From the NCBI RefSeq assembly GCF_029581275.1, contig NZ_CP120742.1:5456501-5520500 (forward strand): a stretch of DNA of 64,000 nt. The letters run 5' to 3'. How positions within the stretch are numbered: position 1 is the stretch's first letter; each line of letters begins with the position of its first letter. Source of the DNA: Micromonospora sp. WMMD1155 (GTDB lineage Bacteria; Actinomycetota; Actinomycetes; Mycobacteriales; Micromonosporaceae). Of this stretch, positions 1 through 64,000 are shown in pieces. The notes beneath the pieces were generated by a model that saw only the letters and a list, made by a program, of their open reading frames with translations, was not told the origin of the DNA and made no database searches. Position numbers and translations under genes: made by a program.

Positions 1-575
1 TCGACGTCCCGTTGCACGGGCAGGATCGCCGGGTGTGTGCCGTGGTCGCGAAGCGCGGCGAGAGTCCGTCGACCGGTGTCCTGGGACGACATGGGCACGT
101 CGCGTAACACCCGCGCGCCCGCCGGGTCGCGTAGCCCGAGCGCCCACCATCCGCCGTCGAGCGCCGGTCCGAACACCGCCTCGTGGTCGGCGAGCCGTTC
201 CAGCGCGCTGGTGAGCAGGGCCGGGCGGATCTGCGGCGTGTCCATGCCGATCTGCAGCACCGGGCGGCCGGGGAAACCAACGGCGGTGTCGGCGTGCGCG
301 TTCGCGAGACGGTCGGCGAACGTGTCACCGCGCTGCGGAAGGAGATGCCAACCCGCCAACGCGGCGGTCAGCTCCGCGACGTGCTCGGCATCGGCGAACC
401 GGCCGGTGTACGCCAGCACGGGGATCGTCGACGGGGTGGCGCGCACCGCCGCGAGGGTGTCCAACAACGCCGCCGCCGCGATCCGGGCGGCCTGGGTGGG
501 ACTCGCCGGCGGGCAGAGCCGCGTCTTGGCCAGCCCTGGGACCGGTGCCTTGGCGACCACGAGCAGGACGTTCAC
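1..575 (-). CDS. DUF2064/TIGR04282-type glycosyltransferase-like protein (3' end cut by window edge)
   Basis: This reading frame runs off the left edge, so only about 191 N-terminal codons are visible. The protein opens MNVLLVVAKAPVPGLAKTRL, the nucleotide-binding loop characteristic of the DUF2064 (TIGR04282, CofC/GT-A-like) family, and later has a GMDTP acid motif and GGWWALGL, both typical of that family. The start is a GTG whose GTGA overlaps the stop of the upstream GT2 gene, so the two are translationally coupled. The family fold resembles nucleotidyl/glycosyl transferases; the substrate is not known. Pairing with a GT2 enzyme and an NAD-dependent epimerase suggests glycan or glycolipid assembly. 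The family call is firm, the function is not. Confidence 0.85.
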   Translation of the reverse strand, partial: MNVLLVVAKAPVPGLAKTRLCPPASPTQAARIAAAALLDTLAAVRATPSTIPVLAYTGRFADAEHVAELTAALAGWHLLPQRGDTFADRLANAHADTAVGFPGRPVLQIGMDTPQIRPALLTSALERLADHEAVFGPALDGGWWALGLRDPAGARVLRDVPMSSQDTGRRTLAALRDHGTHPAILPVQRDV

Positions 576-1249
576 CGGCCACCACCGGCGTCGGCGCGGA
601 GCACTCCGGCGAAGTCCCGGGCCGCCCGCACCATGCCCCGGACCGACCCGGAGACCTTCGACCTGGTGCCGGCGGCCCGGGGAGCGTAGGCGACGTCCAG
701 TTCGAGGATCCGCCAGCCCGCCCGGGACGCCCGGAGCAGCAGTTCCAACGGGTAGCCGAACGCGCGGTCGTCGACGCCGAGTCCCAACAGCGCCGCCCGG
801 TGGGCCACCCGGATCGGGCTGACGTCGTACACCGGTACGCCACGGCGGCGCAGCAGCGCGGCGACCAACGCGTTTCCGGTCCGGGCGTGCCACGGCCAGG
901 CGTCCGCCGAGACCGGCCGACGCCGCCCGACGGCGAGATCCGCCCTACCGTCGAGCACCGCCGCGACGAGCCTGGGCAACTCGGCCGGGTCGAACGAGCC
1001 GTCCGCGTCGAGTACGCAGACCAACTCGGCGTCCGCCGCCAGCAGGCCGGCGTGCACCGCCGCGCCGTAGCCGCGTCGTGGCTCGTGGACGACCCGGGCC
1101 CCGTGCTCGGCCGCGATCACCGGCGAGCCGTCCGTGGAGCCGTTGTCGACCACGACGGCGCGGTAGCCGGGCGGCAGCCCGTTCAGTACGGCAGGCAGTG
1201 CGGCCGCCTCGTCCAGACACGGCAGCACCACGTCGATCGTTGTGCGCAT
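572..1249 (-). CDS. Family 2 glycosyltransferase
   Basis: A 225-residue GT-A fold glycosyltransferase of the GT2/dolichol-phosphate-mannose-synthase type. The sequence starts MRTTIDVVLPCLDEAAALP (nucleotide-binding strand). It continues with VVDNGSTDGS and the metal-binding acidic motif VLDADGSFDP near residues 78-87, and has a conserved region FGYPLELLLRA toward the C-terminus. It lacks C-terminal membrane helices, so it is a short cytoplasmic or membrane-associated form. It would move a sugar from an activated donor to a lipid carrier or other acceptor. Its stop overlaps the start of the downstream DUF2064 gene by four bases, indicating an operon. The donor sugar cannot be read from the sequence. 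Confidence 0.9.
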   Translation of the reverse strand: MRTTIDVVLPCLDEAAALPAVLNGLPPGYRAVVVDNGSTDGSPVIAAEHGARVVHEPRRGYGAAVHAGLLAADAELVCVLDADGSFDPAELPRLVAAVLDGRADLAVGRRRPVSADAWPWHARTGNALVAALLRRRGVPVYDVSPIRVAHRAALLGLGVDDRAFGYPLELLLRASRAGWRILELDVAYAPRAAGTRSKVSGSVRGMVRAARDFAGVLRADAGGGR

Positions 1250-1397
1250 ATCGGCGACGCTAGGCCCGCGACGGACCGCCCGGACCGTCGTGCCGTCTTA
1301 CGAATCGCTTACGCGGCAACGGATCTTACGAGTCCCTGACGTCCCCGTCGTTCGGCTGTCGAAGCCCTGGTCGCGGGTCGTATCGTCGGCCGTCACC

Positions 1398-2789
1398 ATG
1401 ACCATGATGACCCGGCCGGGACGATCCCGGTACGCCGACCTGATCGTCCTCGGCGTCGAGGTGGCAGTGCTCGCCGCCGCCGTCGGCATCGGCGCACTGC
1501 TCAACCACCGGGGCGTGCGGCTGCACGCCGACGCCGCCCCGCTCTATGCCACCTGGCGGCCCCATCTGGGCTTCGGCACCCCGGTCGCGCTGCTCGTCGG
1601 GGCGCTGTTCGTCTGGCGCGGTACGCGCTGGGCGGCCGACACGCGCTGGCCGCGGCTGCTGGTCGTCGGCTACCTCGCCTCGGTGCTCTGGACGCTCTCC
1701 CTGGCGCTGGTGGACGGCTGGTCGGCCGGCGTGACCGAGCGGCTCACCGTGCAGGCCGAGTACCTGCACGAGGTGCCCCGGGTGACGGATGTCGGCCTGA
1801 TGCTGTCCGGCTTCGCCGACCGGATCCTCGACTTCCAACCGAACTCGTGGTCGACCCACACCGCCGCTCACCCGCCGGGTGCGCTGCTGTTCTTCGTCGG
1901 GTTGGACCGGATCGGCCTGGGCGGCGGGGCCGCCGCCGGGCTCGCCTGTGTGCTGCTGGGGGCCACGGTGTCGGTGTCGGTTCCGGTGACGTTGCGGGCA
2001 CTCGGGGCAGCGGATGCGGCTCGGGCGGTCTGGCCGTTCCTGGTCCTGTTCCCGGGGGCGGTCTGGGTGGGGGTGTCGGCGGACGGGATCTTCGCCGCGG
2101 TGGTCGCGGGCGGGCTGGCGCTGGTGGCGGTGGGCGGCCGACCCGCTGCCGTGCCCGGCGGGTTGCTGCTCGGGTTCGCGCTCTACCTGTCGTACGGCTT
2201 CGTCCTGGTCGGGCTGCTCGCGCTGACCGTGGTGCTGCTCCGGGCGCGGGACCGCCTCGCCGTCCTCCTGGTCGCGGCGACGGCGGGCGCGGTGGTCGTC
2301 GCCGCGTTCACGGCGTCCGGTTTCTGGTGGCCGGACGGCTACCAGTTGGTGACCCGTCGTTACTACCAGGGCTGGGCGGCGGATCGCCCGTACGGCTACT
2401 GGGTCTGGGCCAACCTGGCCGCCCTGCTGCTCTCGGCCGGCCCGGTGGTGGGGCCGGCGCTACGGCGGGCGGTGGCGTCCCTGTCGATCCGGCGGGCGGT
2501 GCCCGCCGGGTCGGCCCGGCCGCCGCATCGGTCGTTCGCGGCGGCCCTTCGAGAGCGGGCCGTCGGCGCGGGCCCCACGGTGTGGCTGCCCGTCGCGGCG
2601 GCGGTGGCGGTGCTCGCGGCGGACCTCTCCGGGCTCAGCAAAGCCGAGGTCGAGCGGATCTGGCTACCGTTCACCGTCTGGCTGCTGGTCGCCACCGCGC
2701 ACCTGCCCGCCGGGCACCGCCGGTGGTGGTTGGCGGCTCAGGCCGGCACGGCTCTCGCCGTCAACCACCTACTGTGGACGGTGTCCTGA
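1398..2789 (+). CDS. Polytopic membrane protein, possible GT-C type glycosyltransferase
   Basis: A 463-residue integral membrane protein with roughly ten hydrophobic segments (for example LGVEVAVLAAAVGIGALL, FLVLFPGAVWVGVSADG, AAVAVLAADLSGL). The loop motif HPPGALLFF is common in actinobacterial GT-C-like membrane proteins that use polyprenyl-phosphate sugars. ATG 1398 was chosen because the longer frame begins within the divergent GT2 gene and adds an implausible charged leader. It is divergent from the GT2/DUF2064 pair, and its last 29 bases overlap the end of the convergent epimerase gene. A role in glycan or lipid-linked sugar transfer is inferred from topology and neighbours; no catalytic residue was identified. 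Confidence 0.75.
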   Translation: MTMMTRPGRSRYADLIVLGVEVAVLAAAVGIGALLNHRGVRLHADAAPLYATWRPHLGFGTPVALLVGALFVWRGTRWAADTRWPRLLVVGYLASVLWTLSLALVDGWSAGVTERLTVQAEYLHEVPRVTDVGLMLSGFADRILDFQPNSWSTHTAAHPPGALLFFVGLDRIGLGGGAAAGLACVLLGATVSVSVPVTLRALGAADAARAVWPFLVLFPGAVWVGVSADGIFAAVVAGGLALVAVGGRPAAVPGGLLLGFALYLSYGFVLVGLLALTVVLLRARDRLAVLLVAATAGAVVVAAFTASGFWWPDGYQLVTRRYYQGWAADRPYGYWVWANLAALLLSAGPVVGPALRRAVASLSIRRAVPAGSARPPHRSFAAALRERAVGAGPTVWLPVAAAVAVLAADLSGLSKAEVERIWLPFTVWLLVATAHLPAGHRRWWLAAQAGTALAVNHLLWTVS

Positions 2790-3840
2790 CCGTAGCCGGT
2801 TCCCTCATCACGGCGGTGGTGAAGTCGGCGATGCCGGCGGCGAAACCGATCCGGGCGGTGAAACCGAGCAGCCGGGTGGCGCGGGCCGGGTCGGCCACGA
2901 CGTGCCGCACGTCCGCCGCCCGCCCGCCCCCGACCGTGACCGGCAGCGGCCCGTCCATCGCCGCGGCCAACTCGTGGGCCAACTCGCCGACGGTGTGCGG
3001 CTCACCCGAGCAGACGTTGACCGGGGTCAGAGGATCCGGTGCCGGTGTCGTCAGGGCCAGCAGGTTCGCCACGGCGACGTCCGTCACGTGCACGAAGTCG
3101 CGCCGCTGCCGGCCGTCCTCCAGCACCCGGGGCGGCTGCCCGGCCGCCAGCGCCGACCGGAAGATCGACGCGACCCCGGCGTACGGGGTGTCGCGGGGCA
3201 TCCGTGGCCCGTACACGTTGTGGTAGCGCAGGGCCCAGACCGATCCGCCGGTCTGCCGGGCCCACGCGCCGGCGAGGTGTTCCTGGGCCAGTTTGGTGGC
3301 GGCGTACGTGCTGTGCGGCTCCAACGGCGCGTCCTCCGGAATGAGACCGGGGGAGAGCGTCCGGTCACAGCGAGGGCAGGTCGGCTCGTACCGGCCCTCG
3401 GCAAGGTCGGCGGCCCGGCGGCCGGAGGGCCGGACGACTCCGTGGGTCTTGCAGTGGTAGCGGCCCTCGCCGTAGACCACCATCGAGCTGGCCAGCACGA
3501 GGTGGCGTACCCCGGTGGCGTGCATCGCCGCCAGGAGGGTGGCCGTGCCGAGGTCGTTGTGCGCGGTGTACCGGGGGGCGTCGGCCGGGTCGACGCCGTG
3601 GCCGACCATGGCCGCCTGATGGCAGACCGCGTCGACCCCCGCCAGTAGCCGGGTCAGCAGGTCGACGTCACGTACGTCGCCGAGCACGAGACCGTGCCGA
3701 TCGGTCCAGGGCGGCGCGACGGCACCGTGCGCCTCCGGCAGGAGCGCGTCGACGGCCACCACCTCGTGCCCGTGTTCGATCAGCAGGTCGGCGACGTGTG
3801 AGCCGATGAACCCGGCCGCACCGGTGACAAGGATCCGCAT
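2761..3840 (-). CDS. NAD-dependent epimerase/dehydratase (extended SDR)
   Basis: A 359-residue extended short-chain dehydrogenase. The start MRILVTGAAGFIGSHVADLL is a textbook NAD(P)-binding Rossmann motif (TGxxGFIGxH). STYAATKLAQEHL carries the catalytic YxxxK, and LRYHNVYGPRMP is the substrate-side motif of sugar-nucleotide epimerases/dehydratases. An insert with paired cysteines (YHCKTHG ... PTCPRCDRT) between residues ~130 and 170 looks like a small metal-binding knuckle, unusual for UDP-sugar epimerases. ATG 3840 begins the Rossmann strand directly, so longer in-frame starts were not used. Its 3' end overlaps the convergent membrane-protein gene. It probably interconverts nucleotide sugars for the neighbouring glycosyltransferase; substrate unknown. 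Confidence 0.88.
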   Translation of the reverse strand: MRILVTGAAGFIGSHVADLLIEHGHEVVAVDALLPEAHGAVAPPWTDRHGLVLGDVRDVDLLTRLLAGVDAVCHQAAMVGHGVDPADAPRYTAHNDLGTATLLAAMHATGVRHLVLASSMVVYGEGRYHCKTHGVVRPSGRRAADLAEGRYEPTCPRCDRTLSPGLIPEDAPLEPHSTYAATKLAQEHLAGAWARQTGGSVWALRYHNVYGPRMPRDTPYAGVASIFRSALAAGQPPRVLEDGRQRRDFVHVTDVAVANLLALTTPAPDPLTPVNVCSGEPHTVGELAHELAAAMDGPLPVTVGGGRAADVRHVVADPARATRLLGFTARIGFAAGIADFTTAVMREPATVRTPSTVGG

Positions 3841-3986
3841 TCCGGTCACCGTATGACCCCGCGTACGCCCCGGTCGGGGTGCGCGCGCAACCGTAAGAAC
3901 CTCACAAGATCTGCGTGGTGGGGGCGTGCCGCGGCGCGTGGCTACGCTGGGTCGATGGAAGGGACGCGCCGGAACGGGGGAGGCAC

Positions 3987-4682
3987 GTGACACAGCGGGT
4001 GCTGGTGGTCGACGACGACCAGACCGTGAGTGACGTCATTCGCCGTTACCTGGAGAACGACGGCTTCCAGGTGAGCCTGGCGGCGGATGGCGAGGAGGCG
4101 CTGGCGGCGGTGGAGCGGGAGACGCCGCACCTGGTCGTGCTCGACCTGATGCTGCCCCGGATCAGCGGTCTGCAGGTGTGCCGGCAGCTGCGGGTACGGC
4201 CGGACGGCGTGCCGATCGTCATGCTGACCGCCCGCGGAGACGAGTCCGACCGGATCCTCGGTCTGCAGCTCGGCGCGGACGACTACCTGACCAAGCCCTT
4301 CTCCCCCCGGGAACTGGTGCTGCGGGTTCGTTCGGTGCTCCGTCGCGCCGCCGGCGGGTCGACGACCGAACGGCCGGAGGCGCTCACCGACGGCGGCCTG
4401 GTGGTGCACACCACCTCCCGAACCGCTCACCTCGCCGGCCGGGAGCTGGCCCTGACGCTGCGCGAATTCGACCTGCTCGTCCACCTCATGCGGCACCCGT
4501 CCACGGTGTTCGGCCGCGCCGAGCTGCTGGAGCAGGTCTGGGGATGGAACTTCGGGGACCACTCGACGGTGACCGTGCACGTACGCCGGCTGCGCGAGAA
4601 GATCGAGGCGGACCCGGCCGATCCGCAGCGGATCGTGACCGTCTGGGGCGTCGGCTACCGCTACGAGCCGGCCCATGCGTGA
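3987..4682 (+). CDS. OmpR/PhoB-family response regulator
   Basis: A 231-residue DNA-binding response regulator. The receiver domain (residues ~3-116) has the acidic pocket VVDDDQ, phospho-acceptor D53 in VVLDLMLP and K103 in YLTKPFS. The winged-helix effector domain (about 135-228) ends in VTVHVRRLREKIE and VWGVGYRYE, the PhoB-type signature. GTG 3987 is preceded by a strong purine-rich ribosome-binding site (GGGGGAGG at about 3976-3983), which decides the start over the longer frame. The last eight bases overlap the histidine kinase gene, so the pair is co-translated. The signal and regulon are unknown. Confidence 0.95.
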   Translation: MTQRVLVVDDDQTVSDVIRRYLENDGFQVSLAADGEEALAAVERETPHLVVLDLMLPRISGLQVCRQLRVRPDGVPIVMLTARGDESDRILGLQLGADDYLTKPFSPRELVLRVRSVLRRAAGGSTTERPEALTDGGLVVHTTSRTAHLAGRELALTLREFDLLVHLMRHPSTVFGRAELLEQVWGWNFGDHSTVTVHVRRLREKIEADPADPQRIVTVWGVGYRYEPAHA

Positions 4683-5691
4683 CCTGCTGCTGATCTTCGC
4701 GATCGCCCTCGGCGCGGCGCTGGGCATCGGCCTCGTCGGCGCGGCCCTGCTCCGCGCACTGCGGCGCAGGTCGATCACCGTGCACCTCAGCGTGCTGCTC
4801 GTCACCACCGTGGTCGCCGTCGCCGTCGGGGTGATGGCGGTCGCGGAGGCGATGTTCCTCTCCCCACACGACCTCGAGGTCGTCCTGATCACCGTTTCGG
4901 CGGCTGCGGTGGTCAGCCTCGCCGTCGGCGGGCACTTCGGTCGCCGACTGGCACGCGCGGCGGTGTGGCGTGACCAGGCCCGCGAGCGGGAACGGCACCT
5001 GGAGAAGGGTCGGCGTGACCTGGTCGCCTGGGTCTCCCACGACCTGCGTACGCCGCTCGCCGGCATCCGGGCGATGGCCGAGGCGTTGGAGGACCGGGTG
5101 GTCCGGGACCCGGACACGGTCGAGGACTACCACCGACGGATCCGGCTGGAGACCGACCGGATGACCCGACTGGTCGACGACCTGTTCGAGCTGTCCCGGA
5201 TCAACGCGGGGGCGCTGCGGTTGTCGTTGACGGCGGTGCCGCTCGGCGAGGTGGTGTCGGACGCGCTGGCCACCACGTTCCCGTTGGCCGACGCCCGCCG
5301 GATCAAGCTGGTCGCCAGCGAGTCGGGGTGGCCGACGGTCGCCGCGAGCGAGCCGGAGTTGGCGCGCGTGGTGACCAACCTGCTGCTCAACGCGGTGCGC
5401 TACACCCCGGAGGACGGCACGGTACGCATCGAAGCCGGCCGCGACGAGGACGACGCCTGGCTGTCGGTCGCCGACACCTGTGGCGGCATCCCGCCGGGTG
5501 ACCTTCCCCGGGTGTTCGACATCGCCTTCCGCGGTGAACCGGCCCGCACCCCGGGCCCCGGCGACGGCGGAGCCTCCGGAGGGCTCGGTCTGGCCATCGT
5601 CCACGGCCTGGTGGAGGCGCACGGCGGTCGGGTCGAGGTACGCAACACCCCTGAGGGCTGTCAGTTCCTGGTCCGACTGGTCGGGGCCTGA
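4675..5691 (+). CDS. Membrane sensor histidine kinase
   Basis: A 338-residue sensor kinase partnered with the response regulator it overlaps. The N-terminus has a hydrophobic segment (residues 3-24) and two more around 42-85, with almost no extracytoplasmic loop, so it probably senses within the membrane or through an accessory protein. The DHp region has the H-box WVSHDLRTPLAG with phospho-acceptor H122. The HATPase_c domain has an N-box (LLLNAVRYTPEDG), a G1 box (DTCGGIPPGDLPRVFD) and a G2 box (GLGLAIVHGLVEAHGG). Length and layout are normal for actinobacterial kinases of this type. Confidence 0.95.
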   Translation: MRDLLLIFAIALGAALGIGLVGAALLRALRRRSITVHLSVLLVTTVVAVAVGVMAVAEAMFLSPHDLEVVLITVSAAAVVSLAVGGHFGRRLARAAVWRDQARERERHLEKGRRDLVAWVSHDLRTPLAGIRAMAEALEDRVVRDPDTVEDYHRRIRLETDRMTRLVDDLFELSRINAGALRLSLTAVPLGEVVSDALATTFPLADARRIKLVASESGWPTVAASEPELARVVTNLLLNAVRYTPEDGTVRIEAGRDEDDAWLSVADTCGGIPPGDLPRVFDIAFRGEPARTPGPGDGGASGGLGLAIVHGLVEAHGGRVEVRNTPEGCQFLVRLVGA

Positions 5692-6304
5692 CGTAACGCG
5701 CGGGCCGGTGAACGTCGCCGCGCGACGGTGGCGGTCACCGCGCCGCCGGCGCCATCCCGAGCGGGGCTGGGTTTGCCCGGGGTGGCGCTCCGGTTGTTCG
5801 GCCACGCGCTTTTCTCAAGTCGCCTATCGGCTGCCGGTCGGGTCGGCATCGTGCCGTGAAGGTCGGTCGGAGGCAGGCAGAAGGCGTTCTGATTCAAGTC
5901 CTTCGGCGGTTGACAAATCCTTGCGGACGGTTCTTCCAAGGGCTGCCGCATCCGGCGCGAGGACTCGATGTGGACATGGCAGATTCGGTCGTTTTGCATA
6001 GGCGCTCATGGTTTTGGTGATATCTGGACGGGCGCGATCGGTCGAGATTCCGCCCTGACCCGCGTGGGATTCCTATCCCCACCTCGACTTGGTCGTGTGT
6101 GTCCCGGCCCGGTGGATCCGGGGTGGTTTATTGGTTTTCGGGGATTCCGACCGGTCCCTTTCTACGGTTCAAGGGGCAAGCTCGCAAATAACCTGCACCC
6201 CGACGTCGGGTGTTGGAATGGGAGTGGACATCTTCGAAATTCGATGGCCCTCCGGTATAGTGACCATTCCCCTTGAGTGCGCCGGAAAGCGTTTGATCTG
6301 CGTG
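5692..6304. other. Long AT-richer intergenic leader before the LAL regulator
   Basis: This is a 613-base gap without a supportable gene. The first ~200 bases have the usual GC content. From about 5900 onward the sequence becomes clearly AT-richer than the rest of the window and contains no convincing coding frame on either strand. A weak candidate promoter, TTCGAA at 6233-6238 and TATAGT at 6256-6261 with a 17-base spacer, sits 40-70 bases before the chosen start of the LuxR gene. The composition suggests a regulatory region at the left border of the RiPP cluster. Confidence 0.5.
6233..6261 (+). promoter_or_regulatory. Candidate promoter of the LAL regulator gene
   Basis: TTCGAA (6233-6238) and TATAGT (6256-6261) are separated by 17 bases. 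The -10 element is good and the -35 element is weak. Transcription would begin near 6268, about 37 bases before the ATG at 6305. Confidence 0.3.
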
Positions 6305-9184
6305 ATGACATCTGGGCTGGAAAATGCGTCAACGGGCCCGCGCTTCGTCGGGCGGCAACCACAGTTGGCGCGTATCGAGAGAGCCCAGGCCGCTGCGCTG
6401 AGTCGTGGCCGGCAGATGGTTTGCGAGGTGGTCGGTGAGCCGGGCATCGGCAAGACCCGGTTCGTCCACGAGGCACTGCGACGATGCGTTCCCACCGTTC
6501 CGTGGGCGGTCGGCACGTGCGCGCCGGACGAACGAGGGGTTCCCTTCCACGTCTTCCGACAGGCCTTCACGACGGGGCAGCCACACCGACGCGGGCTACG
6601 CCTCGGGCGGTTCACCGGGGAGACCTGGATGGAGTCCGGCGCGGCGCCACCGGGGCCGGCGCGGGCGTCGGACGCCCAACGGTTCCGCACCAACCAACTG
6701 GCCCGTCGGCTGATCGGCCTGGCGGCGCGGGACGGTCTGACGCTGGTCCTCGACGACCTGCACTGGGCGGACGCCTCCTCCGCCGGCCTGATCGCCCACC
6801 TCCTGCGCTACCCGGTGCCCGCCCCCCTGCTGCTCGTGCTCGTCTACCGCCCGCGGCAGATGGCGACGCCGATGCCGTTCGGGCCACCGGATTCGCGCGA
6901 GCAGGCCGACGCGGAGCCGGCCTCACACGACCGGATCGAGCTCAGCCCGCTCAGCCTCGCCGAGATGGCGCCTCTGCACCCACACGCCGACCAGGTGGAG
7001 CTGCGGGCACGGTACGACGTGACCGGCGGCAATCCCGGTTACCTGACGGCGCTGCCGGGCGGCCCCGCACCAGACCACACCGACCCGATCCGGGAGGCGC
7101 AGGGCGCCTGGTTGTCCGACGCCGTGGTGGCCGTGCTGCGCCGCGAGTGGTCGGGCCTGCCGCCCGTCGAGCTGGCCTGTCTGCGGGCCGGAGCGGTCGT
7201 CGACGCGCCCTTCGCCGCCGACCTGCTCGCCGCGATCGCGCAGGTGCCGACGCCACGTGCGGTGGAGGCCGGCTGGCGGTTGGTCCGACTCGACCTGATC
7301 CGCCGCGTCCCCGGCACCGGACGATTCGCCTTCCGGCACCCGGTGCTGCGGATGGCCGTCGCACAGGACACCGACCCGGCGTGGCGGGCCGATGCCTCCG
7401 CGCGGGCGCTCACCGCGCTCGTCGAGCTGGGCGCGCCCCCCGCCGACCAGGCCCGCTACGCCGAACGCCTGCTCGCCCTGCCGAACGGCCGCTGGGCCGA
7501 ACGCTGCGTCGACGTGCTCTGCCAGGCCGCCCAGGAGATCCGCCGCGAGACACCGGACCTGGCCATCCGCTGGCTGCGGTTGGCGTTGCGGGCGCTGCGG
7601 CCGACGGCCGGCTCGACGCAGCGTCGCCGAGACGTGGCCCTCGCGCTCGCCCAGATCACCGGGGAGGCGGGCGACCTGGCCGAGAGCAGGGCCCTGCTCC
7701 AGGAGATCGTGCCGCTGTTCCCCGCCGACCCGCAGGGACGACGGGCGCAGGCGGTCGCGCTCTGGGCGCGAGTGGAACGCCTGCTCGGCAACTACCCGGA
7801 GGCGGCGGCGATCAGCCGGCGCGAGCTGGCCGCCCTGCCCGCCGACACCGCACCCGGTGTCGGCTACCGACTCGCCACCGAGATCGGCGTCGCCGGCATC
7901 CTGGGCGGCCGCCGACCCGCCGTAGGTCTGCCCGACGCGCTCACCGGAGACCGCGACGGCCCCGCCGCCGACCGGGCCGGCCTGCTCGCCGTCCGCAGCC
8001 TCGCCGCCGTGCACGACGGCGCACTCGACGACGCGCGGGGCCTGCTCGACGCGGGCGTCCGGATCGTCGACGCCTTGCCGGACCGGGACGTCCGCGACCA
8101 CCCCGACTGCCTCACCGCGCTCGGGCTGACCGAGTTGTACCTCGAACGGCAGGCCGACGCGGCGCGGCACCTCGACCGAGGGCTGACCCTCGTGCGGGCC
8201 TCGCACCGCGACGACGGGCTCTGCCAACTGCTGCTCGGTCGCAGTCAGGTCGCCTACCACGGCGGTCAGCTGACCACGGCCATCGGGCTGGCCACCGAGG
8301 CGGGCATCGTCGCCCGGCGCATCGGCAGCCATCACCTGCTCAGCTTCGCCCTGGCGTTCGAGGCGGAGGCGACGGCCTGGCGTGGTGGCCCCCGCGACGA
8401 CGACCGGGCGGTGGCGCTGGCCCGCAGCGCCGTCGGAATCGCCACCGACCTCGCCACCTGGTGTGGCCGTACCGCCGTACTGGCGCTGGCCACGGCGGCA
8501 CTGCTGTCCGGTGATCCGGCGACCTGTGCCGAGCTGGTGCGCTCGGCCGGCGGTGACAACCGGCTGAGCCGCCTGCAGACCACCCTCCGGCCGATGTGGT
8601 TCGAGCTGCTCTGCGCCGCCGCGCTCGCCGCCGGTGAGGTGACCGAGGCCGAGCGGCAGGCGCGACAGGCGATGACCGAGGCGGAGCAGAGCGGCCTCGC
8701 CGGGCAGCGGGGCTTCGCCGAGTCGGCGTACGGCGAGGTGCTGCTCGCCCGGGGTGAGGTGTCCGCCGCGTTGCGGCACCTGGAGAGCGCGGCCGACCTG
8801 TTCCGCGCCGGTGGGATGGCGTTGCGGCGCAGTCTCGCGCTGGCCTCCCTGGCGCGGGCCGCCGAGGCCGAGGGCCAGGCGGGCCGGGCGGCGCGGGCCC
8901 GCCGCCGGGCTCTGGAACTGGCCGGGTGGTGCGGGACGGAACGGGTCGGCCTTCGGCTGGCCCGCCCGGTCGGCCCGGTCGAGGTGGCCGCCCTGACCGA
9001 CCGGGAATGGCACATCGCCCGGCTGGCGGCGACCGGAGCCACCAGCCGACTGATCGGGCGGCAGTTGAACATCAGCCCCCGCACGGTGGAGGCGCACCTG
9101 ACCCGGATCTACCGCAAGGCAGGTGTCGCCTCCCGGTCGGGGCTGGTCGCCTGGGTCGCCCGGCTCGATGACACCGATCGGTGA
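6305..9184 (+). CDS. LAL-family LuxR transcriptional regulator (AAA ATPase + HTH)
   Basis: A 959-residue large ATP-binding LuxR (LAL) regulator. FVGRQPQLARIE opens the ATPase domain. Walker A is GEPGIGKTRF (residues ~44-53), and Walker B is LTLVLDDLHWADASS. The middle (about 380-880) is a tetratricopeptide-like helical region rich in Ala and Leu. The C-terminal LuxR helix-turn-helix (about 897-955) reads LTDREWHIARLAATG ... ISPRTVEAHLTRIYRK. ATG 6305 gives a start just before the GPRFVGR motif, where homologues usually begin; the longer in-frame start at 6089 adds non-homologous residues. LAL proteins are typical pathway-specific activators in actinomycete natural-product clusters, so this is the likely activator of the RiPP genes that follow. 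Confidence 0.92.
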   Translation: MTSGLENASTGPRFVGRQPQLARIERAQAAALSRGRQMVCEVVGEPGIGKTRFVHEALRRCVPTVPWAVGTCAPDERGVPFHVFRQAFTTGQPHRRGLRLGRFTGETWMESGAAPPGPARASDAQRFRTNQLARRLIGLAARDGLTLVLDDLHWADASSAGLIAHLLRYPVPAPLLLVLVYRPRQMATPMPFGPPDSREQADAEPASHDRIELSPLSLAEMAPLHPHADQVELRARYDVTGGNPGYLTALPGGPAPDHTDPIREAQGAWLSDAVVAVLRREWSGLPPVELACLRAGAVVDAPFAADLLAAIAQVPTPRAVEAGWRLVRLDLIRRVPGTGRFAFRHPVLRMAVAQDTDPAWRADASARALTALVELGAPPADQARYAERLLALPNGRWAERCVDVLCQAAQEIRRETPDLAIRWLRLALRALRPTAGSTQRRRDVALALAQITGEAGDLAESRALLQEIVPLFPADPQGRRAQAVALWARVERLLGNYPEAAAISRRELAALPADTAPGVGYRLATEIGVAGILGGRRPAVGLPDALTGDRDGPAADRAGLLAVRSLAAVHDGALDDARGLLDAGVRIVDALPDRDVRDHPDCLTALGLTELYLERQADAARHLDRGLTLVRASHRDDGLCQLLLGRSQVAYHGGQLTTAIGLATEAGIVARRIGSHHLLSFALAFEAEATAWRGGPRDDDRAVALARSAVGIATDLATWCGRTAVLALATAALLSGDPATCAELVRSAGGDNRLSRLQTTLRPMWFELLCAAALAAGEVTEAERQARQAMTEAEQSGLAGQRGFAESAYGEVLLARGEVSAALRHLESAADLFRAGGMALRRSLALASLARAAEAEGQAGRAARARRRALELAGWCGTERVGLRLARPVGPVEVAALTDREWHIARLAATGATSRLIGRQLNISPRTVEAHLTRIYRKAGVASRSGLVAWVARLDDTDR

Positions 9185-9335
9185 CCGCGATCCCGGCCCG
9201 ATGACGTCGTTCGGTGCAACGCCGCGAGGCCGGGCAGCACGAGGCCGCGCCGCCCCCGGCGGGACCCGACAGCCGCTCACATACTCGACTCCATCGGGCG
9301 CGATTCCCGTCGACCGGTGGTGGATGGAGGACGAG

Positions 9336-10352
9336 ATGCTGGGCAGAAGATCCGTCAGGAGCCCGCGTACCCTCGCCGCGCCGGTGCCGGTGGCCGCCGC
9401 CGTGACGGCGCTCCTCGTGCTGGCCGGCTGTGGTGGTGAGCCGGTGGACGCGGCCGCCCCCGCGACCGAGGGTCCGGCCACGTTCGGTCGGGAGCGGGCG
9501 GCGCTGGTGCTCACCGCCTTCGACCAGGCCGACTCGGCCGCCTCGGTGGCCGGAGACGTCGAGGCGCTGCGGACCCAGGAGGTTCCGCCCTCGCTGGACC
9601 TCAGCATCGCCGCGGTCCGCCGGGCCACCTACAACCAGCGTCCGCAACCGTCGTTCCAGCACATCAACCCGGCGTTCGCGGTGCCGCCCGGAGACCCGGC
9701 CTGCTTCCTGGTCACGGCCACCCTCAAGCTGAGCGGCGCGGAACTGGCGCCCACCGACGTCAGCCAGTTCGTGCTCGGCGACGACGGCCAGTGGAAGCTC
9801 AGCCACAACGTCCAGGTCACCCAACCCTCGCTGGTGGTCGCGCGGAGCATCGACGGCCGACCCGCCACGCAGGGTGGTACGGCATTGGACGAGACCAGCC
9901 GTCGGGCTCTCGCCGCCGAGGTCTTCGCCCGCAGCATCGGGTCCACCACGAGCAACCGTTCCCTCGTCGCGTCGAGTCCGTTGCTCGACGGCCAGTTCGC
10001 CGGCGGCTGGGAGATCTACGGCCAGCAGCTCGCCGGTGCCGGCGCGGCGGCGCAGCGGACGATGGACCGGGCCGAATGGTCCGACTGCGCGGTCGCGGTG
10101 CCGACCGGCACGCTGACCTTCCTGACGATCCACGCCACCGACACCCTGCGCCCGGCACCCGGCGGTCCGGCCACCGTCCAGATGGTGCCGCAGAGCCCGG
10201 ATCTGATCGCCACCGGCCACCGCCAGACGATCAGCGGAAAATCGATCCGGGTGAACCGGGTGGAGACGTTCCTGCTGCTCGTACCGACGCAGGTCACCGG
10301 CACGTCGGTGCTGGGACTCAACGACACCGCGCTCACCGTCACCGCCGGCTGA
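9336..10352 (+). CDS. Putative secreted lipoprotein at the head of the RiPP cluster
   Basis: A 338-residue predicted lipoprotein. The N-terminus has arginines, a hydrophobic core and the lipobox VLAGC with the acylated Cys at residue 32, followed by GGEPVD. The rest is a soluble mixed alpha/beta sequence without recognised catalytic motifs; it resembles actinobacterial lipoproteins of unknown function. ATG 9336 has a GGAGG ribosome-binding site five bases upstream (9326-9330), which rules out the longer frame. It lies between the LAL regulator and the cyclodehydratase in the same direction. A role in self-protection or export at the cell surface is possible but only inferred from position. 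Confidence 0.8.
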   Translation: MLGRRSVRSPRTLAAPVPVAAAVTALLVLAGCGGEPVDAAAPATEGPATFGRERAALVLTAFDQADSAASVAGDVEALRTQEVPPSLDLSIAAVRRATYNQRPQPSFQHINPAFAVPPGDPACFLVTATLKLSGAELAPTDVSQFVLGDDGQWKLSHNVQVTQPSLVVARSIDGRPATQGGTALDETSRRALAAEVFARSIGSTTSNRSLVASSPLLDGQFAGGWEIYGQQLAGAGAAAQRTMDRAEWSDCAVAVPTGTLTFLTIHATDTLRPAPGGPATVQMVPQSPDLIATGHRQTISGKSIRVNRVETFLLLVPTQVTGTSVLGLNDTALTVTAG

Positions 10353-10494
10353 CCCGACCATCGGCCGCCCCGGTCGCCGCCGACGGCAGAAACCGGTGGC
10401 ATCACTCGGATCGGACACCGGTGGACCGCGACGATGGCAGCAGTCGTGATCGCCGGCGGGGCCGGCGGTGCGGCCACCAGGCTCGGGAGGAACC

Positions 10495-12771
10495 ATGTGG
10501 CGTCCGCGCTTCCGATCGGACTACGCGCAGGTACGCCTGCCCGACGGTCCGCTGGTGGTGCTGGGGGAGACCCGCAGCCTGCTCATCGACGACCCGGTCG
10601 CGGCGGACCTGGCCGACCAGCTCGACGGCGTCGAGCCGTTGGCCGACGTGGTGACCCGGCTGGCCACCCGGCACCCGGTCACCGCCGTCGCCTCCGCTCT
10701 CGCCCGGCTGCGCGACCACGGCCTGCTGGTGTCCGGTCCGGCGGGCACCTCGACGGCCGAGGCCGCCGGATGGGACGCCCGGGGTGTCCCGCCCGAGGCC
10801 GGGCACCGGTGGATGGCGCGGGGAGCGGTCACCATCGTGGACCTCGGGGCACCCCGGGTGGCGGAGACCGCCGACGCGCTGCGCGCCCTCGGGCTCGCCG
10901 TCACGGTGGTCGGGCCGGACGAGACGGACGACGATCCGGCCGCCGCTCAGGTGCTGGTGCTGCCGTCGTCCATGCTCGATTCCCGACTGGCGCCGATCAA
11001 CGACCGCCACCTGGCCGCCGGTCGTGCGTGGACCCTGGCCCGGCCACACGGCAACGTCATCCTCCTCGGCCCGCACCTGGTGCCGGGGCGCACCGGCTGC
11101 TGGGCCTGCCTGCGGCAACGGTGGCAGGAGAACGAACAGGTCAACGCCTTCCTCGACGGGCAGGACCTGGCCGGTCCGCTGCCGCAGCCCGGCCGGGCGG
11201 TCCTACCCGGCCTGGCCACCACGGCCGCCGGGCTGCTCGCCACCGAACTCGCCGTGCTCGCCGTCCGGGGTTCGTCCCCCCGCCTCACCGGTCGGATGGT
11301 CGCCCTGGACACCCGGGACCTGAGCACGGAGAGCCACCAACTCGTACGCCAACCGCAGTGCGCCGCCTGCGGCGACCCGGACCTCGTCGGCAAGGCCGAA
11401 CCACGGATCGACCTGCCGCCGAGCGGCGTCCAGCCCTGCCGGGCCGAGGACTCCCGCTCCCGGGATCCGGCCGAGGCGTACGCCGCCCTCGCCCACCACG
11501 TCAGCCGGTACCTGGGGGTGGTGAGTCGACTGACCCCGTTGGAGACGACCGACAACGGTGTCACCCACACCTACTCGGCCGGGCACAACTTCGCCCAGCC
11601 CCGCCAGCTCGCCGGGTTGCGCCGCAACCTGCGCGGGCAGAGCGGCGGCAAGGGTCGCACCGACCTCCAGGCGCGGATGAGCGCGATCGGGGAGGCGGTG
11701 GAACGCTACTGCGGGGTGTGGCGCGGGGACCGTCCGGTGCACCGGGCGACGTACCGGCAGCTCGGCCCGGACCGCGCGGTGCACCTGCGGGAGGTGCTGC
11801 TGTTCTCGCCCCGGCAGTACGCCGAGCGGGACCGGCTCAACGGCGACCTGGGCCACCTGCACCGCATCCCCCGCCCGCTGGCTGACGAGGTGGAGCTGGA
11901 CTGGACCACCGGCTGGTCGCTGACCCGGCGGACGCCACGCGAGCTGCCCGCCGCCTACTGCTGGTACGGGCATCCGGAGTTGACCGGGCTCGGGGTGTGC
12001 TCGGCCGACTCGAACGGCTGCGCGGCGGGCGGCAACCTGTCCGAGGCGATCCTGCAGGGCTTCTGCGAACTCGTGGAGCGGGACAGCGTCGCCCTGTGGT
12101 GGTACCACCGTTCACGGATGCCCGGGGTGGACCTCGCCTCGTTCGCCGACCCGTGGACGGCCGCCTGCGTCGACCATCACGCCACCGTCCTGGGCCGCGA
12201 GCTGTGGGCCCTCGACCTGACCGCCGACCTCGGCGTACCCACGTTCGCCGCGGTGTCCCGGCGGGCCGACGGCGGGCCGGAGGACGTCCTGGTCGGCTTC
12301 GGCGCGCACCTGGACGCGCGGGTCGCCCTGACCCGGGCGTTGACCGAGGTCAACCAGTTCCTGCCCGCCGTTCCCGGGCCGACCTCGGCGCGCAACCGGT
12401 ACGGCGTCGACGATCCGGACACCGCCCGCTGGTTCGGCACGGTACGGGTGGCCGATCAGCGGTGGCTGACCCCGGACGCCACCCGAGCGCCCCGCACCGC
12501 CGCCGACCACCCGCCGCTGACCACCGGGGACGTCGGGGACGACGTGCGGCAGTGCGTACGCCGGGCGGAGCTGGCCGGCCTGGAGGTGATCGTCGTCGAC
12601 CAGTCCCGTCCGGACGTCGACCTGTCGGTGGTGAAGGTCGTGGTGCCGGGCCTGCGGCACTTCTGGCGTCGGCTCGGTCCCGGGCGGCTGTGGGACGTGC
12701 CGGCCCGGCTCGGCCGGGGTCCGCTGGCCGCCGACGAGACGGCGGCCAACCCGCTGAACGTCTTCTTCTAG
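10495..12771 (+). CDS. Fused TOMM leader-binding/E1-like and YcaO cyclodehydratase
   Basis: A 758-residue fusion of the two halves of an azoline-forming cyclodehydratase. Residues ~1-85 form a winged-helix RiPP recognition element, followed by an E1/ThiF-like region with a CxxC pair (C202/C205 in GCWACLRQ; C289/C292 in QCAACGDP) that would bind one zinc. Residues ~340-758 are the YcaO (SagD-like) domain, with the ATP/Mg motif SAIGEAVERYCG (E400, E403, R404), the segment SNGCAAGGNLSEAILQGFCE, LTRALTEVNQF, and the C-terminal tail NPLNVFF. Such enzymes use ATP to convert Cys/Ser/Thr of a bound precursor to thiazolines/oxazolines. ATG 10495 follows a GGGAGG site. The gene is directly upstream of the dehydrogenase that would oxidise the product. 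Confidence 0.95.
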   Translation: MWRPRFRSDYAQVRLPDGPLVVLGETRSLLIDDPVAADLADQLDGVEPLADVVTRLATRHPVTAVASALARLRDHGLLVSGPAGTSTAEAAGWDARGVPPEAGHRWMARGAVTIVDLGAPRVAETADALRALGLAVTVVGPDETDDDPAAAQVLVLPSSMLDSRLAPINDRHLAAGRAWTLARPHGNVILLGPHLVPGRTGCWACLRQRWQENEQVNAFLDGQDLAGPLPQPGRAVLPGLATTAAGLLATELAVLAVRGSSPRLTGRMVALDTRDLSTESHQLVRQPQCAACGDPDLVGKAEPRIDLPPSGVQPCRAEDSRSRDPAEAYAALAHHVSRYLGVVSRLTPLETTDNGVTHTYSAGHNFAQPRQLAGLRRNLRGQSGGKGRTDLQARMSAIGEAVERYCGVWRGDRPVHRATYRQLGPDRAVHLREVLLFSPRQYAERDRLNGDLGHLHRIPRPLADEVELDWTTGWSLTRRTPRELPAAYCWYGHPELTGLGVCSADSNGCAAGGNLSEAILQGFCELVERDSVALWWYHRSRMPGVDLASFADPWTAACVDHHATVLGRELWALDLTADLGVPTFAAVSRRADGGPEDVLVGFGAHLDARVALTRALTEVNQFLPAVPGPTSARNRYGVDDPDTARWFGTVRVADQRWLTPDATRAPRTAADHPPLTTGDVGDDVRQCVRRAELAGLEVIVVDQSRPDVDLSVVKVVVPGLRHFWRRLGPGRLWDVPARLGRGPLAADETAANPLNVFF

Positions 12772-12785
12772 CGAGGGGTGCGCAG

Positions 12786-12827
12786 ATGACCACGGTGGTG
12801 GGACCGGCCGGTCGGCGGTCGTCGTGA
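12786..12827 (+). CDS. 13-codon mini-ORF coupled to the SagB-type dehydrogenase gene
   Basis: ATG 12786 is preceded by a purine-rich site (GAGGGG about 10 bases upstream) and encodes MTTVVGPAGRRSS before a TGA at 12825-12827. That TGA overlaps the GTG start (12824) of the dehydrogenase gene. The dehydrogenase GTG itself has no good ribosome-binding site, so the mini-ORF may exist to deliver ribosomes to it. It could be a translational-coupling leader with no product function; a peptide role cannot be shown. Confidence 0.35.
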   Translation: MTTVVGPAGRRSS

Positions 12828-14287
12828 GCGGCTCCGTCGGCGGTCCGCTGATTCAGGAGTCGTACCGGCTGCGCCGCGACGCGGAGCTGCGGCTCGGCGA
12901 GGACGGTTCACTGACCCTGCGGCAGACCCGCTTCCAGCTCACCCTGGAACGACCGGGCATGGGTCGGCGGGCACTGCTGCTGCAACTCGCCGCCGACTGG
13001 GTCAGCGACGTCGAGGTCGGTCGGCTGATCAGCGGTCTGGAGGGGGAGAGCAGGGTGCTGGCCGCGCAGCTGCTCCTGCGCCGGTTGCTCGCCCACTCCT
13101 GGCTGGAACGCCGCCTCCAGGTCGACGACCGGGCGCTGCTCGACCTGGTGCCCACCGGACTCGGGCGGGGCAGCCTGCCGGAGAGCCGCCCGCACCCACC
13201 CGGGGTCCGTCACCGGCTCTCCCGCTTCGCCACCCTCGCCCACGAACGGGGTCGGCTGGTGGCCACGTCGCCGCTGAGCACCCTCGCTGTCGGCTGCGCC
13301 GACGTCGCGCTCGGTGCGGTCCTGGTCGCCGCCGTGCCGGGCGTCGGACCGGACACGGTGGCGCGCACGCTCGGGGTGCGGCCGGCGGCCGCCGGCCGGG
13401 TGCTCGACGAGCTGGCCACCGCCCGGATCCTGGTCACCGAGGCCGAGTTCGAGGCGGAGTGCGACGAGGCGCCGCTGGCCTACTGGTCACCCGAGGAACT
13501 GCGTCTGCACCACCGCTCCCGGGCCGGTCGGCACGCGCTGCCGGTCGGGGGCACCTACCGGATGCGGGAGCGGTTCGAGCCACAACCGTTGCGCCGTCCC
13601 TACGACGGGGCTCGCGCGATCGAGTTGCCGCTGCCGGATCTGGCCACGATCGCCAAGGTGGAGCCCGCCTTCAGTCAGGTCGTGGCGGAGCGGCGCAGCG
13701 TGCGCGAACACGACGACTCAGCGCCGCTGCCGGTGGAGCGGCTGGCCGAGTTCCTGTACCGCTCGCAGCACACCAGCGCCGTCGGCGAGGCCGGTGGTCA
13801 GGAGGTCGGTCACCGGCCCTACCCGGGTGGCGGCGGGGTCTACGAGCTGGAGATCTATCCGCTGGTCGCGCGGTGCGACGGGCTCGACCCGGGGCTCTAC
13901 CACTACGACGCGGTCGGGCACCGGCTCGAGCCGGTCGCCGGTTGGGGGGCGGCCGCCGACCGGTTGCTGGCGTACGCCCGGGCGGCCGGCGCCATGCCTC
14001 GGCCACCGCAGACGGTCCTGGTGGTCACCGCCCGGGTCCAGCGGCTGATGTGGAAGTACGAAGGGATGAGCTACGCCATGATCCTCAAGGACGCGGGAGT
14101 GCTGACCCAGCAGATGTACCTCGTCGCCACCGCCATGGAGTTGGCGCCGTGCGCCCTCGGCGCCGGGGACTCGCAGGCCTTCGCCGAGTTGTCCGGGCTC
14201 GATCCGCTGGTCGAACCGAGCGTGGCGGACTTCCTGCTCGGCTCGCGCCGCGCCGCCGGTCCACCCGGGACGGGGGGCCGGCCATGA
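12824..14287 (+). CDS. SagB-type FMN-dependent azoline dehydrogenase
   Basis: A 487-residue protein of the SagB/ThcOx (nitroreductase-like) TOMM dehydrogenase family. The N-terminal ~250 residues form the leader/winged-helix part; the C-terminal part (about 270-480) is the flavin domain. It includes VVAERRSVREHDD, the loop HRPYPGGGGVYELEIYPLV and the WKYEGMSYAMILKDAGVL segment, where K411-Y412 matches the catalytic Lys-Tyr pair known from McbC-type enzymes. These enzymes use FMN to oxidise azolines to thiazoles/oxazoles. The GTG start overlaps the stop of a 13-codon mini-ORF, and the stop overlaps the ATG of the next gene (ATGA). It works with the cyclodehydratase just upstream. Confidence 0.93.
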   Translation: MSGSVGGPLIQESYRLRRDAELRLGEDGSLTLRQTRFQLTLERPGMGRRALLLQLAADWVSDVEVGRLISGLEGESRVLAAQLLLRRLLAHSWLERRLQVDDRALLDLVPTGLGRGSLPESRPHPPGVRHRLSRFATLAHERGRLVATSPLSTLAVGCADVALGAVLVAAVPGVGPDTVARTLGVRPAAAGRVLDELATARILVTEAEFEAECDEAPLAYWSPEELRLHHRSRAGRHALPVGGTYRMRERFEPQPLRRPYDGARAIELPLPDLATIAKVEPAFSQVVAERRSVREHDDSAPLPVERLAEFLYRSQHTSAVGEAGGQEVGHRPYPGGGGVYELEIYPLVARCDGLDPGLYHYDAVGHRLEPVAGWGAAADRLLAYARAAGAMPRPPQTVLVVTARVQRLMWKYEGMSYAMILKDAGVLTQQMYLVATAMELAPCALGAGDSQAFAELSGLDPLVEPSVADFLLGSRRAAGPPGTGGRP

Positions 14288-15093
14288 AGTTCCGACGGCA
14301 GGCACTGCGCCAGTTGGAGGCACCCGAGCAACTGGACCGGGCGGTCCGGCTGACCACCGTGCCGCACTGGCTGGCCACCGCCGCACTGGTCATCGTCGTG
14401 GTCGCCGCGGGCGTCTGGTCGGTACGCACCGTGGTGCCCCGCACCGTCGAGGCGGCCGGGGTGCTGATCCACTCCAACGGGATCTCCGCCCTCGACGCGA
14501 TCGAAAGCGGTCAGGTCACCAAGGTCTGGGCGTCCCCCCACCAGCGGGTCACCAAGGGCACTCCGCTCTACAGCCTGCGCACGCTGGACGGCAAGGTGGT
14601 GGTGGAGAACGCGCCGGGTGACGCGTACGTCGTGGTGTGGCTGGTGTCGGAGGGGGAGATCGTCACCCCGGGCACGCACCTGGCCGATCTGGAACGGCTC
14701 GACACCGCGGGGGACGCGTTGCAGGCCGTCGTGTACGCGCCGGCCGTCGCCGCTCCGCTGCTGCAACCAGGTGTACCCGTCGAGGTGGCCGCCGCGGCGG
14801 CACCACGCAACGTGTTCGGCACCCTGGCCGGTCAGGTGGCCACCGTCGGCGCGTTCCCGGAGACCGAGGCGTCGCTACGGGCCTTCCTGGGCACCGGTCC
14901 GGACGTCCGGCGGCTGCTGGCGCACGGCAGCGTGATCCGGGTGACCGTCGCCCTGGTCCCGGACCCGGCCGCTCCGGGCGGTCTGCGCTGGACGAAGACC
15001 CCGCCGCCGTTCCAGCTCAACTCGGCCAGCGAGGTCACCGCCTGGTTCACGGTGGACGAGGAACACCCGATCGACTGGTTGCTGCGGCGATGA
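14284..15093 (+). CDS. NHLM-type bacteriocin secretion membrane-fusion (HlyD-like) protein
   Basis: A 269-residue HlyD-like adaptor. It has a short cytoplasmic start, one membrane anchor (WLATAALVIVVVAAGVWSV, residues ~20-42), then the lipoyl/barrel-sandwich element GQVTKVWASPHQRVTKGTPLYSL and a beta-rich extracytoplasmic domain. This is the shape of the NHLM bacteriocin system secretion protein, the partner of the two ABC proteins downstream. In a Gram-positive host it would link the exporter to the cell wall rather than to an outer membrane. ATG 14284 overlaps the stop of the dehydrogenase and its own TGA overlaps the next ATG, so this is a tight operon. The much longer upstream frame is antisense-like shadow. 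Confidence 0.85.
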   Translation: MKFRRQALRQLEAPEQLDRAVRLTTVPHWLATAALVIVVVAAGVWSVRTVVPRTVEAAGVLIHSNGISALDAIESGQVTKVWASPHQRVTKGTPLYSLRTLDGKVVVENAPGDAYVVVWLVSEGEIVTPGTHLADLERLDTAGDALQAVVYAPAVAAPLLQPGVPVEVAAAAAPRNVFGTLAGQVATVGAFPETEASLRAFLGTGPDVRRLLAHGSVIRVTVALVPDPAAPGGLRWTKTPPPFQLNSASEVTAWFTVDEEHPIDWLLRR

Positions 15094-17276
15094 GCGCGCC
15101 GTCGACGACGGTCCCGAACGCGCCGGAGCTGCCCCGGATCCGGCGTCGACGGGTCCGTACGCCCACTCTCATCCAGATGGAGGCGGTGGAGTGCGGCGCC
15201 GCCGCGCTCGGGATCCTGCTCGCCCACCACGGCCGGCACGTGCCGCTGGAGGAGTTGCGTCGGGTGTGCGGAGTGAGCCGGGACGGCTCGACCGCGGCCA
15301 CCGTGCTCAAGGGCGCCCGCCGCTACGGGATGGTCGCCAAGGGCTTCCAGATGGACCTGGCCGGCCTGGCCACCGTGGCGCTGCCGGCGGTGCTGTTCTG
15401 GCGGTTCGAGCACTTCGTGGTGTTGGAAGGGCTCGGCCGGAAGAAGGTCTTTCTCAACGACCCGGCGACCGGCCCCCGGGCGGTGAGCTGGGAGGAGTTC
15501 GACGGCGCCTTCACCGGCATCGTGCTCACCATGGAACCGGGGCCGGAGTTCCACAGGGGCGGCACCCGTTACCGGCTGGTCCGGGCGCTGGCCCAACGGT
15601 GGCGTGGTCCCGGCTCGGCGATCGCACAGATGCTGCTGCTCGGGCTGTTGATCGCCGTGGTCGGTCTGACCATTCCGGTGATGGCCCAGGTCTTCGTCGA
15701 CCGGGTGCTGTTGCAGGAGGACCGGGCCGCGTTCGCCGGCCTGGTGGCGGCGGTGGCGGTGGCCACCGTGCTGACCTTCCTGGCCGGCCTGCTCCAGCAA
15801 CGCCTGACCGTACGCGCGGAGACGGCGCTCGCCCTCGCCAGCGCCGCCCGGTTCTTCCGGCATCTGTTGCGGCTGCCTCCGTCGTTCTTCGACCAGCGTC
15901 AGGCCGCCGACCTCGGCCAGCGGGTCCGCGGCAACGACGTGGTCGCCGAGGTGCTCACCCGCCGCGCGGCCACCACCGTCGTCGACACCGGCCTGGTGCT
16001 GGCGTACGGGGCTCTGCTCTGCCAGTACGACCTCCTGCTCGGACTGTGCGCGGTGGTCCTCGCCGGGCTCAACGTCAGCGTGCTGCGCTACGTCGCCTCG
16101 ACCCGGTCGACCGCCGTCGCCGGACTCCAGGCGGACCGCAGCAAGCTGGTGACGACCGTGTACACCACGGTCCAGTTGATCGAGACGGTGAAGGCCGGCG
16201 GCGAGGAGGAGCGGGCGGTGGCCCGGTTCGCGGCGCGGCACGCCACCGTCGCCAGCCGGCAACAGCGGCTGGGGGTGCCCACCGCCGTGCTCTCCGTGCT
16301 GCCGGCGTTCCTCGCCTCCGGGACCACCGCGGTGCTGCTCGGGTTGGGCAGTCGGCAGGTCGTGGCGGAGGCGATGACCGTGGGCGTGCTGGTCGCCATG
16401 CAGAGCCTGGCCGTCGCGATGAACAGACCGTTGGGCAACCTGACCGCGCTGGGTTCGCGGTTGCAGGACATGAGCGCCGACCTCAACCGGCTCCGCGACG
16501 TGGAGCGCTACCCACTGCCGTCCGCCGGGGATCGACCTGCCCGACCGCTGACGGCGATGGAGGGGCATCTGCGCATCGAGAAGGTGACCTTCGGCTACAA
16601 CCCGCTGGGTCGCCCACTGCTGGAGGACTTCAGTCTGGACCTGCCGCCCGGCGCCCGGGTGGCGCTGGTCGGGCGGTCGGGCAGCGGCAAGTCGACGGTG
16701 GGCCGGTTGGTCGCCGGGCTCTACCGTCCGTGGACCGGCCAGGTCACGGTGGACGGCCTCGACCGTCCGGGCACCGACGACGGCCTCTGGGCGGCCACCG
16801 TCGCCATGGTGGACCAGGACCAACGGCTGTTCGAGGGAACGGTCCGGGACAACGTCACCATGTGGGACCTCACCGTCGCCGACGAGGACGTCGTCACCGC
16901 GCTGACGGACGCGTGCCTCTACGACGAGGTGGCGGCGCGCCCGGGCGGCCTGGGCAGTCCGGTACGGGAGAACGCCCGCAACTTCTCGGGTGGCCAACGG
17001 CAGCGCCTCGAGATCGCCCGTGCGCTCGTGCGCAACCCCCGGGTGCTGGTGCTCGACGAGGCCACCAGCGCGCTGGACGCCGAGACCGAACGTCGGATCG
17101 ACACGCATCTGCGTCGGCGGGGGGCGACCTGCCTCATCGTCGCCCACCGCCTGTCCACGGTCCGCGACTGCGACCTGATCGTCGTGCTGGACGGCGGTCG
17201 GGAGGTGGAGCGCGGCACCCACGAGCAACTTGTCGCCCGGAACGGGGCGTACGCGCGACTGGTCCGGGACCAGTGA
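15090..17276 (+). CDS. NHLM-type ABC transporter with N-terminal C39 leader peptidase
   Basis: A 728-residue peptidase-containing ABC transporter (PCAT). The C39 peptidase domain starts QMEAVECGAAALGILLAHHG, with oxyanion Q29 and catalytic C35; H108 (FEHFVVLEG) and D124 (LNDPATG) complete the triad. A six-helix export domain follows (about 150-450). The nucleotide-binding domain has Walker A VGRSGSGKSTVGRL (~527), signature FSGGQRQRLEIARALV and Walker B VLVLDEATSALD (~653). The protein would cleave the leader after a double-glycine-type site and export the mature peptide with ATP. It is the only evident leader protease in the cluster and fits the AG/GG sites in the two precursors. Confidence 0.95.
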   Translation: MSAPSTTVPNAPELPRIRRRRVRTPTLIQMEAVECGAAALGILLAHHGRHVPLEELRRVCGVSRDGSTAATVLKGARRYGMVAKGFQMDLAGLATVALPAVLFWRFEHFVVLEGLGRKKVFLNDPATGPRAVSWEEFDGAFTGIVLTMEPGPEFHRGGTRYRLVRALAQRWRGPGSAIAQMLLLGLLIAVVGLTIPVMAQVFVDRVLLQEDRAAFAGLVAAVAVATVLTFLAGLLQQRLTVRAETALALASAARFFRHLLRLPPSFFDQRQAADLGQRVRGNDVVAEVLTRRAATTVVDTGLVLAYGALLCQYDLLLGLCAVVLAGLNVSVLRYVASTRSTAVAGLQADRSKLVTTVYTTVQLIETVKAGGEEERAVARFAARHATVASRQQRLGVPTAVLSVLPAFLASGTTAVLLGLGSRQVVAEAMTVGVLVAMQSLAVAMNRPLGNLTALGSRLQDMSADLNRLRDVERYPLPSAGDRPARPLTAMEGHLRIEKVTFGYNPLGRPLLEDFSLDLPPGARVALVGRSGSGKSTVGRLVAGLYRPWTGQVTVDGLDRPGTDDGLWAATVAMVDQDQRLFEGTVRDNVTMWDLTVADEDVVTALTDACLYDEVAARPGGLGSPVRENARNFSGGQRQRLEIARALVRNPRVLVLDEATSALDAETERRIDTHLRRRGATCLIVAHRLSTVRDCDLIVVLDGGREVERGTHEQLVARNGAYARLVRDQ

Positions 17277-17301
17277 CCGACGACGAGCCGAGGAGACACC
17301 G

Positions 17302-20300
17302 ATGAGCGGCGCGGTGGAGGAGCCCCCGACCGGCGACCTGATCGGATTCTGCGCCGACGGCGTACGCCAGGTCTGCCGGCTGGACGGCCCGGTGGCCGGC
17401 TGGCTGGTGACCGGCGGGGAGGCCGACCTGTTCGCGGTGCGGCGGACCGGGATGAGCCCGTCGCGCCGTCACCATGTGGCCCGGTTGCCGGCGGGGGGCC
17501 TGGTGCCGACGTCCACCGCGATCGGTGCGTGGCAGTTGATCCTGGTGCCGTTGCCCGGCGCGGAGTTGCGCGGGTTGTCCCAGCGACACCTGTCCCTGCT
17601 GGAGCGGCACGTCCGGCTCGGCCGGCCGGCGGACGAGGGGCCGTCGCATCGGGCGCGGACCGCGGCTACGGAGCTGGTCGCGGCCGTGGACCTGGTGTTG
17701 GTCACCATCGCCGACGCGCTGCGCCACGGGCAGGCGCCCCGGGAGGCGTCGACCCTGAGTGGGCGCGAGATCGTCTCGCTGGCGCAGGGCAGCGCGCTCA
17801 CCTCCACCGGGGGTGCCTGGTGGCTGCGCAGCGCCGGCGGGCAGCTGCGCCGCAACGACGGTGGCCCGGTGGAGATGTCGGGGGAGCACGAGCTGCTGCT
17901 GATCGCGGAACGCGACTGGGTGGTGGCCGAGTCGGCGTGCGCGGTGGAGAGCCACGGCAGCTGGGACCTGTTGGTCGCCGGTCAACTCCGGTCGGCTGTC
18001 GACCAGCACGTGGCCCGGCTCCTGCGCATGGTGGAGAGCCGGATCGAGGAGGCCGACGCCGCGTTGCTGAGCGCCGTGCGGCGGCGTCGGCAGGTCGACG
18101 CCGCGGTGCTCGCCGCGGCGGCCCGCCGCTCGATCGGGGTGATCGGCGCGAGTGGTGCGGTTCCGGTGCCGGACGTCGAGGCCGGCTTCGACAGGTACGG
18201 GCGGGCGGCCTCGGTGCTCGAGGTGGTCACCGAGGGGATGGGCAGCCCGATCAACGAGCCGGCCGACCGCGGTCGCGCGCCGCTGGGCGATCGGGCCGCG
18301 GTGCGGGCGGTGTCCAGCGCGTCCAGCCTGTTCCTGCGTGAGGTGCGCCTGCCGGAGCGGTGGTGGCGGCGGGACCTCGGGTCGTTGGTGGGGTGGCGGG
18401 CAGGTGACGACCCGGAGCGCGCGGTCGCGGTGCCGCTGGTGTTCCGGCGAGGTCGCTACCACCAGGTCGACCCGGACACCCGCGCGCGTAGCCCGATCAG
18501 CGCGACGGTGGCGGCGACGTTCGCCACCGAGGCGACCCAGGTGCAGGCGCCACTGCCGCCGGTCGCCCGGATGCGTCACCTGCTGCGGGCCGGGTTCGTC
18601 GGCGCGGGCCGCGACGTACGGGGTCTGCTGTTCGCCGCCGCCTGCGTGGCGCTGCTCGGCCTGGGGGTGCCGCTGGCCACCGGCGAGGTGCTCGGTCAGT
18701 TGGCCCGCCAGGGTGAGGTGGACGGCCTGTTCGGTTTCGTCGCGCTGATGCTCAGCGCCGCGGTGGTGGCCGGGCTGGTCGGAGTGGTGCAGAACCTACG
18801 GCTGCTGCGGTTGGACGGCCGGTTGCAGTCCGGCGCGCAGCTGGCGATCTGGGACCGCCTCCTGCGCCTGCCGGCCCGGTTCTTCACCGGTCGCAGCAGC
18901 GGTGAGATCGCCAACTCGATGCTGGGAATCTCGTTCGTCGGTGAGGCGCTGAGCGCGCTGCTGCCGCAACTCGTCTCGGCGGCGGCGACCGTCGCGGTGA
19001 CCCTCGGCATGCTCCTCGTGGTCGAGCCCGTGCTCGGGCTGTGGGGGGCGGGGATCGTCGCCGTCACACTGCTGACCTTCGGCGCGTTCGCCGTGTTGAT
19101 CGTCCGCCGGCAACGGTCCGCGCTGCCGGCGGAGCACCGGGCGGCGGCGATGACCAACCAGTTGCTCGGCGGCATCATCAAGATCAAAGTGGCGGCCGCG
19201 GAAGCACGTGCCCACGCCCGCTGGTCGGAGGTGGCCGCCTCGGCACGGGCGGCGCTGCAACGGGTCCGGCAGAGCCAGGCGGGTCTGGTCGCCTTCGCCA
19301 CCGTGCTGCCGATCGCCGGTCAACTGGTCCTGTTCGCCGTGCTGATGGGGCCGCTCTCCGGCCGGATCGCACCGGCCGACTTCTTCATCCTCAACGTCGG
19401 CTTCGCGATGCTGCTCGGCGCGCTGCTGGTGCTGGTGTCGGCCGGGGTCGAGGTGATCGCGGCAGTGCCCCGGCTGCGCAGCCTGAACGACATCCTGCGC
19501 GCCGACCCCGAGGCGCGGCCGGACCGGGTGGATCCGGGCGAGCTGCGTGGCGAGATCGCGCTGCACCGGGTCACCTTCGCCTACCAGCCGGACGAGCCGC
19601 CGGTGCTCGTCGACATCGACCTGCACGTCCGTCCGGGTGAGTTCGTCGCCATCGTCGGACCGAGCGGCTGCGGAAAGTCCACCCTGCTGCGGCTGCTACT
19701 CGGTTTCGAGCGCCAGCAGCAGGGTGCGGTGCTCTACGACGGTCAGGACCTCTCCGAACTCGACGTGCACGCGGTCCGCCGGCAGTGCGGGGTGGTCCTG
19801 CAGGACGGCCAGCTCTTCGCCGGCTCGGTACGGGACAACATCTGCGGAGCCGGCAGCTTCCCGCTCGACCAGGTCTGGGAGGCGGCGCGGATGGCCGGCC
19901 TCGCCGACGATCTGGAGGCCCTGCCGATGGGGATGAGCACGATGGTGCCCTTCGGCGGCGGGACGCTCTCCGTCGGGCAGCGCCAGCGGGTGCTGATCGC
20001 CCGCGCGCTGGCTCCCCGGCCCCGGATCATCTTCCTCGACGAGGCGACCAGCGCCCTGGACAACCGGACCCAGGAGGTGGTGACCCGGAGCACGGCGAGC
20101 ATGGCCGCGACCCGGTTGGTCATCGCCCACCGGCTGTCCACGGTCCGTGCCGCGGACACCATCGTCGTCCTCGACGCGGGGCGGATCGTCCAGCGCGGCA
20201 CCTACGACGAGTTGATGGACCAACCCGAGGGGCTGTTCCACCGGCTGGCGCGGCGACAACTGTTGACCGAGCCGGACCGGTCCGACGCCGCCGCGCAGAG

Positions 20301-20334
20301 CCGGCAGTCGGAGGGGCAGCCCGCGACGGGCTGA
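17302..20334 (+). CDS. NHLM-type second ABC transporter (permease/ATP-binding) with large N-terminal domain
   Basis: A 1010-residue ABC half-transporter. The first ~400 residues are a long N-terminal region that in this family contains a cyclic-nucleotide-binding-like fold but no peptidase. The export domain spans about 430-720. The ATPase has Walker A IVGPSGCGKSTLLRLLL (~783), signature LSVGQRQRVLIARAL and Walker B IIFLDEATSALDN (~910). It resembles the TIGR03797-type NHLM bacteriocin ABC protein that always accompanies the C39-bearing one, probably as a heterodimer. ATG 17302 follows AGGAGA (17291-17296); the gap to the upstream stop is 25 bases. It ends nine bases before the convergent regulator gene. 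Confidence 0.93.
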   Translation: MSGAVEEPPTGDLIGFCADGVRQVCRLDGPVAGWLVTGGEADLFAVRRTGMSPSRRHHVARLPAGGLVPTSTAIGAWQLILVPLPGAELRGLSQRHLSLLERHVRLGRPADEGPSHRARTAATELVAAVDLVLVTIADALRHGQAPREASTLSGREIVSLAQGSALTSTGGAWWLRSAGGQLRRNDGGPVEMSGEHELLLIAERDWVVAESACAVESHGSWDLLVAGQLRSAVDQHVARLLRMVESRIEEADAALLSAVRRRRQVDAAVLAAAARRSIGVIGASGAVPVPDVEAGFDRYGRAASVLEVVTEGMGSPINEPADRGRAPLGDRAAVRAVSSASSLFLREVRLPERWWRRDLGSLVGWRAGDDPERAVAVPLVFRRGRYHQVDPDTRARSPISATVAATFATEATQVQAPLPPVARMRHLLRAGFVGAGRDVRGLLFAAACVALLGLGVPLATGEVLGQLARQGEVDGLFGFVALMLSAAVVAGLVGVVQNLRLLRLDGRLQSGAQLAIWDRLLRLPARFFTGRSSGEIANSMLGISFVGEALSALLPQLVSAAATVAVTLGMLLVVEPVLGLWGAGIVAVTLLTFGAFAVLIVRRQRSALPAEHRAAAMTNQLLGGIIKIKVAAAEARAHARWSEVAASARAALQRVRQSQAGLVAFATVLPIAGQLVLFAVLMGPLSGRIAPADFFILNVGFAMLLGALLVLVSAGVEVIAAVPRLRSLNDILRADPEARPDRVDPGELRGEIALHRVTFAYQPDEPPVLVDIDLHVRPGEFVAIVGPSGCGKSTLLRLLLGFERQQQGAVLYDGQDLSELDVHAVRRQCGVVLQDGQLFAGSVRDNICGAGSFPLDQVWEAARMAGLADDLEALPMGMSTMVPFGGGTLSVGQRQRVLIARALAPRPRIIFLDEATSALDNRTQEVVTRSTASMAATRLVIAHRLSTVRAADTIVVLDAGRIVQRGTYDELMDQPEGLFHRLARRQLLTEPDRSDAAAQSRQSEGQPATG

Positions 20335-20342
20335 CCGTCGGC

Positions 20343-21089
20343 TCAGCCGTTGTCGATGACCGTGCCGTCCTCCAGGCAGACGTCCGTGTCGAGGTGGTTC
20401 TCCAACAGCTCCGCCACGTGCGTCTCGGCCTGGTTCTCCGCGGCGAGCCGGAACGCCTCGGTGAGCACGTTGACCACACCCTGGGTCAGCAACAGGGTTT
20501 CCCGGTCGAGGTCGGCCCAGGACGCCCCGGCGCCGTTGCGCACCAGCTCCGGCGCGAGCGCCAGCAGTCGGGCGGTGACGGCGGCGACCAGCTCGTCGGC
20601 GACCGGCCGGAGGCTGTCCAGCACCTCACTGAGGGTCTGCAGCGCCGGCACCGTGCCCACCCGTACCCGATGCAGGTCCAGGGCGGCGCGCAGCGGGCGC
20701 GGCCGCACGGTGCGGACGGTGCCGTCGGTGGTCCGGCCGATCACGCCGTGGCGGGTCAGCGCGTGGGCCAGCGCGGGGCGGTCGGCGGTGAGCCGTTGCA
20801 GCATCGCGGTCAGCCCGTCGGGCGCGTCGTCACTGGCCCGGACCCCGAGCATCGCCTCGATGGAGACCAGGTTGAAGCCCTGCCGTTGCAGGGCGAGGAT
20901 CGCGTCCAGTCGGCGGACGTGGGAGTCGTCGTAGTAGGCGGCCCGACCGTGGCGCACCGGCGGAGGCAGCAGCCGCCGAGCCTGGTGCGCGCGGATGTTG
21001 CGAGGCGACATCCCGACCTTGCGGGCGAGTTCCTCCACGCTGTACCCGGCCGGGCCGCCGGGCGTCGTCGTCACCTGGTCGATGGTCAC
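20343..21089 (-). CDS. MerR-family transcriptional regulator
   Basis: A 248-residue regulator with an N-terminal MerR winged helix: YSVEELARKVGMSPRNIRAHQ, then a wing RHGRAAYYDDSHVRRLDAI and LQRQGFNLVSIEAML. The C-terminal ~150 residues are helical, without metal-binding cysteines, so the effector is probably an organic ligand or the peptide product. GTG 21089 is chosen because a GGAGG site (reverse complement of 21095-21099) lies five bases before it; longer frames start upstream without a site. It is divergent from the precursor genes and convergent with the exporter, so it is well placed to control the 21.2-21.4 kb promoter region. A role as a cluster regulator is inferred. Confidence 0.85.
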   Translation of the reverse strand: MTIDQVTTTPGGPAGYSVEELARKVGMSPRNIRAHQARRLLPPPVRHGRAAYYDDSHVRRLDAILALQRQGFNLVSIEAMLGVRASDDAPDGLTAMLQRLTADRPALAHALTRHGVIGRTTDGTVRTVRPRPLRAALDLHRVRVGTVPALQTLSEVLDSLRPVADELVAAVTARLLALAPELVRNGAGASWADLDRETLLLTQGVVNVLTEAFRLAAENQAETHVAELLENHLDTDVCLEDGTVIDNG

Positions 21090-21212
21090 GGTGGCCTCCG
21101 GCAGCGATCGGTGGCGGAACATGGCACCCCGTCGAACCGCTCTCAGCACGGGCGGTCCGTTGATCGCAGCCTAGGTGCGCACACCGAGTGGTAACAGACG
21201 AGGAATTACTAC

Positions 21213-21241
21213 TTGTTCACACTGATGACAGTCTCTAGAAT
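21213..21241 (+). promoter_or_regulatory. Candidate promoter of the precursor/YcaO-TfuA operon
   Basis: TTGTTC (21213-21218) and TAGAAT (21236-21241) are separated by exactly 17 bases in an AT-richer gap between the divergent MerR-type gene and the first precursor. Transcription would start near 21248, leaving a leader of about 200 bases before the GTG at 21455. The motif match is by eye. Confidence 0.45.
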
Positions 21242-21454
21242 CGCAATCCGCCGAACGCCGCTGAATCCCAATTACCCGGCTTTCGCCGCAGGGTGGCCTA
21301 TTCGCGGCCACATTCGATGAAATCCCCGCTCGCGACGCGGACCGGATCGGCCGGTGGCCCACGATGAAGCGAAACCGGCGGCCCGGAAATCCCGCGCTGC
21401 CGGTCGCCGCCGCGGCGTCGCCGCCGGCTGCCGAGCATCGAAGGGAGCAGGGGT

Positions 21455-21817
21455 GTGACACCTGTCGATCGAGCGGTCTTCGTGGCCGCGTACAGCCGGT
21501 TGGTCGCCGAGGTCTGGGCCGACCCGGTCAAGGAGCGGGCGCTCGACGAGGACCCGCGCGGGTTCCTCGCCGGATACGGGCTGGAGCTGCCCGAGGACGT
21601 GCAGGTGCGGGTGGTCCGGGACGTCGCCGACGCCGACCCCGACCTGGAGGTGCAGGTCGAGTCGTGGGAGTCGGCGGCCACCACCGGCGCCTTCGTGCTC
21701 TTCGTGCCGTCGCTGCTGCCGGTGGCCCAGGCGGAGTTGGCGGAGGACGAGTTGGACAGCGTCGTCGCCGGCCTGGACTCCAGCTGCGCCTGCTGCTGCC
21801 CGTGCTGCTGCACCTGA
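21455..21817 (+). CDS. RiPP precursor 1: NHLP leader with Cys-rich C-terminal core
   Basis: A 120-residue precursor peptide. Residues ~5-100 form a nitrile-hydratase-alpha-like leader (YSRLVAEVWADP, then DEDPRGFLAGYGLELP and VQVRVVRD). The end of the leader reads ELDSVVAG, a double-glycine-type site (AG at 105-106) suited to the C39 peptidase of this cluster. The remaining 14 residues, LDSSCACCCPCCCT, hold seven Cys, two Ser and one Thr and so are an ideal substrate for a cyclodehydratase/dehydrogenase. The start is GTG 21455 behind an AGGGAGCAGG site. It is followed by a 149-base gap containing an imperfect hairpin and then by precursor 2. The precursor call is strong; which residues are modified is not known. 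Confidence 0.92.
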   Translation: MTPVDRAVFVAAYSRLVAEVWADPVKERALDEDPRGFLAGYGLELPEDVQVRVVRDVADADPDLEVQVESWESAATTGAFVLFVPSLLPVAQAELAEDELDSVVAGLDSSCACCCPCCCT

Positions 21818-21826
21818 CACCGATGT

Positions 21827-21865
21827 CTGCCGCCGGTCGGCCTGTGCGGCACATTCTGGTGGCAG
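21827..21865 (+). promoter_or_regulatory. Weak hairpin between the two precursor genes
   Basis: CTGCCGCC (21827-21834) can pair with GGTGGCAG (21858-21865), with one G-U pair and a 23-base loop, just after the stop of precursor 1. It may partly terminate transcription or stabilise the short precursor mRNA. No poly-T tract follows, so the call is tentative. Confidence 0.3.
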
Positions 21866-21966
21866 TGACAGGAAATGCTTGATTGCCGAACCTCGATCTT
21901 TTTAGCGTTCTCCACACAGAAATCGACCGCCCACCCCGGAGCGTTCCCCAGGAGAGGACCCAAACG

Positions 21967-22341
21967 ATGAGCAACGACGGACAGGAATTCGGCGCGAGGT
22001 TCGTGACGAAGTATTCGGAGCTGGTTACCGCGGTGTGGCGCAGCGACGAGGAACTGCAACGCCTCCTCGCCGACCCGACCGCCTACGCCACGGCGGCCGG
22101 CCTGCCGGTCGAGCCCGGTGCCCGGGTCGAGGTCGACCGCGCCCAGCCCGCCACGCTCTACACCAAGGAGCAGATCGTCGCCGACTGGGCCGGCACGCCG
22201 GGCCTGCACATCCTGCACGTGCCCGAGGTGCCGCTGGTCGACCTCAACGAGCTGACCGAGGCCGAGTTGGAGACGGTCGCCGGTGGCGTCGCCCCGATCG
22301 CCGACAACAACGTCAACATCATCGCGGTCCTCATCCTCTGA
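21967..22341 (+). CDS. RiPP precursor 2: proteusin-like NHLP leader with hydrophobic core lacking Cys/Ser/Thr
   Basis: A 124-residue precursor. The leader shares its layout with precursor 1 (FVTKYSELVTAVWRSDEELQ, LADPTAYATAAGLPVEPG) and ends LTEAELETVAGG, a classical double-glycine site at residues 106-107. The remaining 17 residues, VAPIADNNVNIIAVLIL, contain no Cys, Ser or Thr and so cannot be converted to azol(in)es. A hydrophobic, Asn/Val/Ile/Ala-rich core after a nitrile-hydratase-like leader is the pattern of proteusins. ATG 21967 follows CAGGAGAGGACC. The gene is only 27 bases upstream of the second YcaO gene, suggesting that YcaO-TfuA and the radical SAM protein act on this peptide (inference). 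Confidence 0.9.
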   Translation: MSNDGQEFGARFVTKYSELVTAVWRSDEELQRLLADPTAYATAAGLPVEPGARVEVDRAQPATLYTKEQIVADWAGTPGLHILHVPEVPLVDLNELTEAELETVAGGVAPIADNNVNIIAVLIL

Positions 22342-22368
22342 GTTCCCTTACCACCGCCGGGAGCCTCG

Positions 22369-23535
22369 ATGACTGACACGACCGAAACCATCGCTTTCCG
22401 GTCCGGCACCTACCGGACGGCGAGCGTGGAGCAGACCTGGGAACGGGTCGGCGTGATGCTCGACCGATTCCGGATCACCCGGGTCGCGGACATCACCCGA
22501 CTCGACGAGATCGGCCTACCGGTGCACGTCGCCTACCGGCCGGTCGGAGCCACCATGGCGGTGAGCGTCGGCACCGGCGCCACGGCGACGCAGTCCCGGG
22601 TCAGCGCGGTCATGGAGAGCATCGAGTCCTGGCATGCCGAGAACCTCCGGCCGGGGACCGTCGTGCGGTCCCCGGCCGCGGCGCTCGACCTGCCGTACGA
22701 CGTTCGGTGGCTACACCTGGCCGAGCGGTCGCCGCTGACCCCCGCCGTCGAGTTGGACTGGGTGGCCGGCCGTGGGCTGGTGACCGGTGCGCAGTGCCTG
22801 GTGCCGCGCGCCACGATCGAACTCGACTTCACCGTCCGACGGGGCTGGGACCGCGCGCTGTTCACCCCCAGCAGCAACGGCCTGGCCACCGGCAACACGT
22901 TCGCCGAGGCCAGCCTGCACGCCCTGCTGGAGGTCGTCGAACGCGACTGCATCGCCCCGTACTGCACCTCCCCGTTGGCCGAGCGCACCTACGCCGACCC
23001 GGGCACCGCCACGAACCCGATGACCCGCACGGTGCACGACGCGTTGCTGCAGGCGGGCTGCTGGGTGGAGGTCTGCGACATCACCAACGCGATCGGTGTG
23101 CCCTGCTACGCCGCCTCGATCTGGTCGGAGGACCTGCCGGTCACCTTCGGCGGCTTCGGCTGCCACGTGGACCCGCAGATCGCCGTCGGCCGGGCCATGT
23201 CGGAGGCAGCCCAGTCCCGGCTGGTCATGGTCTCCGGAGCACGCGACGACATCGACGCCACCGCGTACCACGACGTGGGTGCCGCGCCGGTGCCGCCCCC
23301 GACCGTCGACCGGCCCGTCCAGCCGGTCCGCCGGGACCTCCCGCCCACCGGCGACGTGACCGAGGTGCTCCGCGAGTTGGCGTCCCGCGTGCAGCGGATC
23401 ACCGGCGTCGAGCCGTTCAGCGTCGACCTGACGCACGACGACATCGGCATCGCGGTGAGCAAGGTGTTCGCCCCCGGCCTGCGCATGTTCGACGAGCGGG
23501 CCCTGAGTACCCGACCAGGAGTGCCCCGTGACTGA
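22369..23535 (+). CDS. Stand-alone YcaO protein, TfuA partner (probable thioamide-forming)
   Basis: A 388-residue YcaO-domain protein without an E1-like part. Recognisable ATP-binding elements are RVSAVMESIESWHAEN (E83, E86), NGLATGNTFAEASLHALLEVVERDC and IAVGRAMSEAAQSRL, ending VSKVFAPGLRMF. The stop overlaps the start of a tfuA gene by eight bases. YcaO-TfuA pairs are established in backbone thioamidation: methanogen McrA, thioviridamide-type peptides and the thiopeptide saalfelduracin. The likely job is ATP-driven activation of a peptide amide and replacement of O by S. The gene is separate in type and position from the cyclodehydratase YcaO at 10.5-12.8 kb. The substrate is inferred to be precursor 2, which it follows. 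Confidence 0.92.
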   Translation: MTDTTETIAFRSGTYRTASVEQTWERVGVMLDRFRITRVADITRLDEIGLPVHVAYRPVGATMAVSVGTGATATQSRVSAVMESIESWHAENLRPGTVVRSPAAALDLPYDVRWLHLAERSPLTPAVELDWVAGRGLVTGAQCLVPRATIELDFTVRRGWDRALFTPSSNGLATGNTFAEASLHALLEVVERDCIAPYCTSPLAERTYADPGTATNPMTRTVHDALLQAGCWVEVCDITNAIGVPCYAASIWSEDLPVTFGGFGCHVDPQIAVGRAMSEAAQSRLVMVSGARDDIDATAYHDVGAAPVPPPTVDRPVQPVRRDLPPTGDVTEVLRELASRVQRITGVEPFSVDLTHDDIGIAVSKVFAPGLRMFDERALSTRPGVPRD

Positions 23536-24922
23536 CGTCGTCTTCATCGGTCCGAGCCTGCCGATCGACGAGGTCCGCCGGTTGCTGCCCGACGCGGTGG
23601 TGCTGCCGCCCGTCGCGCACGGCGACCTGCTCCGCCTGGACGTCGTCCCCGGCGACCGGGTCCTCGTCATCGACGGGTTCTTCCTGCAACACCCGCCGGT
23701 CCGCCACCGGGAGATCCTCGACCTGCTCGACCGTGGGGTCGCAGTGGCCGGCGCCGCGAGCATGGGCGCGCTGCGCGCCGCGGAGCTGTGGCCGTTCGGG
23801 ATGCGGGGCGTGGGCGAGGTGTTCCAGCTCTACCGCGACGGCGTCGTCACCGGCGACGACGAGGTGGCGGTGGTGCACGGGCCCGCCGAGGAGGGTCACC
23901 GCACGCTGAGCGAGCCCCTGGTGAACCTCCGGGTCCAGCTGCGTCGCGCCGTCGCCGCCGGAGTGCTCAGCGACGCCGAGGCCGCGCTGCTGCTGGACAG
24001 CGCTCGGGGGTTGCCGTTCCGACGGCGGTCGTACCGCGCGTTGGAGCGCACCGCGCCACCCGAGCTGGCGGCCGTGGTGGACCGCTTCGTGACCTGGCAC
24101 CGGCGCAACCCCTGGGACGCCAAGAGCGCCGACGCCCGGCTGCTGCTGTCGATGGCGGCGGACGACGCCCCCGAGCTGTCCCCGGCGCACGGCGGCGACC
24201 AACCGATCGACAACCTGCACACCCGCTTCCTGGACAGCTGGCGATCCCGCTTCGCCGGGGAGTCGATCGGCGGGCACTGGGTCAGCGACCGGGAGGCCGC
24301 GGCGGTGCTCATGCTGCTGCACCCCGAGGAGCCCGCCTGGCACCGACGGGAGGTGCTGGCCGGGCTGGCCGGAGTCGACATCGCCGACCCGACCGCCGAG
24401 GAACGCGCGTACGAGGTGGCGCGTGGGCGAGGACTGACCACCGTCCTGCCGACCGGGCACGACTGGCTGACCGACTCCGAACGGGGCCTCGACGACCGCG
24501 AGGCGGTGCTGCGGGTGTTGGTGCGGGCGTTCGGCACCACCCCACACCGCAGCCTGGCGCTGTGGATGGTCGCGGCGCCGCTGCGTACCCCCGCACTGCT
24601 CGCCGCGGCACGGCAGGTCGCGGCCACCGCGGCGGCGCTGAACGAGACCCTGCCCCGGAAGACCGGGCACCGTCGACCGGGTGGCCGGCTGCACTTCCGG
24701 ACCGGTGTCGTCGACGCGTGCTTCGCCGCGCTGTGGGGCTGCGACACCGACGGGCTGGAGGCGGCGGCATGGGACCGGGGCTTCGTCGACCTGATGGCGT
24801 TCCGGTACGCCGCCGAACCACTCGTGGCGTACGTCAAGGCGTTCGGCGCTCCCCGGCTGCCGGAGGTGGCGCAGCACGCGCCGGAGGACACCCTGGCCGG
24901 TTCCGCGGCCCGGGTCGGCTGA
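23528..24922 (+). CDS. TfuA-like protein
   Basis: A 464-residue protein whose N-terminal ~200 residues are a TfuA domain: VVFIGPSLP, VLVIDGFFLQHPPVRHREIL, then the family signature VAVAGAASMGALRAAEL and GVGEVFQLYRDG. TfuA partners a YcaO enzyme and is thought to supply or present the sulfur for thioamide formation. The remaining ~260 residues are mainly helical, with repeated Arg/Ala/Leu-rich segments and no motif that I recognise, making this longer than a minimal TfuA. The GTG start lies within the end of the ycaO gene (eight-base overlap), so the two are co-translated. The family assignment is confident; the function of the extension is unknown. Confidence 0.9.
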   Translation: MTDVVFIGPSLPIDEVRRLLPDAVVLPPVAHGDLLRLDVVPGDRVLVIDGFFLQHPPVRHREILDLLDRGVAVAGAASMGALRAAELWPFGMRGVGEVFQLYRDGVVTGDDEVAVVHGPAEEGHRTLSEPLVNLRVQLRRAVAAGVLSDAEAALLLDSARGLPFRRRSYRALERTAPPELAAVVDRFVTWHRRNPWDAKSADARLLLSMAADDAPELSPAHGGDQPIDNLHTRFLDSWRSRFAGESIGGHWVSDREAAAVLMLLHPEEPAWHRREVLAGLAGVDIADPTAEERAYEVARGRGLTTVLPTGHDWLTDSERGLDDREAVLRVLVRAFGTTPHRSLALWMVAAPLRTPALLAAARQVAATAAALNETLPRKTGHRRPGGRLHFRTGVVDACFAALWGCDTDGLEAAAWDRGFVDLMAFRYAAEPLVAYVKAFGAPRLPEVAQHAPEDTLAGSAARVG

Positions 24923-24932
24923 GGAGGAGTCG

Positions 24933-27059
24933 ATGAGCGGCACCGTCAAGGCGGCACTGATCTACCCCCCACTGACCGATCCCACCTCGGGATACCACTC
25001 CCTGAACTACCTCGACTCGTACGCCCGCGCGCAGGGGCACCGGCCGGCAGAGATCATCGACGCGAACATCGAGGCGTTCCACCACTCGTACACCCCGTCG
25101 GCGTACGAGTGGTTGCAACGGGAGCTGTCCCGCCTCTCGGTCGACGACCTCAGCGGTCCGGACGCGCTGATGGCCCGGGCGAACCTGCTCAACCTGCCCG
25201 AACCCGACCCGGAGCGGCTGCGCCGGTCGATCGGGGTGCTCCAAGACCCCACCCTGTTCTACGACTACCGGCACTACCAGGACGCCGTCGAGGGCGTCAT
25301 CTCCTGGATGGACACCCTCGGCGCGGTCGGGTTCCCCGGGCAGTTCCACGCAGGCTTCCGGCTGCACCCACCGCCGATGATCTCGATCGGCTCGGTGGCC
25401 GCGCTGACCGACGAGGCGCTGCTCGGGAGACTCAACCGGCCCTTTCAGCCGTACTACGAGGACGTGCTGATCCCGCGGCTCGCCGCCGGCGGCAACCAGG
25501 TGATCGGGATCAGCGCCACCTACCAGTGGCAACTGCCGTTCGCGCTCTGGATCGCCCGACTCGTCCGGAAGGCCTGCCCGGACGTCTTCCTCATCGCCGG
25601 CGGCACGGAGATCTCCGACGTCTGGAAGTGCGCCAGCAAACCGGAGTACGTCTTCCAGGTGCTCGCCGACTTCGACGCGATAGTGGTCGGCGAGGGGGAG
25701 AGCGCGTACACGGAGATCCTGGACGCGGTGGCGACCGGCACCCTGCCCGCCGGGCATCCCAACGTCCGCCTGCACCCCAGGTACGGCCGCCAACGTCAAC
25801 TGCCGCTGCGCTACGAACGCCTGGCGCAGGTGCCCGTCCCGGACTTCTCCGGCCTGCCCTGGGATCTCTACCTCAGCCCGGAGAGGTTCGTCTACTACTC
25901 GCCGACCCGAGGCTGCTACTGGAACAAGTGCACGTTCTGCGACTACGGCCTGAACACCGACGGACCCACCAGCCCGTGGCGGCAGGACACCGTGGACACG
26001 ATGATCGCGGACGTCACCGAGCTGTCGAAGTTCGCCAAGTTCATCTACTTCTCGGTGGACGTGCTCGCGCCCGCGACGATCCTGCGGTTCGCCGAGCGTG
26101 CCGTCGAGAAGGGGTTGGACTTCCGCTGGGGCGCCGAGATCCGGTTGGAGAAGTACTGGTCCGACGAACGGTGCGAACTGTTGCGCCGCAGCGGCTGCGT
26201 GGCCGTCTCGGTCGGCTTCGAGTCCGGGAACCAGCGCATCCTCGACCTGATCGACAAGGGCACCAAGCCGGAGCAGGTACGCCGCACCATGACCGCGATG
26301 ACCAAGGCCAACATCGGCGTACAGATGATGGGCTTCACCGGCTTCCCCACCGAGACCCGCGAGGAGGCGCTGGACAGCGTCACGTTCCTGCGCGACAACC
26401 CGGACCTGTGGACCCTCGGCGGGCTCGGCGACTTCATGCTGACCCCGGGCGCCATCGTCGCGAAGGAGCCGGAGCGGTTCGGCATCACCAACGTGCGGCC
26501 GGTGGAGGGCTCCGACATCGTCCGGATGCTGACGTACGACGAGCCGGTGACCGAGGCGGCGCAGGAGGAGGTCGCCCAGGCCAAGGCCGGTCTCAACCCC
26601 GGGCACTTCCACCGTCCGTGGCTGGGCAGCACCGACACCCCGCACACCTTCTTCTACCACGACCGCTACGGCACGGCGGTACGCGGCGTACTCGCCCACG
26701 ACCGGGTCCGGCACGACACCGACGAGCACACCCGGTTCCTCGCCAACGGCACCTTCGTGGACCGTGACGACGAGCAGGTCTGGGAGGCGTACCGGCGGAT
26801 GCGCTCCGACGACCAGGACGGCGTCCCGGGCGACCTGCCGGCGGACCGGCACCTGTTCCGCCGGGCCGACGGCCAGGTGTACGCGCTCAACCGCAGCAGC
26901 CGACTGTTCCTGGATCTCTTCACCGCGCCGCTGACCCTCGCCGAGGCGCAGCGTCGACTCTGGATCGTCGAACCCACGGTCGCCGACCGGGTCTGGCGGA
27001 CCTTCATCGGGCAGCGCCTGATCCGCCGCCACCAACTCCCGAACGAGGCGACGCGGTGA
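24933..27059 (+). CDS. B12-type radical SAM protein with C-terminal PqqD-like region
   Basis: A 708-residue radical SAM enzyme. The first ~300 residues resemble the cobalamin-binding/linker region of B12-radical SAM proteins (GISATYQWQLPFALWIARLV, VFLIAGGTEISD, IVVGEGESAYTEIL). The iron-sulfur motif is RGCYWNKCTFCDYG, with C328, C333 and C336: a CX4CX2C spacing rather than CX3CX2C. The SAM-binding barrel continues through WGAEIRLEKYW, SVGFESGNQRILDLIDKG and MGFTGFPTET. The last ~70 residues (YALNRSSRLFLDLFTAPLTL) look like a PqqD-type recognition element. It probably methylates or otherwise alters carbon centres of a precursor. It follows tfuA by ten bases with a GAGGAGGAG site and closes the operon. 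Confidence 0.88.
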   Translation: MSGTVKAALIYPPLTDPTSGYHSLNYLDSYARAQGHRPAEIIDANIEAFHHSYTPSAYEWLQRELSRLSVDDLSGPDALMARANLLNLPEPDPERLRRSIGVLQDPTLFYDYRHYQDAVEGVISWMDTLGAVGFPGQFHAGFRLHPPPMISIGSVAALTDEALLGRLNRPFQPYYEDVLIPRLAAGGNQVIGISATYQWQLPFALWIARLVRKACPDVFLIAGGTEISDVWKCASKPEYVFQVLADFDAIVVGEGESAYTEILDAVATGTLPAGHPNVRLHPRYGRQRQLPLRYERLAQVPVPDFSGLPWDLYLSPERFVYYSPTRGCYWNKCTFCDYGLNTDGPTSPWRQDTVDTMIADVTELSKFAKFIYFSVDVLAPATILRFAERAVEKGLDFRWGAEIRLEKYWSDERCELLRRSGCVAVSVGFESGNQRILDLIDKGTKPEQVRRTMTAMTKANIGVQMMGFTGFPTETREEALDSVTFLRDNPDLWTLGGLGDFMLTPGAIVAKEPERFGITNVRPVEGSDIVRMLTYDEPVTEAAQEEVAQAKAGLNPGHFHRPWLGSTDTPHTFFYHDRYGTAVRGVLAHDRVRHDTDEHTRFLANGTFVDRDDEQVWEAYRRMRSDDQDGVPGDLPADRHLFRRADGQVYALNRSSRLFLDLFTAPLTLAEAQRRLWIVEPTVADRVWRTFIGQRLIRRHQLPNEATR

Positions 27060-27206
27060 CCGCCCCCGCCCGGGCACGGCGGCCGTCGGGCGGGCGGGTC
27101 GTCGCAAGATCCGAGCAGTACCCCTGATATTGGTGTCTCGTGGGTGGCAGAGGCAGCAACATCCGGGATGTTGCTCGGATCTTCGTTGGACGGGAGGCGG
27201 ACGGTA

Positions 27207-27986
27207 GTGACCGATCAGGAGGTGTTGACCGGCGGGGGCGTCAACGAGGTGGTCCGCCTCGGCGAGACGGTACGACGGCCCACCGGACCGTGGTCGCCCC
27301 AGGTGCACGACCTGCTGCGACACCTGGCCGCGAAGGGCTTCCGCGGCGCGCCTCGCTTCCATCGGGTGACCGGTAACGGTTACGAGGTCCTCGACTTCCT
27401 GCCCGGCGACGTCTCCGACTATCCGGCCACCCCGGCCGCGGCCTCGGCGAAGGCGCTGACGACGGCAGCCCGGCTGCTCCGCGCGTACCACGACGCCACC
27501 GTCGGGTACGCACGTAGCGCGCCACGCGACGGCTGGCAGGTCGCTGCCACCGAACCCGTCGAGGTCATCTGCCACGGCGACTACGCTCCCCACAACTGCG
27601 TCCTCGACGGCGACCGGGTGGTCGGCATCATCGACTTCGACCACGCGCAGCCTGGACCTCGGCTGTGGGACATCGCCTATGCGGCGTACCGCTGGGTCCC
27701 GATGACTGCCCCCGGCAACGCCGACGGTTTCGGCGACACGGGGGGTCAGGCGACCCGGCTCCGGACGTTCTGCGACGAGTACGGGCTCGACGACGCCCGA
27801 CGTGCTGAACTCATCGACACGGTGGTCGCCAGGCTCCACGCGATGGTCGACTTCATGCAGGCCCAGGCTGCGGCGGGCAACACGGCGTACGCCGGTCACC
27901 TCGCCGCCGGGCATCACGTGCAGTATCTGGCGGACGCGACGTACGTGATCGAGCCGCGCGTGGTCTTCGAGCACCACATCCGCTGA
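27207..27986 (+). CDS. APH-family phosphotransferase
   Basis: A 259-residue aminoglycoside-phosphotransferase-fold protein. EVLTGGGVNEVVRLGETVRRP is the N-terminal nucleotide-binding strand pair. ICHGDYAPHNCVLDGD is the catalytic loop (HGDxxxxN), and VVGIIDFDHAQPG contains the metal-binding Asp of the DFD motif. GTG 27207 with GGAGG about nine bases upstream gives the family-typical short N-terminus; a longer frame begins at 27144. The family includes antibiotic kinases and small-molecule kinases of unknown substrate. It lies just after the RiPP cluster but is separated by 147 bases, so it need not belong to it. Confidence 0.85.
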   Translation: MTDQEVLTGGGVNEVVRLGETVRRPTGPWSPQVHDLLRHLAAKGFRGAPRFHRVTGNGYEVLDFLPGDVSDYPATPAAASAKALTTAARLLRAYHDATVGYARSAPRDGWQVAATEPVEVICHGDYAPHNCVLDGDRVVGIIDFDHAQPGPRLWDIAYAAYRWVPMTAPGNADGFGDTGGQATRLRTFCDEYGLDDARRAELIDTVVARLHAMVDFMQAQAAAGNTAYAGHLAAGHHVQYLADATYVIEPRVVFEHHIR

Positions 27987-28043
27987 ACACCGCAGCAACC
28001 GACTCCACCAGGAAACTCGCTGAAGTGTCATGATCTGGTGGTG

Positions 28044-28739
28044 ATGACCAGCCGTCGCGGGGCGGATCTCGTCCTCGCTGCGGCGCGTCGGCATCACCTG
28101 GCGCAGGTGAACGCGGTGCTGCGTCGTCCTGGGATGTATGGCGGTAGCGAGGTCGCCGAACGGCTGTCGCTGGAGTCCATGGCCGCAGTGGACGATTGCT
28201 TGACCCGTTGGCAGGCAGAGTTCGAGTGGCTACGCGAACGAGGTTCGTTCGCTCCGACGGGCGTCGTCGGCGCCTACCGCACCGTCCTGCCGCAAGAGTC
28301 GTTGCGTGATGCCACAGCCTCCGTGTACGCCGAGATAGCCCACCGCCTTGGCTGGCTCCACGTCGACCGGGTGCTGTCGGACGCGGAGTTCCAGCAGATG
28401 AGCATGGACCTCGACGCGTGGGTGACACAGGATCGCACCCTGCCCGACGTCATCGAGATGTGGGGACCACCGTGGCTGTGGATCGGCGGAACCAACGTGT
28501 TCTACCCCAAGACGCTTGCCTACGCCGCGGCTGATCCCGACCTCGGTCTGATCTGTTTTCACCAGTGGAACGTCGTGGCAGCAATCGAACCGGTAAAGGA
28601 GCTACGCGGCGTACACCCCGAACCGACGCTCCTCGCCGTACGTCATCGCCCAGGGACGTTCGCCGACTCGTTCTCCTTCACCCCTGAAGGCCTACGCCGT
28701 AAGCAGGGCGACGTCCGGCACGATCACACCGCCGGGTGA
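28044..28739 (+). CDS. Hypothetical protein
   Basis: A 231-residue soluble protein that I do not recognise. Visible features are a basic N-terminus (MTSRRGADLVLAAARRHH), the segment RRPGMYGGSEVAERLSLESM, Trp-rich central parts (WQAEFEWLRERG; MWGPPWLWIGGTN) and no membrane segment or signal peptide. Codon use is like that of its neighbours. In-frame GTG codons at 28038 and 28041 are alternative starts; none has a clear ribosome-binding site. It lies 57 bases after the phosphotransferase in the same direction. Confidence 0.65.
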   Translation: MTSRRGADLVLAAARRHHLAQVNAVLRRPGMYGGSEVAERLSLESMAAVDDCLTRWQAEFEWLRERGSFAPTGVVGAYRTVLPQESLRDATASVYAEIAHRLGWLHVDRVLSDAEFQQMSMDLDAWVTQDRTLPDVIEMWGPPWLWIGGTNVFYPKTLAYAAADPDLGLICFHQWNVVAAIEPVKELRGVHPEPTLLAVRHRPGTFADSFSFTPEGLRRKQGDVRHDHTAG

Positions 28740-28901
28740 GGTCGCCCAGCCGTGTCGGGCCCCTGGCGTCGGTGTCGTGGTGTTCGTCGACCCGCGCACG
28801 GCGCATCAACGAGCGGTCCTCGGCGACCTGTTCGGGTGCCTCGTGCTCAGCGTCGAGGAGCTCCTGACCCCCGGTCAGTGATCGTCCGCACCCTCCCGGT
28901 G

Positions 28902-29813
28902 TCAGCGGACGATGACGAGGTTGGCCATGTCGACGACCGGTCGGTAGCCGAGGGCAGCGTAGATCTTGTTCGAGGTCGGGTTGGCCTGGTCGGTGAACAG
29001 GCAGACCCGCGCGCCCTCCGCCTGGATCTGCCGGGAAACCTCGGCGACCGCGTTGCTGGCCCAACCACGCCCGCGCTGGTTCGGCGGCGTGTACACCGGG
29101 CCCACGCGTGCCACCCCGAACGACGGCGGGTTGGCGCCGGTGAGGTGCACCGGCTGCCCGGTCTCGTCGACCCAGAACCACAGCCGTCCGGCGCGGAGCC
29201 GGCGCAGCAGCTCGTCGCGCTCCGGCGCATCGTGCGCACTGGTGCCGCGCGGTCGCCCCGCCTGTTCGTCGGCGTCGCCCGTGAACGCGATGTACCACCG
29301 CGTGACCAGTTCCACGTCGTCCTCGGTCGCGACCACCAGACGGCCGGGCACGGGTGGCGGGCAGGTCAGCTCGCCGAGTTGGTGCAGCCGCATGTGCTGC
29401 GCGACCTGGGCTCGACCCCCGAGGAGCCGGGTCAGTTCGGTGGCGAACAGGTCGGCCGCGGGCAGGGCCCCGTTGACCGCGAGCACCTCCTCGTCGCGCC
29501 CGTGCAACGCGTGGGCCAGCGCGACGGCCGCCTCGTCGGGCATGGGCAGCAGGTACGGCGGATAGGGGGCGTAGGGCGTCGTGCGCATTCCGGCGCCGAC
29601 CACGGCGCCGGAGTCGTCGACGACCGCCAGCCACCAGTCGCGGTTCGAGTACGGGATGCCCGCATTACGCTGCGCCAACAGCCGGTGCGTGTGGGTGGTG
29701 ACGATGGTGCAGCCGACCGGATCGGCACGCAGGTAGTCGTCCGCTGCGGCCAGGAACTCTTCGGGGTCGGTGAAGAACCGCAGCCGCAGCCCGGCCGTCT
29801 GGGTAGCGCTCAT
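28902..29813 (-). CDS. GNAT-family N-acetyltransferase
   Basis: A 303-residue protein whose C-terminal half is a GNAT fold: VARVGPVYTPPNQRGRGWASNAVAEVSRQI contains the R/Q-x-x-G-x-G/A acetyl-CoA loop, followed by VCLFTDQANPTSNKIYAALGYRPV. The N-terminal half is a degenerate second GNAT-like domain (TIVTTHTHRLLAQ ... WLAVVDDSGAVVGAGMRT). ATG 29813 (MSATQTAGLRLRFF) was preferred to a far longer in-frame extension that enters the divergent cyclase gene promoter. The acceptor substrate is unknown. It stands alone between convergent and divergent neighbours. Confidence 0.88.
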   Translation of the reverse strand: MSATQTAGLRLRFFTDPEEFLAAADDYLRADPVGCTIVTTHTHRLLAQRNAGIPYSNRDWWLAVVDDSGAVVGAGMRTTPYAPYPPYLLPMPDEAAVALAHALHGRDEEVLAVNGALPAADLFATELTRLLGGRAQVAQHMRLHQLGELTCPPPVPGRLVVATEDDVELVTRWYIAFTGDADEQAGRPRGTSAHDAPERDELLRRLRAGRLWFWVDETGQPVHLTGANPPSFGVARVGPVYTPPNQRGRGWASNAVAEVSRQIQAEGARVCLFTDQANPTSNKIYAALGYRPVVDMANLVIVR

Positions 29814-29967
29814 CCACGTACGGTAGCGACAGCGGCCCCACATCGACGCGCAATTTCGCGTGGCCCACGGTCCGCAGACACTCACCGACCCGGATCGGCG
29901 GTTGGCGCCGTCGACACACTGCTTTCGGACGTCCATCGTGGAGGAAGCGGCGGTGTACCGTCGCCGC

Positions 29968-30729
29968 ATGACGGTGCTGCAGGAGTTTGTCGCCGCTCTA
30001 TCCAGCGGCCGGATCGAGGTTGTCGACCTCACCGCCCCGCTCTCGGACCAGACCCCGATCCTGGGTCTGCCGGAGCAGTTCGGCCAGACCTGGCCGTTCC
30101 AGCTCAGCGAGATCAGCCGGTACGACGACCGTGGTCCGGCCTGGTACTGGAACAACTTCTCCACCGGTGAGCACACCGGCACCCACTTCGACGCCCCGGT
30201 GCACTGGGTCACCGGTCAGCAGGGCGCGGACGTGTCGCAGGTCCCGGTGAGCCAGTTGATCGCCCCGGCGGTGGTGATCGACCATACCGCCGACGCCGCC
30301 GCTGATCCTGACTTCCTGCTGGAGGTCGAGCACGTCAAGGCGTGGGAGGCCGACCACGGTGCGCTGCCCGCCGGTGGCTGGTTGCTCTACCGCACGGGAT
30401 GGGACGCGTACGGCGACGACCCGCAGCGGTACGCCAACGCGGGCCGTACCCCGGGCATCTCCGTCGAGTGTGCCCGCTGGCTGGCCGAGGAGTCGCCGAT
30501 CCAGGGGGTCGGGGTGGAGACGGTCGGCACCGACGCGGGCGCCGCGCACTCGTTCGACCCGCCGTTCCCGTGTCACTCGTTCCTGCTCGGCCAGGAGAAG
30601 TACGGCCTGACCCAGCTCCGTAACCTGGCGCTGTTGCCGGCGACCGGCGCGGTGGTGATCGCCGGACCACTGCCGATCGTCTCCGGATCCGGCAGCCCGT
30701 GCCGGGTCCTCGCGCTCGTCGAGCGGTAG
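29968..30729 (+). CDS. Cyclase/kynurenine-formamidase-family metal hydrolase
   Basis: A 253-residue protein of the cyclase (Pfam Cyclase, KynB-like) family. The signature GEHTGTHFDAPVHW supplies the H-x-G-T-H-x-D-x-P-x-H metal ligands, and LLYRTGWDAYGDD and GVGVETVGTDAGAAH are conserved core motifs. Members hydrolyse N-formylkynurenine, isatin or related amides with Zn or Mn. ATG 29968 follows a GGAGGAAGCGG stretch. The next gene, a TPP enzyme, starts 13 bases after the stop, so the two form an operon and probably act in one degradative pathway. The actual substrate is not evident. Confidence 0.88.
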   Translation: MTVLQEFVAALSSGRIEVVDLTAPLSDQTPILGLPEQFGQTWPFQLSEISRYDDRGPAWYWNNFSTGEHTGTHFDAPVHWVTGQQGADVSQVPVSQLIAPAVVIDHTADAAADPDFLLEVEHVKAWEADHGALPAGGWLLYRTGWDAYGDDPQRYANAGRTPGISVECARWLAEESPIQGVGVETVGTDAGAAHSFDPPFPCHSFLLGQEKYGLTQLRNLALLPATGAVVIAGPLPIVSGSGSPCRVLALVER

Positions 30730-30742
30730 GACCGGCCCACCG

Positions 30743-32368
30743 ATGCGGGTAGCCGAGGTGGTCGGGCGGGTTCTCCACGCCCACGGCGCACGGTACGTCT
30801 TCGGGGTGGTCGGCAGCGGCAACTTCCACGTCACCAACGCGCTGGTGGCGGCGGGCGCCCGGTTCGTGGCGGCGGCCCACGAGGGGGGCGCGGCGAGCAT
30901 GGCGGACGGGTACGCCCGCACCTCCGGCACGGTCGGCCTGCTCTCGGTGCACCAGGGTCCGGGTGTCACCAACGCGTTGACCGGTCTCACCGAGGCCGCG
31001 AAGAGTCGTACCCCGATGGTGGTCCTGGCCCCGGAGGCGACCGCGCCCCGGTCGAACTTCTTCATCGACCTGCCGGGGCTCGCCGCCGCGGTCGGGGCCG
31101 ACTTCCATCGGGTACGCACGACGCACGCGGCCGAGGACGCGGGCGCGGCGTACCGGACCGCCGCCCGGGGTGCGACGGTGGTCTTGGGCCTCCCGTTGGA
31201 GGTGCAGGGCGCGGCTGTCGAACCGTGGTCCGGCCCACTTCCCGCGGTCGTGTCGACCCCGTCCGCCGCGCCGCAGGTCGAGCCGCTGCTGGCCGCGCTC
31301 GGGGCCGCTCGTCGGCCGGTCTTCATCGCGGGTCGGGGCGCCCGGTCGGCGCGCGAACCGTTGACCCGGCTCGCCGACGGGTGTGGGGCGCTGCTCGCGG
31401 TGTCGGCTGCCGCGAAGGGACTGTTCGCCGGCGATCCGTGGTACCTCGACGTGGCCGGCGGCTTCGCCACCCCGCTCGCCGTCGAGCTGATCGGCGCGGC
31501 GGACCTGGTGGTCGCGTGGGGCAGCACACTCAACATGTGGACCACCCGGCACGGCGAGTTGATCCCGCCCACCGCCGTCGTCGTCCAGGTGGATCAGGAC
31601 CCGGCCGCGTTCGGGGTGAACCGTCCGGTCGACCTGACGGTGCTCGGCGAGGTGACCGCCGTCGCCGAGGCGCTGCTCGACCGGCTCGACGAAGACCCGA
31701 CGGGCGTCAGCGGTTGGCGGACACCGGAGCTGGCGCGGCGGATCCGCGACCACGGCCGGTGGCGGACGGTCCCGTACCAGGATGAGGGCGACGCGGCGAC
31801 GATCGACCCGAGGACCCTCTCGGCCGCCCTGGACGACCTGCTGCCGCCCGACCGCACGGTGGTGGTCGACTCCGGCAACTTCATGGGTTACCCGTCGATG
31901 TGGCTCGACGTGCCGGACGTGGCCGGGTTCTGCTTCACCCAGGCGTTCCAGTCGGTCGGGCTCGGCCTGGCCGGCGCGCTCGGCGCGGCGGTCGCCCGGC
32001 CGGACCGGCTCACCGTCGCCGCGCTCGGCGACGGCGGGTTCGTCATGTCCGCCACCGAGCTGGTGACCGCCGTCCGGCTCGCGCTGCCTCTCCTCGTGGT
32101 GATCTACGACGACGCTGCGTACGGTGCCGAGGTGCACCACTTCGGCCCGGACGGTCACCCGTTGGAGACCGTCACCTTCCCCGACACCGACCTGGCCGCG
32201 ATAGCCCGTGGCTACGGCTGCGACGGGGTGACCGTCCGCGGCGTCGACGACCTAGGGCCGGTACGCGAGTGGCTCGCTGGTCCCCGTACCCGGCCACTCG
32301 TGGTCGACGCCAAGGTCTGCGCCGCGCGGGGGTCGTGGTGGCTGGAGGAGGCGTTCCGCGGCCACTGA
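30743..32368 (+). CDS. Thiamine-pyrophosphate enzyme, acetolactate-synthase-like
   Basis: A 541-residue TPP-dependent enzyme with the three-domain layout of acetolactate synthase/benzoylformate decarboxylase relatives. The N-terminal Pyr domain includes RYVFGVVGSGNFHVTNAL and AAHEGGAASMADGYAR, with the catalytic Glu of the HEG motif (family H-E-x-x-A). A central domain has the ARRPVFIAGRGARSA motif, and the C-terminal PP domain has GDGGFVMSATELVTAVRL with the downstream Asn position read as YDDAAYG. It forms a two-gene unit with the cyclase-family hydrolase upstream, which suggests decarboxylation or ligation of a 2-oxo acid released by that hydrolase. True acetolactate synthases have a regulatory subunit nearby; none is present, so a catabolic role is more likely. 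Confidence 0.88.
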   Translation: MRVAEVVGRVLHAHGARYVFGVVGSGNFHVTNALVAAGARFVAAAHEGGAASMADGYARTSGTVGLLSVHQGPGVTNALTGLTEAAKSRTPMVVLAPEATAPRSNFFIDLPGLAAAVGADFHRVRTTHAAEDAGAAYRTAARGATVVLGLPLEVQGAAVEPWSGPLPAVVSTPSAAPQVEPLLAALGAARRPVFIAGRGARSAREPLTRLADGCGALLAVSAAAKGLFAGDPWYLDVAGGFATPLAVELIGAADLVVAWGSTLNMWTTRHGELIPPTAVVVQVDQDPAAFGVNRPVDLTVLGEVTAVAEALLDRLDEDPTGVSGWRTPELARRIRDHGRWRTVPYQDEGDAATIDPRTLSAALDDLLPPDRTVVVDSGNFMGYPSMWLDVPDVAGFCFTQAFQSVGLGLAGALGAAVARPDRLTVAALGDGGFVMSATELVTAVRLALPLLVVIYDDAAYGAEVHHFGPDGHPLETVTFPDTDLAAIARGYGCDGVTVRGVDDLGPVREWLAGPRTRPLVVDAKVCAARGSWWLEEAFRGH

Positions 32369-32476
32369 GCCGTCGCCGTGTCTCGACCGGTGGGCACACG
32401 ACGTGGGCCGACGCTGAGGCGACCGGGTGGGGTCGCGACTCCTCCGTCGACCGGGAGAAACGACGCCGGTGACCCG

Positions 32477-33694
32477 TTACGCGTGCCGGGGCGCGGCGAG
32501 GTCGGTGGGGGGACGGGCGGTGGTCGGCGACGGCTCGGTGTGGCCTCGCCGCCCGTCGACGGCGAGCAGCCCGAGAGCGACAAGCGTCAGCAGGCCGCCG
32601 ACGAGGGCCAGCGGGCGCGCTCCCGAGGTGGACAGAAGCGCCCCGCCGAGTAGCGAGCCGCCGCAGATACCGGCGTTGAACGCGGTACTGACACCGGCCG
32701 ACGCGATGTCGGTGCTACCCGGAGCCAGGTGCAGCATCCGGTTCTGCACGGCGGAGCCGAACGCGGCGTAACCGAGGCCGACCCCGGCCAGGAGAGCCGC
32801 CACGCCGGGTTGGAGCGCGCCGATCGCGTACAGGCCGAACAGCGAGGCGGTGCCGATGCTCAGCGGCGTCAGCAGGGAGACGATCGGCCAGCGGTCCAGG
32901 GTCCGCGCCGCCGCCAGGGTGCCGACGACGCCGGCCGCGCCGGAGACGAACAGCAACGGCGCCAGCATCGCGTCGGCGAAGCGGCTCACGTCGAGCAGGA
33001 ACGGTGTGACGTACGTCTGCAGGGTCATGAAGCCGCCGATGCCGAGCGCGGTCGCGGCCAGCAACAGGATGAAGCGTCGCCGGTCCGGTGCCGTCCCCCG
33101 CGCCGCGCCACCGGCGGCCGGGGGATAGGAGGGGAGAAGGACGCAAACCGCTGCGGCGGTGGTAAGACCGACCGCGGCCAGCACCGCGAACGCCACCCGC
33201 CACCCGGCCTGCTGCCCGAGCCAGGTGCCCAGGGGTACGCCGAGAACCGGGGCGAGTGTCGCCCCGGCGGCGAACAGCGCCACCACCCGGCCGCGCACCG
33301 CGACGGGAAAGTGCCCGGTCACCGTCGCCGTGGCGACGGACCAGAAGAGCGCCTGCGCGAGGGCTGTCAGGAGACGGGAGCCGGCGAGGACGGCGTACGT
33401 CGGCGCGAGCGCGGCGGTGACGTTGCCGGCGGCGAACAGAAGCATCGTGACGCCGAGCAGGTGACGCCGGGGAATCCGCTGGGTGAGCCGGGCCAACGGC
33501 ACCGAGGCCAGCACGACCACGATGGCGTACCCGCTGACCAGCAGACCCACCTGCGAACGGCTGCGGTCGAGATCGGGAGCGATGTGCGTCAACAGACCGA
33601 CGGGCAGCAACTCGGTGGTGATGAAAGCGAACGCGCCGAGCGAGAGCGCGGCGAGCACGGCTCTGGCCCGGCGGGGCGACACCTCCGGCGTCAT
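32477..33694 (-). CDS. MFS transporter, DHA1-type exporter
   Basis: A 405-residue major-facilitator protein with about 12 membrane segments. The start ALSLGAFAFITTELLPVGLL and LARLTQRIPRRHLLGVTMLL (motif A-like) and the GHFPVAVRGRVVALFAAGATLAPVLG region (motif C-like in the antiporter class) place it with the AraJ/YdhP/chloramphenicol-type DHA1 exporters. ATG 33694 has a G-rich site a few bases upstream; a GTG at 33700 is the alternative. It lies 46 bases after the hypothetical gene at 33.7-34.3 kb on the same strand. The substrate is unknown. Confidence 0.9.
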   Translation of the reverse strand: MTPEVSPRRARAVLAALSLGAFAFITTELLPVGLLTHIAPDLDRSRSQVGLLVSGYAIVVVLASVPLARLTQRIPRRHLLGVTMLLFAAGNVTAALAPTYAVLAGSRLLTALAQALFWSVATATVTGHFPVAVRGRVVALFAAGATLAPVLGVPLGTWLGQQAGWRVAFAVLAAVGLTTAAAVCVLLPSYPPAAGGAARGTAPDRRRFILLLAATALGIGGFMTLQTYVTPFLLDVSRFADAMLAPLLFVSGAAGVVGTLAAARTLDRWPIVSLLTPLSIGTASLFGLYAIGALQPGVAALLAGVGLGYAAFGSAVQNRMLHLAPGSTDIASAGVSTAFNAGICGGSLLGGALLSTSGARPLALVGGLLTLVALGLLAVDGRRGHTEPSPTTARPPTDLAAPRHA

Positions 33695-33740
33695 GGACAC
33701 CCCCGTTCCTGGTCACCGTCTTCGAGGGTCCACTCCGCCC

Positions 33741-34286
33741 TCAGCCGGTCGGGGAGGGATCCTCCGCCCGGCGGCGTAGCTCGCGCAACACACCGTGCCG
33801 GCGCAGCGCCCACACGAGGCGCCGGACGCTGCGGTGCCGCAGGAACAGCACCGCCGCCCGATGGATCAGCCCGACGCGATCGTCGTTCACCTGGTCGTCG
33901 ACAGCCTGCCAGATCAGCTCGCGCGCTCGCGCGTTGTCCAGCACCGCCCGCAGCTCGCGCCGTGCCGCAGGATCCTCGGCGGCCGAGGCGATGGCGGCAG
34001 CCTGACCCGGTCGGTCCGCGAGGGGTTCGGCCATCGCCGCGACGAGTGGCCGGCGTACCTCGTCCCGTTCCAACAACAGCAGCACCGCGTCCCGGATCTC
34101 GGTGGTGTCGAGACCGGACCGCAGTAGGCCCACCAGGCTGCGCTCGACCTCGCGGTCGTGGTCCGGATCGGACAGCGCGGCCAGCAGCACCGCCACCTCG
34201 TCGAGGTCGACGATGTGACGCACGCCGTCGCGGAATTCCGGCACGCCCCAAGCAACCTGCAGAGCCTTGACGAGATCGCGGTTCAT
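33741..34286 (-). CDS. Hypothetical helical protein
   Basis: A 181-residue protein made of short, regularly spaced amphipathic helices (VAVLLAALSDPDHDREVERSL, RDAVLLLLERDEVRRPLVAAM, RRELRAVLDNARARELIW). This resembles a HEAT-like or armadillo-like repeat architecture. There is no signal peptide, and only the C-terminal HRAAVLFLRHRSVRRLVWAL is hydrophobic enough to be weakly membrane-active. Its start is divergent from the ECF sigma gene (137-base gap) and it could be co-transcribed with the MFS gene downstream. I do not recognise the family with certainty. Confidence 0.7.
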   Translation of the reverse strand: MNRDLVKALQVAWGVPEFRDGVRHIVDLDEVAVLLAALSDPDHDREVERSLVGLLRSGLDTTEIRDAVLLLLERDEVRRPLVAAMAEPLADRPGQAAAIASAAEDPAARRELRAVLDNARARELIWQAVDDQVNDDRVGLIHRAAVLFLRHRSVRRLVWALRRHGVLRELRRRAEDPSPTG

Positions 34287-34423
34287 GACCCGTGCGCTAC
34301 CCGGAAGGGACGGACGCCGAAACCCGGCGAGCCGTCGGCCCTCACGCCGCAGACCGTCAGCCCTCTGCGAGAGGATCAGATCTCCCGGTTGGCTGCACCA
34401 CAGACGAGGAGGCGGGTGACGAC

Positions 34424-35614
34424 ATGGACCTGGAAGACATCTACCGCGCGGAGTACGGGCGCTGCGTCGCCACCCTGACCCGCGTGCTCGGCGACATCGA
34501 CCTCGCCGAGGAGGCGGTCCAGGACGCCTTCGCCACGGCCGTGCAGAAATGGCACGCCCCGCCGCCCAACCCCGGCGCCTGGATCGTGACCACCGCCCGC
34601 AACCGGGCCGTGGACAGGCTTCGCCGGGAGTCGACCCGCGAGGCCCGGCACGCCCAGGCGCTCCTGCTGAGCCACCAGGACGAGCCCCGGGAGGTGGGGC
34701 CGGTGAACGACGATCAGCTGCGACTCATCTTCACCTGCTGCCACCCGGCTCTCGCCCCCGACGCGCGCACCGCTCTCACGCTCCGCCTGCTCGGCGGTCT
34801 ACAGGTGGCGGAGATCGCCCGGGCCTACCTGATTCGGGAAGCGACAGTCGCGCAGCGGATCGTGCGTGCCAAGAGGAAGATCCGCGACGCCGCCATCCCC
34901 TACCGGGTGCCCACCGAACACGAGTTACCGGAACGGCTGCCGCCGGTGCTCACCGTGCTCTATCTGATGTTCAACGAGGGCTACACGGCCACCGATGGGC
35001 CGCTGATCAGACCCTACCTGTGCACCGAGGCGATCCGGCTCGCCCGCGAGCTGGCCGTGCTGATGCCCGACGAGCCGGAGGTCCTGGGCCTGCTCGCCCT
35101 GCTGCTGCTGACCGAGGCACGCCGTGCGGCCCGGGTCGGCCCGACCGGCGACCTGGTGCTGCTGGCGGACCAGGACCGGTCCCGGTGGGACCGGAGACTC
35201 ATCGCCGAGGGCCACGACCTGGTCCGCCGATGCCTGCGGGTCGACCGGCCCGGGCCGTACCAGATCCAGGCCGCGATCAACGCGGTGCACACCGACGGCG
35301 CCACCACCGACTGGCGGCAGGTCCTGGCACTGTACGACCAGCTTCTCGCGCTCACGCCGACCCCGGTCGTCGCGCTCAACCGGGCGGTCGCCGTCGCCGA
35401 GGTGTACGGGCCGGCGGCGGCCCTGGCCGCGCTGGAGGAGGTGCACCTTCCCGGCTACCACCGGTTGCCCGCCACCCGCGCGGAGTTGCTGACCCGGCTC
35501 GGCCGTGACGCCGAAGCCCGAGCCGCGTACGACCAGGCCCTGGCGCTGGTCACCAACGAGACCGAACGTGTCCACCTGCGGACGCGCCGCGCACAGCTCG
35601 CCCCCACAGGCTGA
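34424..35614 (+). CDS. ECF42-like RNA polymerase sigma factor with long C-terminal extension
   Basis: A 396-residue ECF-type sigma factor. Region 2 reads [20 protein letters not shown] and [16 protein letters not shown], and region 4 reads [19 protein letters not shown] and [18 protein letters not shown]. The C-terminal ~200 residues ([14 protein letters not shown] and tetratricopeptide-like repeats ending [18 protein letters not shown]) are the DUF6596 extension that defines ECF42-type factors. Such genes usually sit beside a DGPF/YCII-domain gene; none is adjacent here. The start ATG 34424 has GAGGAGG about 12 bases upstream. Confidence 0.92.
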
Positions 35615-35701
35615 CGGCCGCCCGCACCCTTTCGGAGTCCCTCGCGAGGACCCGGCGTACTCAGCCGCCGTCGAACACGTTGGCGATCTTGGCCGGGGCG
35701 T

Positions 35702-36232
35702 TCAGGGGCGCCGCCTGGTCCTCTCATCGTGCCCGCACCTGACGACGGATCGGGGCGCTTTGCCGTAAGTGAGGGCGCAGGTGGGCTTGGTCAGACCGAA
35801 GTACGAGCCTGCGGCGATCAACAGCCCGACACCCCACACGGTGTAGGCCGGCAGGACCTCCATGCCGAACACGCCGCCGAGGACCATCAGGAGGGTCAGC
35901 GGGAACATGAACGAGTAGAGCAGCAGCGACACCCCCGATATCCAGCCCAGCGCTGCCACCAGCCATCGGAGAGCCGTCCGGCGACGACGGTCGGCTCCCG
36001 ACCCGACGAGCAGGACGGTCGCTGTCGCGAGCACCGAGACCGCCACCGGAAACCATCCCTCCGGCAGGAACGACTCGCCCGGTTCGGTGAATCGTGGAGC
36101 GCCGCGGCTCGCCCATACGGCGTGGACAACCGCGTACGCCGCCGTCCACGCCGCAGCGCCGTACGACAGCCAGGCTGATCCCCGGCCCGTTCGCCAACCT
36201 GTACGGGCGCCTCTGGTCACAGAACCCACCAT
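35702..36232 (-). CDS. Hypothetical four-helix membrane protein
   Basis: A 176-residue protein with about four hydrophobic segments: YGAAAWTAAYAVVHAVWA, FPVAVSVLATATVLLVGS, LVAALGWISGVSLLLYSFMFP and YTVWGVGLLIAAGSYFGL. Between the first two is a conserved-looking loop RGAPRFTEPGESFLPEGW. It resembles small uncharacterised actinobacterial membrane proteins. The final dozen residues (CGHDERTRRRP) look like read-through into decayed sequence: the bases beyond the stop encode, in another frame, a short open stretch DQAAPLNAPAKIANVFDGG, so the original C-terminus may have been altered. Confidence 0.65.
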   Translation of the reverse strand: MVGSVTRGARTGWRTGRGSAWLSYGAAAWTAAYAVVHAVWASRGAPRFTEPGESFLPEGWFPVAVSVLATATVLLVGSGADRRRRTALRWLVAALGWISGVSLLLYSFMFPLTLLMVLGGVFGMEVLPAYTVWGVGLLIAAGSYFGLTKPTCALTYGKAPRSVVRCGHDERTRRRP

Positions 36233-36354
36233 CGCGGTCGCCGGGTCGCGTCACGTCCCCCACGCGGGTGAGCCACGTCCCGCCCGAGCGGGAAGGCCGC
36301 CGTCGCCCGGCCCACCCGCTGACGATCGGCTGAGGTGCCGCCGACCGCGTACCC

Positions 36355-36435
36355 TCACTGGTTCTCCGCGACCTGAATGATCGTCTTGCCGGGTGTGCGG
36401 CGGCGACGGGCGAACGCGTCGGCCGTCTCGGGCTT
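36355..36435 (-). pseudogene. Remnant of a zinc-type dehydrogenase/quinone-reductase C-terminus
   Basis: Read on the minus strand, this stretch encodes AKPETADAFARRRRTPGKTI followed by IQVAENQ and a stop at 36355-36357. The pattern, ending in G-K-x-I-I-Q-V, is typical of the last residues of NADPH:quinone reductase-like medium-chain dehydrogenases. Upstream of it the frame runs directly into the VOC gene's end with no room for a full gene, so only the last ~27 codons survive. The identification is by motif only. Confidence 0.4.
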
Positions 36436-36461
36436 CGCCCCACCCGGTCGTCCGGCCCGCC

Positions 36462-36815
36462 TCAGGAGTGGTGCGCCGCGACGTTGATGACGCTGCCGTC
36501 CGGGGCGCGGACGAAGAACCTGCGCACGCCCCACGGCTCGGTGGTCAGCGGGTGCACGATCTCGTAACCGAGTCGCTGCGCCTCCGCGTAGGCGCCGTCC
36601 ACGTCGTCCACCTGCGCGCTGATGACCGAGTCTTCGGGCGCGGACGCGTCGCCGGAGACGAGCTGCACGGCCACGTCGGAGTCGGGCGACGTGTAGCGGG
36701 CCACCCAGCCCAGGTTGAACTCCTCGGTGCTCAAGCCGAGGAAGTCGGTGTAGAAGCCCTTCGCGGTGCTGACGTCGGCCACCGGAAGGTTGGGCAGAAT
36801 GCGGATGACTCGCAC
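36462..36815 (-). CDS. VOC-superfamily (glyoxalase/bleomycin-resistance-like) protein
   Basis: A 117-residue single VOC unit: ILPNLPVADVSTAKGFYTDF, then VAVQLVSGD, ISAQVDDVDGAYAEAQRLG and a C-terminal strand FFVRAPDGSVINVAAH with the expected D-P/D-G turn. Members bind a metal or small hydrophobic ligands and include resistance proteins. GTG 36815 is chosen because a GGAGG site (reverse complement of 36821-36825) lies five bases before it. No partner gene is adjacent; the substrate is unknown. Confidence 0.88.
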   Translation of the reverse strand: MRVIRILPNLPVADVSTAKGFYTDFLGLSTEEFNLGWVARYTSPDSDVAVQLVSGDASAPEDSVISAQVDDVDGAYAEAQRLGYEIVHPLTTEPWGVRRFFVRAPDGSVINVAAHHS

Positions 36816-36968
36816 GCGGACCTCCAGCTCAGGCGATCGGGACCTCATTATCCGGACAACGCCGACGAGACCGCACGGCGCGACCGTAGCGGCGGAGCCG
36901 CATATCATCGACCCGCTTCGGAAGCGGCCGAGCCGAGACGCCGCATCGGGGACCGAGGAGCAGATCAC

Positions 36969-37610
36969 ATGCAGCGCACGCTGGCAGACATCCTGGAGGC
37001 GGCGGCGCACGGCGCCTTCCCGCCGCCGGACGGCGGGACCACCGTGGTGCCGCAGCCTTGTCGCCGCGACGCCGGAGTCATCGCCTTCACCGGCCACTCG
37101 GTGGTGTTCACCGACGAAGACCCCCGATGGGTACGTCGTACGTTGGCCGCTGTCGCCTGCGACCCTCTGGCGGCCACCATGAATCCGCGTTTCCTGGCCG
37201 CGCTGCTCGACCGCACCGGGCGGTCGATGGACACGATCGACCTGCTGACCGTGGCGAGCGGCCTCGCCGGGGACCCGCCCCTGCGGCTCACCGAACTCAC
37301 CGACACCGATCATCCCCGCGAGGCCAGGGCACGTCGCCGCCGTACCGACGTGCGCCTCTGGGCAGCCGATGGTGGGGTGATCGTTCTCGGCCGGGGGGTG
37401 GCCGGCCGCTGGGAGGTGGCGATCGAGGTCGACGACGAGCGTCGCCACCGGGGCCTGGGGAGGGTGCTGGCGACCGCCGCGCGACACCTGGTACCGGACG
37501 GTCAGCCGCTCTGGTCCCAGCAGGCCGCCGGCAACTCGCGCAGTGTGCGCGCCTTCCAGGCGGCCGGGTTTCGACCGGTCGGAGCCGAAGCGCTGCTCCT
37601 CGGGGCGTAG
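36969..37610 (+). CDS. GNAT-family N-acetyltransferase
   Basis: A 213-residue protein whose C-terminal half carries the acetyl-CoA-binding motif VAIEVDDERRHRGLGRVLATAA (R-x-x-G-x-G/A) and SRSVRAFQAAGFRPVGAEALL. The N-terminal half (HSVVFTDEDPRWVRRTLAAV) matches the degenerate domain seen in actinobacterial GNAT proteins of this length. The start ATG 36969 has GAGGAG (36955-36960) upstream. It is divergent from the VOC gene across about 150 bases. Confidence 0.85.
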   Translation: MQRTLADILEAAAHGAFPPPDGGTTVVPQPCRRDAGVIAFTGHSVVFTDEDPRWVRRTLAAVACDPLAATMNPRFLAALLDRTGRSMDTIDLLTVASGLAGDPPLRLTELTDTDHPREARARRRRTDVRLWAADGGVIVLGRGVAGRWEVAIEVDDERRHRGLGRVLATAARHLVPDGQPLWSQQAAGNSRSVRAFQAAGFRPVGAEALLLGA

Positions 37611-37746
37611 GCGGCGCACGGCAGATGCCGTGCCGACCACTGTGGACCTGCTGAGGATCGGCGGCAGGTTTCCGCGATCACGGTCGGGGGCATCTCGGCG
37701 GGCGAGTTCCACATCCGCCAGTGATCCCCTGATCGAGGAGACCCAT

Positions 37747-37893
37747 ATGTCCGCCCAGGCCTTTCTCTACATCCTCGCCGTCATCCTGATCGTGCTCGCG
37801 GCCCTGCCGCTGCCCACCCGGGGTGTCTCGCTCGCGCTCCTGGGTGCCGCGTGCGCCCTGCTCGCGTACGCCTGGCCGGTGATCACCGCCTGA
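37747..37893 (+). CDS. Small two-helix membrane protein
   Basis: A 48-residue protein, MSAQAFLYILAVILIVLAAL, then a turn PLPTRGVS and a second helix LALLGAACALLAYAWPVITA. The GAGGAG site at 37735-37740 is ideally spaced from ATG 37747 and a strong terminator hairpin follows, so this is a genuine short gene. Such proteins are common and uncharacterised in Micromonosporaceae. Confidence 0.7.
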   Translation: MSAQAFLYILAVILIVLAALPLPTRGVSLALLGAACALLAYAWPVITA

Positions 37894-37906
37894 CCGGGGG
37901 ACGGCG

Positions 37907-37937
37907 CGCGGCCCGGCGGGGGGACCGCCGGGCCGCG
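37907..37937. terminator. Bidirectional terminator hairpin
   Basis: A perfect 13-base-pair stem (37907-37919 with 37925-37937) around a five-base loop, between the small membrane protein gene and the convergent secreted-protein gene. Confidence 0.75.
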
Positions 37938-37972
37938 TTCGGCCGGTCACCCGACCCGCAGTGGTACGGCGG

Positions 37973-38389
37973 TCAGCAGCGCACCTCGGTCTCCTTCTGC
38001 GCGACGTCCGAGATCCCGCCGAGCGCCCGGGTGCACACCGACAGGGTGTCGGCGCCCAGGGACCAGACCTCCTTGCCGCTCGAACACTGCAGGTCGCGGA
38101 GGGTGCTTCCGGTCACGATCGAGGTGCAGACCTGGTACGAGCCGTGGGTTTCCCGATACTGCTGCCACACGTACGTGTACGCGTAGTTCTTGCCGCAGCC
38201 CTTGTACTGCTTGACCGAAGCGGCGGTCTGGCCGCCCACGGTGACGTACGCGGTCGCGCCGATCTGCACCGAGCCCACACAGCGCGGGTTGGTCTCGGCG
38301 TGGGCCGGTCCGGCGAACGCCAGCGTCGCGGGCACCGCCAGCCCGACCGCCGCGAGGATGCGCACACCACGTCGGGAGAGCTTCTTCAT
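37973..38389 (-). CDS. Secreted six-cysteine protein of unknown function
   Basis: A 138-residue secreted protein. The signal peptide (KKLSRRGVRILAAVGLAVPA) ends in AGPAHAET, with a predicted cut after AHA. The mature ~106 residues contain six cysteines (in PRCVG, KGCGK, QVCTS, LQCSS, SVCTR and terminal VRC), enough for three disulfides, and many Thr/Ser/Tyr. No catalytic motif is visible. Its start is divergent from the membrane-anchored HTH-FW protein; the shared gap holds four CTGACA-type repeats, so both genes may be under one control. Function is unknown; an extracellular binding or structural role fits the composition. Confidence 0.8.
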   Translation of the reverse strand: MKKLSRRGVRILAAVGLAVPATLAFAGPAHAETNPRCVGSVQIGATAYVTVGGQTAASVKQYKGCGKNYAYTYVWQQYRETHGSYQVCTSIVTGSTLRDLQCSSGKEVWSLGADTLSVCTRALGGISDVAQKETEVRC

Positions 38390-38477
38390 CGGTGACCTCC
38401 TTCAATGCACCGGGACCGTGGAGCCCGGTGTCGTCGATGCACCACATTGATCGCGGCCATCGCCCGTTCGGTAGCCT

Positions 38478-38516
38478 CTGACACGCTCTGACAACGCCTG
38501 ACGACGCCGTCTGACA
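38478..38516 (+). repeat. CTGACA repeats phased at 10 bp in a divergent promoter region
   Basis: CTGACA at 38478-38483 and 38488-38493, CTGACG at 38498-38503 and CTGACA at 38511-38516. The first three are exactly 10 bases apart, on one face of the helix; the fourth is 13 bases on. They lie in the 138-base gap between two divergent genes and end 11 bases before the HTH-FW start. Direct repeats with this spacing are typical of cooperative regulator binding. Confidence 0.6.
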
Positions 38517-38527
38517 TGGGGGAGTGG

Positions 38528-39559
38528 ATGAAGGCCCAGCGTGCCGCAACGGATGGAGTCCAGGACCGATCGGCCGCCGGTAGGTTCGCCGAACAGTTGC
38601 GGGCACTGCGATCCGCGGCCGGCGACCCGTCCTTCCGCAAGATGGCCGGTCGGTCGGGCCGGATCTCGCACACCACGTTGCACGAGGCCGCTGCCGGGAC
38701 CAGGTTCCCCTCCTGGGAGACCACCCGGGAGTTCGTCCGAGCCTGTGAGGCGGACGAGGCCCTGTGGCGACGCAGGTGGGAGGAGGCGCAGCGACCGGCC
38801 TCGGCCCACGGCATCCCGGCCGACGACCCCGCGTCGGACGGATCCGCGTCGGCGGCCGACGTGGGAGCCGAGCCCACCGGGACCGGCGCCGAGACCGCCG
38901 GCGACCCGGAGCCGTCGACGATCCACGGGCGATCGATGACGGGTGACGCCCCGTCGTCGGCGGAGTATGCGAGCGACCTGCGGATCGGCGACTACCCGCC
39001 GGTCGAGGAGGAGGCCGGAGCGCGCCGGAGCCGTTCGCCGTGGCTGGCCGCCGCGGCGGTGGTCATGGTGGTGGCGATCGTCGCCGTCCTGGGCGTGACC
39101 CTGCGGGACCTCTCGTCGCGCGACGGCTGGGGCACCCCTGCCGCGTCGGCGTCGTCGGCCTCGTCGCTGTCGCCGTCGTCGTCGGCGTTCTCGGACTCGT
39201 TGATCGCCGGCGACTCGAGCAAGTTCGTCGCGGACGTCACCATCCCCGACGGCACGCGAGTGAAGGTGAACACCACGTTCGTGAAGGTGTGGGCCCTCGC
39301 GAACGTGGGGAAGGTCGTCTGGCACAACCGTTACCTGGCGCGGACGAACCCGACCGCCGACGCCGACGGTTGCCAGGTGCCGGAACGGGTCGCGATCGGC
39401 GACACGCCGCCCGGTGAGCAGGTGATGATCAGCGTTCCGGTCACCGCTCCGAGCCGTCCCGGGAAGTGCTGGGTCAGCTGGAAGATGGTCGACGAGAACG
39501 GGCAGGAGTTCTTCCCCACCCGCCGACCGGTGTACTTCATGGTCACCGTCACGGCCTGA
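38528..39559 (+). CDS. Membrane-anchored helix-turn-helix protein with extracellular NBR1-like FW domain
   Basis: A 343-residue protein with three parts. Residues ~12-85 resemble the XRE-like N-terminal domain of actinobacterial regulators (FAEQLRALRSAAGDPSFRKM, RISHTTLHEAAAGTRFPSW). A linker leads to one membrane helix (WLAAAAVVMVVAIVAVLGVTL, ~172-194), then a Ser-rich spacer. The final ~110 residues form an NBR1 (four-tryptophan, FW) type beta domain: FVKVWALANVGKVVW, PPGEQVMISVPVTAP, GKCWVSWKMVDENGQEFFP. The layout puts DNA binding inside and the FW domain outside. ATG 38528 follows GGGGGAG; an in-frame ATG at 38516 is the alternative. It may sense wall material and control the hydrolase operon that follows. 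Confidence 0.82.
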   Translation: MKAQRAATDGVQDRSAAGRFAEQLRALRSAAGDPSFRKMAGRSGRISHTTLHEAAAGTRFPSWETTREFVRACEADEALWRRRWEEAQRPASAHGIPADDPASDGSASAADVGAEPTGTGAETAGDPEPSTIHGRSMTGDAPSSAEYASDLRIGDYPPVEEEAGARRSRSPWLAAAAVVMVVAIVAVLGVTLRDLSSRDGWGTPAASASSASSLSPSSSAFSDSLIAGDSSKFVADVTIPDGTRVKVNTTFVKVWALANVGKVVWHNRYLARTNPTADADGCQVPERVAIGDTPPGEQVMISVPVTAPSRPGKCWVSWKMVDENGQEFFPTRRPVYFMVTVTA

Positions 39560-39575
39560 GCGCGCCCGCGAGCGG

Positions 39576-39670
39576 CGTCAGGGGGCGACCCCCGCACTGT
39601 CAGTCCCGGGCGCCCGCAAGCTGACAACACCGCATTCATCCAGGTCGGCGACGGCCTGACGAATCTGACA
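39576..39670. promoter_or_regulatory. Second cluster of CTGACA-type sites before the wall-hydrolase operon
   Basis: CTGACA at 39621-39626 and 39665-39670, CTGACG at 39656-39661, and the inverted forms CGTCAG at 39576-39581 and TGTCAG at 39598-39603. They occupy the 197-base gap before the M15-like peptidase gene and match the repeats at 38478-38516, pointing to one shared regulator. Confidence 0.5.
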
Positions 39671-39756
39671 GGCCAACGGGGTACCGAACAGCAGGTGCCT
39701 CCTCGCACTGTGATGTCCGTCCCAACGCGACTCATCACCTACGAGGAGGATCGACA

Positions 39757-40620
39757 GTGCGCCGTCCCTGGTTGACCGTCGGGCTCGCCGCGCTCTGTGT
39801 GGCGGCGAGCGTCCCGGCCCACGCATCGGCCGCGACACCCGACGCCACCGCCCAGCGGGCCGTCACCACCGCGGCGCTGCCGGTGGTGAACATGGAGGCC
39901 ACCGTCCTGGCCGCCCAGATCGACCCGCGCCGCGCCGACGACACGCTGACCCCGGGCGCGAAGAGTTCCGTGCTCGCCGTCGAGCAGGCGCTCCAGGCCC
40001 GGAACCTGCTCGACGCGCAGTGGGTCGACGGCTACTTCGGCACCGTCACCATCTCGGCGTACGCCGCCTACCAGCGGTCGCTCGGTTACACCGGCCTCGC
40101 CGCGAACGGGCTGCCCGGCAGGACGTCGCTGACCAAGCTCGGGCAGAACCGGTACACCGTCGGCAACCCGATCGGCCCGGGTGCCAAGGTCCAGCGCGAC
40201 GGGTACGTCGTCAACGCCCGTACGCAGGCGATGCTGGCCGAGGCCCAACGTCTGCTCGGGTACGCCCTGGTGCTCGAACAGGGCTCGTACAACCCCGGGG
40301 GTGATCCGACCTCGGCCGGCACCCACGACGGCGGTGGTGTGGTGGACATCGCGGTCACCGGCATGACCGCCGCCGAGCGCACCGCCGTGGCCCGAGCCCT
40401 CCGCCAGGTCGGCTTCGCCGCCTGGGTGCGCAACCCGAGTCAGGGCGACTGGCCGTGGCACATCCACGCCACGGCGATCAACGACACGGACCTGTCCAGC
40501 CAGGCGCAGCACCAGGTCGGGGACTACTACCTCGGCCTGAACGGCCTGGCCAACCAGGGCCCCGACGACGGCCCCCGGATCCCGATCAGGACCTGGGAGC
40601 AGTACCAGCGCGGGCAGTGA
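39757..40620 (+). CDS. Secreted M15-like peptidase with peptidoglycan-binding domain
   Basis: A 287-residue secreted protein. After the signal peptide (TVGLAALCVAASVPAHASA), residues ~65-135 are a peptidoglycan-binding-1 type repeat (AVEQALQARNLLDAQWVDGYFG, ISAYAAYQRSLGY). The C-terminal part has THDGGGVVDIAVTG and DWPWHIHATAIND, whose His, Asp and His match the zinc ligands of M15-type D-Ala-D-Ala carboxypeptidases. It probably trims cell-wall peptides. GTG 39757 follows GAGGAGGA. It begins a three-gene run of secreted wall-active proteins behind the CTGACA sites. Confidence 0.82.
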   Translation: MRRPWLTVGLAALCVAASVPAHASAATPDATAQRAVTTAALPVVNMEATVLAAQIDPRRADDTLTPGAKSSVLAVEQALQARNLLDAQWVDGYFGTVTISAYAAYQRSLGYTGLAANGLPGRTSLTKLGQNRYTVGNPIGPGAKVQRDGYVVNARTQAMLAEAQRLLGYALVLEQGSYNPGGDPTSAGTHDGGGVVDIAVTGMTAAERTAVARALRQVGFAAWVRNPSQGDWPWHIHATAINDTDLSSQAQHQVGDYYLGLNGLANQGPDDGPRIPIRTWEQYQRGQ

Positions 40621-40673
40621 CCCGCACCCGATCACCTGCGTCAACCGACGCGAACCGTCCACGAGAGGACACC

Positions 40674-41558
40674 ATGAACATCCGTAAGAGCCTCGCCGCC
40701 GCCGGCGTCGCGCTGGCCGCGACCACCTCGATCCTCAGCGTCGCATCGCCCGCGTCGGCGGCGGCCCGTGACGGGGTCTGCGACAGCGGCGAATTCTGCT
40801 ACTACTACAACAGCGGCAACGCCGGATCGATCTCGGACTTCACCGGATCGCTCGACGACTACGGCACCGAGCAGCCCACCTGCTACGACTTCAAGGGCGC
40901 CGGCGCCGGCAAGGGCCTGTGCATCAAGAACGAGGCCGCCTCGGTCTGGAACCGCAGCACCAAGACCGTACGCGTCTACTACAACAGCGGATACGCCGGT
41001 TCGTACCAGGACTTCGCGGCCGGCGCGAAGGGAAACCTCAACGCCACGCTGAAGAACAACAACGCCTCCCACCAGTTCTCGCCGTCGACGCGCACGAACC
41101 TGTCGTACGCCCTGTACCAGGCCAGCGGCGGCGTGGTCACCTGCGCCTTCGACGGGTACACCACCACGCCCGGGCGGCACGAGGGCATCGACATCGCCCG
41201 CAGCGTCGGGTCGGACGTGCGTGCCCTGGTCTCCGGAACGGTCACCTACGTCGCGCGGGGCAACACCGGCAGCGGCGGCCTGTCCACGATCTCCGTCTAC
41301 AACTCCTCGCTCAACAAGACGGTGATCTACCTGCACACCGCGCCGAGGTCCGGGGTGGGCGTGGGCGACGCCATCAGCAAGGGCCAGATCATCGCCGACG
41401 AGTCGTGGCACGGGGTGTCCTCCAGCTCGGCCGCGCACACCCACGTCGAGGTCCGGGCCGGCCGGCAGACCCACGCGGCCGTCAGCGTCGGCGACCCCAC
41501 CCTGGACAACGCCGACCCGACCGCGTTCTGGAACTCCCAGGGCTACAACGAGAAGTAG
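40674..41558 (+). CDS. Secreted protein: inhibitor-I36-like domain fused to M23 peptidase
   Basis: A 294-residue secreted protein. The signal peptide (LAAAGVALAATTSILSVASP) is followed by a domain with four cysteines (DGVCDSGEFCYYYNSGNAGS ... CYDFKG ... GLCIKN), like peptidase inhibitor family I36 domains. The C-terminal half is an M23/LytM metallopeptidase: GRHEGIDIARSVGSDVRAL supplies His and Asp, and AAHTHVEVR supplies the second HxH. It probably cuts peptide cross-bridges in peptidoglycan. The N-terminal ~130 residues are nearly the same as in the next gene. ATG 40674 follows GAGAGGA, 53 bases after the upstream stop. Confidence 0.88.
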   Translation: MNIRKSLAAAGVALAATTSILSVASPASAAARDGVCDSGEFCYYYNSGNAGSISDFTGSLDDYGTEQPTCYDFKGAGAGKGLCIKNEAASVWNRSTKTVRVYYNSGYAGSYQDFAAGAKGNLNATLKNNNASHQFSPSTRTNLSYALYQASGGVVTCAFDGYTTTPGRHEGIDIARSVGSDVRALVSGTVTYVARGNTGSGGLSTISVYNSSLNKTVIYLHTAPRSGVGVGDAISKGQIIADESWHGVSSSSAAHTHVEVRAGRQTHAAVSVGDPTLDNADPTAFWNSQGYNEK

Positions 41559-41564
41559 GCCACC

Positions 41565-42488
41565 GTGAATCTCCGCAAGGGCCTCGCCGCCGTCGGCGCC
41601 GTCCTCGCCGTGTCCACCTCCATCCTGAGTGTCGCCTCGCCGGCAGCGGCAGCCGCACGGGACGGAACCTGCGACAGCGGCGAGTTCTGCTACTACTACA
41701 ACAGCAACCAGGCCGGGTCGGTCTCCGACTTCACCGACTCCCTGGACGACTACGGCACGACCCAACCGACCTGCTACGACTTCAAGGGCGCGGGCAACGG
41801 CAAGGGCCTGTGCGTGAAGAACAACGCCGCGTCGGTGTGGAACCGGACCGGTAGGACCGTGCGGGTCTACTTCAACAGCAACTTCGCCGGTGCGAGCCAG
41901 GACTTCGCGTCCGGGGCGAAAGGCAACCTCAACGCCACGCTGAAGAACAACAACGCCTCGCACGAACTGCTGAGCGGACCGACGGGATGCAGCACCGACG
42001 GCACCAACAGCAAGCTGCCGAGCACCATCCTGGTCTACCGGGTCGGGCTCGGCCGCGTCGACCGGGTCGACTTCAAGACGTACGTCAAGAACGTCCTCCC
42101 GAACGAGTGGATCACGAGCTGGCCGAACGCCTCGCTGGACGCCGGGGCCGTGGCCGTCAAGAGCTACGCCTGGTACTGGGCGTTGCACTCGACCCGCAAG
42201 ACCCCCGGCGGACAGTGCTACGACGTCCGTGACGACACCGGGGACCAGGTCTACCGGCCGTCGTCGGCGCAGGCCTCGACGTCCTCCGCGGTGGACCGCA
42301 CCTGGTCGACCCGGCTGAACCGGAGCGGCAACATCCTGCGGGCGCACTACTGCGCGACGACCACCGCCTGCGGTGGTTGGGTGGACGGGGACTGGCTGTC
42401 CCAGTACGGCTCCCGTGACCTCGCCAACGAGGGCCGGACCTACCAGGCGATCCTGCGCTACTACTACCGCGACGTGGTCGTCTCCTGA
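41565..42488 (+). CDS. Secreted protein: inhibitor-I36-like domain fused to SpoIID/LytB-like domain
   Basis: A 307-residue secreted protein with the same signal-plus-I36-like N-terminal domain as its neighbour (DGTCDSGEFCYYYNSNQAGS, QPTCYDFKGAGNGKGLCVKN). Its C-terminal ~160 residues are a SpoIID-like domain: VDFKTYVKNVLPNEWITSW, then LDAGAVAVKSYAWYWALH, the segment that carries the conserved Ala-Val-Ala stretch of this family. SpoIID proteins are lytic transglycosylases acting on glycan strands; the active Glu is probably that of LPNEW. The GTG start is six bases after the upstream stop, so the two genes are one operon. A strong terminator follows. Confidence 0.85.
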   Translation: MNLRKGLAAVGAVLAVSTSILSVASPAAAAARDGTCDSGEFCYYYNSNQAGSVSDFTDSLDDYGTTQPTCYDFKGAGNGKGLCVKNNAASVWNRTGRTVRVYFNSNFAGASQDFASGAKGNLNATLKNNNASHELLSGPTGCSTDGTNSKLPSTILVYRVGLGRVDRVDFKTYVKNVLPNEWITSWPNASLDAGAVAVKSYAWYWALHSTRKTPGGQCYDVRDDTGDQVYRPSSAQASTSSAVDRTWSTRLNRSGNILRAHYCATTTACGGWVDGDWLSQYGSRDLANEGRTYQAILRYYYRDVVVS

Positions 42489-42505
42489 GGCCACCAGCCG
42501 CCCGC

Positions 42506-42535
42506 GCCGCCCGCCGCGGATCCGCGGCGGGCGGC
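42506..42535. terminator. Perfect inverted-repeat terminator
   Basis: A 30-base perfect palindrome (arms 42506-42520 and 42521-42535, almost all G/C) between the convergent SpoIID-domain gene and the beta-helix gene. It can form a hairpin in both transcription directions. Confidence 0.8.
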
Positions 42536-42548
42536 ACGCCGGTGGGCG

Positions 42549-44204
42549 TCAACACCAGGTCAGCGTCGAGTTGATCCGCGTGACGTTGCTGATCGTGTTG
42601 TTGGCGCCACCGCAGGGGTTCTGGGTGATGTTGGTGCCGCTGACGGTCAGGTTCTGGAACCGGATGCCGGAGGAGATCGGGAACTCCGTCCGCGACGCGA
42701 TCCTCACCTCGCCGCCACCCGTCACCGTGCCGGACACCCCGGCGATGACGACGTTGTAGCAGTTCTCCACCAGGATCGAGTTGTTCCCCGTGTTCGAGAT
42801 GGTCACCCGGTCGATGACCGCGCCACCGGACTCGGACACACAGAAGATCCCCCGGCCACCCCCGGACGCGATCACGGTCCCGACCCGGATGTTGGTCGGG
42901 TACGAGCTGCCCACCCGACCGTTGCGGTTGGCCATCCGGAACGCGGCGTAGCCGGTGCCGGCCCCGGCGTTCTGCGCGTCGACGGTGCCCACCGTGGCGT
43001 TGATCGTGTCGTTGAGCAGCAGGCCGGAGTCCCTGGTGTTCCGTGCCGTGACCGTGCCGATGGTCAGGCCGTCCACCCCGTACGTCTCCACACCGTGGGT
43101 GCCGGTCCCCGACACGTAGACGGTGTCGATGCGGATGTTGCGCACCTTGACCGCCCGGTCCCCACCGTGGTTGTCGATGCGGATGCCCAGGCCCGAGGAG
43201 AGCCGCATGTCGATCTGCCCGAGGGTCAGGTTGTTCACGTTGCGCATGAAGATCCCGTACAGCGGCGACCCGGTCAGCGTCAGGTTCTGCACCTCGACGT
43301 CGGTGGTGCCGCGCGAGTAGACCGGCGCCTGGTCTCCCGACCCCGAGCCGGTCACGTTGATCGTGCCGCACACCGCCAGGGTCGTGTACGACGGCAGCGA
43401 CAACCGCGAACCCGCGCTCACCGACCCGGAGCCGCGCACCACCACCCGCTGCTTCGACGTCCGACCCGCCGACAGCGAGTTGACCGCCGCCTGCATGGCC
43501 GACAACATGTCCGAACCCGAGTAGACGGTCGACGAGCCGTTGCGGGCGGTCCAGGTGCTCCCGTTCAGGACGGCCTCGGCGTTCGTCGATCCGCTGCCGC
43601 AGCCGGTGGTCGGCGGTGTGCTGCCGCCGCCCACCGCGACCAGTTGCCACTGCTGGTTCGGGCCGTTGAGGTCGGCGTACTGACTGACCCGGCCGCCGTC
43701 GGCGGTGGACCGCTCCCAGACCTCCAGTGCCTTGGCGGAGTGGCGGTTGATGAGCCGGACGGAGCCGCCGTCCGAGTCGAGGACCTGGAACTGCTGGTTG
43801 GTGCCGTTGGTGTCGGGCCACTGCCGGTACTCGGCGCCGTCGGCGGTGTTCCACTCCCAGAGGTCGACGACCTTCCCGCTGTGCCGGGCCTTGAGGCGGT
43901 AATAGCCGCTCCCGGAGGAGACGAACTGGAACTGCTGCCACGCGCCGTCGTTACGGGACCACTGCTGGATCACCGCGCCGTCCGCCGTCGAGGTGTCCCG
44001 GACGTCGAGCACCTTGCCGCTGTGCCGGTTGACCAGGACGTAGTAGGCGTTGGTGTCGATGGTCGCCGCCGCTGCCGGCGGCGCGGCGACCAGCACGGCG
44101 GCGGCCGCGCCGACCAGCGCGGTGATCATGGCCAGCACCAGGCCGGTACGCCCCGCACGGCGGACCGGCTCAGCGGTGGACGGCCTTCTGGTGAAGAGAG
44201 GCAT
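42549..44204 (-). CDS. Secreted CBM13 (ricin-B-like) plus right-handed beta-helix protein
   Basis: A 551-residue secreted protein. A long signal region (TGLVLAMITALVGAAAAVLVA) ends at AAAAT. Residues ~50-190 form a CBM13/ricin-B trefoil with three QW-type repeats (VIQQWSRNDGAWQQFQFV, YRQWPDTNGTNQQFQVL, VSQYADLNGPNQQWQLV). The rest is a parallel beta-helix with short repeats (NLTLTGSPLYGIFMRNVNNL, GLTIGTVTARNTRDSGLLLN), ending in TWC. Such helices occur in pectate lyases and other polysaccharide lyases/hydrolases, but no catalytic residue could be assigned. It lies 23 bases downstream of the GH43 gene, so both act on plant polysaccharide. Confidence 0.82.
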   Translation of the reverse strand: MPLFTRRPSTAEPVRRAGRTGLVLAMITALVGAAAAVLVAAPPAAAATIDTNAYYVLVNRHSGKVLDVRDTSTADGAVIQQWSRNDGAWQQFQFVSSGSGYYRLKARHSGKVVDLWEWNTADGAEYRQWPDTNGTNQQFQVLDSDGGSVRLINRHSAKALEVWERSTADGGRVSQYADLNGPNQQWQLVAVGGGSTPPTTGCGSGSTNAEAVLNGSTWTARNGSSTVYSGSDMLSAMQAAVNSLSAGRTSKQRVVVRGSGSVSAGSRLSLPSYTTLAVCGTINVTGSGSGDQAPVYSRGTTDVEVQNLTLTGSPLYGIFMRNVNNLTLGQIDMRLSSGLGIRIDNHGGDRAVKVRNIRIDTVYVSGTGTHGVETYGVDGLTIGTVTARNTRDSGLLLNDTINATVGTVDAQNAGAGTGYAAFRMANRNGRVGSSYPTNIRVGTVIASGGGRGIFCVSESGGAVIDRVTISNTGNNSILVENCYNVVIAGVSGTVTGGGEVRIASRTEFPISSGIRFQNLTVSGTNITQNPCGGANNTISNVTRINSTLTWC

Positions 44205-44227
44205 GGGTTCTCCTGCCTGGTGGGTGG

Positions 44228-45739
44228 CTATTCGAGGTGGAAGGTGGCGGAGCCACGCTCGGCTGTCGAGCTCACCGGCTCCAGGTAGAGCATCCCGTCG
44301 CGGTGGCGCACGTACCGCCCGGGGAAGTTCTGCGACTCCAGGGAGAGGCCGTCGCTCGCGGCCAGGCCGGGTCGCCGTTGGAAGCTGGCGTCGTTGCCGA
44401 AGAGCGACGACCCGTCGCTCCTCTCGACGTACAGCGCATAGCCCCGGTGACGCAGGTAGTAGCCGGGGAAGTTGGTCGACTCCAACGACACCGAGCCGCC
44501 GCCGGCGAGGCCGTTGACGATGCGGAACTGGGAGTCGGCCAGGTTGGTGACGTTCGGCTCGATGCGGGCCCGGTAGTCGTAGTGCCGTACGAAGCTGCCG
44601 TTCAGGTCGTGTGCCCGCAGCCGGACCGGGGTGGCCCCGTCGGGCACCGGGATGCCGAAGTTCGGGGTGCCGTCCGCGTTCCAGTACAGCTTCTGCAGTC
44701 TGGTCCGCCGGTTCGGGTCGTTCAGTGGATCGCCGCTGATGTCCCGGTAGCTGCGGTCGTGGTAGACGAGGATGTCGCTCTGCCCGTCCTCGGAGACGGT
44801 GAACGAGTTGTGGCCGGGGCCGTACTGGCTGGTGGCCGCGTTGCTGGCGAACACCGGGGCGGGGCTCTTGCTCCACGAGGCGGCGTCGAGCAGGTTCGCG
44901 GTGGCGGAGGCGGTCAGCATCCCCAGGCAGTAGTTGGCGTCGGTGGCGCTGGCCGAGTAGGTCAGGAAGACGCGGCCGTTGCGCTGGATCACCGCCGGCC
45001 CCTCGGCGACCCGGTAGCCGCGGGTCTCCCAGTCGTACGTCGGCACGACGAGCCGGGTCACCGTGCCGGTGATCTGCCAGGGGTTGGCGCCCATCCGGGC
45101 GAGGTAGACGTTGGAGTTGGTGGAGATGCCCGGCTCCTGCTGTGCCCAGGTCAGGTAGCGCACCCCGTTGACGACGAAGGTCGAGGCGTCGAGGCTGAAG
45201 GTGTCCCAGGGTGTCGTGATCCGGCCGCGTTCGGTCCACGACCCGTTCAGCGGATTCGCGTTGGCGTTCTCCAGCACGTACATCCGGATCCGCCACACGT
45301 CGTCGGTGCGTCCCGCGGCGAAGTAGACGTACCACCTGTTGTTTATAAAGTGGATCTCCGGAGCCCAGATGTGGGCGCCCATCTCCCCGCTGGTGTGCCG
45401 GGTCCAGATCGTCGTCTCGGCCGCCGTCGCCAGCCCCTGCAGGGTGGTCGCCCGGCGCAGCACGATCCGGTCGTACTGCGGCACTGTCGCGGTCAGGTAG
45501 TAGTAGCCGTCGGTGTGCCGGAAGATGTGCGGATCGGCCCGCTGGTTGACCAGGGGGTTGGTGTAGTTCACGGCCGGTGCGGCCTGCGCCGGTCCGCCGA
45601 CCGGCAGCCCGGCCGTCACGGCGAGCACCACCAGCGCGGCCACCACCACCGACCGTAGCCGGCGGGAGCAGCGGCCGGCTGGCGCGGAACGAACTGCTGG
45701 GCGGAGGACCGGACCGGTGCGGGGGAGTGGCAGCGACAT
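44228..45739 (-). CDS. Secreted GH43-type arabinofuranosidase/xylosidase with CBM42
   Basis: A 503-residue secreted glycosidase. After the signal peptide (VVVAALVVLAVTAGLPVGGP), the five-bladed propeller opens NYTNPLVNQRADPHIFRHTD, in which the RADPHIF Asp is the catalytic base of GH43. IWAPEIHFINNRWYVYF and DASTFVVNGVRYLTWAQ follow, and YRVAEGPAVIQRNGRVFL provides the general-acid Glu region. Residues ~365-503 form an AbfB (CBM42) arabinose-binding domain (SLESTNFPGYYLRHRGYALY, SLESQNFPGRYVRHRDG). It would release arabinose from arabinoxylan or arabinan. It heads a two-gene operon behind a LacI-type operator. Confidence 0.92.
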   Translation of the reverse strand: MSLPLPRTGPVLRPAVRSAPAGRCSRRLRSVVVAALVVLAVTAGLPVGGPAQAAPAVNYTNPLVNQRADPHIFRHTDGYYYLTATVPQYDRIVLRRATTLQGLATAAETTIWTRHTSGEMGAHIWAPEIHFINNRWYVYFAAGRTDDVWRIRMYVLENANANPLNGSWTERGRITTPWDTFSLDASTFVVNGVRYLTWAQQEPGISTNSNVYLARMGANPWQITGTVTRLVVPTYDWETRGYRVAEGPAVIQRNGRVFLTYSASATDANYCLGMLTASATANLLDAASWSKSPAPVFASNAATSQYGPGHNSFTVSEDGQSDILVYHDRSYRDISGDPLNDPNRRTRLQKLYWNADGTPNFGIPVPDGATPVRLRAHDLNGSFVRHYDYRARIEPNVTNLADSQFRIVNGLAGGGSVSLESTNFPGYYLRHRGYALYVERSDGSSLFGNDASFQRRPGLAASDGLSLESQNFPGRYVRHRDGMLYLEPVSSTAERGSATFHLE

Positions 45740-45871
45740 CTGTCCTCCGTGCGGTTGGTGAGCGTCCGAACGACGCCACCCGGGGACGGTCGACCGACGG
45801 CATCCCGCCAGGAAGAAGCGTGAGTGGGCGAGGGAGACATGACGATGGTGTTACGTCGAGGTGGCGAACCA

Positions 45872-45887
45872 ATGTTCGCGTTAACAT
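45872..45887. promoter_or_regulatory. LacI-type operator before the GH43 operon
   Basis: ATGTTCGCGTTAACAT at 45872-45887 is an imperfect palindrome with ATGTT/AACAT arms and a central CG. It lies about 130 bases before the GH43 start and resembles the ATGTTAGCGCTAACAT operators known for LacI-family regulators of arabinofuranosidase genes. The regulator gene is not in this window. Confidence 0.6.
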
Positions 45888-45947
45888 CGATGTGTGTCAA
45901 GGCCTCGACGGGGCTCTACGCCATCGTGCACCCGGAGGAGGCCCTGC

Positions 45948-46631
45948 TCAGGCGTGCGCTCGACGTACCATTTCGTTGATCCAGACTGGCGCGTACGGGG
46001 ATGTGCACCCCGGGGAGGTCGGGTAGTCCTTGAGGACCGCCAGGCGTTCGCCGATGTCGATCGCGCGGGCGCGGTACGCGGCGTGTTCGATCCCGATCTG
46101 GGCCAGGCAGTGGTTCATCGCCCACTGGAGGCGATCCGGCGCGTCCCTCATCTCGCTCTCGATGACGTCGAGTAGTCCCGGGAGGTCGAGGCTCTCGGGC
46201 TTCTTCGTCACGCGCTCCGTGGTCAGCGCCCAGCCGGCGCTCGCGACCACCGGATCCGGATCAGCACACCAGGCCAGGCGCAGCTCCTCGGAGTGCGGGC
46301 TCTTCTTCACCACGTAGTTCACGAGCCAGTCGTGCACCTTGGGCGCGCGTGCCTCGCGCAGCATCGTGTCCAGCTCGGCACGCCCGAACGCCCTGGGGCG
46401 GCAGATCAGGATCGACAGCAGTCTCGCCGCGGTGTCGTCGGTCTTCCAGAGCCGGCACGCGAGTTCCTGTTGCGTCTTCAGCCGCTTCGCGAGCGCACGA
46501 AGCTTGCCGAGGTGCACACCGTGATCGTCACCGTGTTTCGCGTTCACCTCGCGCGTGCGGGGGTCCTCCAGTGCGGCCAGTTCGGCCATCACCTCGGCCG
46601 CCACCGGGTCGATGGGCGTCGTCGCGGTCAC
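45948..46631 (-). CDS. DNA-alkylation-repair (AlkD-type HEAT-repeat) protein
   Basis: A 227-residue all-helical protein of the AlkD/AlkC DNA-glycosylase-like family. Typical segments are HGVHLGKLRALAKRLKTQQE, ACRLWKTDDTAARLLSILIC, LVNYVVKKSPHSEELRLAW and WALTTERVTKKPESLDLPG. HEAT-like repeats in this family grip DNA and excise alkylated bases. The start is GTG 46631. The gene is isolated and downstream of nothing on its own strand. Confidence 0.82.
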   Translation of the reverse strand: MTATTPIDPVAAEVMAELAALEDPRTREVNAKHGDDHGVHLGKLRALAKRLKTQQELACRLWKTDDTAARLLSILICRPRAFGRAELDTMLREARAPKVHDWLVNYVVKKSPHSEELRLAWCADPDPVVASAGWALTTERVTKKPESLDLPGLLDVIESEMRDAPDRLQWAMNHCLAQIGIEHAAYRARAIDIGERLAVLKDYPTSPGCTSPYAPVWINEMVRRAHA

Positions 46632-46734
46632 CAGAGCAGCTTACGTCGGAGTCGGCCCCCGGTGACCTGCGGCTTGTCGGTTCCGGGCTGCCTGTCGGTT
46701 CCGGCTGGTCCGCCGTCCGCCGAATGGCACAGTG

Positions 46735-47133
46735 ATGTCCATGGACAGGAAGTACGTCAGCGAGTGGCTCGCCGCCTACGAGCGGGTGTGGCGGACGCCG
46801 GGCACCAACGACCTGGTCACCCTCTTCACCGAGGATGCGAGCTACCAGCAGGGGCCGTACTGGACGCCCGTCGTCGGCCTGCCGGCCATCGCGCAGCTGT
46901 GGGAGAAGCAGCGCAAGGGCCCCGACGAGGTGTTCCAGATGACCACCGACATCGTCGCGGTCGAGGGCGACACCGCGGTGTCGCGTCAGGAGGTCCGCTA
47001 CGGCGACCCGGTCGACCAGGAGTACCGCGACCTGTGGATCATGCGGTTCGCCGAGGACGGGCGGTGCCGGGCGTTCGAGGAATGGCCGTTCTGGCCGGGC
47101 CTTCAGCCGACCGCATCTCCGGACGGCTCGTGA
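46735..47133 (+). CDS. SnoaL-like/NTF2-fold protein
   Basis: A 132-residue protein with the NTF2-like (SnoaL) fold: YVSEWLAAYERVWRTPGTND, LVTLFTEDASYQQGPYW, then GLPAIAQLWEKQRKG, strands VSRQEVRYGDPVDQEYRDLW and FAEDGRCRAFEEWPFW. These proteins are small binding scaffolds or enzymes of varied activity. ATG 46735 was chosen; GTG 46732 and ATG 46741 are equally possible. The C-terminal tail nearly meets the convergent MFS gene (24 bases). Confidence 0.85.
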   Translation: MSMDRKYVSEWLAAYERVWRTPGTNDLVTLFTEDASYQQGPYWTPVVGLPAIAQLWEKQRKGPDEVFQMTTDIVAVEGDTAVSRQEVRYGDPVDQEYRDLWIMRFAEDGRCRAFEEWPFWPGLQPTASPDGS

Positions 47134-47157
47134 CCGAGGTGTCGACGAACGGGCGGC

Positions 47158-48411
47158 TCACACCGGGGCCTCGACCGGCTTCGGAGCCGCGTCGAGCGGC
47201 AGGTCGCGCATCCGGCGGATCGGGGTCGACAGGTAGATGATCGGGGACAGCACGGTGAGCGCCCCGAAGAGCAGCAGGGTGGTACGAGCACCGAGTGGCC
47301 CGGCCAGGATGCCGGCCAGCAGGCCCCCGAGGGGGATGGCGCCCCAGGAGACGAACTTGACGGTGGCGATCACCCGGGACAGGAGTTCCGGTGGGCTGGC
47401 GATCATCCGGTAGGTGCGGGTGGTCACGCTGAGCACCACCGAGGAGACGGCGAGGATGATGTTGCCGGCGGCGAAGGCGAGGTAGCCGGCGGTGCCGGTG
47501 CCGAGCGGAATGATGAGCGCGCCGGGTACGCCGACGAAGGCCGCGATGATCAGGCCGCGTGCGGTGCCCACCCGGTGCGTGAACCGGGTCGTCACCGCGG
47601 CGCCGATGAGCGTGCCGAGGCCGTCGGCGGCGAGGAGCAGCCCGACCAGCAGCGGCGATGCGTGCAGCTCACGCACCAGGTAGAACGGGAAGAGCGCGAG
47701 CATCGCGCCGTTGACGAAGTTCGTCGCGGTGGCGTCCCACATGGCCGGTCCGATGATCGGGTGGCGGAGCACGTAGTGCCAGCCCTCCCGGATCATCGTG
47801 ACCATCGGCGGACGCTCGGCCGGTCGCTGCACCCGTCGGGCGGGGAGGGTGCGCAGCAGGACGGCGGAGATCACGTAGCTGACGGCGTCCACGAACAGCG
47901 TCGGCGCGGCACCCAGCACCTGCACCGCGAGGCCGCCCATCGAGGGCCCGCCGAGCTGGGTGACGGCGTGCGTTCCGGAGTTGAGGCTGTTGCGCGCCTG
48001 CAACTGCGTCGCGGGCACGATCTCCGGCAGGAAGGTCTGGTTGGCCACGTCGAACAGCACGTTGGCGAAGCTCACGACCAGGGCGACCGCGATCAGTTGG
48101 GTCACCGTCAGGGCGTCGAACCACCAGGCCAGGGGGACGGACGCGACGGCCAGGGCCCGGACCAGGTCCAGCGCCACCTGCATGCCGCGCAGCGGTACCC
48201 GCTGCACGACCACCCCGGCCGGCAGGCTGATCAGAAGGTACGCGAGGTAGCCGGCCGCCGTGATCAGACCCATCTCGAAAGCCGACGCGTCCAGGACGGT
48301 CAGTGCGGTCAGCGGCAGGGCCACCCCGCCGACCGCCGAGCCGAGGTGACTCGTCGTGCTGGCGCCCCACCAGCGCCAGAAAGCAGTAAGTCTCATAATG
48401 GAACTGACCAT
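47158..48411 (-). CDS. MFS transporter (MFS_3-type exporter)
   Basis: A 417-residue transporter with 10-12 membrane segments. FWRWWGASTTSHLGSAVGGV and LISLPAGVVVQRVPLRGMQV are typical of the MFS_3/enterobactin-exporter-like group common in actinobacteria, as is IVPATQLQARNSLNSGTHAV. The start is not clear: ATG 48411 (MVSSIMRL) and ATG 48396 (MRLTAF) are both weakly supported by ribosome-binding sites. The substrate is unknown; drug or siderophore export is common in the family. Confidence 0.88.
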   Translation of the reverse strand: MVSSIMRLTAFWRWWGASTTSHLGSAVGGVALPLTALTVLDASAFEMGLITAAGYLAYLLISLPAGVVVQRVPLRGMQVALDLVRALAVASVPLAWWFDALTVTQLIAVALVVSFANVLFDVANQTFLPEIVPATQLQARNSLNSGTHAVTQLGGPSMGGLAVQVLGAAPTLFVDAVSYVISAVLLRTLPARRVQRPAERPPMVTMIREGWHYVLRHPIIGPAMWDATATNFVNGAMLALFPFYLVRELHASPLLVGLLLAADGLGTLIGAAVTTRFTHRVGTARGLIIAAFVGVPGALIIPLGTGTAGYLAFAAGNIILAVSSVVLSVTTRTYRMIASPPELLSRVIATVKFVSWGAIPLGGLLAGILAGPLGARTTLLLFGALTVLSPIIYLSTPIRRMRDLPLDAAPKPVEAPV

Positions 48412-48463
48412 AGTGGGTGACGCGGTTCGAGGCGACCCCGCCCACAGGCCTGACGTGACTCCT

Positions 48464-49210
48464 CTACCGATCCCGCATCCGGGATCTCAGCACGTCGAAT
48501 TCGCACCCCGGCGCATCCGGATCGAAGCCGTGCCCGATCAGCCAGCGCGACGCCACCAGGCTGCGCAGTGACCACCAGGCGCGGATCACCTCCCGGTCCG
48601 CGCCGGCGCCGTAGCCGGCAAGCAGGTCGTCCAGGCGTTCCTCGTGTCCGAGCGTCAGGGTGGCGAGGTCGAACATGCCATCACCGGGGGCCGCCTCGGA
48701 CCAGTCGATGACGCCGGTGACCTCGTCGCCGTCGACGAACACGTGGGTGATCTGCAGATCGCCGTGGACGAAAACCGGGTTCCACGGCCGCAGCGCGACC
48801 TCGGCGATCTCGCGGTTGCGACGGATCACCTCGGCGGGCAGCACGGCGTTGGCGAGCAGCCACGCGCACTCGCTGTCGAGCTCGGCTGCCACGTCGTCGA
48901 GCCGGCGTCCCGGCCAGGGCGGCAGCGGCGCGTCGTGCAGCCTCCGTACGGCGGCACCCACCGCAGCCCACGCCGCGGGCGACGCGGGCGACGGTTCGCC
49001 GAGGAGGCCGAGCGCCCGGCCGGGCGCGGCGGCGATGGCGAGCACGGGCGGCTCGTGCCAGAGGATCGCCGGGGTCGGAATCGGTGCCATGGCCATCGCC
49101 CGTATCTCGACGTCGGCGTGCGCCGGGTTCCCATCGACCTTGAGGAACACGTCGCCGACGCGGAGCGTCGCCCGCTGCCGGTGGGCGACGACGACTTCGA
49201 CCTCGTCCAT
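48464..49210 (-). CDS. APH-family phosphotransferase
   Basis: A 248-residue aminoglycoside-phosphotransferase-fold protein: RATLRVGDVFLKVD (nucleotide-binding strand and Lys), FVHGDLQITHVFVDGDEVTG (HGD catalytic loop) and VIDWSEAAPGDGMFDLATLT (DW metal-binding motif). It is unrelated in detail to the phosphotransferase at 27.2 kb. The small molecule phosphorylated cannot be told. It sits alone, 52 bases from the MFS start on the same strand and therefore possibly co-transcribed with it. Confidence 0.87.
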   Translation of the reverse strand: MDEVEVVVAHRQRATLRVGDVFLKVDGNPAHADVEIRAMAMAPIPTPAILWHEPPVLAIAAAPGRALGLLGEPSPASPAAWAAVGAAVRRLHDAPLPPWPGRRLDDVAAELDSECAWLLANAVLPAEVIRRNREIAEVALRPWNPVFVHGDLQITHVFVDGDEVTGVIDWSEAAPGDGMFDLATLTLGHEERLDDLLAGYGAGADREVIRAWWSLRSLVASRWLIGHGFDPDAPGCEFDVLRSRMRDR

Positions 49211-49272
49211 ACCGACAATCCTGGCGGGGACGGCCGCCGATGTCGCCGGACTTTCGCCGGTGCCGGGACGCG

Positions 49273-49304
49273 ATGCGCCCCGTCCACGGGTGGACGGGGC
49301 GCAT
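49273..49304 (-). terminator. Terminator of the 49.3-50.4 kb operon
   Basis: A perfect 14-base-pair stem (49273-49286 with 49291-49304) and a four-base loop, nine bases after the stop of the 85-residue protein gene on the minus strand and upstream of the phosphotransferase gene. Confidence 0.75.
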
Positions 49305-49312
49305 GGTCGGTG

Positions 49313-49570
49313 TCAGTCGGATTCGGACGTCGACGTCGGGGCGCCGGCTACCTCGATCCGGGGTGACCGGTCCGGTGGAAGGTGGGCGAGGTCGGCGATG
49401 ACGACCACGTCCACTTCACCATCGACCATCTTCTGCTCGACGGTCTCCCAGGGTGCCCGGACGATTCCTTTCAACCGGTAGTCGTGTTGCCGAAGGTGCG
49501 AGAGACACACTGCGACGGCGGGCTCCGACGGCTCGATGTCCGCGGGGATCCAGATGACGGCTATTTCCAT
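49313..49570 (-). CDS. Small protein resembling the N-terminal fold of resolvases
   Basis: An 85-residue protein, MEIAVIWIPADIEPSEPAVA, then CLSHLRQHDYRLKGIVRAPW, KMVDGEVDVVVIADLAHLPP and a C-terminal RIEVAGAP tail. The alternation of strand and helix, with a Cys and a DVVVIA strand, recalls the N-terminal half of serine-resolvase-like proteins. The catalytic Ser and the DNA-binding part are absent, so it is not a recombinase. ATG 49570 has a GGAGAGG site. It begins 12 bases after the Pro-rich protein gene on the same strand and is followed by a strong terminator. Function unknown. Confidence 0.65.
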   Translation of the reverse strand: MEIAVIWIPADIEPSEPAVAVCLSHLRQHDYRLKGIVRAPWETVEQKMVDGEVDVVVIADLAHLPPDRSPRIEVAGAPTSTSESD

Positions 49571-49582
49571 GACCTCTCCTGA

Positions 49583-50404
49583 TCAACGTCGTGGACGCGG
49601 CTGAGTGATCAGGAGTCGTTGGGGCGGTGGCGGCCCGCGCTCCACCGGCCGGCTCGTGGCGCGCAGGTCGACGGCGGCCACGGTGAACCCTCGGGAGGGA
49701 GGCGGGATGGGCGGTGGGGGTTCGGCAGCCGACGTCGGCGCGTCGACACCGTTGGCGCCGGGGCCGCTCGGTGCGGTGGCCAGCGCCAACACGAATGCCG
49801 GTGGCCCCGGATCGGGGCGCGCGGGCGGGCCCGGCGTCGACGCCGCGGCGGCGACCATCGCCGCTCGCGCCCGGCCTCCCGGCCGGGTTCGGCCGCCGAC
49901 GGTGTCGTGGAAGCCGCCGCGCGTCACCGTCGCTGGCGGCAAGTGTGACGGTGACGGCGACGGCGACGGTGACGACGACCGGGTCGGTCGGGCAGTCGGG
50001 GAGGTCGAGCGGGACGCCGCGCGGGCGCTGGGCGAAGCCGGCGTGGGCGCTCGAGGCGGCAACTCGGGAGTCACATCGGAGGGTTCGACCGACGTCGAGG
50101 GCAGCGGAACCGTCGGTAGCGGCAGCCGGACGGACGACGGCAGGGGGACTGCCGAGGGCAACGGCAGGGGGATGTCGGACGGTAGCGGCAGCGGGACGGC
50201 GGATGGCAGCGGTAGGGCGACGGTCAGGGGTGACTCGACCACGTGCGGCAGCAACGCCGAGACCATGGTGGGAGACGTGGCGGCATCCGCCGGGCGGAGA
50301 CCGCTCGGCGACGGCTGATACGCGTGGGCGGGGTCGGCACCCACTGCCGCACCGAGTGCCACCGCGCCGAGCGCCACCGCGGGCAGGCTGAGCGTCAGGC
50401 GCAT
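49583..50404 (-). CDS. Secreted proline-rich protein with LPLPS-type repeats
   Basis: A 273-residue secreted protein. The signal peptide (LPAVALGAVALGAAVGADPA) ends with AHAYQ. Residues ~55-95 repeat a PLPLPS unit (ALPLPSAVPLPLPSDIPLPL ...), followed by a Pro/Ser/Thr-rich region with a run of SPSPSPSPS. The C-terminal ~100 residues are also Pro-rich without cysteines or hydrophobic anchors. This looks like a flexible wall-associated or spacer protein. ATG 50404 directly begins the signal peptide. It heads a two-gene operon with the resolvase-like 85-residue protein. Confidence 0.7.
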   Translation of the reverse strand: MRLTLSLPAVALGAVALGAAVGADPAHAYQPSPSGLRPADAATSPTMVSALLPHVVESPLTVALPLPSAVPLPLPSDIPLPLPSAVPLPSSVRLPLPTVPLPSTSVEPSDVTPELPPRAPTPASPSARAASRSTSPTARPTRSSSPSPSPSPSHLPPATVTRGGFHDTVGGRTRPGGRARAAMVAAAASTPGPPARPDPGPPAFVLALATAPSGPGANGVDAPTSAAEPPPPIPPPSRGFTVAAVDLRATSRPVERGPPPPQRLLITQPRPRR

Positions 50405-50610
50405 CGCGTGAGGTCTGCGGGCCGTCGTGTCGCCAACGCTTCCCGGGTCGATCTCCCGGGCCGGTGCCGTTGGCCGAGCAGTCGCTCCCCGCCTCCCGCC
50501 GTTCGTTCCATGCGCGGGTTCTTGCCCCCGGGGAACGCGGACTACACCTCTCGTCGATATGTGTGGCCCCGCCGTGAACGGTTTCGCCGCTCGCGGGTGA
50601 GCGGCGCGGG

Positions 50611-51597
50611 TCACCGTTCGGTGCGTGGTGGCGTCGGAGGCGGCTGGCGCAGGGCGTCGTCGATGATTCCCGGCATCCGCCGGGCCACCCCGGCGAGAAG
50701 GTCCGCGACCTGGACGCGCGGGTCGTCGCGGGAGTCGACCATCACCAGCCCGGCCAGCGGTGACACTCCGTCCGGTAACGCCCCGGCCGGGTCGGTCCCT
50801 GCCGCCCAGGTGCTGCGGTCGGCCAACATCCGCTGCAGGCGGGTCAACCGATCGGCCGTCAGGGCACTCTGCTCGTCATGGGTCACCAGCACCTGCCGCC
50901 GTCCACCGCTCCAGGACAGGACCGTCTCCGCCAGCGCCGGCAGCAGCGGCTCCAGCGGTGGCGGGACGGACCGGTCGTCGTTGTCGAGCCTGGACAGCAC
51001 GGCTCGTACGTGGCTCGGGCTGAGCCCGCGCAGGACGTCGTCGGCCGCGGGTCCGAGGTGGCGCTCCAGCAGGGCGTCGCGGGCCTCGAAGAACCGCCGC
51101 ACCGTGTGGTCGACCGGAAGCCTCCGCTTCATCCGGACACAGTCGACGAACGCGGTCAGGAAGGCGTCCCAGTCGCCTCCGGCCGAATGTCCGGCGTCGT
51201 GAAGGGCGAGAGCGGCCGGGCGGTGCTCAGTGGCCAGGCGGGTGCCGGCCGCGTACGTCGGCTCGGCCAGCAGGAGATCGACGATCCGGGTGACGAGGAA
51301 GAACTCCTTGTCGATCACGTGGACGTGGGCGCGACCGGTCAGCGCCGTCCGGAGCCATCCCAGGGCCTCGTCCGCACCCGAGCCGCGCAGGAACCGCCCG
51401 GACTTCAGCTCGTGTGGCGAGAACCGGAAGCCCGAGCGCAGTGTGGTGATGAGCGCGACGGCCTCCTCGACGGTCAGGTCGACACTCGCGTGCGTGATCA
51501 CCGGGGCGGTCGAGCGCAGCAGGTTGGTGCCCGAGAACCCGGACTCGTCGCAGGCGATCTCCACGACGGCACCGACCACCGCGTCCCTGCGTGGCAT
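50611..51597 (-). CDS. DUF3800-like protein
   Basis: A 328-residue protein with an N-terminal VVEIACDESGFSGTN and a C-terminal MVDSRDDPRVQVADLLAGVA, the acidic CDESG and Q-x-A-D-x-L-A-G motifs that bracket DUF3800-family proteins (predicted RNase-H-like fold). The middle (HVHVIDKEFFLVTRIVDLLL) is less conserved. DUF3800 proteins are often found near defence or mobile elements, but no such genes are seen here. ATG 51597 was chosen; GTG 51621 is an in-frame alternative. Confidence 0.75.
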   Translation of the reverse strand: MPRRDAVVGAVVEIACDESGFSGTNLLRSTAPVITHASVDLTVEEAVALITTLRSGFRFSPHELKSGRFLRGSGADEALGWLRTALTGRAHVHVIDKEFFLVTRIVDLLLAEPTYAAGTRLATEHRPAALALHDAGHSAGGDWDAFLTAFVDCVRMKRRLPVDHTVRRFFEARDALLERHLGPAADDVLRGLSPSHVRAVLSRLDNDDRSVPPPLEPLLPALAETVLSWSGGRRQVLVTHDEQSALTADRLTRLQRMLADRSTWAAGTDPAGALPDGVSPLAGLVMVDSRDDPRVQVADLLAGVARRMPGIIDDALRQPPPTPPRTER

Positions 51598-51738
51598 GCC
51601 GCCCTGAAGTGGGGATCTCACACCCGGTTTCCCGCCATACCGACCATGGTCACCCGCGTGCCGAGCCAGGACAACCCGATTGCGAGGCGCGGCCGGACCG
51701 TCGGCCAGCGATCGACAGCACCTCCGGCCGGTGGCGCG

Positions 51739-52533
51739 TCAGTGGGGTGAGCCGAGTAGTCGCTCGCCGTCACCCGCGTCGGCTGACTGTGTGTATCCCA
51801 GCTCGGACGAGATCTGGTTCGCGGTCTCCAGTAGGAGGGGAAGGGCCTGCTTCAACCTGTCGAGGCTCGCGATGACCTCGATGGCGGTCATCGAGGCGGC
51901 GGCGATGACCTGTCCTCGTGAGTCCCTGATGGGTGCGGCGACGCATCTGACGTAGGCGTCGTGTTCGCCGTTGTCGGTGGCCCAACCCTGCTCGCGGATG
52001 CGGGCCAGTTCGGCTTCGAGCGATCCGTGGTCGGCGAAGGTGGTGTCGGTGAACTTCTCGAACACGACGTGGGAGAGGAGACGGTCGCGCTCCCCCGACG
52101 GCAGGTAGGCCAGGATCGTCTTACCGACGGCGCTGGCGTAGATCGAGACCGCGCGCCCCACGCGGGACGGCAGTTTGACGGCGTCGAACGCCGGGCTGTC
52201 CACCTTGTCGATATAGATGATCTCGTCGCCGGTCAGCTGTGCCAGGTGCACGGTGTGGCTGGTCTCGCGTTGCAGCGCCCGCAGGTGTGCGGCGGCGAAC
52301 TGGCGTAGGTCCATCGAGCCGAGCGCGAGTTCGGACAGTTCGATGACTCCGCTACCGAGCACGTAGGTGCCCGCGCCGGTGCGGCGTACGAAGCGGGCGG
52401 CCTCCAGTGTCTGCAGGATCCGCAGGGCCGTGGACTTGTGGACGCCGAGCACGTCCGCCGCCTCGGTGAGGGACAGCGGGTGCTCCGCAGATCGACGGAT
52501 GAGGTCGATCGCGCGGCGAATCGATTGCGCCAA
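51739..52533 (-). CDS. IclR-family transcriptional regulator of the sugar-acid locus
   Basis: A 264-residue IclR regulator. The N-terminal winged helix reads LTEAADVLGVHKSTALRILQ and VRRTGAGTYVLGSG. The C-terminal effector domain has HTVHLAQLTGDEIIYIDKVD, SIYASAVGKTILAYL and VRCVAAPIRDSRGQVIAAAS. TTG 52533 is favoured because a GAGGGGAGA site lies about seven bases upstream; a longer TTG-initiated frame begins at 52593 inside the operator. It is divergent from the ABC-transporter/sugar-acid operon, with an inverted-repeat operator between them, so it most likely controls that operon in response to a sugar acid or its breakdown product. Confidence 0.9.
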   Translation of the reverse strand: MAQSIRRAIDLIRRSAEHPLSLTEAADVLGVHKSTALRILQTLEAARFVRRTGAGTYVLGSGVIELSELALGSMDLRQFAAAHLRALQRETSHTVHLAQLTGDEIIYIDKVDSPAFDAVKLPSRVGRAVSIYASAVGKTILAYLPSGERDRLLSHVVFEKFTDTTFADHGSLEAELARIREQGWATDNGEHDAYVRCVAAPIRDSRGQVIAAASMTAIEVIASLDRLKQALPLLLETANQISSELGYTQSADAGDGERLLGSPH

Positions 52534-52577
52534 GGCACTGTCTCCCCTCGGTGCGGCGGCGGTACGCCGTCGCTGCC

Positions 52578-52618
52578 ATTGCGTAATGCGCAATATAGTT
52601 CACGCGATGCGCAATCGC
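52578..52618. promoter_or_regulatory. Two inverted-repeat operator sites for the IclR regulator
   Basis: ATTGCG-TAATG-CGCAAT at 52578-52594 is a perfect six-base inverted repeat with a five-base centre. GCGAT-n5-ATCGC at 52604-52618 is a second, shorter palindrome 25 bases away, ending just before the -35 element of the transport operon. The regulator gene is divergent, so these are the probable IclR binding sites. Confidence 0.55.
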
Positions 52619-52621
52619 TAC

Positions 52622-52649
52622 TTGACACCGTTGCACATGGCGCTACGAT
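52622..52649 (+). promoter_or_regulatory. Promoter of the ABC transporter/sugar-acid operon
   Basis: TTGACA (52622-52627), 16-base spacer, TACGAT (52644-52649): an excellent sigma-70-type promoter, about 50 bases before the ATG at 52698 and directly next to the inverted repeats. Confidence 0.65.
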
Positions 52650-52697
52650 CGTTGCAATTTAATCGGTACGACGCTGATGCGTAACAGTGGAGTAACT

Positions 52698-53942
52698 ATG
52701 GGTAATCAACGCGCTCGATTCGTTGCCGGTGCGACATGTGCCCTCGGCCTGGTTGCCGCCCTCTTGACCGGCTGCGGCTCCGACGGTGGCTCAAGTGACG
52801 GCGTCACCAAACTGACCTTCGCCGCGTCGACCTTCGGCGACCCGGGCCGCGGGCCGCAGTTGACGAAGTGGCTCGACGAGTTCAACAGCAGCCAGGACAA
52901 GGTCCAGGTGTCGGCCGCCGCCGTGCCGTACCCGACCTTCGGCCAGACGGTGCTGACCCAGATGGGCAGTGGCAAGGGGCCGGACCTGGTCCGCTTCGAC
53001 ATGCCCGAGTTCGAGGCCGCCTCGGACGCCGGTCTCGTCGCGCCGCTCGACAAGCTCGTCGACGCCGGCAAGTACGACCTGCTCAAGCAGCCGGACCAGT
53101 TCATGGTCCACGACGGCGTGCGGCACGGCTTCATCTTCGAGGCGTCGAACTACGCGATGTTCTACAACGCGGACCTGATCCCGACGCCGCCGTCCACCTA
53201 CGAGCAGTTCGCCTCCACGGCGAAGTCGCTCACCAAGGGTGACGTCTACGGCCTGGCGTTCCGGCAGACGGAGGCCGAAGAGGCCGGCGTGTGGCAGGAC
53301 ATCTTCAACTACGTCTACGGCTTCGGCGGCGCGTGGTCCGACGGCAAGAACCTGACCATCAACTCGCCGGAGAACCTCAAGGGCCTGCAGGCGTACAAGG
53401 ACCTCTACGACGCCAACGTCATCCCGCGTGGTGCCGACGCCGCGACCTTCCGGCGGATGTTCGCCGAGGGCAAGGTCGGGATGGAACTCAACAACGGTGG
53501 CTACGTGACCGCCACCCGCGGCCAGAACGCGAAGCTGAACTTCACCGTCGCGCCCATCCCGTTCCCGGTCCGCAAGCAGGGCGCGATCCTGGCACCGATC
53601 GTGATCAACGAGGCGAGCGAGAGCCAGGACGAGGCGGCCACCTTCATCAAGTGGGCGTTGGAGCCGCAGAACCAAATCAAGCTGCAGGAGATCCTGGGCG
53701 CGAGCAGCGTCGCCACCACCACGCAGCGCAGCGCCGAGTCGCTCAAGGCGACCCCGTTCCTCCCCGTGTTCGACGGGCTCACCGAGACCAGCCTGCCGCA
53801 GATCGTCCTGGGTTTCGAAGCCAAGACGCCGGACATCCGCAAGGTGGTCGTGCAGAACGTGATCGCGGCGTTGCAGGGCAAGGCCGACCTGAAGTCGGCG
53901 CTGGACCGCGCCCAGCAGCAGGCGACCGAGCTGGTCCGCTGA
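52698..53942 (+). CDS. Sugar ABC transporter solute-binding lipoprotein
   Basis: A 414-residue family-1 extracellular solute-binding protein. The lipobox LLTGC puts the acylated Cys at residue 26, and the mature part starts GSDGGSSDGV. Characteristic stretches are FAASTFGDPGRGPQLTKWLD, LVRFDMPEFEAASDAGLVAP, IFEASNYAMFYNADLIP and FAEGKVGMELNNGGYV. It would capture a mono- or oligosaccharide or sugar acid for the two permeases that follow. ATG 52698 has a GTGGAG site. The ATPase gene is missing from the window; many actinobacteria use one shared MsiK-type ATPase for such systems (established pattern). Confidence 0.92.
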   Translation: MGNQRARFVAGATCALGLVAALLTGCGSDGGSSDGVTKLTFAASTFGDPGRGPQLTKWLDEFNSSQDKVQVSAAAVPYPTFGQTVLTQMGSGKGPDLVRFDMPEFEAASDAGLVAPLDKLVDAGKYDLLKQPDQFMVHDGVRHGFIFEASNYAMFYNADLIPTPPSTYEQFASTAKSLTKGDVYGLAFRQTEAEEAGVWQDIFNYVYGFGGAWSDGKNLTINSPENLKGLQAYKDLYDANVIPRGADAATFRRMFAEGKVGMELNNGGYVTATRGQNAKLNFTVAPIPFPVRKQGAILAPIVINEASESQDEAATFIKWALEPQNQIKLQEILGASSVATTTQRSAESLKATPFLPVFDGLTETSLPQIVLGFEAKTPDIRKVVVQNVIAALQGKADLKSALDRAQQQATELVR

Positions 53943-53956
53943 CCGGTCGACAAGGC

Positions 53957-53994
53957 GACGCTGCCGGCGCGAAGGGCCGTGCGCCGGCAGCGTC
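53957..53994 (+). promoter_or_regulatory. Intercistronic hairpin between binding protein and permeases
   Basis: A perfect 14-base-pair stem (53957-53970 with 53981-53994) and a ten-base loop. The stem follows the binding-protein stop within 15 bases and lies before the first permease. Such hairpins protect the upstream message and lower permease expression, keeping binding protein in excess (inference). Confidence 0.6.
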
Positions 53995-54018
53995 CTCTCC
54001 CAGAAGGATCGAAATCCG

Positions 54019-54972
54019 ATGACCGTGCTCGAGCAGACCGGGGCACCGAAGACATCCCGCCGACCCGGGGCGCGGCGTGGCCCCAGCCCACTGGGCAGCA
54101 AGTGGACGCCGTACCTGTTCCTGGCGCCCGCCGCGCTGTTCATATTCGTCTTCCAGGCGGTACCACTCGTCCAGGAGGTGTACCTCAGCTTCACCAGGAC
54201 GAGGCTGCTCAACCCCACCCGCAGCGAGTGGGTCGGCCTGGAGAACTTCAACCGGATCTTCGGTGACCCCGACTTCCACCGAACCCTGCTGATCACCTTC
54301 GTCTACGTCATCGCCTGCGTGGTCGGCGCCATCGGCGCCGGGCTCGGCGTGGCGCTCCTGCTCAACAGGAACTTCCGGGGCCGTGGTGTGGCGCGGGCCC
54401 TGGTGACCGTCCCCTGGGCCGCACCGGGCATCGCCGTCGCCCTCATCGCCACCTGGATGCTGAACGCGCAGTACGGGATCGTGAACCGCTTCCTCGACGC
54501 GGTGGGCCTCGGCGTGCCGGGCGGGGCCATTCTGGACAGCCCCCGCTACGCGCTCCCGGCGGTGCTCGCGACGACCATCTGGCAGCTGTTCCCCTTCACC
54601 TCGGTGGTGCTGCTCTCCGCACTGCAGTCCGTACCCCAGGAACTCAACGAGGCCGCCAGCGTGGACGGCGCCGGACGTTGGGCGACCTTCCGTGCCGTCA
54701 CCTGGCAGGTCATCAAGCCGACCGTGGGGCTGCTGGCCCTGCTGATGACGATCTGGTCGCTGCGCCGCTTCGAACTCATCTGGCTGATGACCAAGGGTGG
54801 CCCGGTCGGCGCGACCGAGACGCTCGTCATCGACCTCTACTCGCAGGCGTTCGACTCCAAGGAACTCGGGTCGGCGGCGGCCATCGGAATGGTCGGCGTC
54901 GTCATCTCGCTCATCGTCATCATCGGCAGCCGACTGGTCGCGCGTGCTGTGGAGAAGGGGGACGTCCGATGA
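54019..54972 (+). CDS. Sugar ABC transporter permease 1
   Basis: A 317-residue MalF/UgpA-like permease with six membrane segments: WTPYLFLAPAALFIFVFQAV, FVYVIACVVGAIGAGLGVAL and so on, to VGVVISLIVIIGSRL. The EAA-type loop is NEAASVDGAGRWATFRAVTW, the contact site for the ATPase. It forms the heteromeric membrane channel with the next gene, whose ATG overlaps its stop (ATGA). The N-terminal ~25 residues are polar and cytoplasmic. Confidence 0.95.
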   Translation: MTVLEQTGAPKTSRRPGARRGPSPLGSKWTPYLFLAPAALFIFVFQAVPLVQEVYLSFTRTRLLNPTRSEWVGLENFNRIFGDPDFHRTLLITFVYVIACVVGAIGAGLGVALLLNRNFRGRGVARALVTVPWAAPGIAVALIATWMLNAQYGIVNRFLDAVGLGVPGGAILDSPRYALPAVLATTIWQLFPFTSVVLLSALQSVPQELNEAASVDGAGRWATFRAVTWQVIKPTVGLLALLMTIWSLRRFELIWLMTKGGPVGATETLVIDLYSQAFDSKELGSAAAIGMVGVVISLIVIIGSRLVARAVEKGDVR

Positions 54973-55799
54973 GGCGCTTCCGGTTCGGGGTCACCGCGCG
55001 GATCGTGGCCGTACTCGTCGTGCTGGGCATCGCGGTGTTCCCGCTGTACTGGATGTTCGTCACGGCGCTGTCCAGCAACGGGGACCTCTTCGCCGACCGG
55101 CCCCGGCTCACGCCGGACCTCGGCCAATTCGGGGTGTTCGTCGACGCGCTGGCCGAGGGCAAGGCGGCCGGGTGGCTGCTGAACAGCCTGGTGATCGCCC
55201 TGGGCACGATGGTCCTCTCCGTCGGTCTGGGGATCCCGCTCGGGTACGCGCTGTCCCGGTTCTCGTTCTGGGGCAAGGCCGCGCTGACCGTCGTGCTGCT
55301 GTTCACCCAGATGCTCCCCGAGGCGCTCATGGTCGTGCCGTTGTTCGCGCTGTTCCGCCGCTTCGACCTGCTCGACTCGCTGACCGGCCTCGTCCTGGTG
55401 AACTCCGCCTTCGTCCTGCCGATCGTCGCGCTGATCCTCAAGGGCGCGATCGACGGCATCCCGAAGGAGTTGGAGGAGGCGGCCCGCGCCGACGGCGCGC
55501 GGCCCTTCACCACCCTGACCCGCATCAACGTGCCGTTGATCGCGCCGTCGATCGCGGCGACCGCGGTCATCGCCTTCTTCCACGCCTGGAACGAGTACGT
55601 CTTCGCGGTGACGTTCATCTTCAACCCGGACCTGCAACCGGCGTCCGTCGGTATCGCGAACTTCATCGGTGAACTGGGTACCCCGATCCAGACGGTGATG
55701 GCCGTAGCCTTCCTGTTCACGTTGCCGGCCGTCGCGTTCTACCTCCTGGTCCAGAAGTACGTGGTTTCCGGCATGACCGCCGGTGCGGTGAAGGGTTGA
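54969..55799 (+). CDS. Sugar ABC transporter permease 2
   Basis: A 276-residue MalG/UgpE-like permease with six membrane helices (IVAVLVVLGIAVFPLYWMFV ... VMAVAFLFTLPAVAFYLLVQ). The EAA loop is LEEAARADGARPFTTLTRIN. It overlaps the preceding permease gene by four bases. The end YVVSGMTAGAVKG is the typical family C-terminus. The next gene follows the stop by eight bases, placing the sugar-acid enzymes in the same operon. Confidence 0.95.
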   Translation: MRRFRFGVTARIVAVLVVLGIAVFPLYWMFVTALSSNGDLFADRPRLTPDLGQFGVFVDALAEGKAAGWLLNSLVIALGTMVLSVGLGIPLGYALSRFSFWGKAALTVVLLFTQMLPEALMVVPLFALFRRFDLLDSLTGLVLVNSAFVLPIVALILKGAIDGIPKELEEAARADGARPFTTLTRINVPLIAPSIAATAVIAFFHAWNEYVFAVTFIFNPDLQPASVGIANFIGELGTPIQTVMAVAFLFTLPAVAFYLLVQKYVVSGMTAGAVKG

Positions 55800-55807
55800 G
55801 CCGAAAC

Positions 55808-56989
55808 ATGAAAATCGTCTCCGTCGACACGGTGGTCGTCGACTTCTACCGCACGAACCTCGTCATCGTGCGGGTGCACACCGACGAGGGGATCGTCGGG
55901 CTCGGTGAGGCCACCCTGGAAGGCAAGGAACGGGCCGTCCAGGGCGCGATCGCCGAGCTGGCCGAAGCGGTCGTGGGCCTGGACCCCACCAGCATCTCGA
56001 AGAACCTCTACGAGCTGGCCCGGAACTGGTACTGGCGCGGCGGACCGGTCGTCATGACCGCGCTGAGTTCGTTCGAGATGGCCCTGTGGGACATCTCGGC
56101 GCGCGACCTCGGCGTTCCGGTCTCCCGACTCCTCGGCGGCGCGACCAGGGACCGGGTGCGGGCGTACGCGAACGGCTGGTTCTCCGGGGCCGTCACGCCG
56201 GAGGACTACGCGGCGGCGGCGCGTCGGACCGTGGAGTCCGGTTTCCGCGGCCTCAAGTGGGACCCGTTCGAGAACTACGACCTCACCATCAGCACCCGGC
56301 AACTGGACCGGGTGCTCGCCCAGATCGACGCGGTACGTGCCGCGGTGGGCCGTGACGTCGAGCTGTTCGTGGAGGGGCACGGGCGCTTCGACGTCCGGCA
56401 CGCCGTCATGGTGGCGAAGGAGATCGCCCAGTTCGACCCGGTGTGGTTCGAGGAGCCCTGCCCGCCGGACAACCTCGACGCCCTGGTCGACATCCGCCGG
56501 TCGTCGCCCGTGCCGATCGCGGCGGGGGAGCGGTGGTACGGCCGGCAGGGTTTCGCTCCGGCGCTGGCCCGCCAGGCTGTCGACTTCGTCCAGCCGGACG
56601 TGACGCACGCCGGCGGGATCGCCGAGCTGGCCTTCATCTCGACGCTCGCCGCGACCAGCTACGTCGGGTTCGCACCGCACAACCCCAGCGGCCCGCTCAG
56701 CACGGCCGCGACGTTGCAACTCGGGGCGACCCTGCCCAACTTCCGGTACCTGGAGATCATGGCGACGGACGTCCCCTGGCGTCCCGAGATCACCAACGAG
56801 CGGCTGGTGCTGACCGCCGACGGCGACGTGCTGATCCCGACCGGGGTCGGGCTGGGCATCGAGCTGGACCTCGCCGCGATCGAGCAGCATCCGTTCACAC
56901 CGCATCCGCTGCGCATGTTCGAGGACGCCGTCTACGACATCCGTCCTCGGGACGAGCGGTCCTTCTTCAACCTGGAGAGCGGCTCATGA
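55808..56989 (+). CDS. Enolase-superfamily sugar-acid dehydratase (galactonate/arabinonate-dehydratase-like)
   Basis: A 393-residue mandelate-racemase/muconate-lactonising-type enzyme. The N-terminal cap MKIVSVDTVVVDFYRTNLVI is followed by the barrel with metal ligands in LFVEGHGRFD, WFEEPCPPD and AAGERWYGR. The catalytic His is in FAPHNPSGPLS. The paired acid/His of the VEGHGR motif and the PHNPSGP loop match D-galactonate- and arabinonate-dehydratase relatives, which remove water to give a 2-keto-3-deoxy acid. The stop overlaps the next start (ATGA). The position with a FAH-family dehydratase and a semialdehyde dehydrogenase points to a pentonate substrate. Confidence 0.85.
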   Translation: MKIVSVDTVVVDFYRTNLVIVRVHTDEGIVGLGEATLEGKERAVQGAIAELAEAVVGLDPTSISKNLYELARNWYWRGGPVVMTALSSFEMALWDISARDLGVPVSRLLGGATRDRVRAYANGWFSGAVTPEDYAAAARRTVESGFRGLKWDPFENYDLTISTRQLDRVLAQIDAVRAAVGRDVELFVEGHGRFDVRHAVMVAKEIAQFDPVWFEEPCPPDNLDALVDIRRSSPVPIAAGERWYGRQGFAPALARQAVDFVQPDVTHAGGIAELAFISTLAATSYVGFAPHNPSGPLSTAATLQLGATLPNFRYLEIMATDVPWRPEITNERLVLTADGDVLIPTGVGLGIELDLAAIEQHPFTPHPLRMFEDAVYDIRPRDERSFFNLESGS

Positions 56990-58194
56990 CGGTGCCACGG
57001 CCCCGGGGAGCGGCTCCGGGCGCGGGGTGGTCCGGCACCGCCGCCGAGGCGCTGCCGGACGCCGGCGACAGTGTCCTCATCGGCCGCGTCTGGGATCCGT
57101 CGGTCGACGGCCCGACACCGGTGACCGTCCGCGACGGCATGGTCATCGACCTCAGCCGTCGGTTCCCGACCGTCCGGGACATCTGCGAACTGTCCGACCC
57201 CGCCGCGGTGGTCGCCGGGCTCGACGGGCCGACGGTCGGCGACTTCGGGGAGATCCTGGCCAACACCGAGGCCGCGACCCGGGACCGTTCCCGGCCCTGG
57301 TTGCTCGCCCCGGTCGACCTCCAGGTGCTCAAGGCCGCCGGGGTGACCTTCCCCATCTCGATGATCGAACGCGTCATCGAGGAACGGGCGCGTGGAGACC
57401 TCGCGCTCGCGGCGGACATCCGCCACCGGATGCTCGCCGACGTCGGCGTCGACCTGCACAGCCTGGCTCCGGGCTCGGCGGAGGCCGACCGGCTCAAGAG
57501 TCTGTTGGTAGCCGAGGGCATGTGGAGTCAGTACCTGGAGGTGGGGATCGGGCCGGACGCCGAGATCTTCACCAAGGGCCAGGTCCTCTCCGCCGTCGGC
57601 ACCGCCGTTCCGGTCGGGGTGCTCGCCGCGTCGACCTGGAACAACCCGGAACCCGAGGTCACCCTCATCGTCGCGTCCACCGGGCGGATCGTCGGCGCCA
57701 CCCTCGGCAACGACGTGAACCTGCGGGACGTCGAGGGTCGTTCGGCGTTGCTGCTTCCACTGGCGAAGGACAACAACGCCTCCTGCGCCCTCGGGCCCCT
57801 GATCCGGCTCTTCGACGAGCGGTTCGGGATGGCCCAGGTACGCGAACTCGCTGTCAGCCTGCAGGTCAGCGGTGTGGACGGCTTCCTGCTGGAGGCGGTC
57901 TCGGAGATGACGCGGATGTCGCGTGACCCGGAGGAGTTGGTCCGGCAGTTGATCGGCCCGCACCACCACTATCCGGACGGTGCCGCCCTGATGCTCGGCA
58001 CCATGTTCGCGCCGATCCAAGACCGGGACCGCCCCGGTGAGGGCTTCACCCACAAGGTGGACGACGTGGTGCGGATCAGCTGCCCGGCGCTCGGCACCCT
58101 GGTCAACCGGGTGTGGCACGCGGAGGAGTGCGAGCCCTGGCACTTCGGCGTCCGCGATCTGATGGGCAATCTGGTGAGGAGAGGACTGCTGTGA
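56986..58194 (+). CDS. FAH-family 2-keto-3-deoxy-pentonate dehydratase
   Basis: A 402-residue fumarylacetoacetate-hydrolase-fold protein of the XylX/KdaD type: VLKAAGVTFPISMIERVIEE, YLEVGIGPDAEIFTKGQVLS, EVTLIVASTGRIVGATLGND and VNLRDVEGRSALLLPLAKDN carry the metal-binding Glu and Asp positions. In Caulobacter D-xylose and archaeal D-arabinose degradation, members convert 2-keto-3-deoxypentonate to 2-oxoglutarate semialdehyde. ATG 56986 lies inside the end of the preceding gene, and the stop overlaps the GTG of the dehydrogenase. Context makes this role much likelier than true fumarylacetoacetate hydrolysis. Confidence 0.85.
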   Translation: MTVPRPRGAAPGAGWSGTAAEALPDAGDSVLIGRVWDPSVDGPTPVTVRDGMVIDLSRRFPTVRDICELSDPAAVVAGLDGPTVGDFGEILANTEAATRDRSRPWLLAPVDLQVLKAAGVTFPISMIERVIEERARGDLALAADIRHRMLADVGVDLHSLAPGSAEADRLKSLLVAEGMWSQYLEVGIGPDAEIFTKGQVLSAVGTAVPVGVLAASTWNNPEPEVTLIVASTGRIVGATLGNDVNLRDVEGRSALLLPLAKDNNASCALGPLIRLFDERFGMAQVRELAVSLQVSGVDGFLLEAVSEMTRMSRDPEELVRQLIGPHHHYPDGAALMLGTMFAPIQDRDRPGEGFTHKVDDVVRISCPALGTLVNRVWHAEECEPWHFGVRDLMGNLVRRGLL

Positions 58195-59708
58195 ACGTGG
58201 TCATCACTGTCGACCCACGCGACGGCCGGCGGCGCTCGACGGACCTCAGCGAGACCGACGAGTCCCGGTTGGAGGTGATCGCCGACCAGGCGTCCCGAGC
58301 GGCGCAGTGGCTGTCCGGGCTGGGCAGAGTCGGTAGGGCGGAGATGCTCGACCGCATCGCCGCGTCCCTGGAGGCCCGGCGCGCGGAACTGGTCGCGGCC
58401 GCCGAGGCGGAGACCGGGCTCAGCACCGCGCGGCTCGACGGGGAACTCACCCGGGCGGCACTCCAGTTCCGGATGTTCGGCGACGTGGTGCGCGACGGGG
58501 CGTACGTCGAGGCGGCCATCGACCACGCCGCCGACACCCCCCTCGGGCCCGGTCCGGACCTGCGCCGGATGCTCGTACCCCTCGGACCGGTCGCCGTGTT
58601 CGGGGCCAGCAACTTCCCGTTCGCCTTCTCGGTCGCCGGGGGTGATACCGCCGCCGCGCTCGCCGCGGGTTGTCCCGCCGTCCTGAAGGCCCACCCGTCG
58701 CACCCGCTGACGTCGCACGCCTCCGCCGACGCGATCGAGTCTGCCATCCGCGACCTGGGTGGCCCCGAGGGCGTGGTCGGCATCGTGTACGGGGAGCAGG
58801 CGGGCCGGTCGCTGGTGCGTCACCCAGCGATCCGCGCCGCCGCCCTGACGGGTTCCGTCGGGGCCGCCCGTGCCATCCAGGCCGCCATCGACGAACGGCC
58901 CGATCCGATTCCCCTCTACGCCGAGCTGAGCAGCGTGAACCCGATCGTCATCCTGCCCGGCGCGGCCGTGGACCGGAGCGACCGGATCGCCGAGGGCCTG
59001 TTCACCTCCTTCACGGCGTCCGGCGGTCAGCTGTGCACCAAGCCCGGCCTGGCGTTCGTCCCGTCCGACCCGGCCGGTGACCGGCTGGTCGACGCGCTGC
59101 GGGAGCGGGTCGGCTCGGCGGGGGGCGCGGTCCTGCTGAACGAGCGCATCCGGGACGCGTACGAGACCCAGGCGGCGGCGTTCGAACGGGCCGGGGCCCG
59201 GGTTTCGGCGCGACCCCGGGTGGACCCGGGCGAGGGCTTCACCGTCGCGCCGACGCTCCTGGAGGTCGGTCTGCCGGACCTGACGGCCGAGATCGCCGAC
59301 GAGTGCTTCGGCCCGCTGCTGATCGTGGTCAGGTATGGCGGCGTCAGCGACCTCGACGCGGCCCTGGTGACCGTCCCGCCGTCGCTGACCGGGGCCGTCC
59401 ACCGTGGACCGAGCGATGAGGCCGAGGTGGTGCGTCGGCTGGTCGACGTGTTCGCCGCCCGCGCCGGTCGCATCGTCTTCGACGGTTACCCCACCGGTGT
59501 CCGGGTGTCCTGGGCCCAGCACCACGGAGGGCCCTGGCCGTCGACGAACGCCGTACACACCTCGGTGGGCGCCACGGCGATCCGGCGGTTCCTTCGCCCG
59601 CTGGCGTGGCAGGACGCCCCGGAGTGGGTCCTGCCCGAGGAGCTTCGAGACGAGTACGCCGCCATTCCCCGCCGAGTGGACGGGAGGTTGGAAGCGGCCA
59701 CCGAATAA
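58191..59708 (+). CDS. 2-oxoglutarate-semialdehyde (2,5-dioxovalerate) dehydrogenase
   Basis: A 505-residue aldehyde dehydrogenase of the KGSADH type. The cofactor loop is VPLGPVAVFGASNFPFAFSV; the general-base Glu lies in YAELSSVNPIVILPGA; the catalytic nucleophile is C282 in FTASGGQLCTKPGLAF. The C-T-K-P-G context and A-E-L-S-S-x-N-P motif separate this group from ordinary aldehyde dehydrogenases. It oxidises 2-oxoglutarate semialdehyde to 2-oxoglutarate with NAD(P). The GTG start overlaps the FAH-family stop by four bases; it is the last gene of the transport/catabolism operon. Confidence 0.92.
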   Translation: MNVVITVDPRDGRRRSTDLSETDESRLEVIADQASRAAQWLSGLGRVGRAEMLDRIAASLEARRAELVAAAEAETGLSTARLDGELTRAALQFRMFGDVVRDGAYVEAAIDHAADTPLGPGPDLRRMLVPLGPVAVFGASNFPFAFSVAGGDTAAALAAGCPAVLKAHPSHPLTSHASADAIESAIRDLGGPEGVVGIVYGEQAGRSLVRHPAIRAAALTGSVGAARAIQAAIDERPDPIPLYAELSSVNPIVILPGAAVDRSDRIAEGLFTSFTASGGQLCTKPGLAFVPSDPAGDRLVDALRERVGSAGGAVLLNERIRDAYETQAAAFERAGARVSARPRVDPGEGFTVAPTLLEVGLPDLTAEIADECFGPLLIVVRYGGVSDLDAALVTVPPSLTGAVHRGPSDEAEVVRRLVDVFAARAGRIVFDGYPTGVRVSWAQHHGGPWPSTNAVHTSVGATAIRRFLRPLAWQDAPEWVLPEELRDEYAAIPRRVDGRLEAATE

Positions 59709-60037
59709 TCGCGACAGAGGTCGCTGCGGCATCGTTTTCCCGGTGGCGCCGGGTCGGTCGGCGAGCATTTCCCGCGAATTGATCCGGATGGATTCGCGCG
59801 CCGGCCGCCCCGGTGCTGCAGAAAGGTGCCCGAAATTGTTCCGTGCCCGGCCGGTAAATACATCGTTGACCGTCATCGCACTTCGTGTCTGTGTTTCTGG
59901 GCAGGGCCAGATGTTAGCGCTCGCAGAGCGGCATCTCCCGATTCCGGTGTCCGTTCACCTCACGGCCGGACCCGGGAGCCCACCGGTCGACACCCGGTAG
60001 ACCCAGGCGCGACGCCGAACTCCCTGTGGTGGGGAAG
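59709..60037. other. Intergenic stretch without a gene
   Basis: No coding frame with a ribosome-binding site is seen here. The only structure is a small inverted repeat (GCGAC/GTCGC) near 59715 just after the dehydrogenase stop. The stretch is somewhat AT-richer than the coding regions. Confidence 0.5.
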
Positions 60038-60083
60038 CCCCGGCCGCGTACCCCTGGTGAACCCAGGGTGTACGCGGCCGGGG
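60038..60083. terminator. Strong bidirectional terminator
   Basis: A 14-base perfect stem (60038-60051 with 60070-60083) continues into a six-base stem (60052-60057 with 60063-60068) with one bulged base and a five-base loop. It separates the sugar-acid operon from the convergent GH51 gene. Confidence 0.85.
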
Positions 60084-60099
60084 TGGTTCGGTCGACCGG

Positions 60100-61767
60100 T
60101 CAGGGGGTCACGTCGGTGGCCTGGACCCGCAGCATGGTCCAGGACGCGGGCGGGAGGGTCAGCCGGACGCCGGTGTCGACGCCGCGTGCCGTGCCGTTGG
60201 GGCGCGGCTCGGCGTGGTCCGGACCGTCGGCCGTGTTCTTGGCGTGCAGGTCGGCGCCGCCGATGGTGACGCACTCGATGACGCCGGCCAGCCGGGCTCC
60301 GGTGACGTCGACAGTCACCTCGGCCGGGGCGGTGGTGACGCGGTTGACGAGGAAGACCGTCATCTCGCCGGTGTCGTCGTCCCAGGTGGAGACCGCGTCG
60401 ACCGCGTCGATCTCGCCGAAGCGGTCGGTGGACGTCGTGCTGCCCTCGCGGAGCACGTCGAGCACCGCACCCTGGGCATGCCGGGCGGTCCGGGCGAAGG
60501 GGTGGAAGATGGTCTGTCGCCAGGCCGCGCCGCCCGGTTCGGTCATGATCGGTGCGATCACGTTGACCAGTTGGGCCTGGCAGGCCGCCGTCACCCGGTC
60601 GCTGTGCCGCAGCAGGCTGATCAGCAGACCGCCGACCACGACGGCGTCGGCCACGCTGTAGTGGTCCTCCAGCAGGCGCGGGGCGACCGGCCAGTCCTCG
60701 CCGCTCGGCGGGTTGGACGGAGCCGCGGACTGGTACCAGACGTTCCACTCGTCGAACGCGATCATGATCTTCTTGGTCGACCTGCGGATCGCCCCGACGG
60801 AGTCGGCGATGGCGGTGACCGCGTCGATGTAGCGGTCCATGTCCTCGGCGGAGGCGAGGAAGCTGGCCAGATCGTCGCCGACCGGCTGGTAGTAGGCGTG
60901 CAACGAGATCAGGTCGACGTCGTCGTACGCCTCGGTGAGCACGTCCCGTTCCCAGGCGCCGAAGGTCGGCATGCCGAGGTGTGACGAGCCGCAGGCGACG
61001 AGTTCGAGGTCGGGGTCGAAGCGACGCATGGCCTTCGCGGTCTGCGACGCGAGACGCCCGTACTCGGTGGCGCTGCGTTGGCCCACCTGCCACGGGCCGT
61101 CCATCTCGTTACCGAGGCACCACAGCCTGATCCCGTACGGGTCGGGAGCGCCGTTGTCGCGGCGTTGGTCGGCGAGGTGACTGCCGGCGCGGTGGTTGGC
61201 GTACTCGAGCAGGTCGACGGCCTCGGCGGTGCCGCGGGTGCCCAGGTTGACCGCCATGATCGGGTCGACGTCCGCCTTGCCGACCCAGCGCATGAACTCG
61301 TCCAGCCCGAACTCGTTGGTCTCCAGGCTGTGCCAGGCGAGGTCCAGCCGGGCGGGTCGTTCGTCGACCGGGCCGACGCCGTCCTCCCACCGGTAGGAGG
61401 AGACGAAGTTGCCGCCCGGATAGCGGACGGTGGTGACGCCCAACTCCCGTACGAGTGCGAGAACGTCGCCCCGGAAGCCGTCCGCGTCGGCCGTCGGATG
61501 CCCCGGCTCGTAGAGGCCGGTGTAGACACACCGGCCCAGGTGCTCCACGAACGAGCCGAAGAGCCGGCGGGGCACCGGTGCGACGCGTCGGCGTGGGTCG
61601 AGGCTGAGGCGGTAGGGGAGTGGACTGTCCGCGCCGGTCGAGTGCTCCGGCGCTTCGTCGAGGTGGGCGTTCAGGGCTGGCTCCCTTCGTGCGGGGTCCC
61701 GCCGTCGACGTGGACGTCGCGACGCGGACCCGGGGGTGGTGGGGTCGCTGCGAGCTCTGGACAACAT
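60100..61767 (-). CDS. GH51 alpha-L-arabinofuranosidase
   Basis: A 555-residue intracellular GH51 enzyme by the longest frame. The family start is LFGSFVEHLGRCVYTGLYEP; the acid/base Glu is in RLWCLGNEMDGPWQ and the nucleophile Glu in IAFDEWNVWYQS. A C-terminal beta domain follows. It removes terminal arabinose from oligosaccharides imported after secreted enzymes act. ATG 61767 adds an Arg-rich, non-homologous ~30 residues; a CTG at 61674 preceded by GGGAG would give the family-like N-terminus NAHLDEAPEHS. No ATG, GTG or TTG lies between. There is no signal peptide. The upstream gap, shared with a GH3 gene, has a LacI-type operator. Confidence 0.93.
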   Translation of the reverse strand: MLSRARSDPTTPGSASRRPRRRRDPARREPALNAHLDEAPEHSTGADSPLPYRLSLDPRRRVAPVPRRLFGSFVEHLGRCVYTGLYEPGHPTADADGFRGDVLALVRELGVTTVRYPGGNFVSSYRWEDGVGPVDERPARLDLAWHSLETNEFGLDEFMRWVGKADVDPIMAVNLGTRGTAEAVDLLEYANHRAGSHLADQRRDNGAPDPYGIRLWCLGNEMDGPWQVGQRSATEYGRLASQTAKAMRRFDPDLELVACGSSHLGMPTFGAWERDVLTEAYDDVDLISLHAYYQPVGDDLASFLASAEDMDRYIDAVTAIADSVGAIRRSTKKIMIAFDEWNVWYQSAAPSNPPSGEDWPVAPRLLEDHYSVADAVVVGGLLISLLRHSDRVTAACQAQLVNVIAPIMTEPGGAAWRQTIFHPFARTARHAQGAVLDVLREGSTTSTDRFGEIDAVDAVSTWDDDTGEMTVFLVNRVTTAPAEVTVDVTGARLAGVIECVTIGGADLHAKNTADGPDHAEPRPNGTARGVDTGVRLTLPPASWTMLRVQATDVTP

Positions 61768-61796
61768 GATGATCGCGGATTACGTTCTTGATCGAT

Positions 61797-61820
61797 GTAA
61801 ACGTTACCGATCACGTTTAC
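61797..61820. promoter_or_regulatory. LacI-type operator between GH51 and GH3 genes
   Basis: GTAAACG (61797-61803) and CGTTTAC (61814-61820) form a perfect seven-base inverted repeat with a ten-base centre, in the divergent gap of the two glycosidase genes. It is typical of LacI-family sugar regulators; the regulator gene is not in the window. Confidence 0.65.
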
Positions 61821-61918
61821 GTTTGGGAATCCATCGCCCGTCACCACGTTCCGAGCCAGCGCAGAGCAGGGCCGACGAGGCGGACGGGGCAGGCCGTGGC
61901 GGTGATTGGGGTGACCAG

Positions 61919-64000
61919 ATGACCACTGTGCAGCCGGAGACCGGGGCGACCTACGCCGACGCGACGGCGCCCGTCTCGGAACGGGTGTCCGACCTGCTGG
62001 CGCGGATGACCCGCGAGGAGAAGATCGCCCAACTGGGCAGCACCTGGGCGTTCGCGGTGCTGGAGGGCGGTCGGTTCTCCGTACGCCGAGCCCGACCGAT
62101 CCTCGGCCACGGCCTGGGGCACGTGACCCGCGTCGCCGGTGCCACCAGCCTGAAGGCCGCGCAGGTGGCGCGGGTCGCCAACGCGATCCAGCGGTACCTG
62201 GTGACCGAGACCCGACTGGGGATCCCGGCGATCGTCCACGAGGAGGTCTGTTCGGGAGTGATGGCGCGGGACGCGACGATCTTCCCGCAGGCGATCGGGG
62301 TCGCGAGCACGTGGGCTCCGGAGCTGAACGGGCAGTTGGCGGACGCCGTTCGCGCGCAGATGCGCGCCATGGGCGGCCACCAGGGGCTGTCTCCGGTCCT
62401 GGACGTGGTGCGCGACCCCCGGTGGGGTCGGACGGAGGAGACCTACGGCGAGGATCCCTATCTGGTGTCCCGGATGGGCGTCGCGTTCGTCAGGGGCCTC
62501 CAGGGCGTCGACCTGACCGACGGCGTCATCGCGACGGCCAAGCACTTCGTCGGGTACGGGGCGTCCGAGGGTGGGCTGAACTGGGCGCCCGCCCACCTGC
62601 CCCCGCGGTTGCTGCGCGAGGTCTACCTGTACCCGTTCGAGGCGGCGGTCCGCGAGGGCGGCCTGCGGTCGGTGATGGCCGGCTACCACGAGCTGGACGG
62701 GATCCCGTGCCACGCCAACGACGACCTCCTCGCCGACGTCCTCCGCCGGCAGTGGGGCTTCACCGGCAGCGTGGTTTCCGACTACTTCGCCGTCAACGAC
62801 CTGCACTCGTACCACCACTTCGCACAGGACAAGCAGCAGGCCGCGACGCTGGCCCTCGGTGCCGGTGTCGACGTCGAGCTTCCGGCCACGGACGTGTACG
62901 CGGTAGCCCTCACGCGGGCGCTGGACGCCGGTGACGTCAGCGAGGCTCGGCTCGACGAGGCGGTCGCACGCGTGCTGCGGCACAAGTTCGAACTCGGGCT
63001 CTTCGAAGCACCGTACGTGGACGAGGACGCGGTCGCCGTCGCGGTGAACGCGCAGCGGCACCGGACCGTCGCGCTGGAGATCGCCCGCCGCAGTCTCGTC
63101 CTGCTCAAGAACGACGGCGTCCTGCCGCTGCTCGCGGAGGCCGGATCGGTCGCCCTCATCGGGCCGAACGCCGACGACGCCCGGCACCTGCTGGGCGACT
63201 ACTCGTTCGCGGCGCACATCGAGGCGCTGACCGAGGCGCGCGAGCGGCGGGGCCTGCTCGGCGAGATGATGACCATCCCGGACGATCTGGAGATCGAGGA
63301 GAGCACCGACGGGGTGCCCACGGTGCGCGACGAACTCACGGCCCGCCTGGGGGACCGGGTGCGTTACGCGTCGGGGTGCGACGTGCTCGACCCCTCCACC
63401 GACGGGTTCGACGAGGCGGTCGCGGTGGCCGCCGCGGCGGATGTCGCAGTGCTGGTCCTGGGGGACCGTTCGGGGCTGACACCACGGGCGACCACCGGTG
63501 AGTCCCGGGACCGTTCCAGCCTGGACCTGCCCGGTGTCCAGGAGGACCTGGTCCGCGCCGTCGTGGCCACCGGCACCCCGGTCGTGGTGGTGCTCGTCGC
63601 CGGACGACCCGTCGGCAGCGACTTCCTGCACGAGCACGCTGCGGCGGTGCTGATGGCCTGGTTGCCCGGCGAGACCGGGGCGCAGGCGATCGCCGAGGTG
63701 CTCCTCGGTGAGGTGAACCCGAGCGGGCGGTTGCCGATCTCGTATCCCCGCAGCGTGGGCCAGCTCCCCGTCTTCTACGGCCACAAGGTGTCCGGCGGCC
63801 GGTCGCACTGGCACGGCGACTACGTCGACTCACCGGTGACGCCCCGATACTGCTTCGGGCACGGCCTCGGATACTCCTCGTTCATCGTCGAGGAGGCCAC
63901 GGTGCGACACCCGCAGGTGCGCGCCGGCGACTCGGTCGGTGTCGACGTGGTGGTGACCAACGCCGGCCGTCGGGCGGGCGAGGAGGTCGTGCAGCTCTAC
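61919..64000 (+). CDS. GH3 beta-glycosidase (3' end cut by window edge)
   Basis: 694 codons are visible. The N-terminal domain shows RVSDLLARMTREEKIAQLGS, VLDVVRDPRWGRTEETYGED and TAKHFVGYGASEGGLNW. The nucleophile is D288 in SVVSDYFAVNDLH. The second domain includes RRSLVLLKNDGVLPL and VAVLVLGDRSGLTPRAT, and the fibronectin-III-like start is seen at ISYPRSVGQLPVFY and YCFGHGLGYSSF. There is no signal peptide, so it acts in the cytoplasm on imported oligosaccharides; beta-xylosidase, beta-glucosidase or arabinosidase activity is possible. ATG 61919 has a GGGGTGA site. It is divergent from GH51 and shares its operator. Confidence 0.92.
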   Translation, partial: MTTVQPETGATYADATAPVSERVSDLLARMTREEKIAQLGSTWAFAVLEGGRFSVRRARPILGHGLGHVTRVAGATSLKAAQVARVANAIQRYLVTETRLGIPAIVHEEVCSGVMARDATIFPQAIGVASTWAPELNGQLADAVRAQMRAMGGHQGLSPVLDVVRDPRWGRTEETYGEDPYLVSRMGVAFVRGLQGVDLTDGVIATAKHFVGYGASEGGLNWAPAHLPPRLLREVYLYPFEAAVREGGLRSVMAGYHELDGIPCHANDDLLADVLRRQWGFTGSVVSDYFAVNDLHSYHHFAQDKQQAATLALGAGVDVELPATDVYAVALTRALDAGDVSEARLDEAVARVLRHKFELGLFEAPYVDEDAVAVAVNAQRHRTVALEIARRSLVLLKNDGVLPLLAEAGSVALIGPNADDARHLLGDYSFAAHIEALTEARERRGLLGEMMTIPDDLEIEESTDGVPTVRDELTARLGDRVRYASGCDVLDPSTDGFDEAVAVAAAADVAVLVLGDRSGLTPRATTGESRDRSSLDLPGVQEDLVRAVVATGTPVVVVLVAGRPVGSDFLHEHAAAVLMAWLPGETGAQAIAEVLLGEVNPSGRLPISYPRSVGQLPVFYGHKVSGGRSHWHGDYVDSPVTPRYCFGHGLGYSSFIVEEATVRHPQVRAGDSVGVDVVVTNAGRRAGEEVVQLY

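Follow-up and report, generated by a model that had tools for sequence, protein, structure and literature searches.

A locus in Micromonospora sp. WMMD1155 brings together two YcaO machineries that are predicted to differ in chemistry, two NHLP-like precursors and one NHLM-type exporter. We favour, with moderate confidence, the reading of this locus as one RiPP operon with a shared exporter and two products, namely a polyazole that originates from preA and a peptide that originates from preB and is thioamidated and possibly also C-methylated, where azole, thioamide and C-methylation are all predicted from homology. Orthologues of the cyclodehydratase (at least 56% identity), preA and TfuA (at least 50%) occur together in 37 of 350 Micromonosporaceae genomes, so the conjunction of these genes is not due to chance. 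A single further genome lacks preA, the cyclodehydratase and a neighbouring lipoprotein jointly, and this pattern of gene loss suggests which enzyme may serve which peptide.

Gene content of the locus

The window is the whole stretch of DNA analyzed, 64,000 nucleotides in length. Each part named in a preliminary description of it is backed by family scans with Pfam and NCBIfam TIGR models (Table 1). The gene set common to other genera reaches from the lipoprotein gene (~9336) to position 27059 and in the window follows the order of Table 1 from the lipoprotein to the B12 radical SAM protein. The cluster start at 6305 proposed in that description had to be given up, as it falls within the gene of the large LuxR-type regulator. 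This protein is 65–88% identical and found at the same position in the three Micromonospora loci that extend to it (L056–L058); it is a probable regulator of the cluster in Micromonospora, where the genes may be co-regulated. The MerR gene is present in six collinear loci of other genera and was not seen in four divergent ones within the stretch examined.

Table 1. Features of the locus, with positions in the window.
Feature	Position	Strand	Basis
LuxR-type large regulator, AAA_16 + LuxR helix-turn-helix	6089..9184	+	Pfam AAA_16, GerE
Lipoprotein, DUF8094-type	9336..10352	+	PF26366 in annotated relatives
Fused leader-binding/YcaO cyclodehydratase, azoline-forming type	10468..12771	+	TIGR03604, TIGR03882 above cut-off
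SagB-type flavin dehydrogenase (predicted azoline to azole)	12824..14287	+	TIGR03605 above cut-off
HlyD-like NHLM exporter subunit, short form	14284..15093	+	TIGR03794, HlyD_3
NHLM ABC transporter with C39 peptidase (C39-ABC)	15090..17276	+	TIGR03796, Pfam Peptidase_C39
Second NHLM ABC transporter	17230..20334	+	TIGR03797
MerR-type regulator	20343..21149	-	Pfam MerR_1
preA, NHLP-like precursor, 120 aa	21455..21817	+	translation; putative core LDSSCACCCPCCCT after VVAG
preB, NHLP-like precursor, 124 aa	21967..22341	+	translation; putative core VAPIADNNVNIIAVLIL after VAGG
YcaO (YcaO-2)	22369..23535	+	Pfam YcaO; closest solved match 6pe3
TfuA with extra C-terminal, mostly helical domain	23528..24922	+	Pfam TfuA
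B12-type radical SAM protein	24933..27059	+	Pfam Radical_SAM; B12-binding under cut-off

In the azole half, both the fused cyclodehydratase (TIGR03604, 257.6 bits, cut-off 219.25; TIGR03882, 108.7 bits, cut-off 36.9) and SagB (TIGR03605, 158.4 bits, cut-off 78.4) exceed curated cut-offs, in line with their earlier naming. Residues 42–87 of the cyclodehydratase give a weak PqqD/RRE-like match (E 0.057), and orthologues suggest that the protein starts near 10495. The lipoprotein adjoins the cyclodehydratase in the loci that extend that far. Its start is likely at 9336 and its lipobox, by our reading of the sequence, would be LAGC. Hmmscan gave no Pfam family for the window protein; its relatives carry PF26366 in precomputed annotation, and one of them is named DUF8094.

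The second YcaO, encoded by a reading frame that overlaps that of TfuA, is probably of the TfuA-associated, thioamide-forming type. Its best solved match is 6pe3 (MJ1094; E 2.5e-28), which we take to be the archaeal YcaO of MCR thioamidation, and TIGR03266 outscores the SagD model (173.7 against 111.5 bits), each falling under its own cut-off. For the C-terminal domain of TfuA (residues ~225–445) no solved match stood out in a search with the whole model, which mostly weighs residues 1–225. The radical SAM protein placed with this pair scores 60.9 bits for Radical_SAM (cut-off 29.5), and its B12-binding match lies slightly under the cut-off (29.7 against 32.1). The cysteines C328-x4-C333-x2-C336 are invariant across 19 aligned sequences, and the structures most similar to the protein belong to cobalamin radical SAM enzymes. 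The RiPP C-methyltransferase model rSAM_ocin_1 (TIGR03975) scores 77 bits, short of its cut-off of 281.85, and the best model is PhpK-type, at 93.8 bits against a cut-off of 600. At the C terminus of this protein a predicted strand-strand-helix-helix-helix-strand order had prompted the idea of an RRE-like domain; this is not supported, as profile comparison with the N-terminal region of the cyclodehydratase gave a probability of 0.04 and Pfam and NCBIfam returned nothing.

The three-gene exporter is likewise recovered. C39-ABC scores above the TIGR03796 cut-off (901.7 against 853.3 bits), the second transporter slightly below that of TIGR03797 (685.9 against 709.4), and HlyD under that of TIGR03794 (126.1 bits, E 1.7e-36, cut-off 156.2) and over that of Pfam HlyD_3 (24.0 against 22.2). 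The start of the second transporter is uncertain and probably lies near 17305.

Two precursors with contrasting cores

Both precursors are conserved genes according to family genome scans and homologue searches, and they match the NHLP model TIGR03793 at scores under its cut-off of 50.9 bits (preA 31.9 bits, E 9e-8; preB 20.1 bits, E 4e-4). The leaders are paralogous and find each other at 27–42% identity. Two other candidates were rejected: a set of small plus-strand ORFs (42781–43902), considered as a precursor array, overlaps in antisense a minus-strand ORF whose product looks like a secreted enzyme, and ORF 21364–21882, considered as preA, is in the wrong frame.

The C-terminus of preA is a nearly fixed SSCACCCPCCCT. 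CCCPCC is present in 70 of the 74 preA homologues of a phmmer set; the uniformity of a separate preA set, picked by core motif, is not independent. The preB core, on the other hand, is variable and rich in Asn and aliphatic residues, and the one in the window contains no Cys, Ser or Thr. Asn followed by V, I or L occurs in all 31 distinct preB tails of the loci examined, a set from which matches below 40% identity were removed to exclude preA cross-hits; 18 of these tails are free of Cys, Ser and Thr and 13 contain at least one of them. Among 28 wider preB homologues, eight cores have no Asn and one sequence has no readable core, with core borders set by pattern rules in both counts. Three genomes of other genera (G263, G324 and G329) carry two copies of preB.

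Proposed pathway

These features are compatible with the following scheme. The fused cyclodehydratase would bind preA through its leader-binding part and convert cysteines, perhaps also Ser or Thr, of the preA core to azolines, which SagB may then oxidize to thiazoles or oxazoles. YcaO-2 and TfuA are predicted to thioamidate the backbone of preB, most likely at the conserved Asn-aliphatic motif or beside it. The B12 radical SAM protein might further alter this peptide, probably by C-methylation at an unactivated carbon. The common exporter, whose C39 peptidase presumably removes the leader, would cleave after VVAG or VAGG and export both peptides. With cleavage at these sites, the unmodified preA core LDSSCACCCPCCCT has a calculated MH+ of 1411.395, lowered by 20.026 Da per azole (1271.211 with seven), and the unmodified preB core VAPIADNNVNIIAVLIL one of 1762.047, which becomes 1778.024 with one thioamide and 1792.040 with a methyl group in addition. 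For the preA product, the lipoprotein encoded beside the azole genes may confer immunity or serve as a receptor.

Conservation of the two halves

Recurrence of the neighbourhood is borne out by the 37 genomes described above. Among the 350 Micromonosporaceae genomes no cyclodehydratase orthologue was found without a TfuA orthologue, and TfuA without cyclodehydratase was found in one genome (G168). In 101 relatives, cyclodehydratase and TfuA are found in the same 15 genomes. The opposite pattern, with the two halves always apart, was sought in both sets and not found. As the family scans scored 3, 4 or up to 12 candidates per genome, a missing match in them is weak evidence of absence; for G168, G301, G068 and G294 the search was repeated and every candidate scored. 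Two of the loci, L023 and L097, apparently represent one genome, and several named loci and genome handles overlap. In four of ten clusters from other genera (L091, L094, L097 and L098) the azole operon remains next to the precursors and YcaO-TfuA but in inverted orientation, showing that the linkage outlasts rearrangement.

With all candidates scored, G168 has no preA and no cyclodehydratase, the query finding just its YcaO-2. No lipoprotein match was obtained there either, in a search without its own positive control, though the query matches relatives in other loci. The genome keeps preB, YcaO-2, TfuA, both ABC transporters and SagB. Its radical SAM gene reads in two frames and its HlyD matches in pieces, which may reflect decay of the locus or errors in sequencing.

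A comparison of distances across 22 loci also addresses the partition of enzymes. Here preA distances follow those of SagB, HlyD and ABC1 when YcaO-2, TfuA or the radical SAM protein is removed (partial r 0.61–0.85), and the reverse test gives −0.33 to 0.47. For preB the values are 0.26 with ABC1 given TfuA and 0.37 with TfuA given ABC1. In a 10-locus subset preA correlates with SagB at 0.954 and with TfuA at 0.950, preB at 0.919 and 0.912. The distance test for the partition is fragile.

Alternative explanations

The preliminary description proposed two products or a two-peptide system, which is supported by conservation, the composition of the cores and the G168 genome. A two-component product would pair a near-invariant polythiazole with a species-variable, Asn-thioamidated and C-methylated partner, both made in one operon by orthogonal YcaO machineries from paralogous leaders. 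The two would act jointly, and the lipoprotein would be the receptor of the fixed component or protect against it; we regard this as a tentative possibility. Several observations count against the favoured assignment of one enzyme set to each peptide. In species with one of the 13 tails that contain Cys, Ser or Thr, preB could be a substrate of the azole enzymes, eight wider homologue cores have no Asn for the proposed thioamidation, the partition drawn from gene loss rests on G168 as one genome, and the intact SagB in that genome is not predicted by a simple split. The paralogy of the leaders, together with these 13 tails and the SagB retained without cyclodehydratase, would also fit both enzyme sets acting on both precursors to yield two mixed azole/thioamide peptides. 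We consider this unlikely, given that the preB core in the window offers nothing to cyclize and that G168 misses preA and the cyclodehydratase together.

It is also conceivable that preA alone becomes a product, bearing azoles and a thioamide, with preB as a helper, decoy or signal. Its core is far more conserved, and thiopeptides with YcaO-TfuA thioamides have been described (PMC8120280, as far as its main text goes). Nevertheless, preB persists with YcaO-2 and TfuA in G168 where preA is missing, possesses a cleavage-like motif of its own, shows an Asn-aliphatic core in every distinct tail, and is duplicated in three genomes of other genera, which makes a single product distinctly unlikely. 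Two independent neighbouring pathways with a common exporter and unrelated products appear very improbable. Separate occurrence of related halves is seen outside the cluster: cyclodehydratases of 36–42% identity in genomes without a TfuA orthologue (such as G047, G055 and G025), YcaO-TfuA pairs of ~40% without azole genes in the stretches examined (L024–L029 and L045), and, outside the family, YcaO and TfuA of 53–54% on a 5.5 kb contig of G068, a genome without preA. Within the family, however, 37 of the 38 genomes that have a TfuA orthologue keep the halves together, despite inversion. Their distances also run parallel (r 0.94–0.96), although shared species history yields the same and this comparison includes L101, whose 'preA' is a cross-hit to preB and which the 22-locus set omits.

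Relation to known systems

The types of part found here are already known. The accessible text of Malit et al. (2021, PMC8120280) describes TfuA clusters with a cyclodehydratase and flavin dehydrogenase, and that of Santos-Aberturas et al. (2019, PMC6511847) a network in which nitrile-hydratase-type precursors are associated with TfuA. The novelty suggested earlier is thereby narrowed: clusters that pair TfuA either with azole enzymes or with precursors of NHLP type are published, and what was not found described is the combination of parts with two precursors. A search of the openly available literature, with subscription papers and supplements outside its reach, returned no description of the cluster.

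The thiazole/oxazole-modified microcin clusters with NHLP and NHLM of Haft et al. (2010, PMC2887384) likewise have a fused cyclodehydratase (TIGR03882/TIGR03604), a dehydrogenase of SagB type, an exporter of the TIGR03794/03796/03797 kind and a leader to which those of the Micromonospora precursors are similar. They differ in that TfuA has 0 occurrences in the main text of that paper and in that the cores are called hypervariable there, whereas the Micromonospora preA core is nearly fixed and both Micromonospora precursors score below the NHLP cut-off. As reported in the accessible text, the Burkholderia NHLP-Burk tandem precursors (PMC2887384, PMC4603692) form a similar NHLP-type pair with a suggested two-peptide product; both of them belong to an azole cluster, however, while the preB core in the window lacks cyclizable residues and preB is accompanied by a B12 radical SAM protein as well as YcaO-TfuA. 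In the main text of PMC6511847 and PMC8120280, YcaO adjoins TfuA as in our case, nitrile-hydratase-type precursors appear in one network, some clusters include a cyclodehydratase with flavin dehydrogenase, and a B12 radical SAM protein is present in some. Split lanthipeptide dehydratases, which most of the azole-bearing clusters are said there to have, were not seen in the Micromonospora cluster, whose two-precursor NHLP and NHLM layout was not found in these main texts.

According to the accessible part of a preprint (PMC13174530), the YcaO-TfuA pair of the std cluster thioamidates Asn, a site that we propose as a parallel to preB; that cluster differs by its carbamoyltransferase/peptidase and MNIO enzymes and its SNKEWQE motif, and an azole half is not mentioned in this part. 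Sponge-symbiont NHLP RiPP clusters (PMC9426513) list YcaO, radical SAM, nitroreductase and TfuA-like enzymes, but in the accessible text these are spread over many families and other hosts, with no such layout.

Implications

That the preA core stays fixed while the leaders drift suggests that its target or function is conserved. Named Micromonospora strains carry the cluster, so that a knock-out combined with mass spectrometry is practical. Any product would extend the few characterized classes of YcaO-TfuA peptides, four of which are named in the accessible part of PMC13174530. With two YcaO machineries whose predicted chemistries differ and two paralogous NHLP-like leaders in what we read as one operon, the locus would offer a natural test of leader discrimination by RiPP enzymes.

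Organization and conservation of the cluster

The preliminary description had combined azole genes, a YcaO-TfuA pair, a B12-type radical SAM protein (rSAM), two NHLP-like precursors (preA and preB) and NHLM-type export genes in one RiPP cluster, and all of these parts were located in the window, which lies in a 7.34 Mb genome of one contig (G000).

Genes of the cluster and their positions in the window
Feature	Position	Remark	Basis
LuxR-type regulator	6089-9184	upstream of lipoprotein	
Lipoprotein	9336-10352		
Fused leader-binding/YcaO cyclodehydratase	10468-12771		family scan
SagB	12824-14287		family scan
HlyD	14284-15093		family scan
C39-ABC exporter (ABC1)	15090-17276		family scan
Second ABC transporter	to 20334		family scan
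MerR	20343-21149	opposite strand	family scan
preA	21455-21817		
preB	21967-22341		
YcaO-2	22369-23535		family scan
TfuA	23528-24922		family scan
B12-type radical SAM protein	24933-27059		family scan

Downstream of the cluster lie APH-like, GNAT, TPP-dependent enzyme and MFS genes (27144-33700). The first three were excluded from it because none of them was seen adjoining the cluster in 12 named Micromonospora loci (L011-L022), a comparison in which the MFS gene falls at the edge of the sequence covered. Among named loci, the same set holds the nearest YcaO-2 relatives (91-96%, all Micromonospora), so the window is taken to come from this genus. Small plus-strand ORFs at 42781-43902 (+) were rejected as a precursor array, being antisense to a minus-strand ORF (42549-44150 (-)) whose translation resembles that of a secreted enzyme carrying lectin-like repeats.

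Among 101 relatives, TfuA at no less than 78% occurs in 15 genomes and the cyclodehydratase at no less than 79% in the identical 15. Of 350 family genomes, 37 contain a full-length preA match, 38 TfuA at 50% or more and 37 the cyclodehydratase at 56% or more; all three co-occur in the identical 37 (27 of the own genus, 10 of others), so the check for halves that always occur separately came out otherwise. The 38th TfuA genome, G168, lacks a cyclodehydratase orthologue. Gene order is as in the window in six of the ten other-genus genomes, and in four (G317, G285, G312, G128) the azole operon is inverted yet adjacent. The cluster is real and conserved, and its best reading is a two-product RiPP operon. 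The G301 locus (L102) is a decayed relic: at 9138-9994 it has a preB fragment and a preA fragment broken over separate frames, and a genome-wide search gave no cyclodehydratase match.

Beyond these genomes, relatives of each half also occur on their own. Cyclodehydratases at 36-42% occur in genomes without a TfuA orthologue (e.g. G047, G055 and G025) and, in G017, as a second copy beside the full cluster. The G047 locus (L046) also encodes, at 6615-6794 (-), a candidate precursor of 59 aa that is rich in Ser and Cys and has a thiopeptide-like tail; it lies near a SagB relative and a cyclodehydratase at 40%. YcaO-TfuA pairs at about 40% occur in Streptomyces, Nonomuraea, Actinoallomurus, Actinomadura and Glycomyces; the 12-21 kb examined there contain short candidate precursors (46-76 aa) and no azole genes. 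Outside the family, a 5.5 kb contig of G068 carries YcaO/TfuA at 53-54%; a genome search found no preA, and cyclodehydratase-like matches elsewhere in this genome reach only 31-34%. Cyclodehydratase/SagB-like genes also stand close to YcaO-TfuA genes in two distant pairings, L032 (a Polyangium MAG; cyclodehydratase 28%, SagB 34%, YcaO 36%, TfuA 48%) and L053 (genome G031; TfuA 36%, YcaO 38%, SagB 35%). On a Legionella massiliensis contig (L034, 8203-12900), two tandem YcaO-like genes have TfuA-like matches on either side, by tblastn placement only.

A nearly fixed and a variable precursor core

Judged by sequence, preA and preB are paralogues: genome scans gave cross-matches at 27-42% identity, and both resemble the NHLP leader model while scoring under its cut-off. 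In translation, preA ends in ...VVAG-LDSSCACCCPCCCT and preB in ...VAGG-VAPIADNNVNIIAVLIL. At E <= 0.001 the protein database holds 74 preA homologues (named organisms: Micromonospora, Plantactinospora, Solwaraspora, Actinoplanes) and 28 preB homologues (Micromonospora, Solwaraspora).

Of the 74 preA homologues, 70 contain CCCPCC and 37 the exact string SCACCCPCCCT, with whole-protein identity down to 48-68% for most. Pairwise codon differences across 37 distinct preA coding sequences, picked via the core motif, amount to 1045 synonymous and 549 non-synonymous in the core, and to 12880 and 20430, respectively, in the leader.

The preB cores vary between loci. In all 31 distinct tails (at least 40% identity, loci compared) an Asn precedes V, I or L, and 18 of these tails contain no Cys, Ser or Thr; among the 28 wider homologues, eight cores without Asn and one unreadable core count against an Asn rule. 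Two preB copies with differing hydrophobic cores were seen in three other-genus clusters, L092 (G324), L093 (G263) and L095 (G329).

Probable assignment of enzymes to peptides

G168 is a natural experiment on which enzyme acts on which peptide. Its locus (L101) contains preB, YcaO-2, TfuA, rSAM, MerR, both ABC transporters and an intact SagB; preA, cyclodehydratase and lipoprotein are absent from the locus, and a search of the rest of the genome that scored all candidates did not find them. That preA and cyclodehydratase are missing together agrees with preA being the predicted azole substrate, and the retention of preB alongside YcaO-TfuA agrees with preB being the predicted thioamide substrate. 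The retained SagB does not fit neatly into this split. Moreover, in this single-contig genome the rSAM is split over two frames and HlyD is found only piecewise (L101, 6889-8963 and 17578-18096), which raises the chance that the broken genes reflect decay of the locus or sequencing error.

Distance comparisons over 22 loci, as partial r with the other gene set accounted for, lean weakly towards the same preA-azole and preB-thioamide assignment. preA tracks the azole/export genes (SagB/HlyD/ABC1) when the thioamide genes (YcaO-2/TfuA/rSAM) are accounted for (0.61-0.85), against -0.33 to 0.47 in the reverse case. For preB, the thioamide genes exceed SagB (0.61-0.68 versus 0.12-0.52), slightly exceed HlyD (0.67-0.75 versus 0.43-0.68) and have no clear lead over ABC1 (0.37-0.47 versus 0.26-0.54). 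In a 10-locus subset the preference almost disappears for both preA (0.954 with SagB, 0.950 with TfuA) and preB (0.919 and 0.912).

Relation to known systems

The portions consulted of several papers cover individual parts of this arrangement. NHLP azole clusters share the NHLM-type exporter with the window's cluster, and tandem NHLP-Burk precursors have been proposed as two-peptide products (PMC2887384, PMC4603692). Described TfuA clusters include some with NHLP-type precursors (PMC6511847) and others in which a cyclodehydratase and a flavin dehydrogenase accompany TfuA, mostly together with split lanthipeptide dehydratases (PMC8120280). In a Nakamurella cluster mentioned in a paper on dehydrazoles, a second YcaO adjoins TfuA (PMC10676384), and a 2026 preprint reports Asn thioamidation by a YcaO-TfuA pair (PMC13174530). 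The preliminary description named no product family that joins these parts, but TfuA with azole enzymes or with NHLP-type precursors is published; a layout of two precursors and two YcaO proteins in which one core is fixed and Cys-rich was found neither in the literature listings searched nor in the article portions consulted. Since supplements lay outside this search, the layout may already be in some published supplementary network figure. The two peptides may act together, one as a fixed and the other as a variable component.
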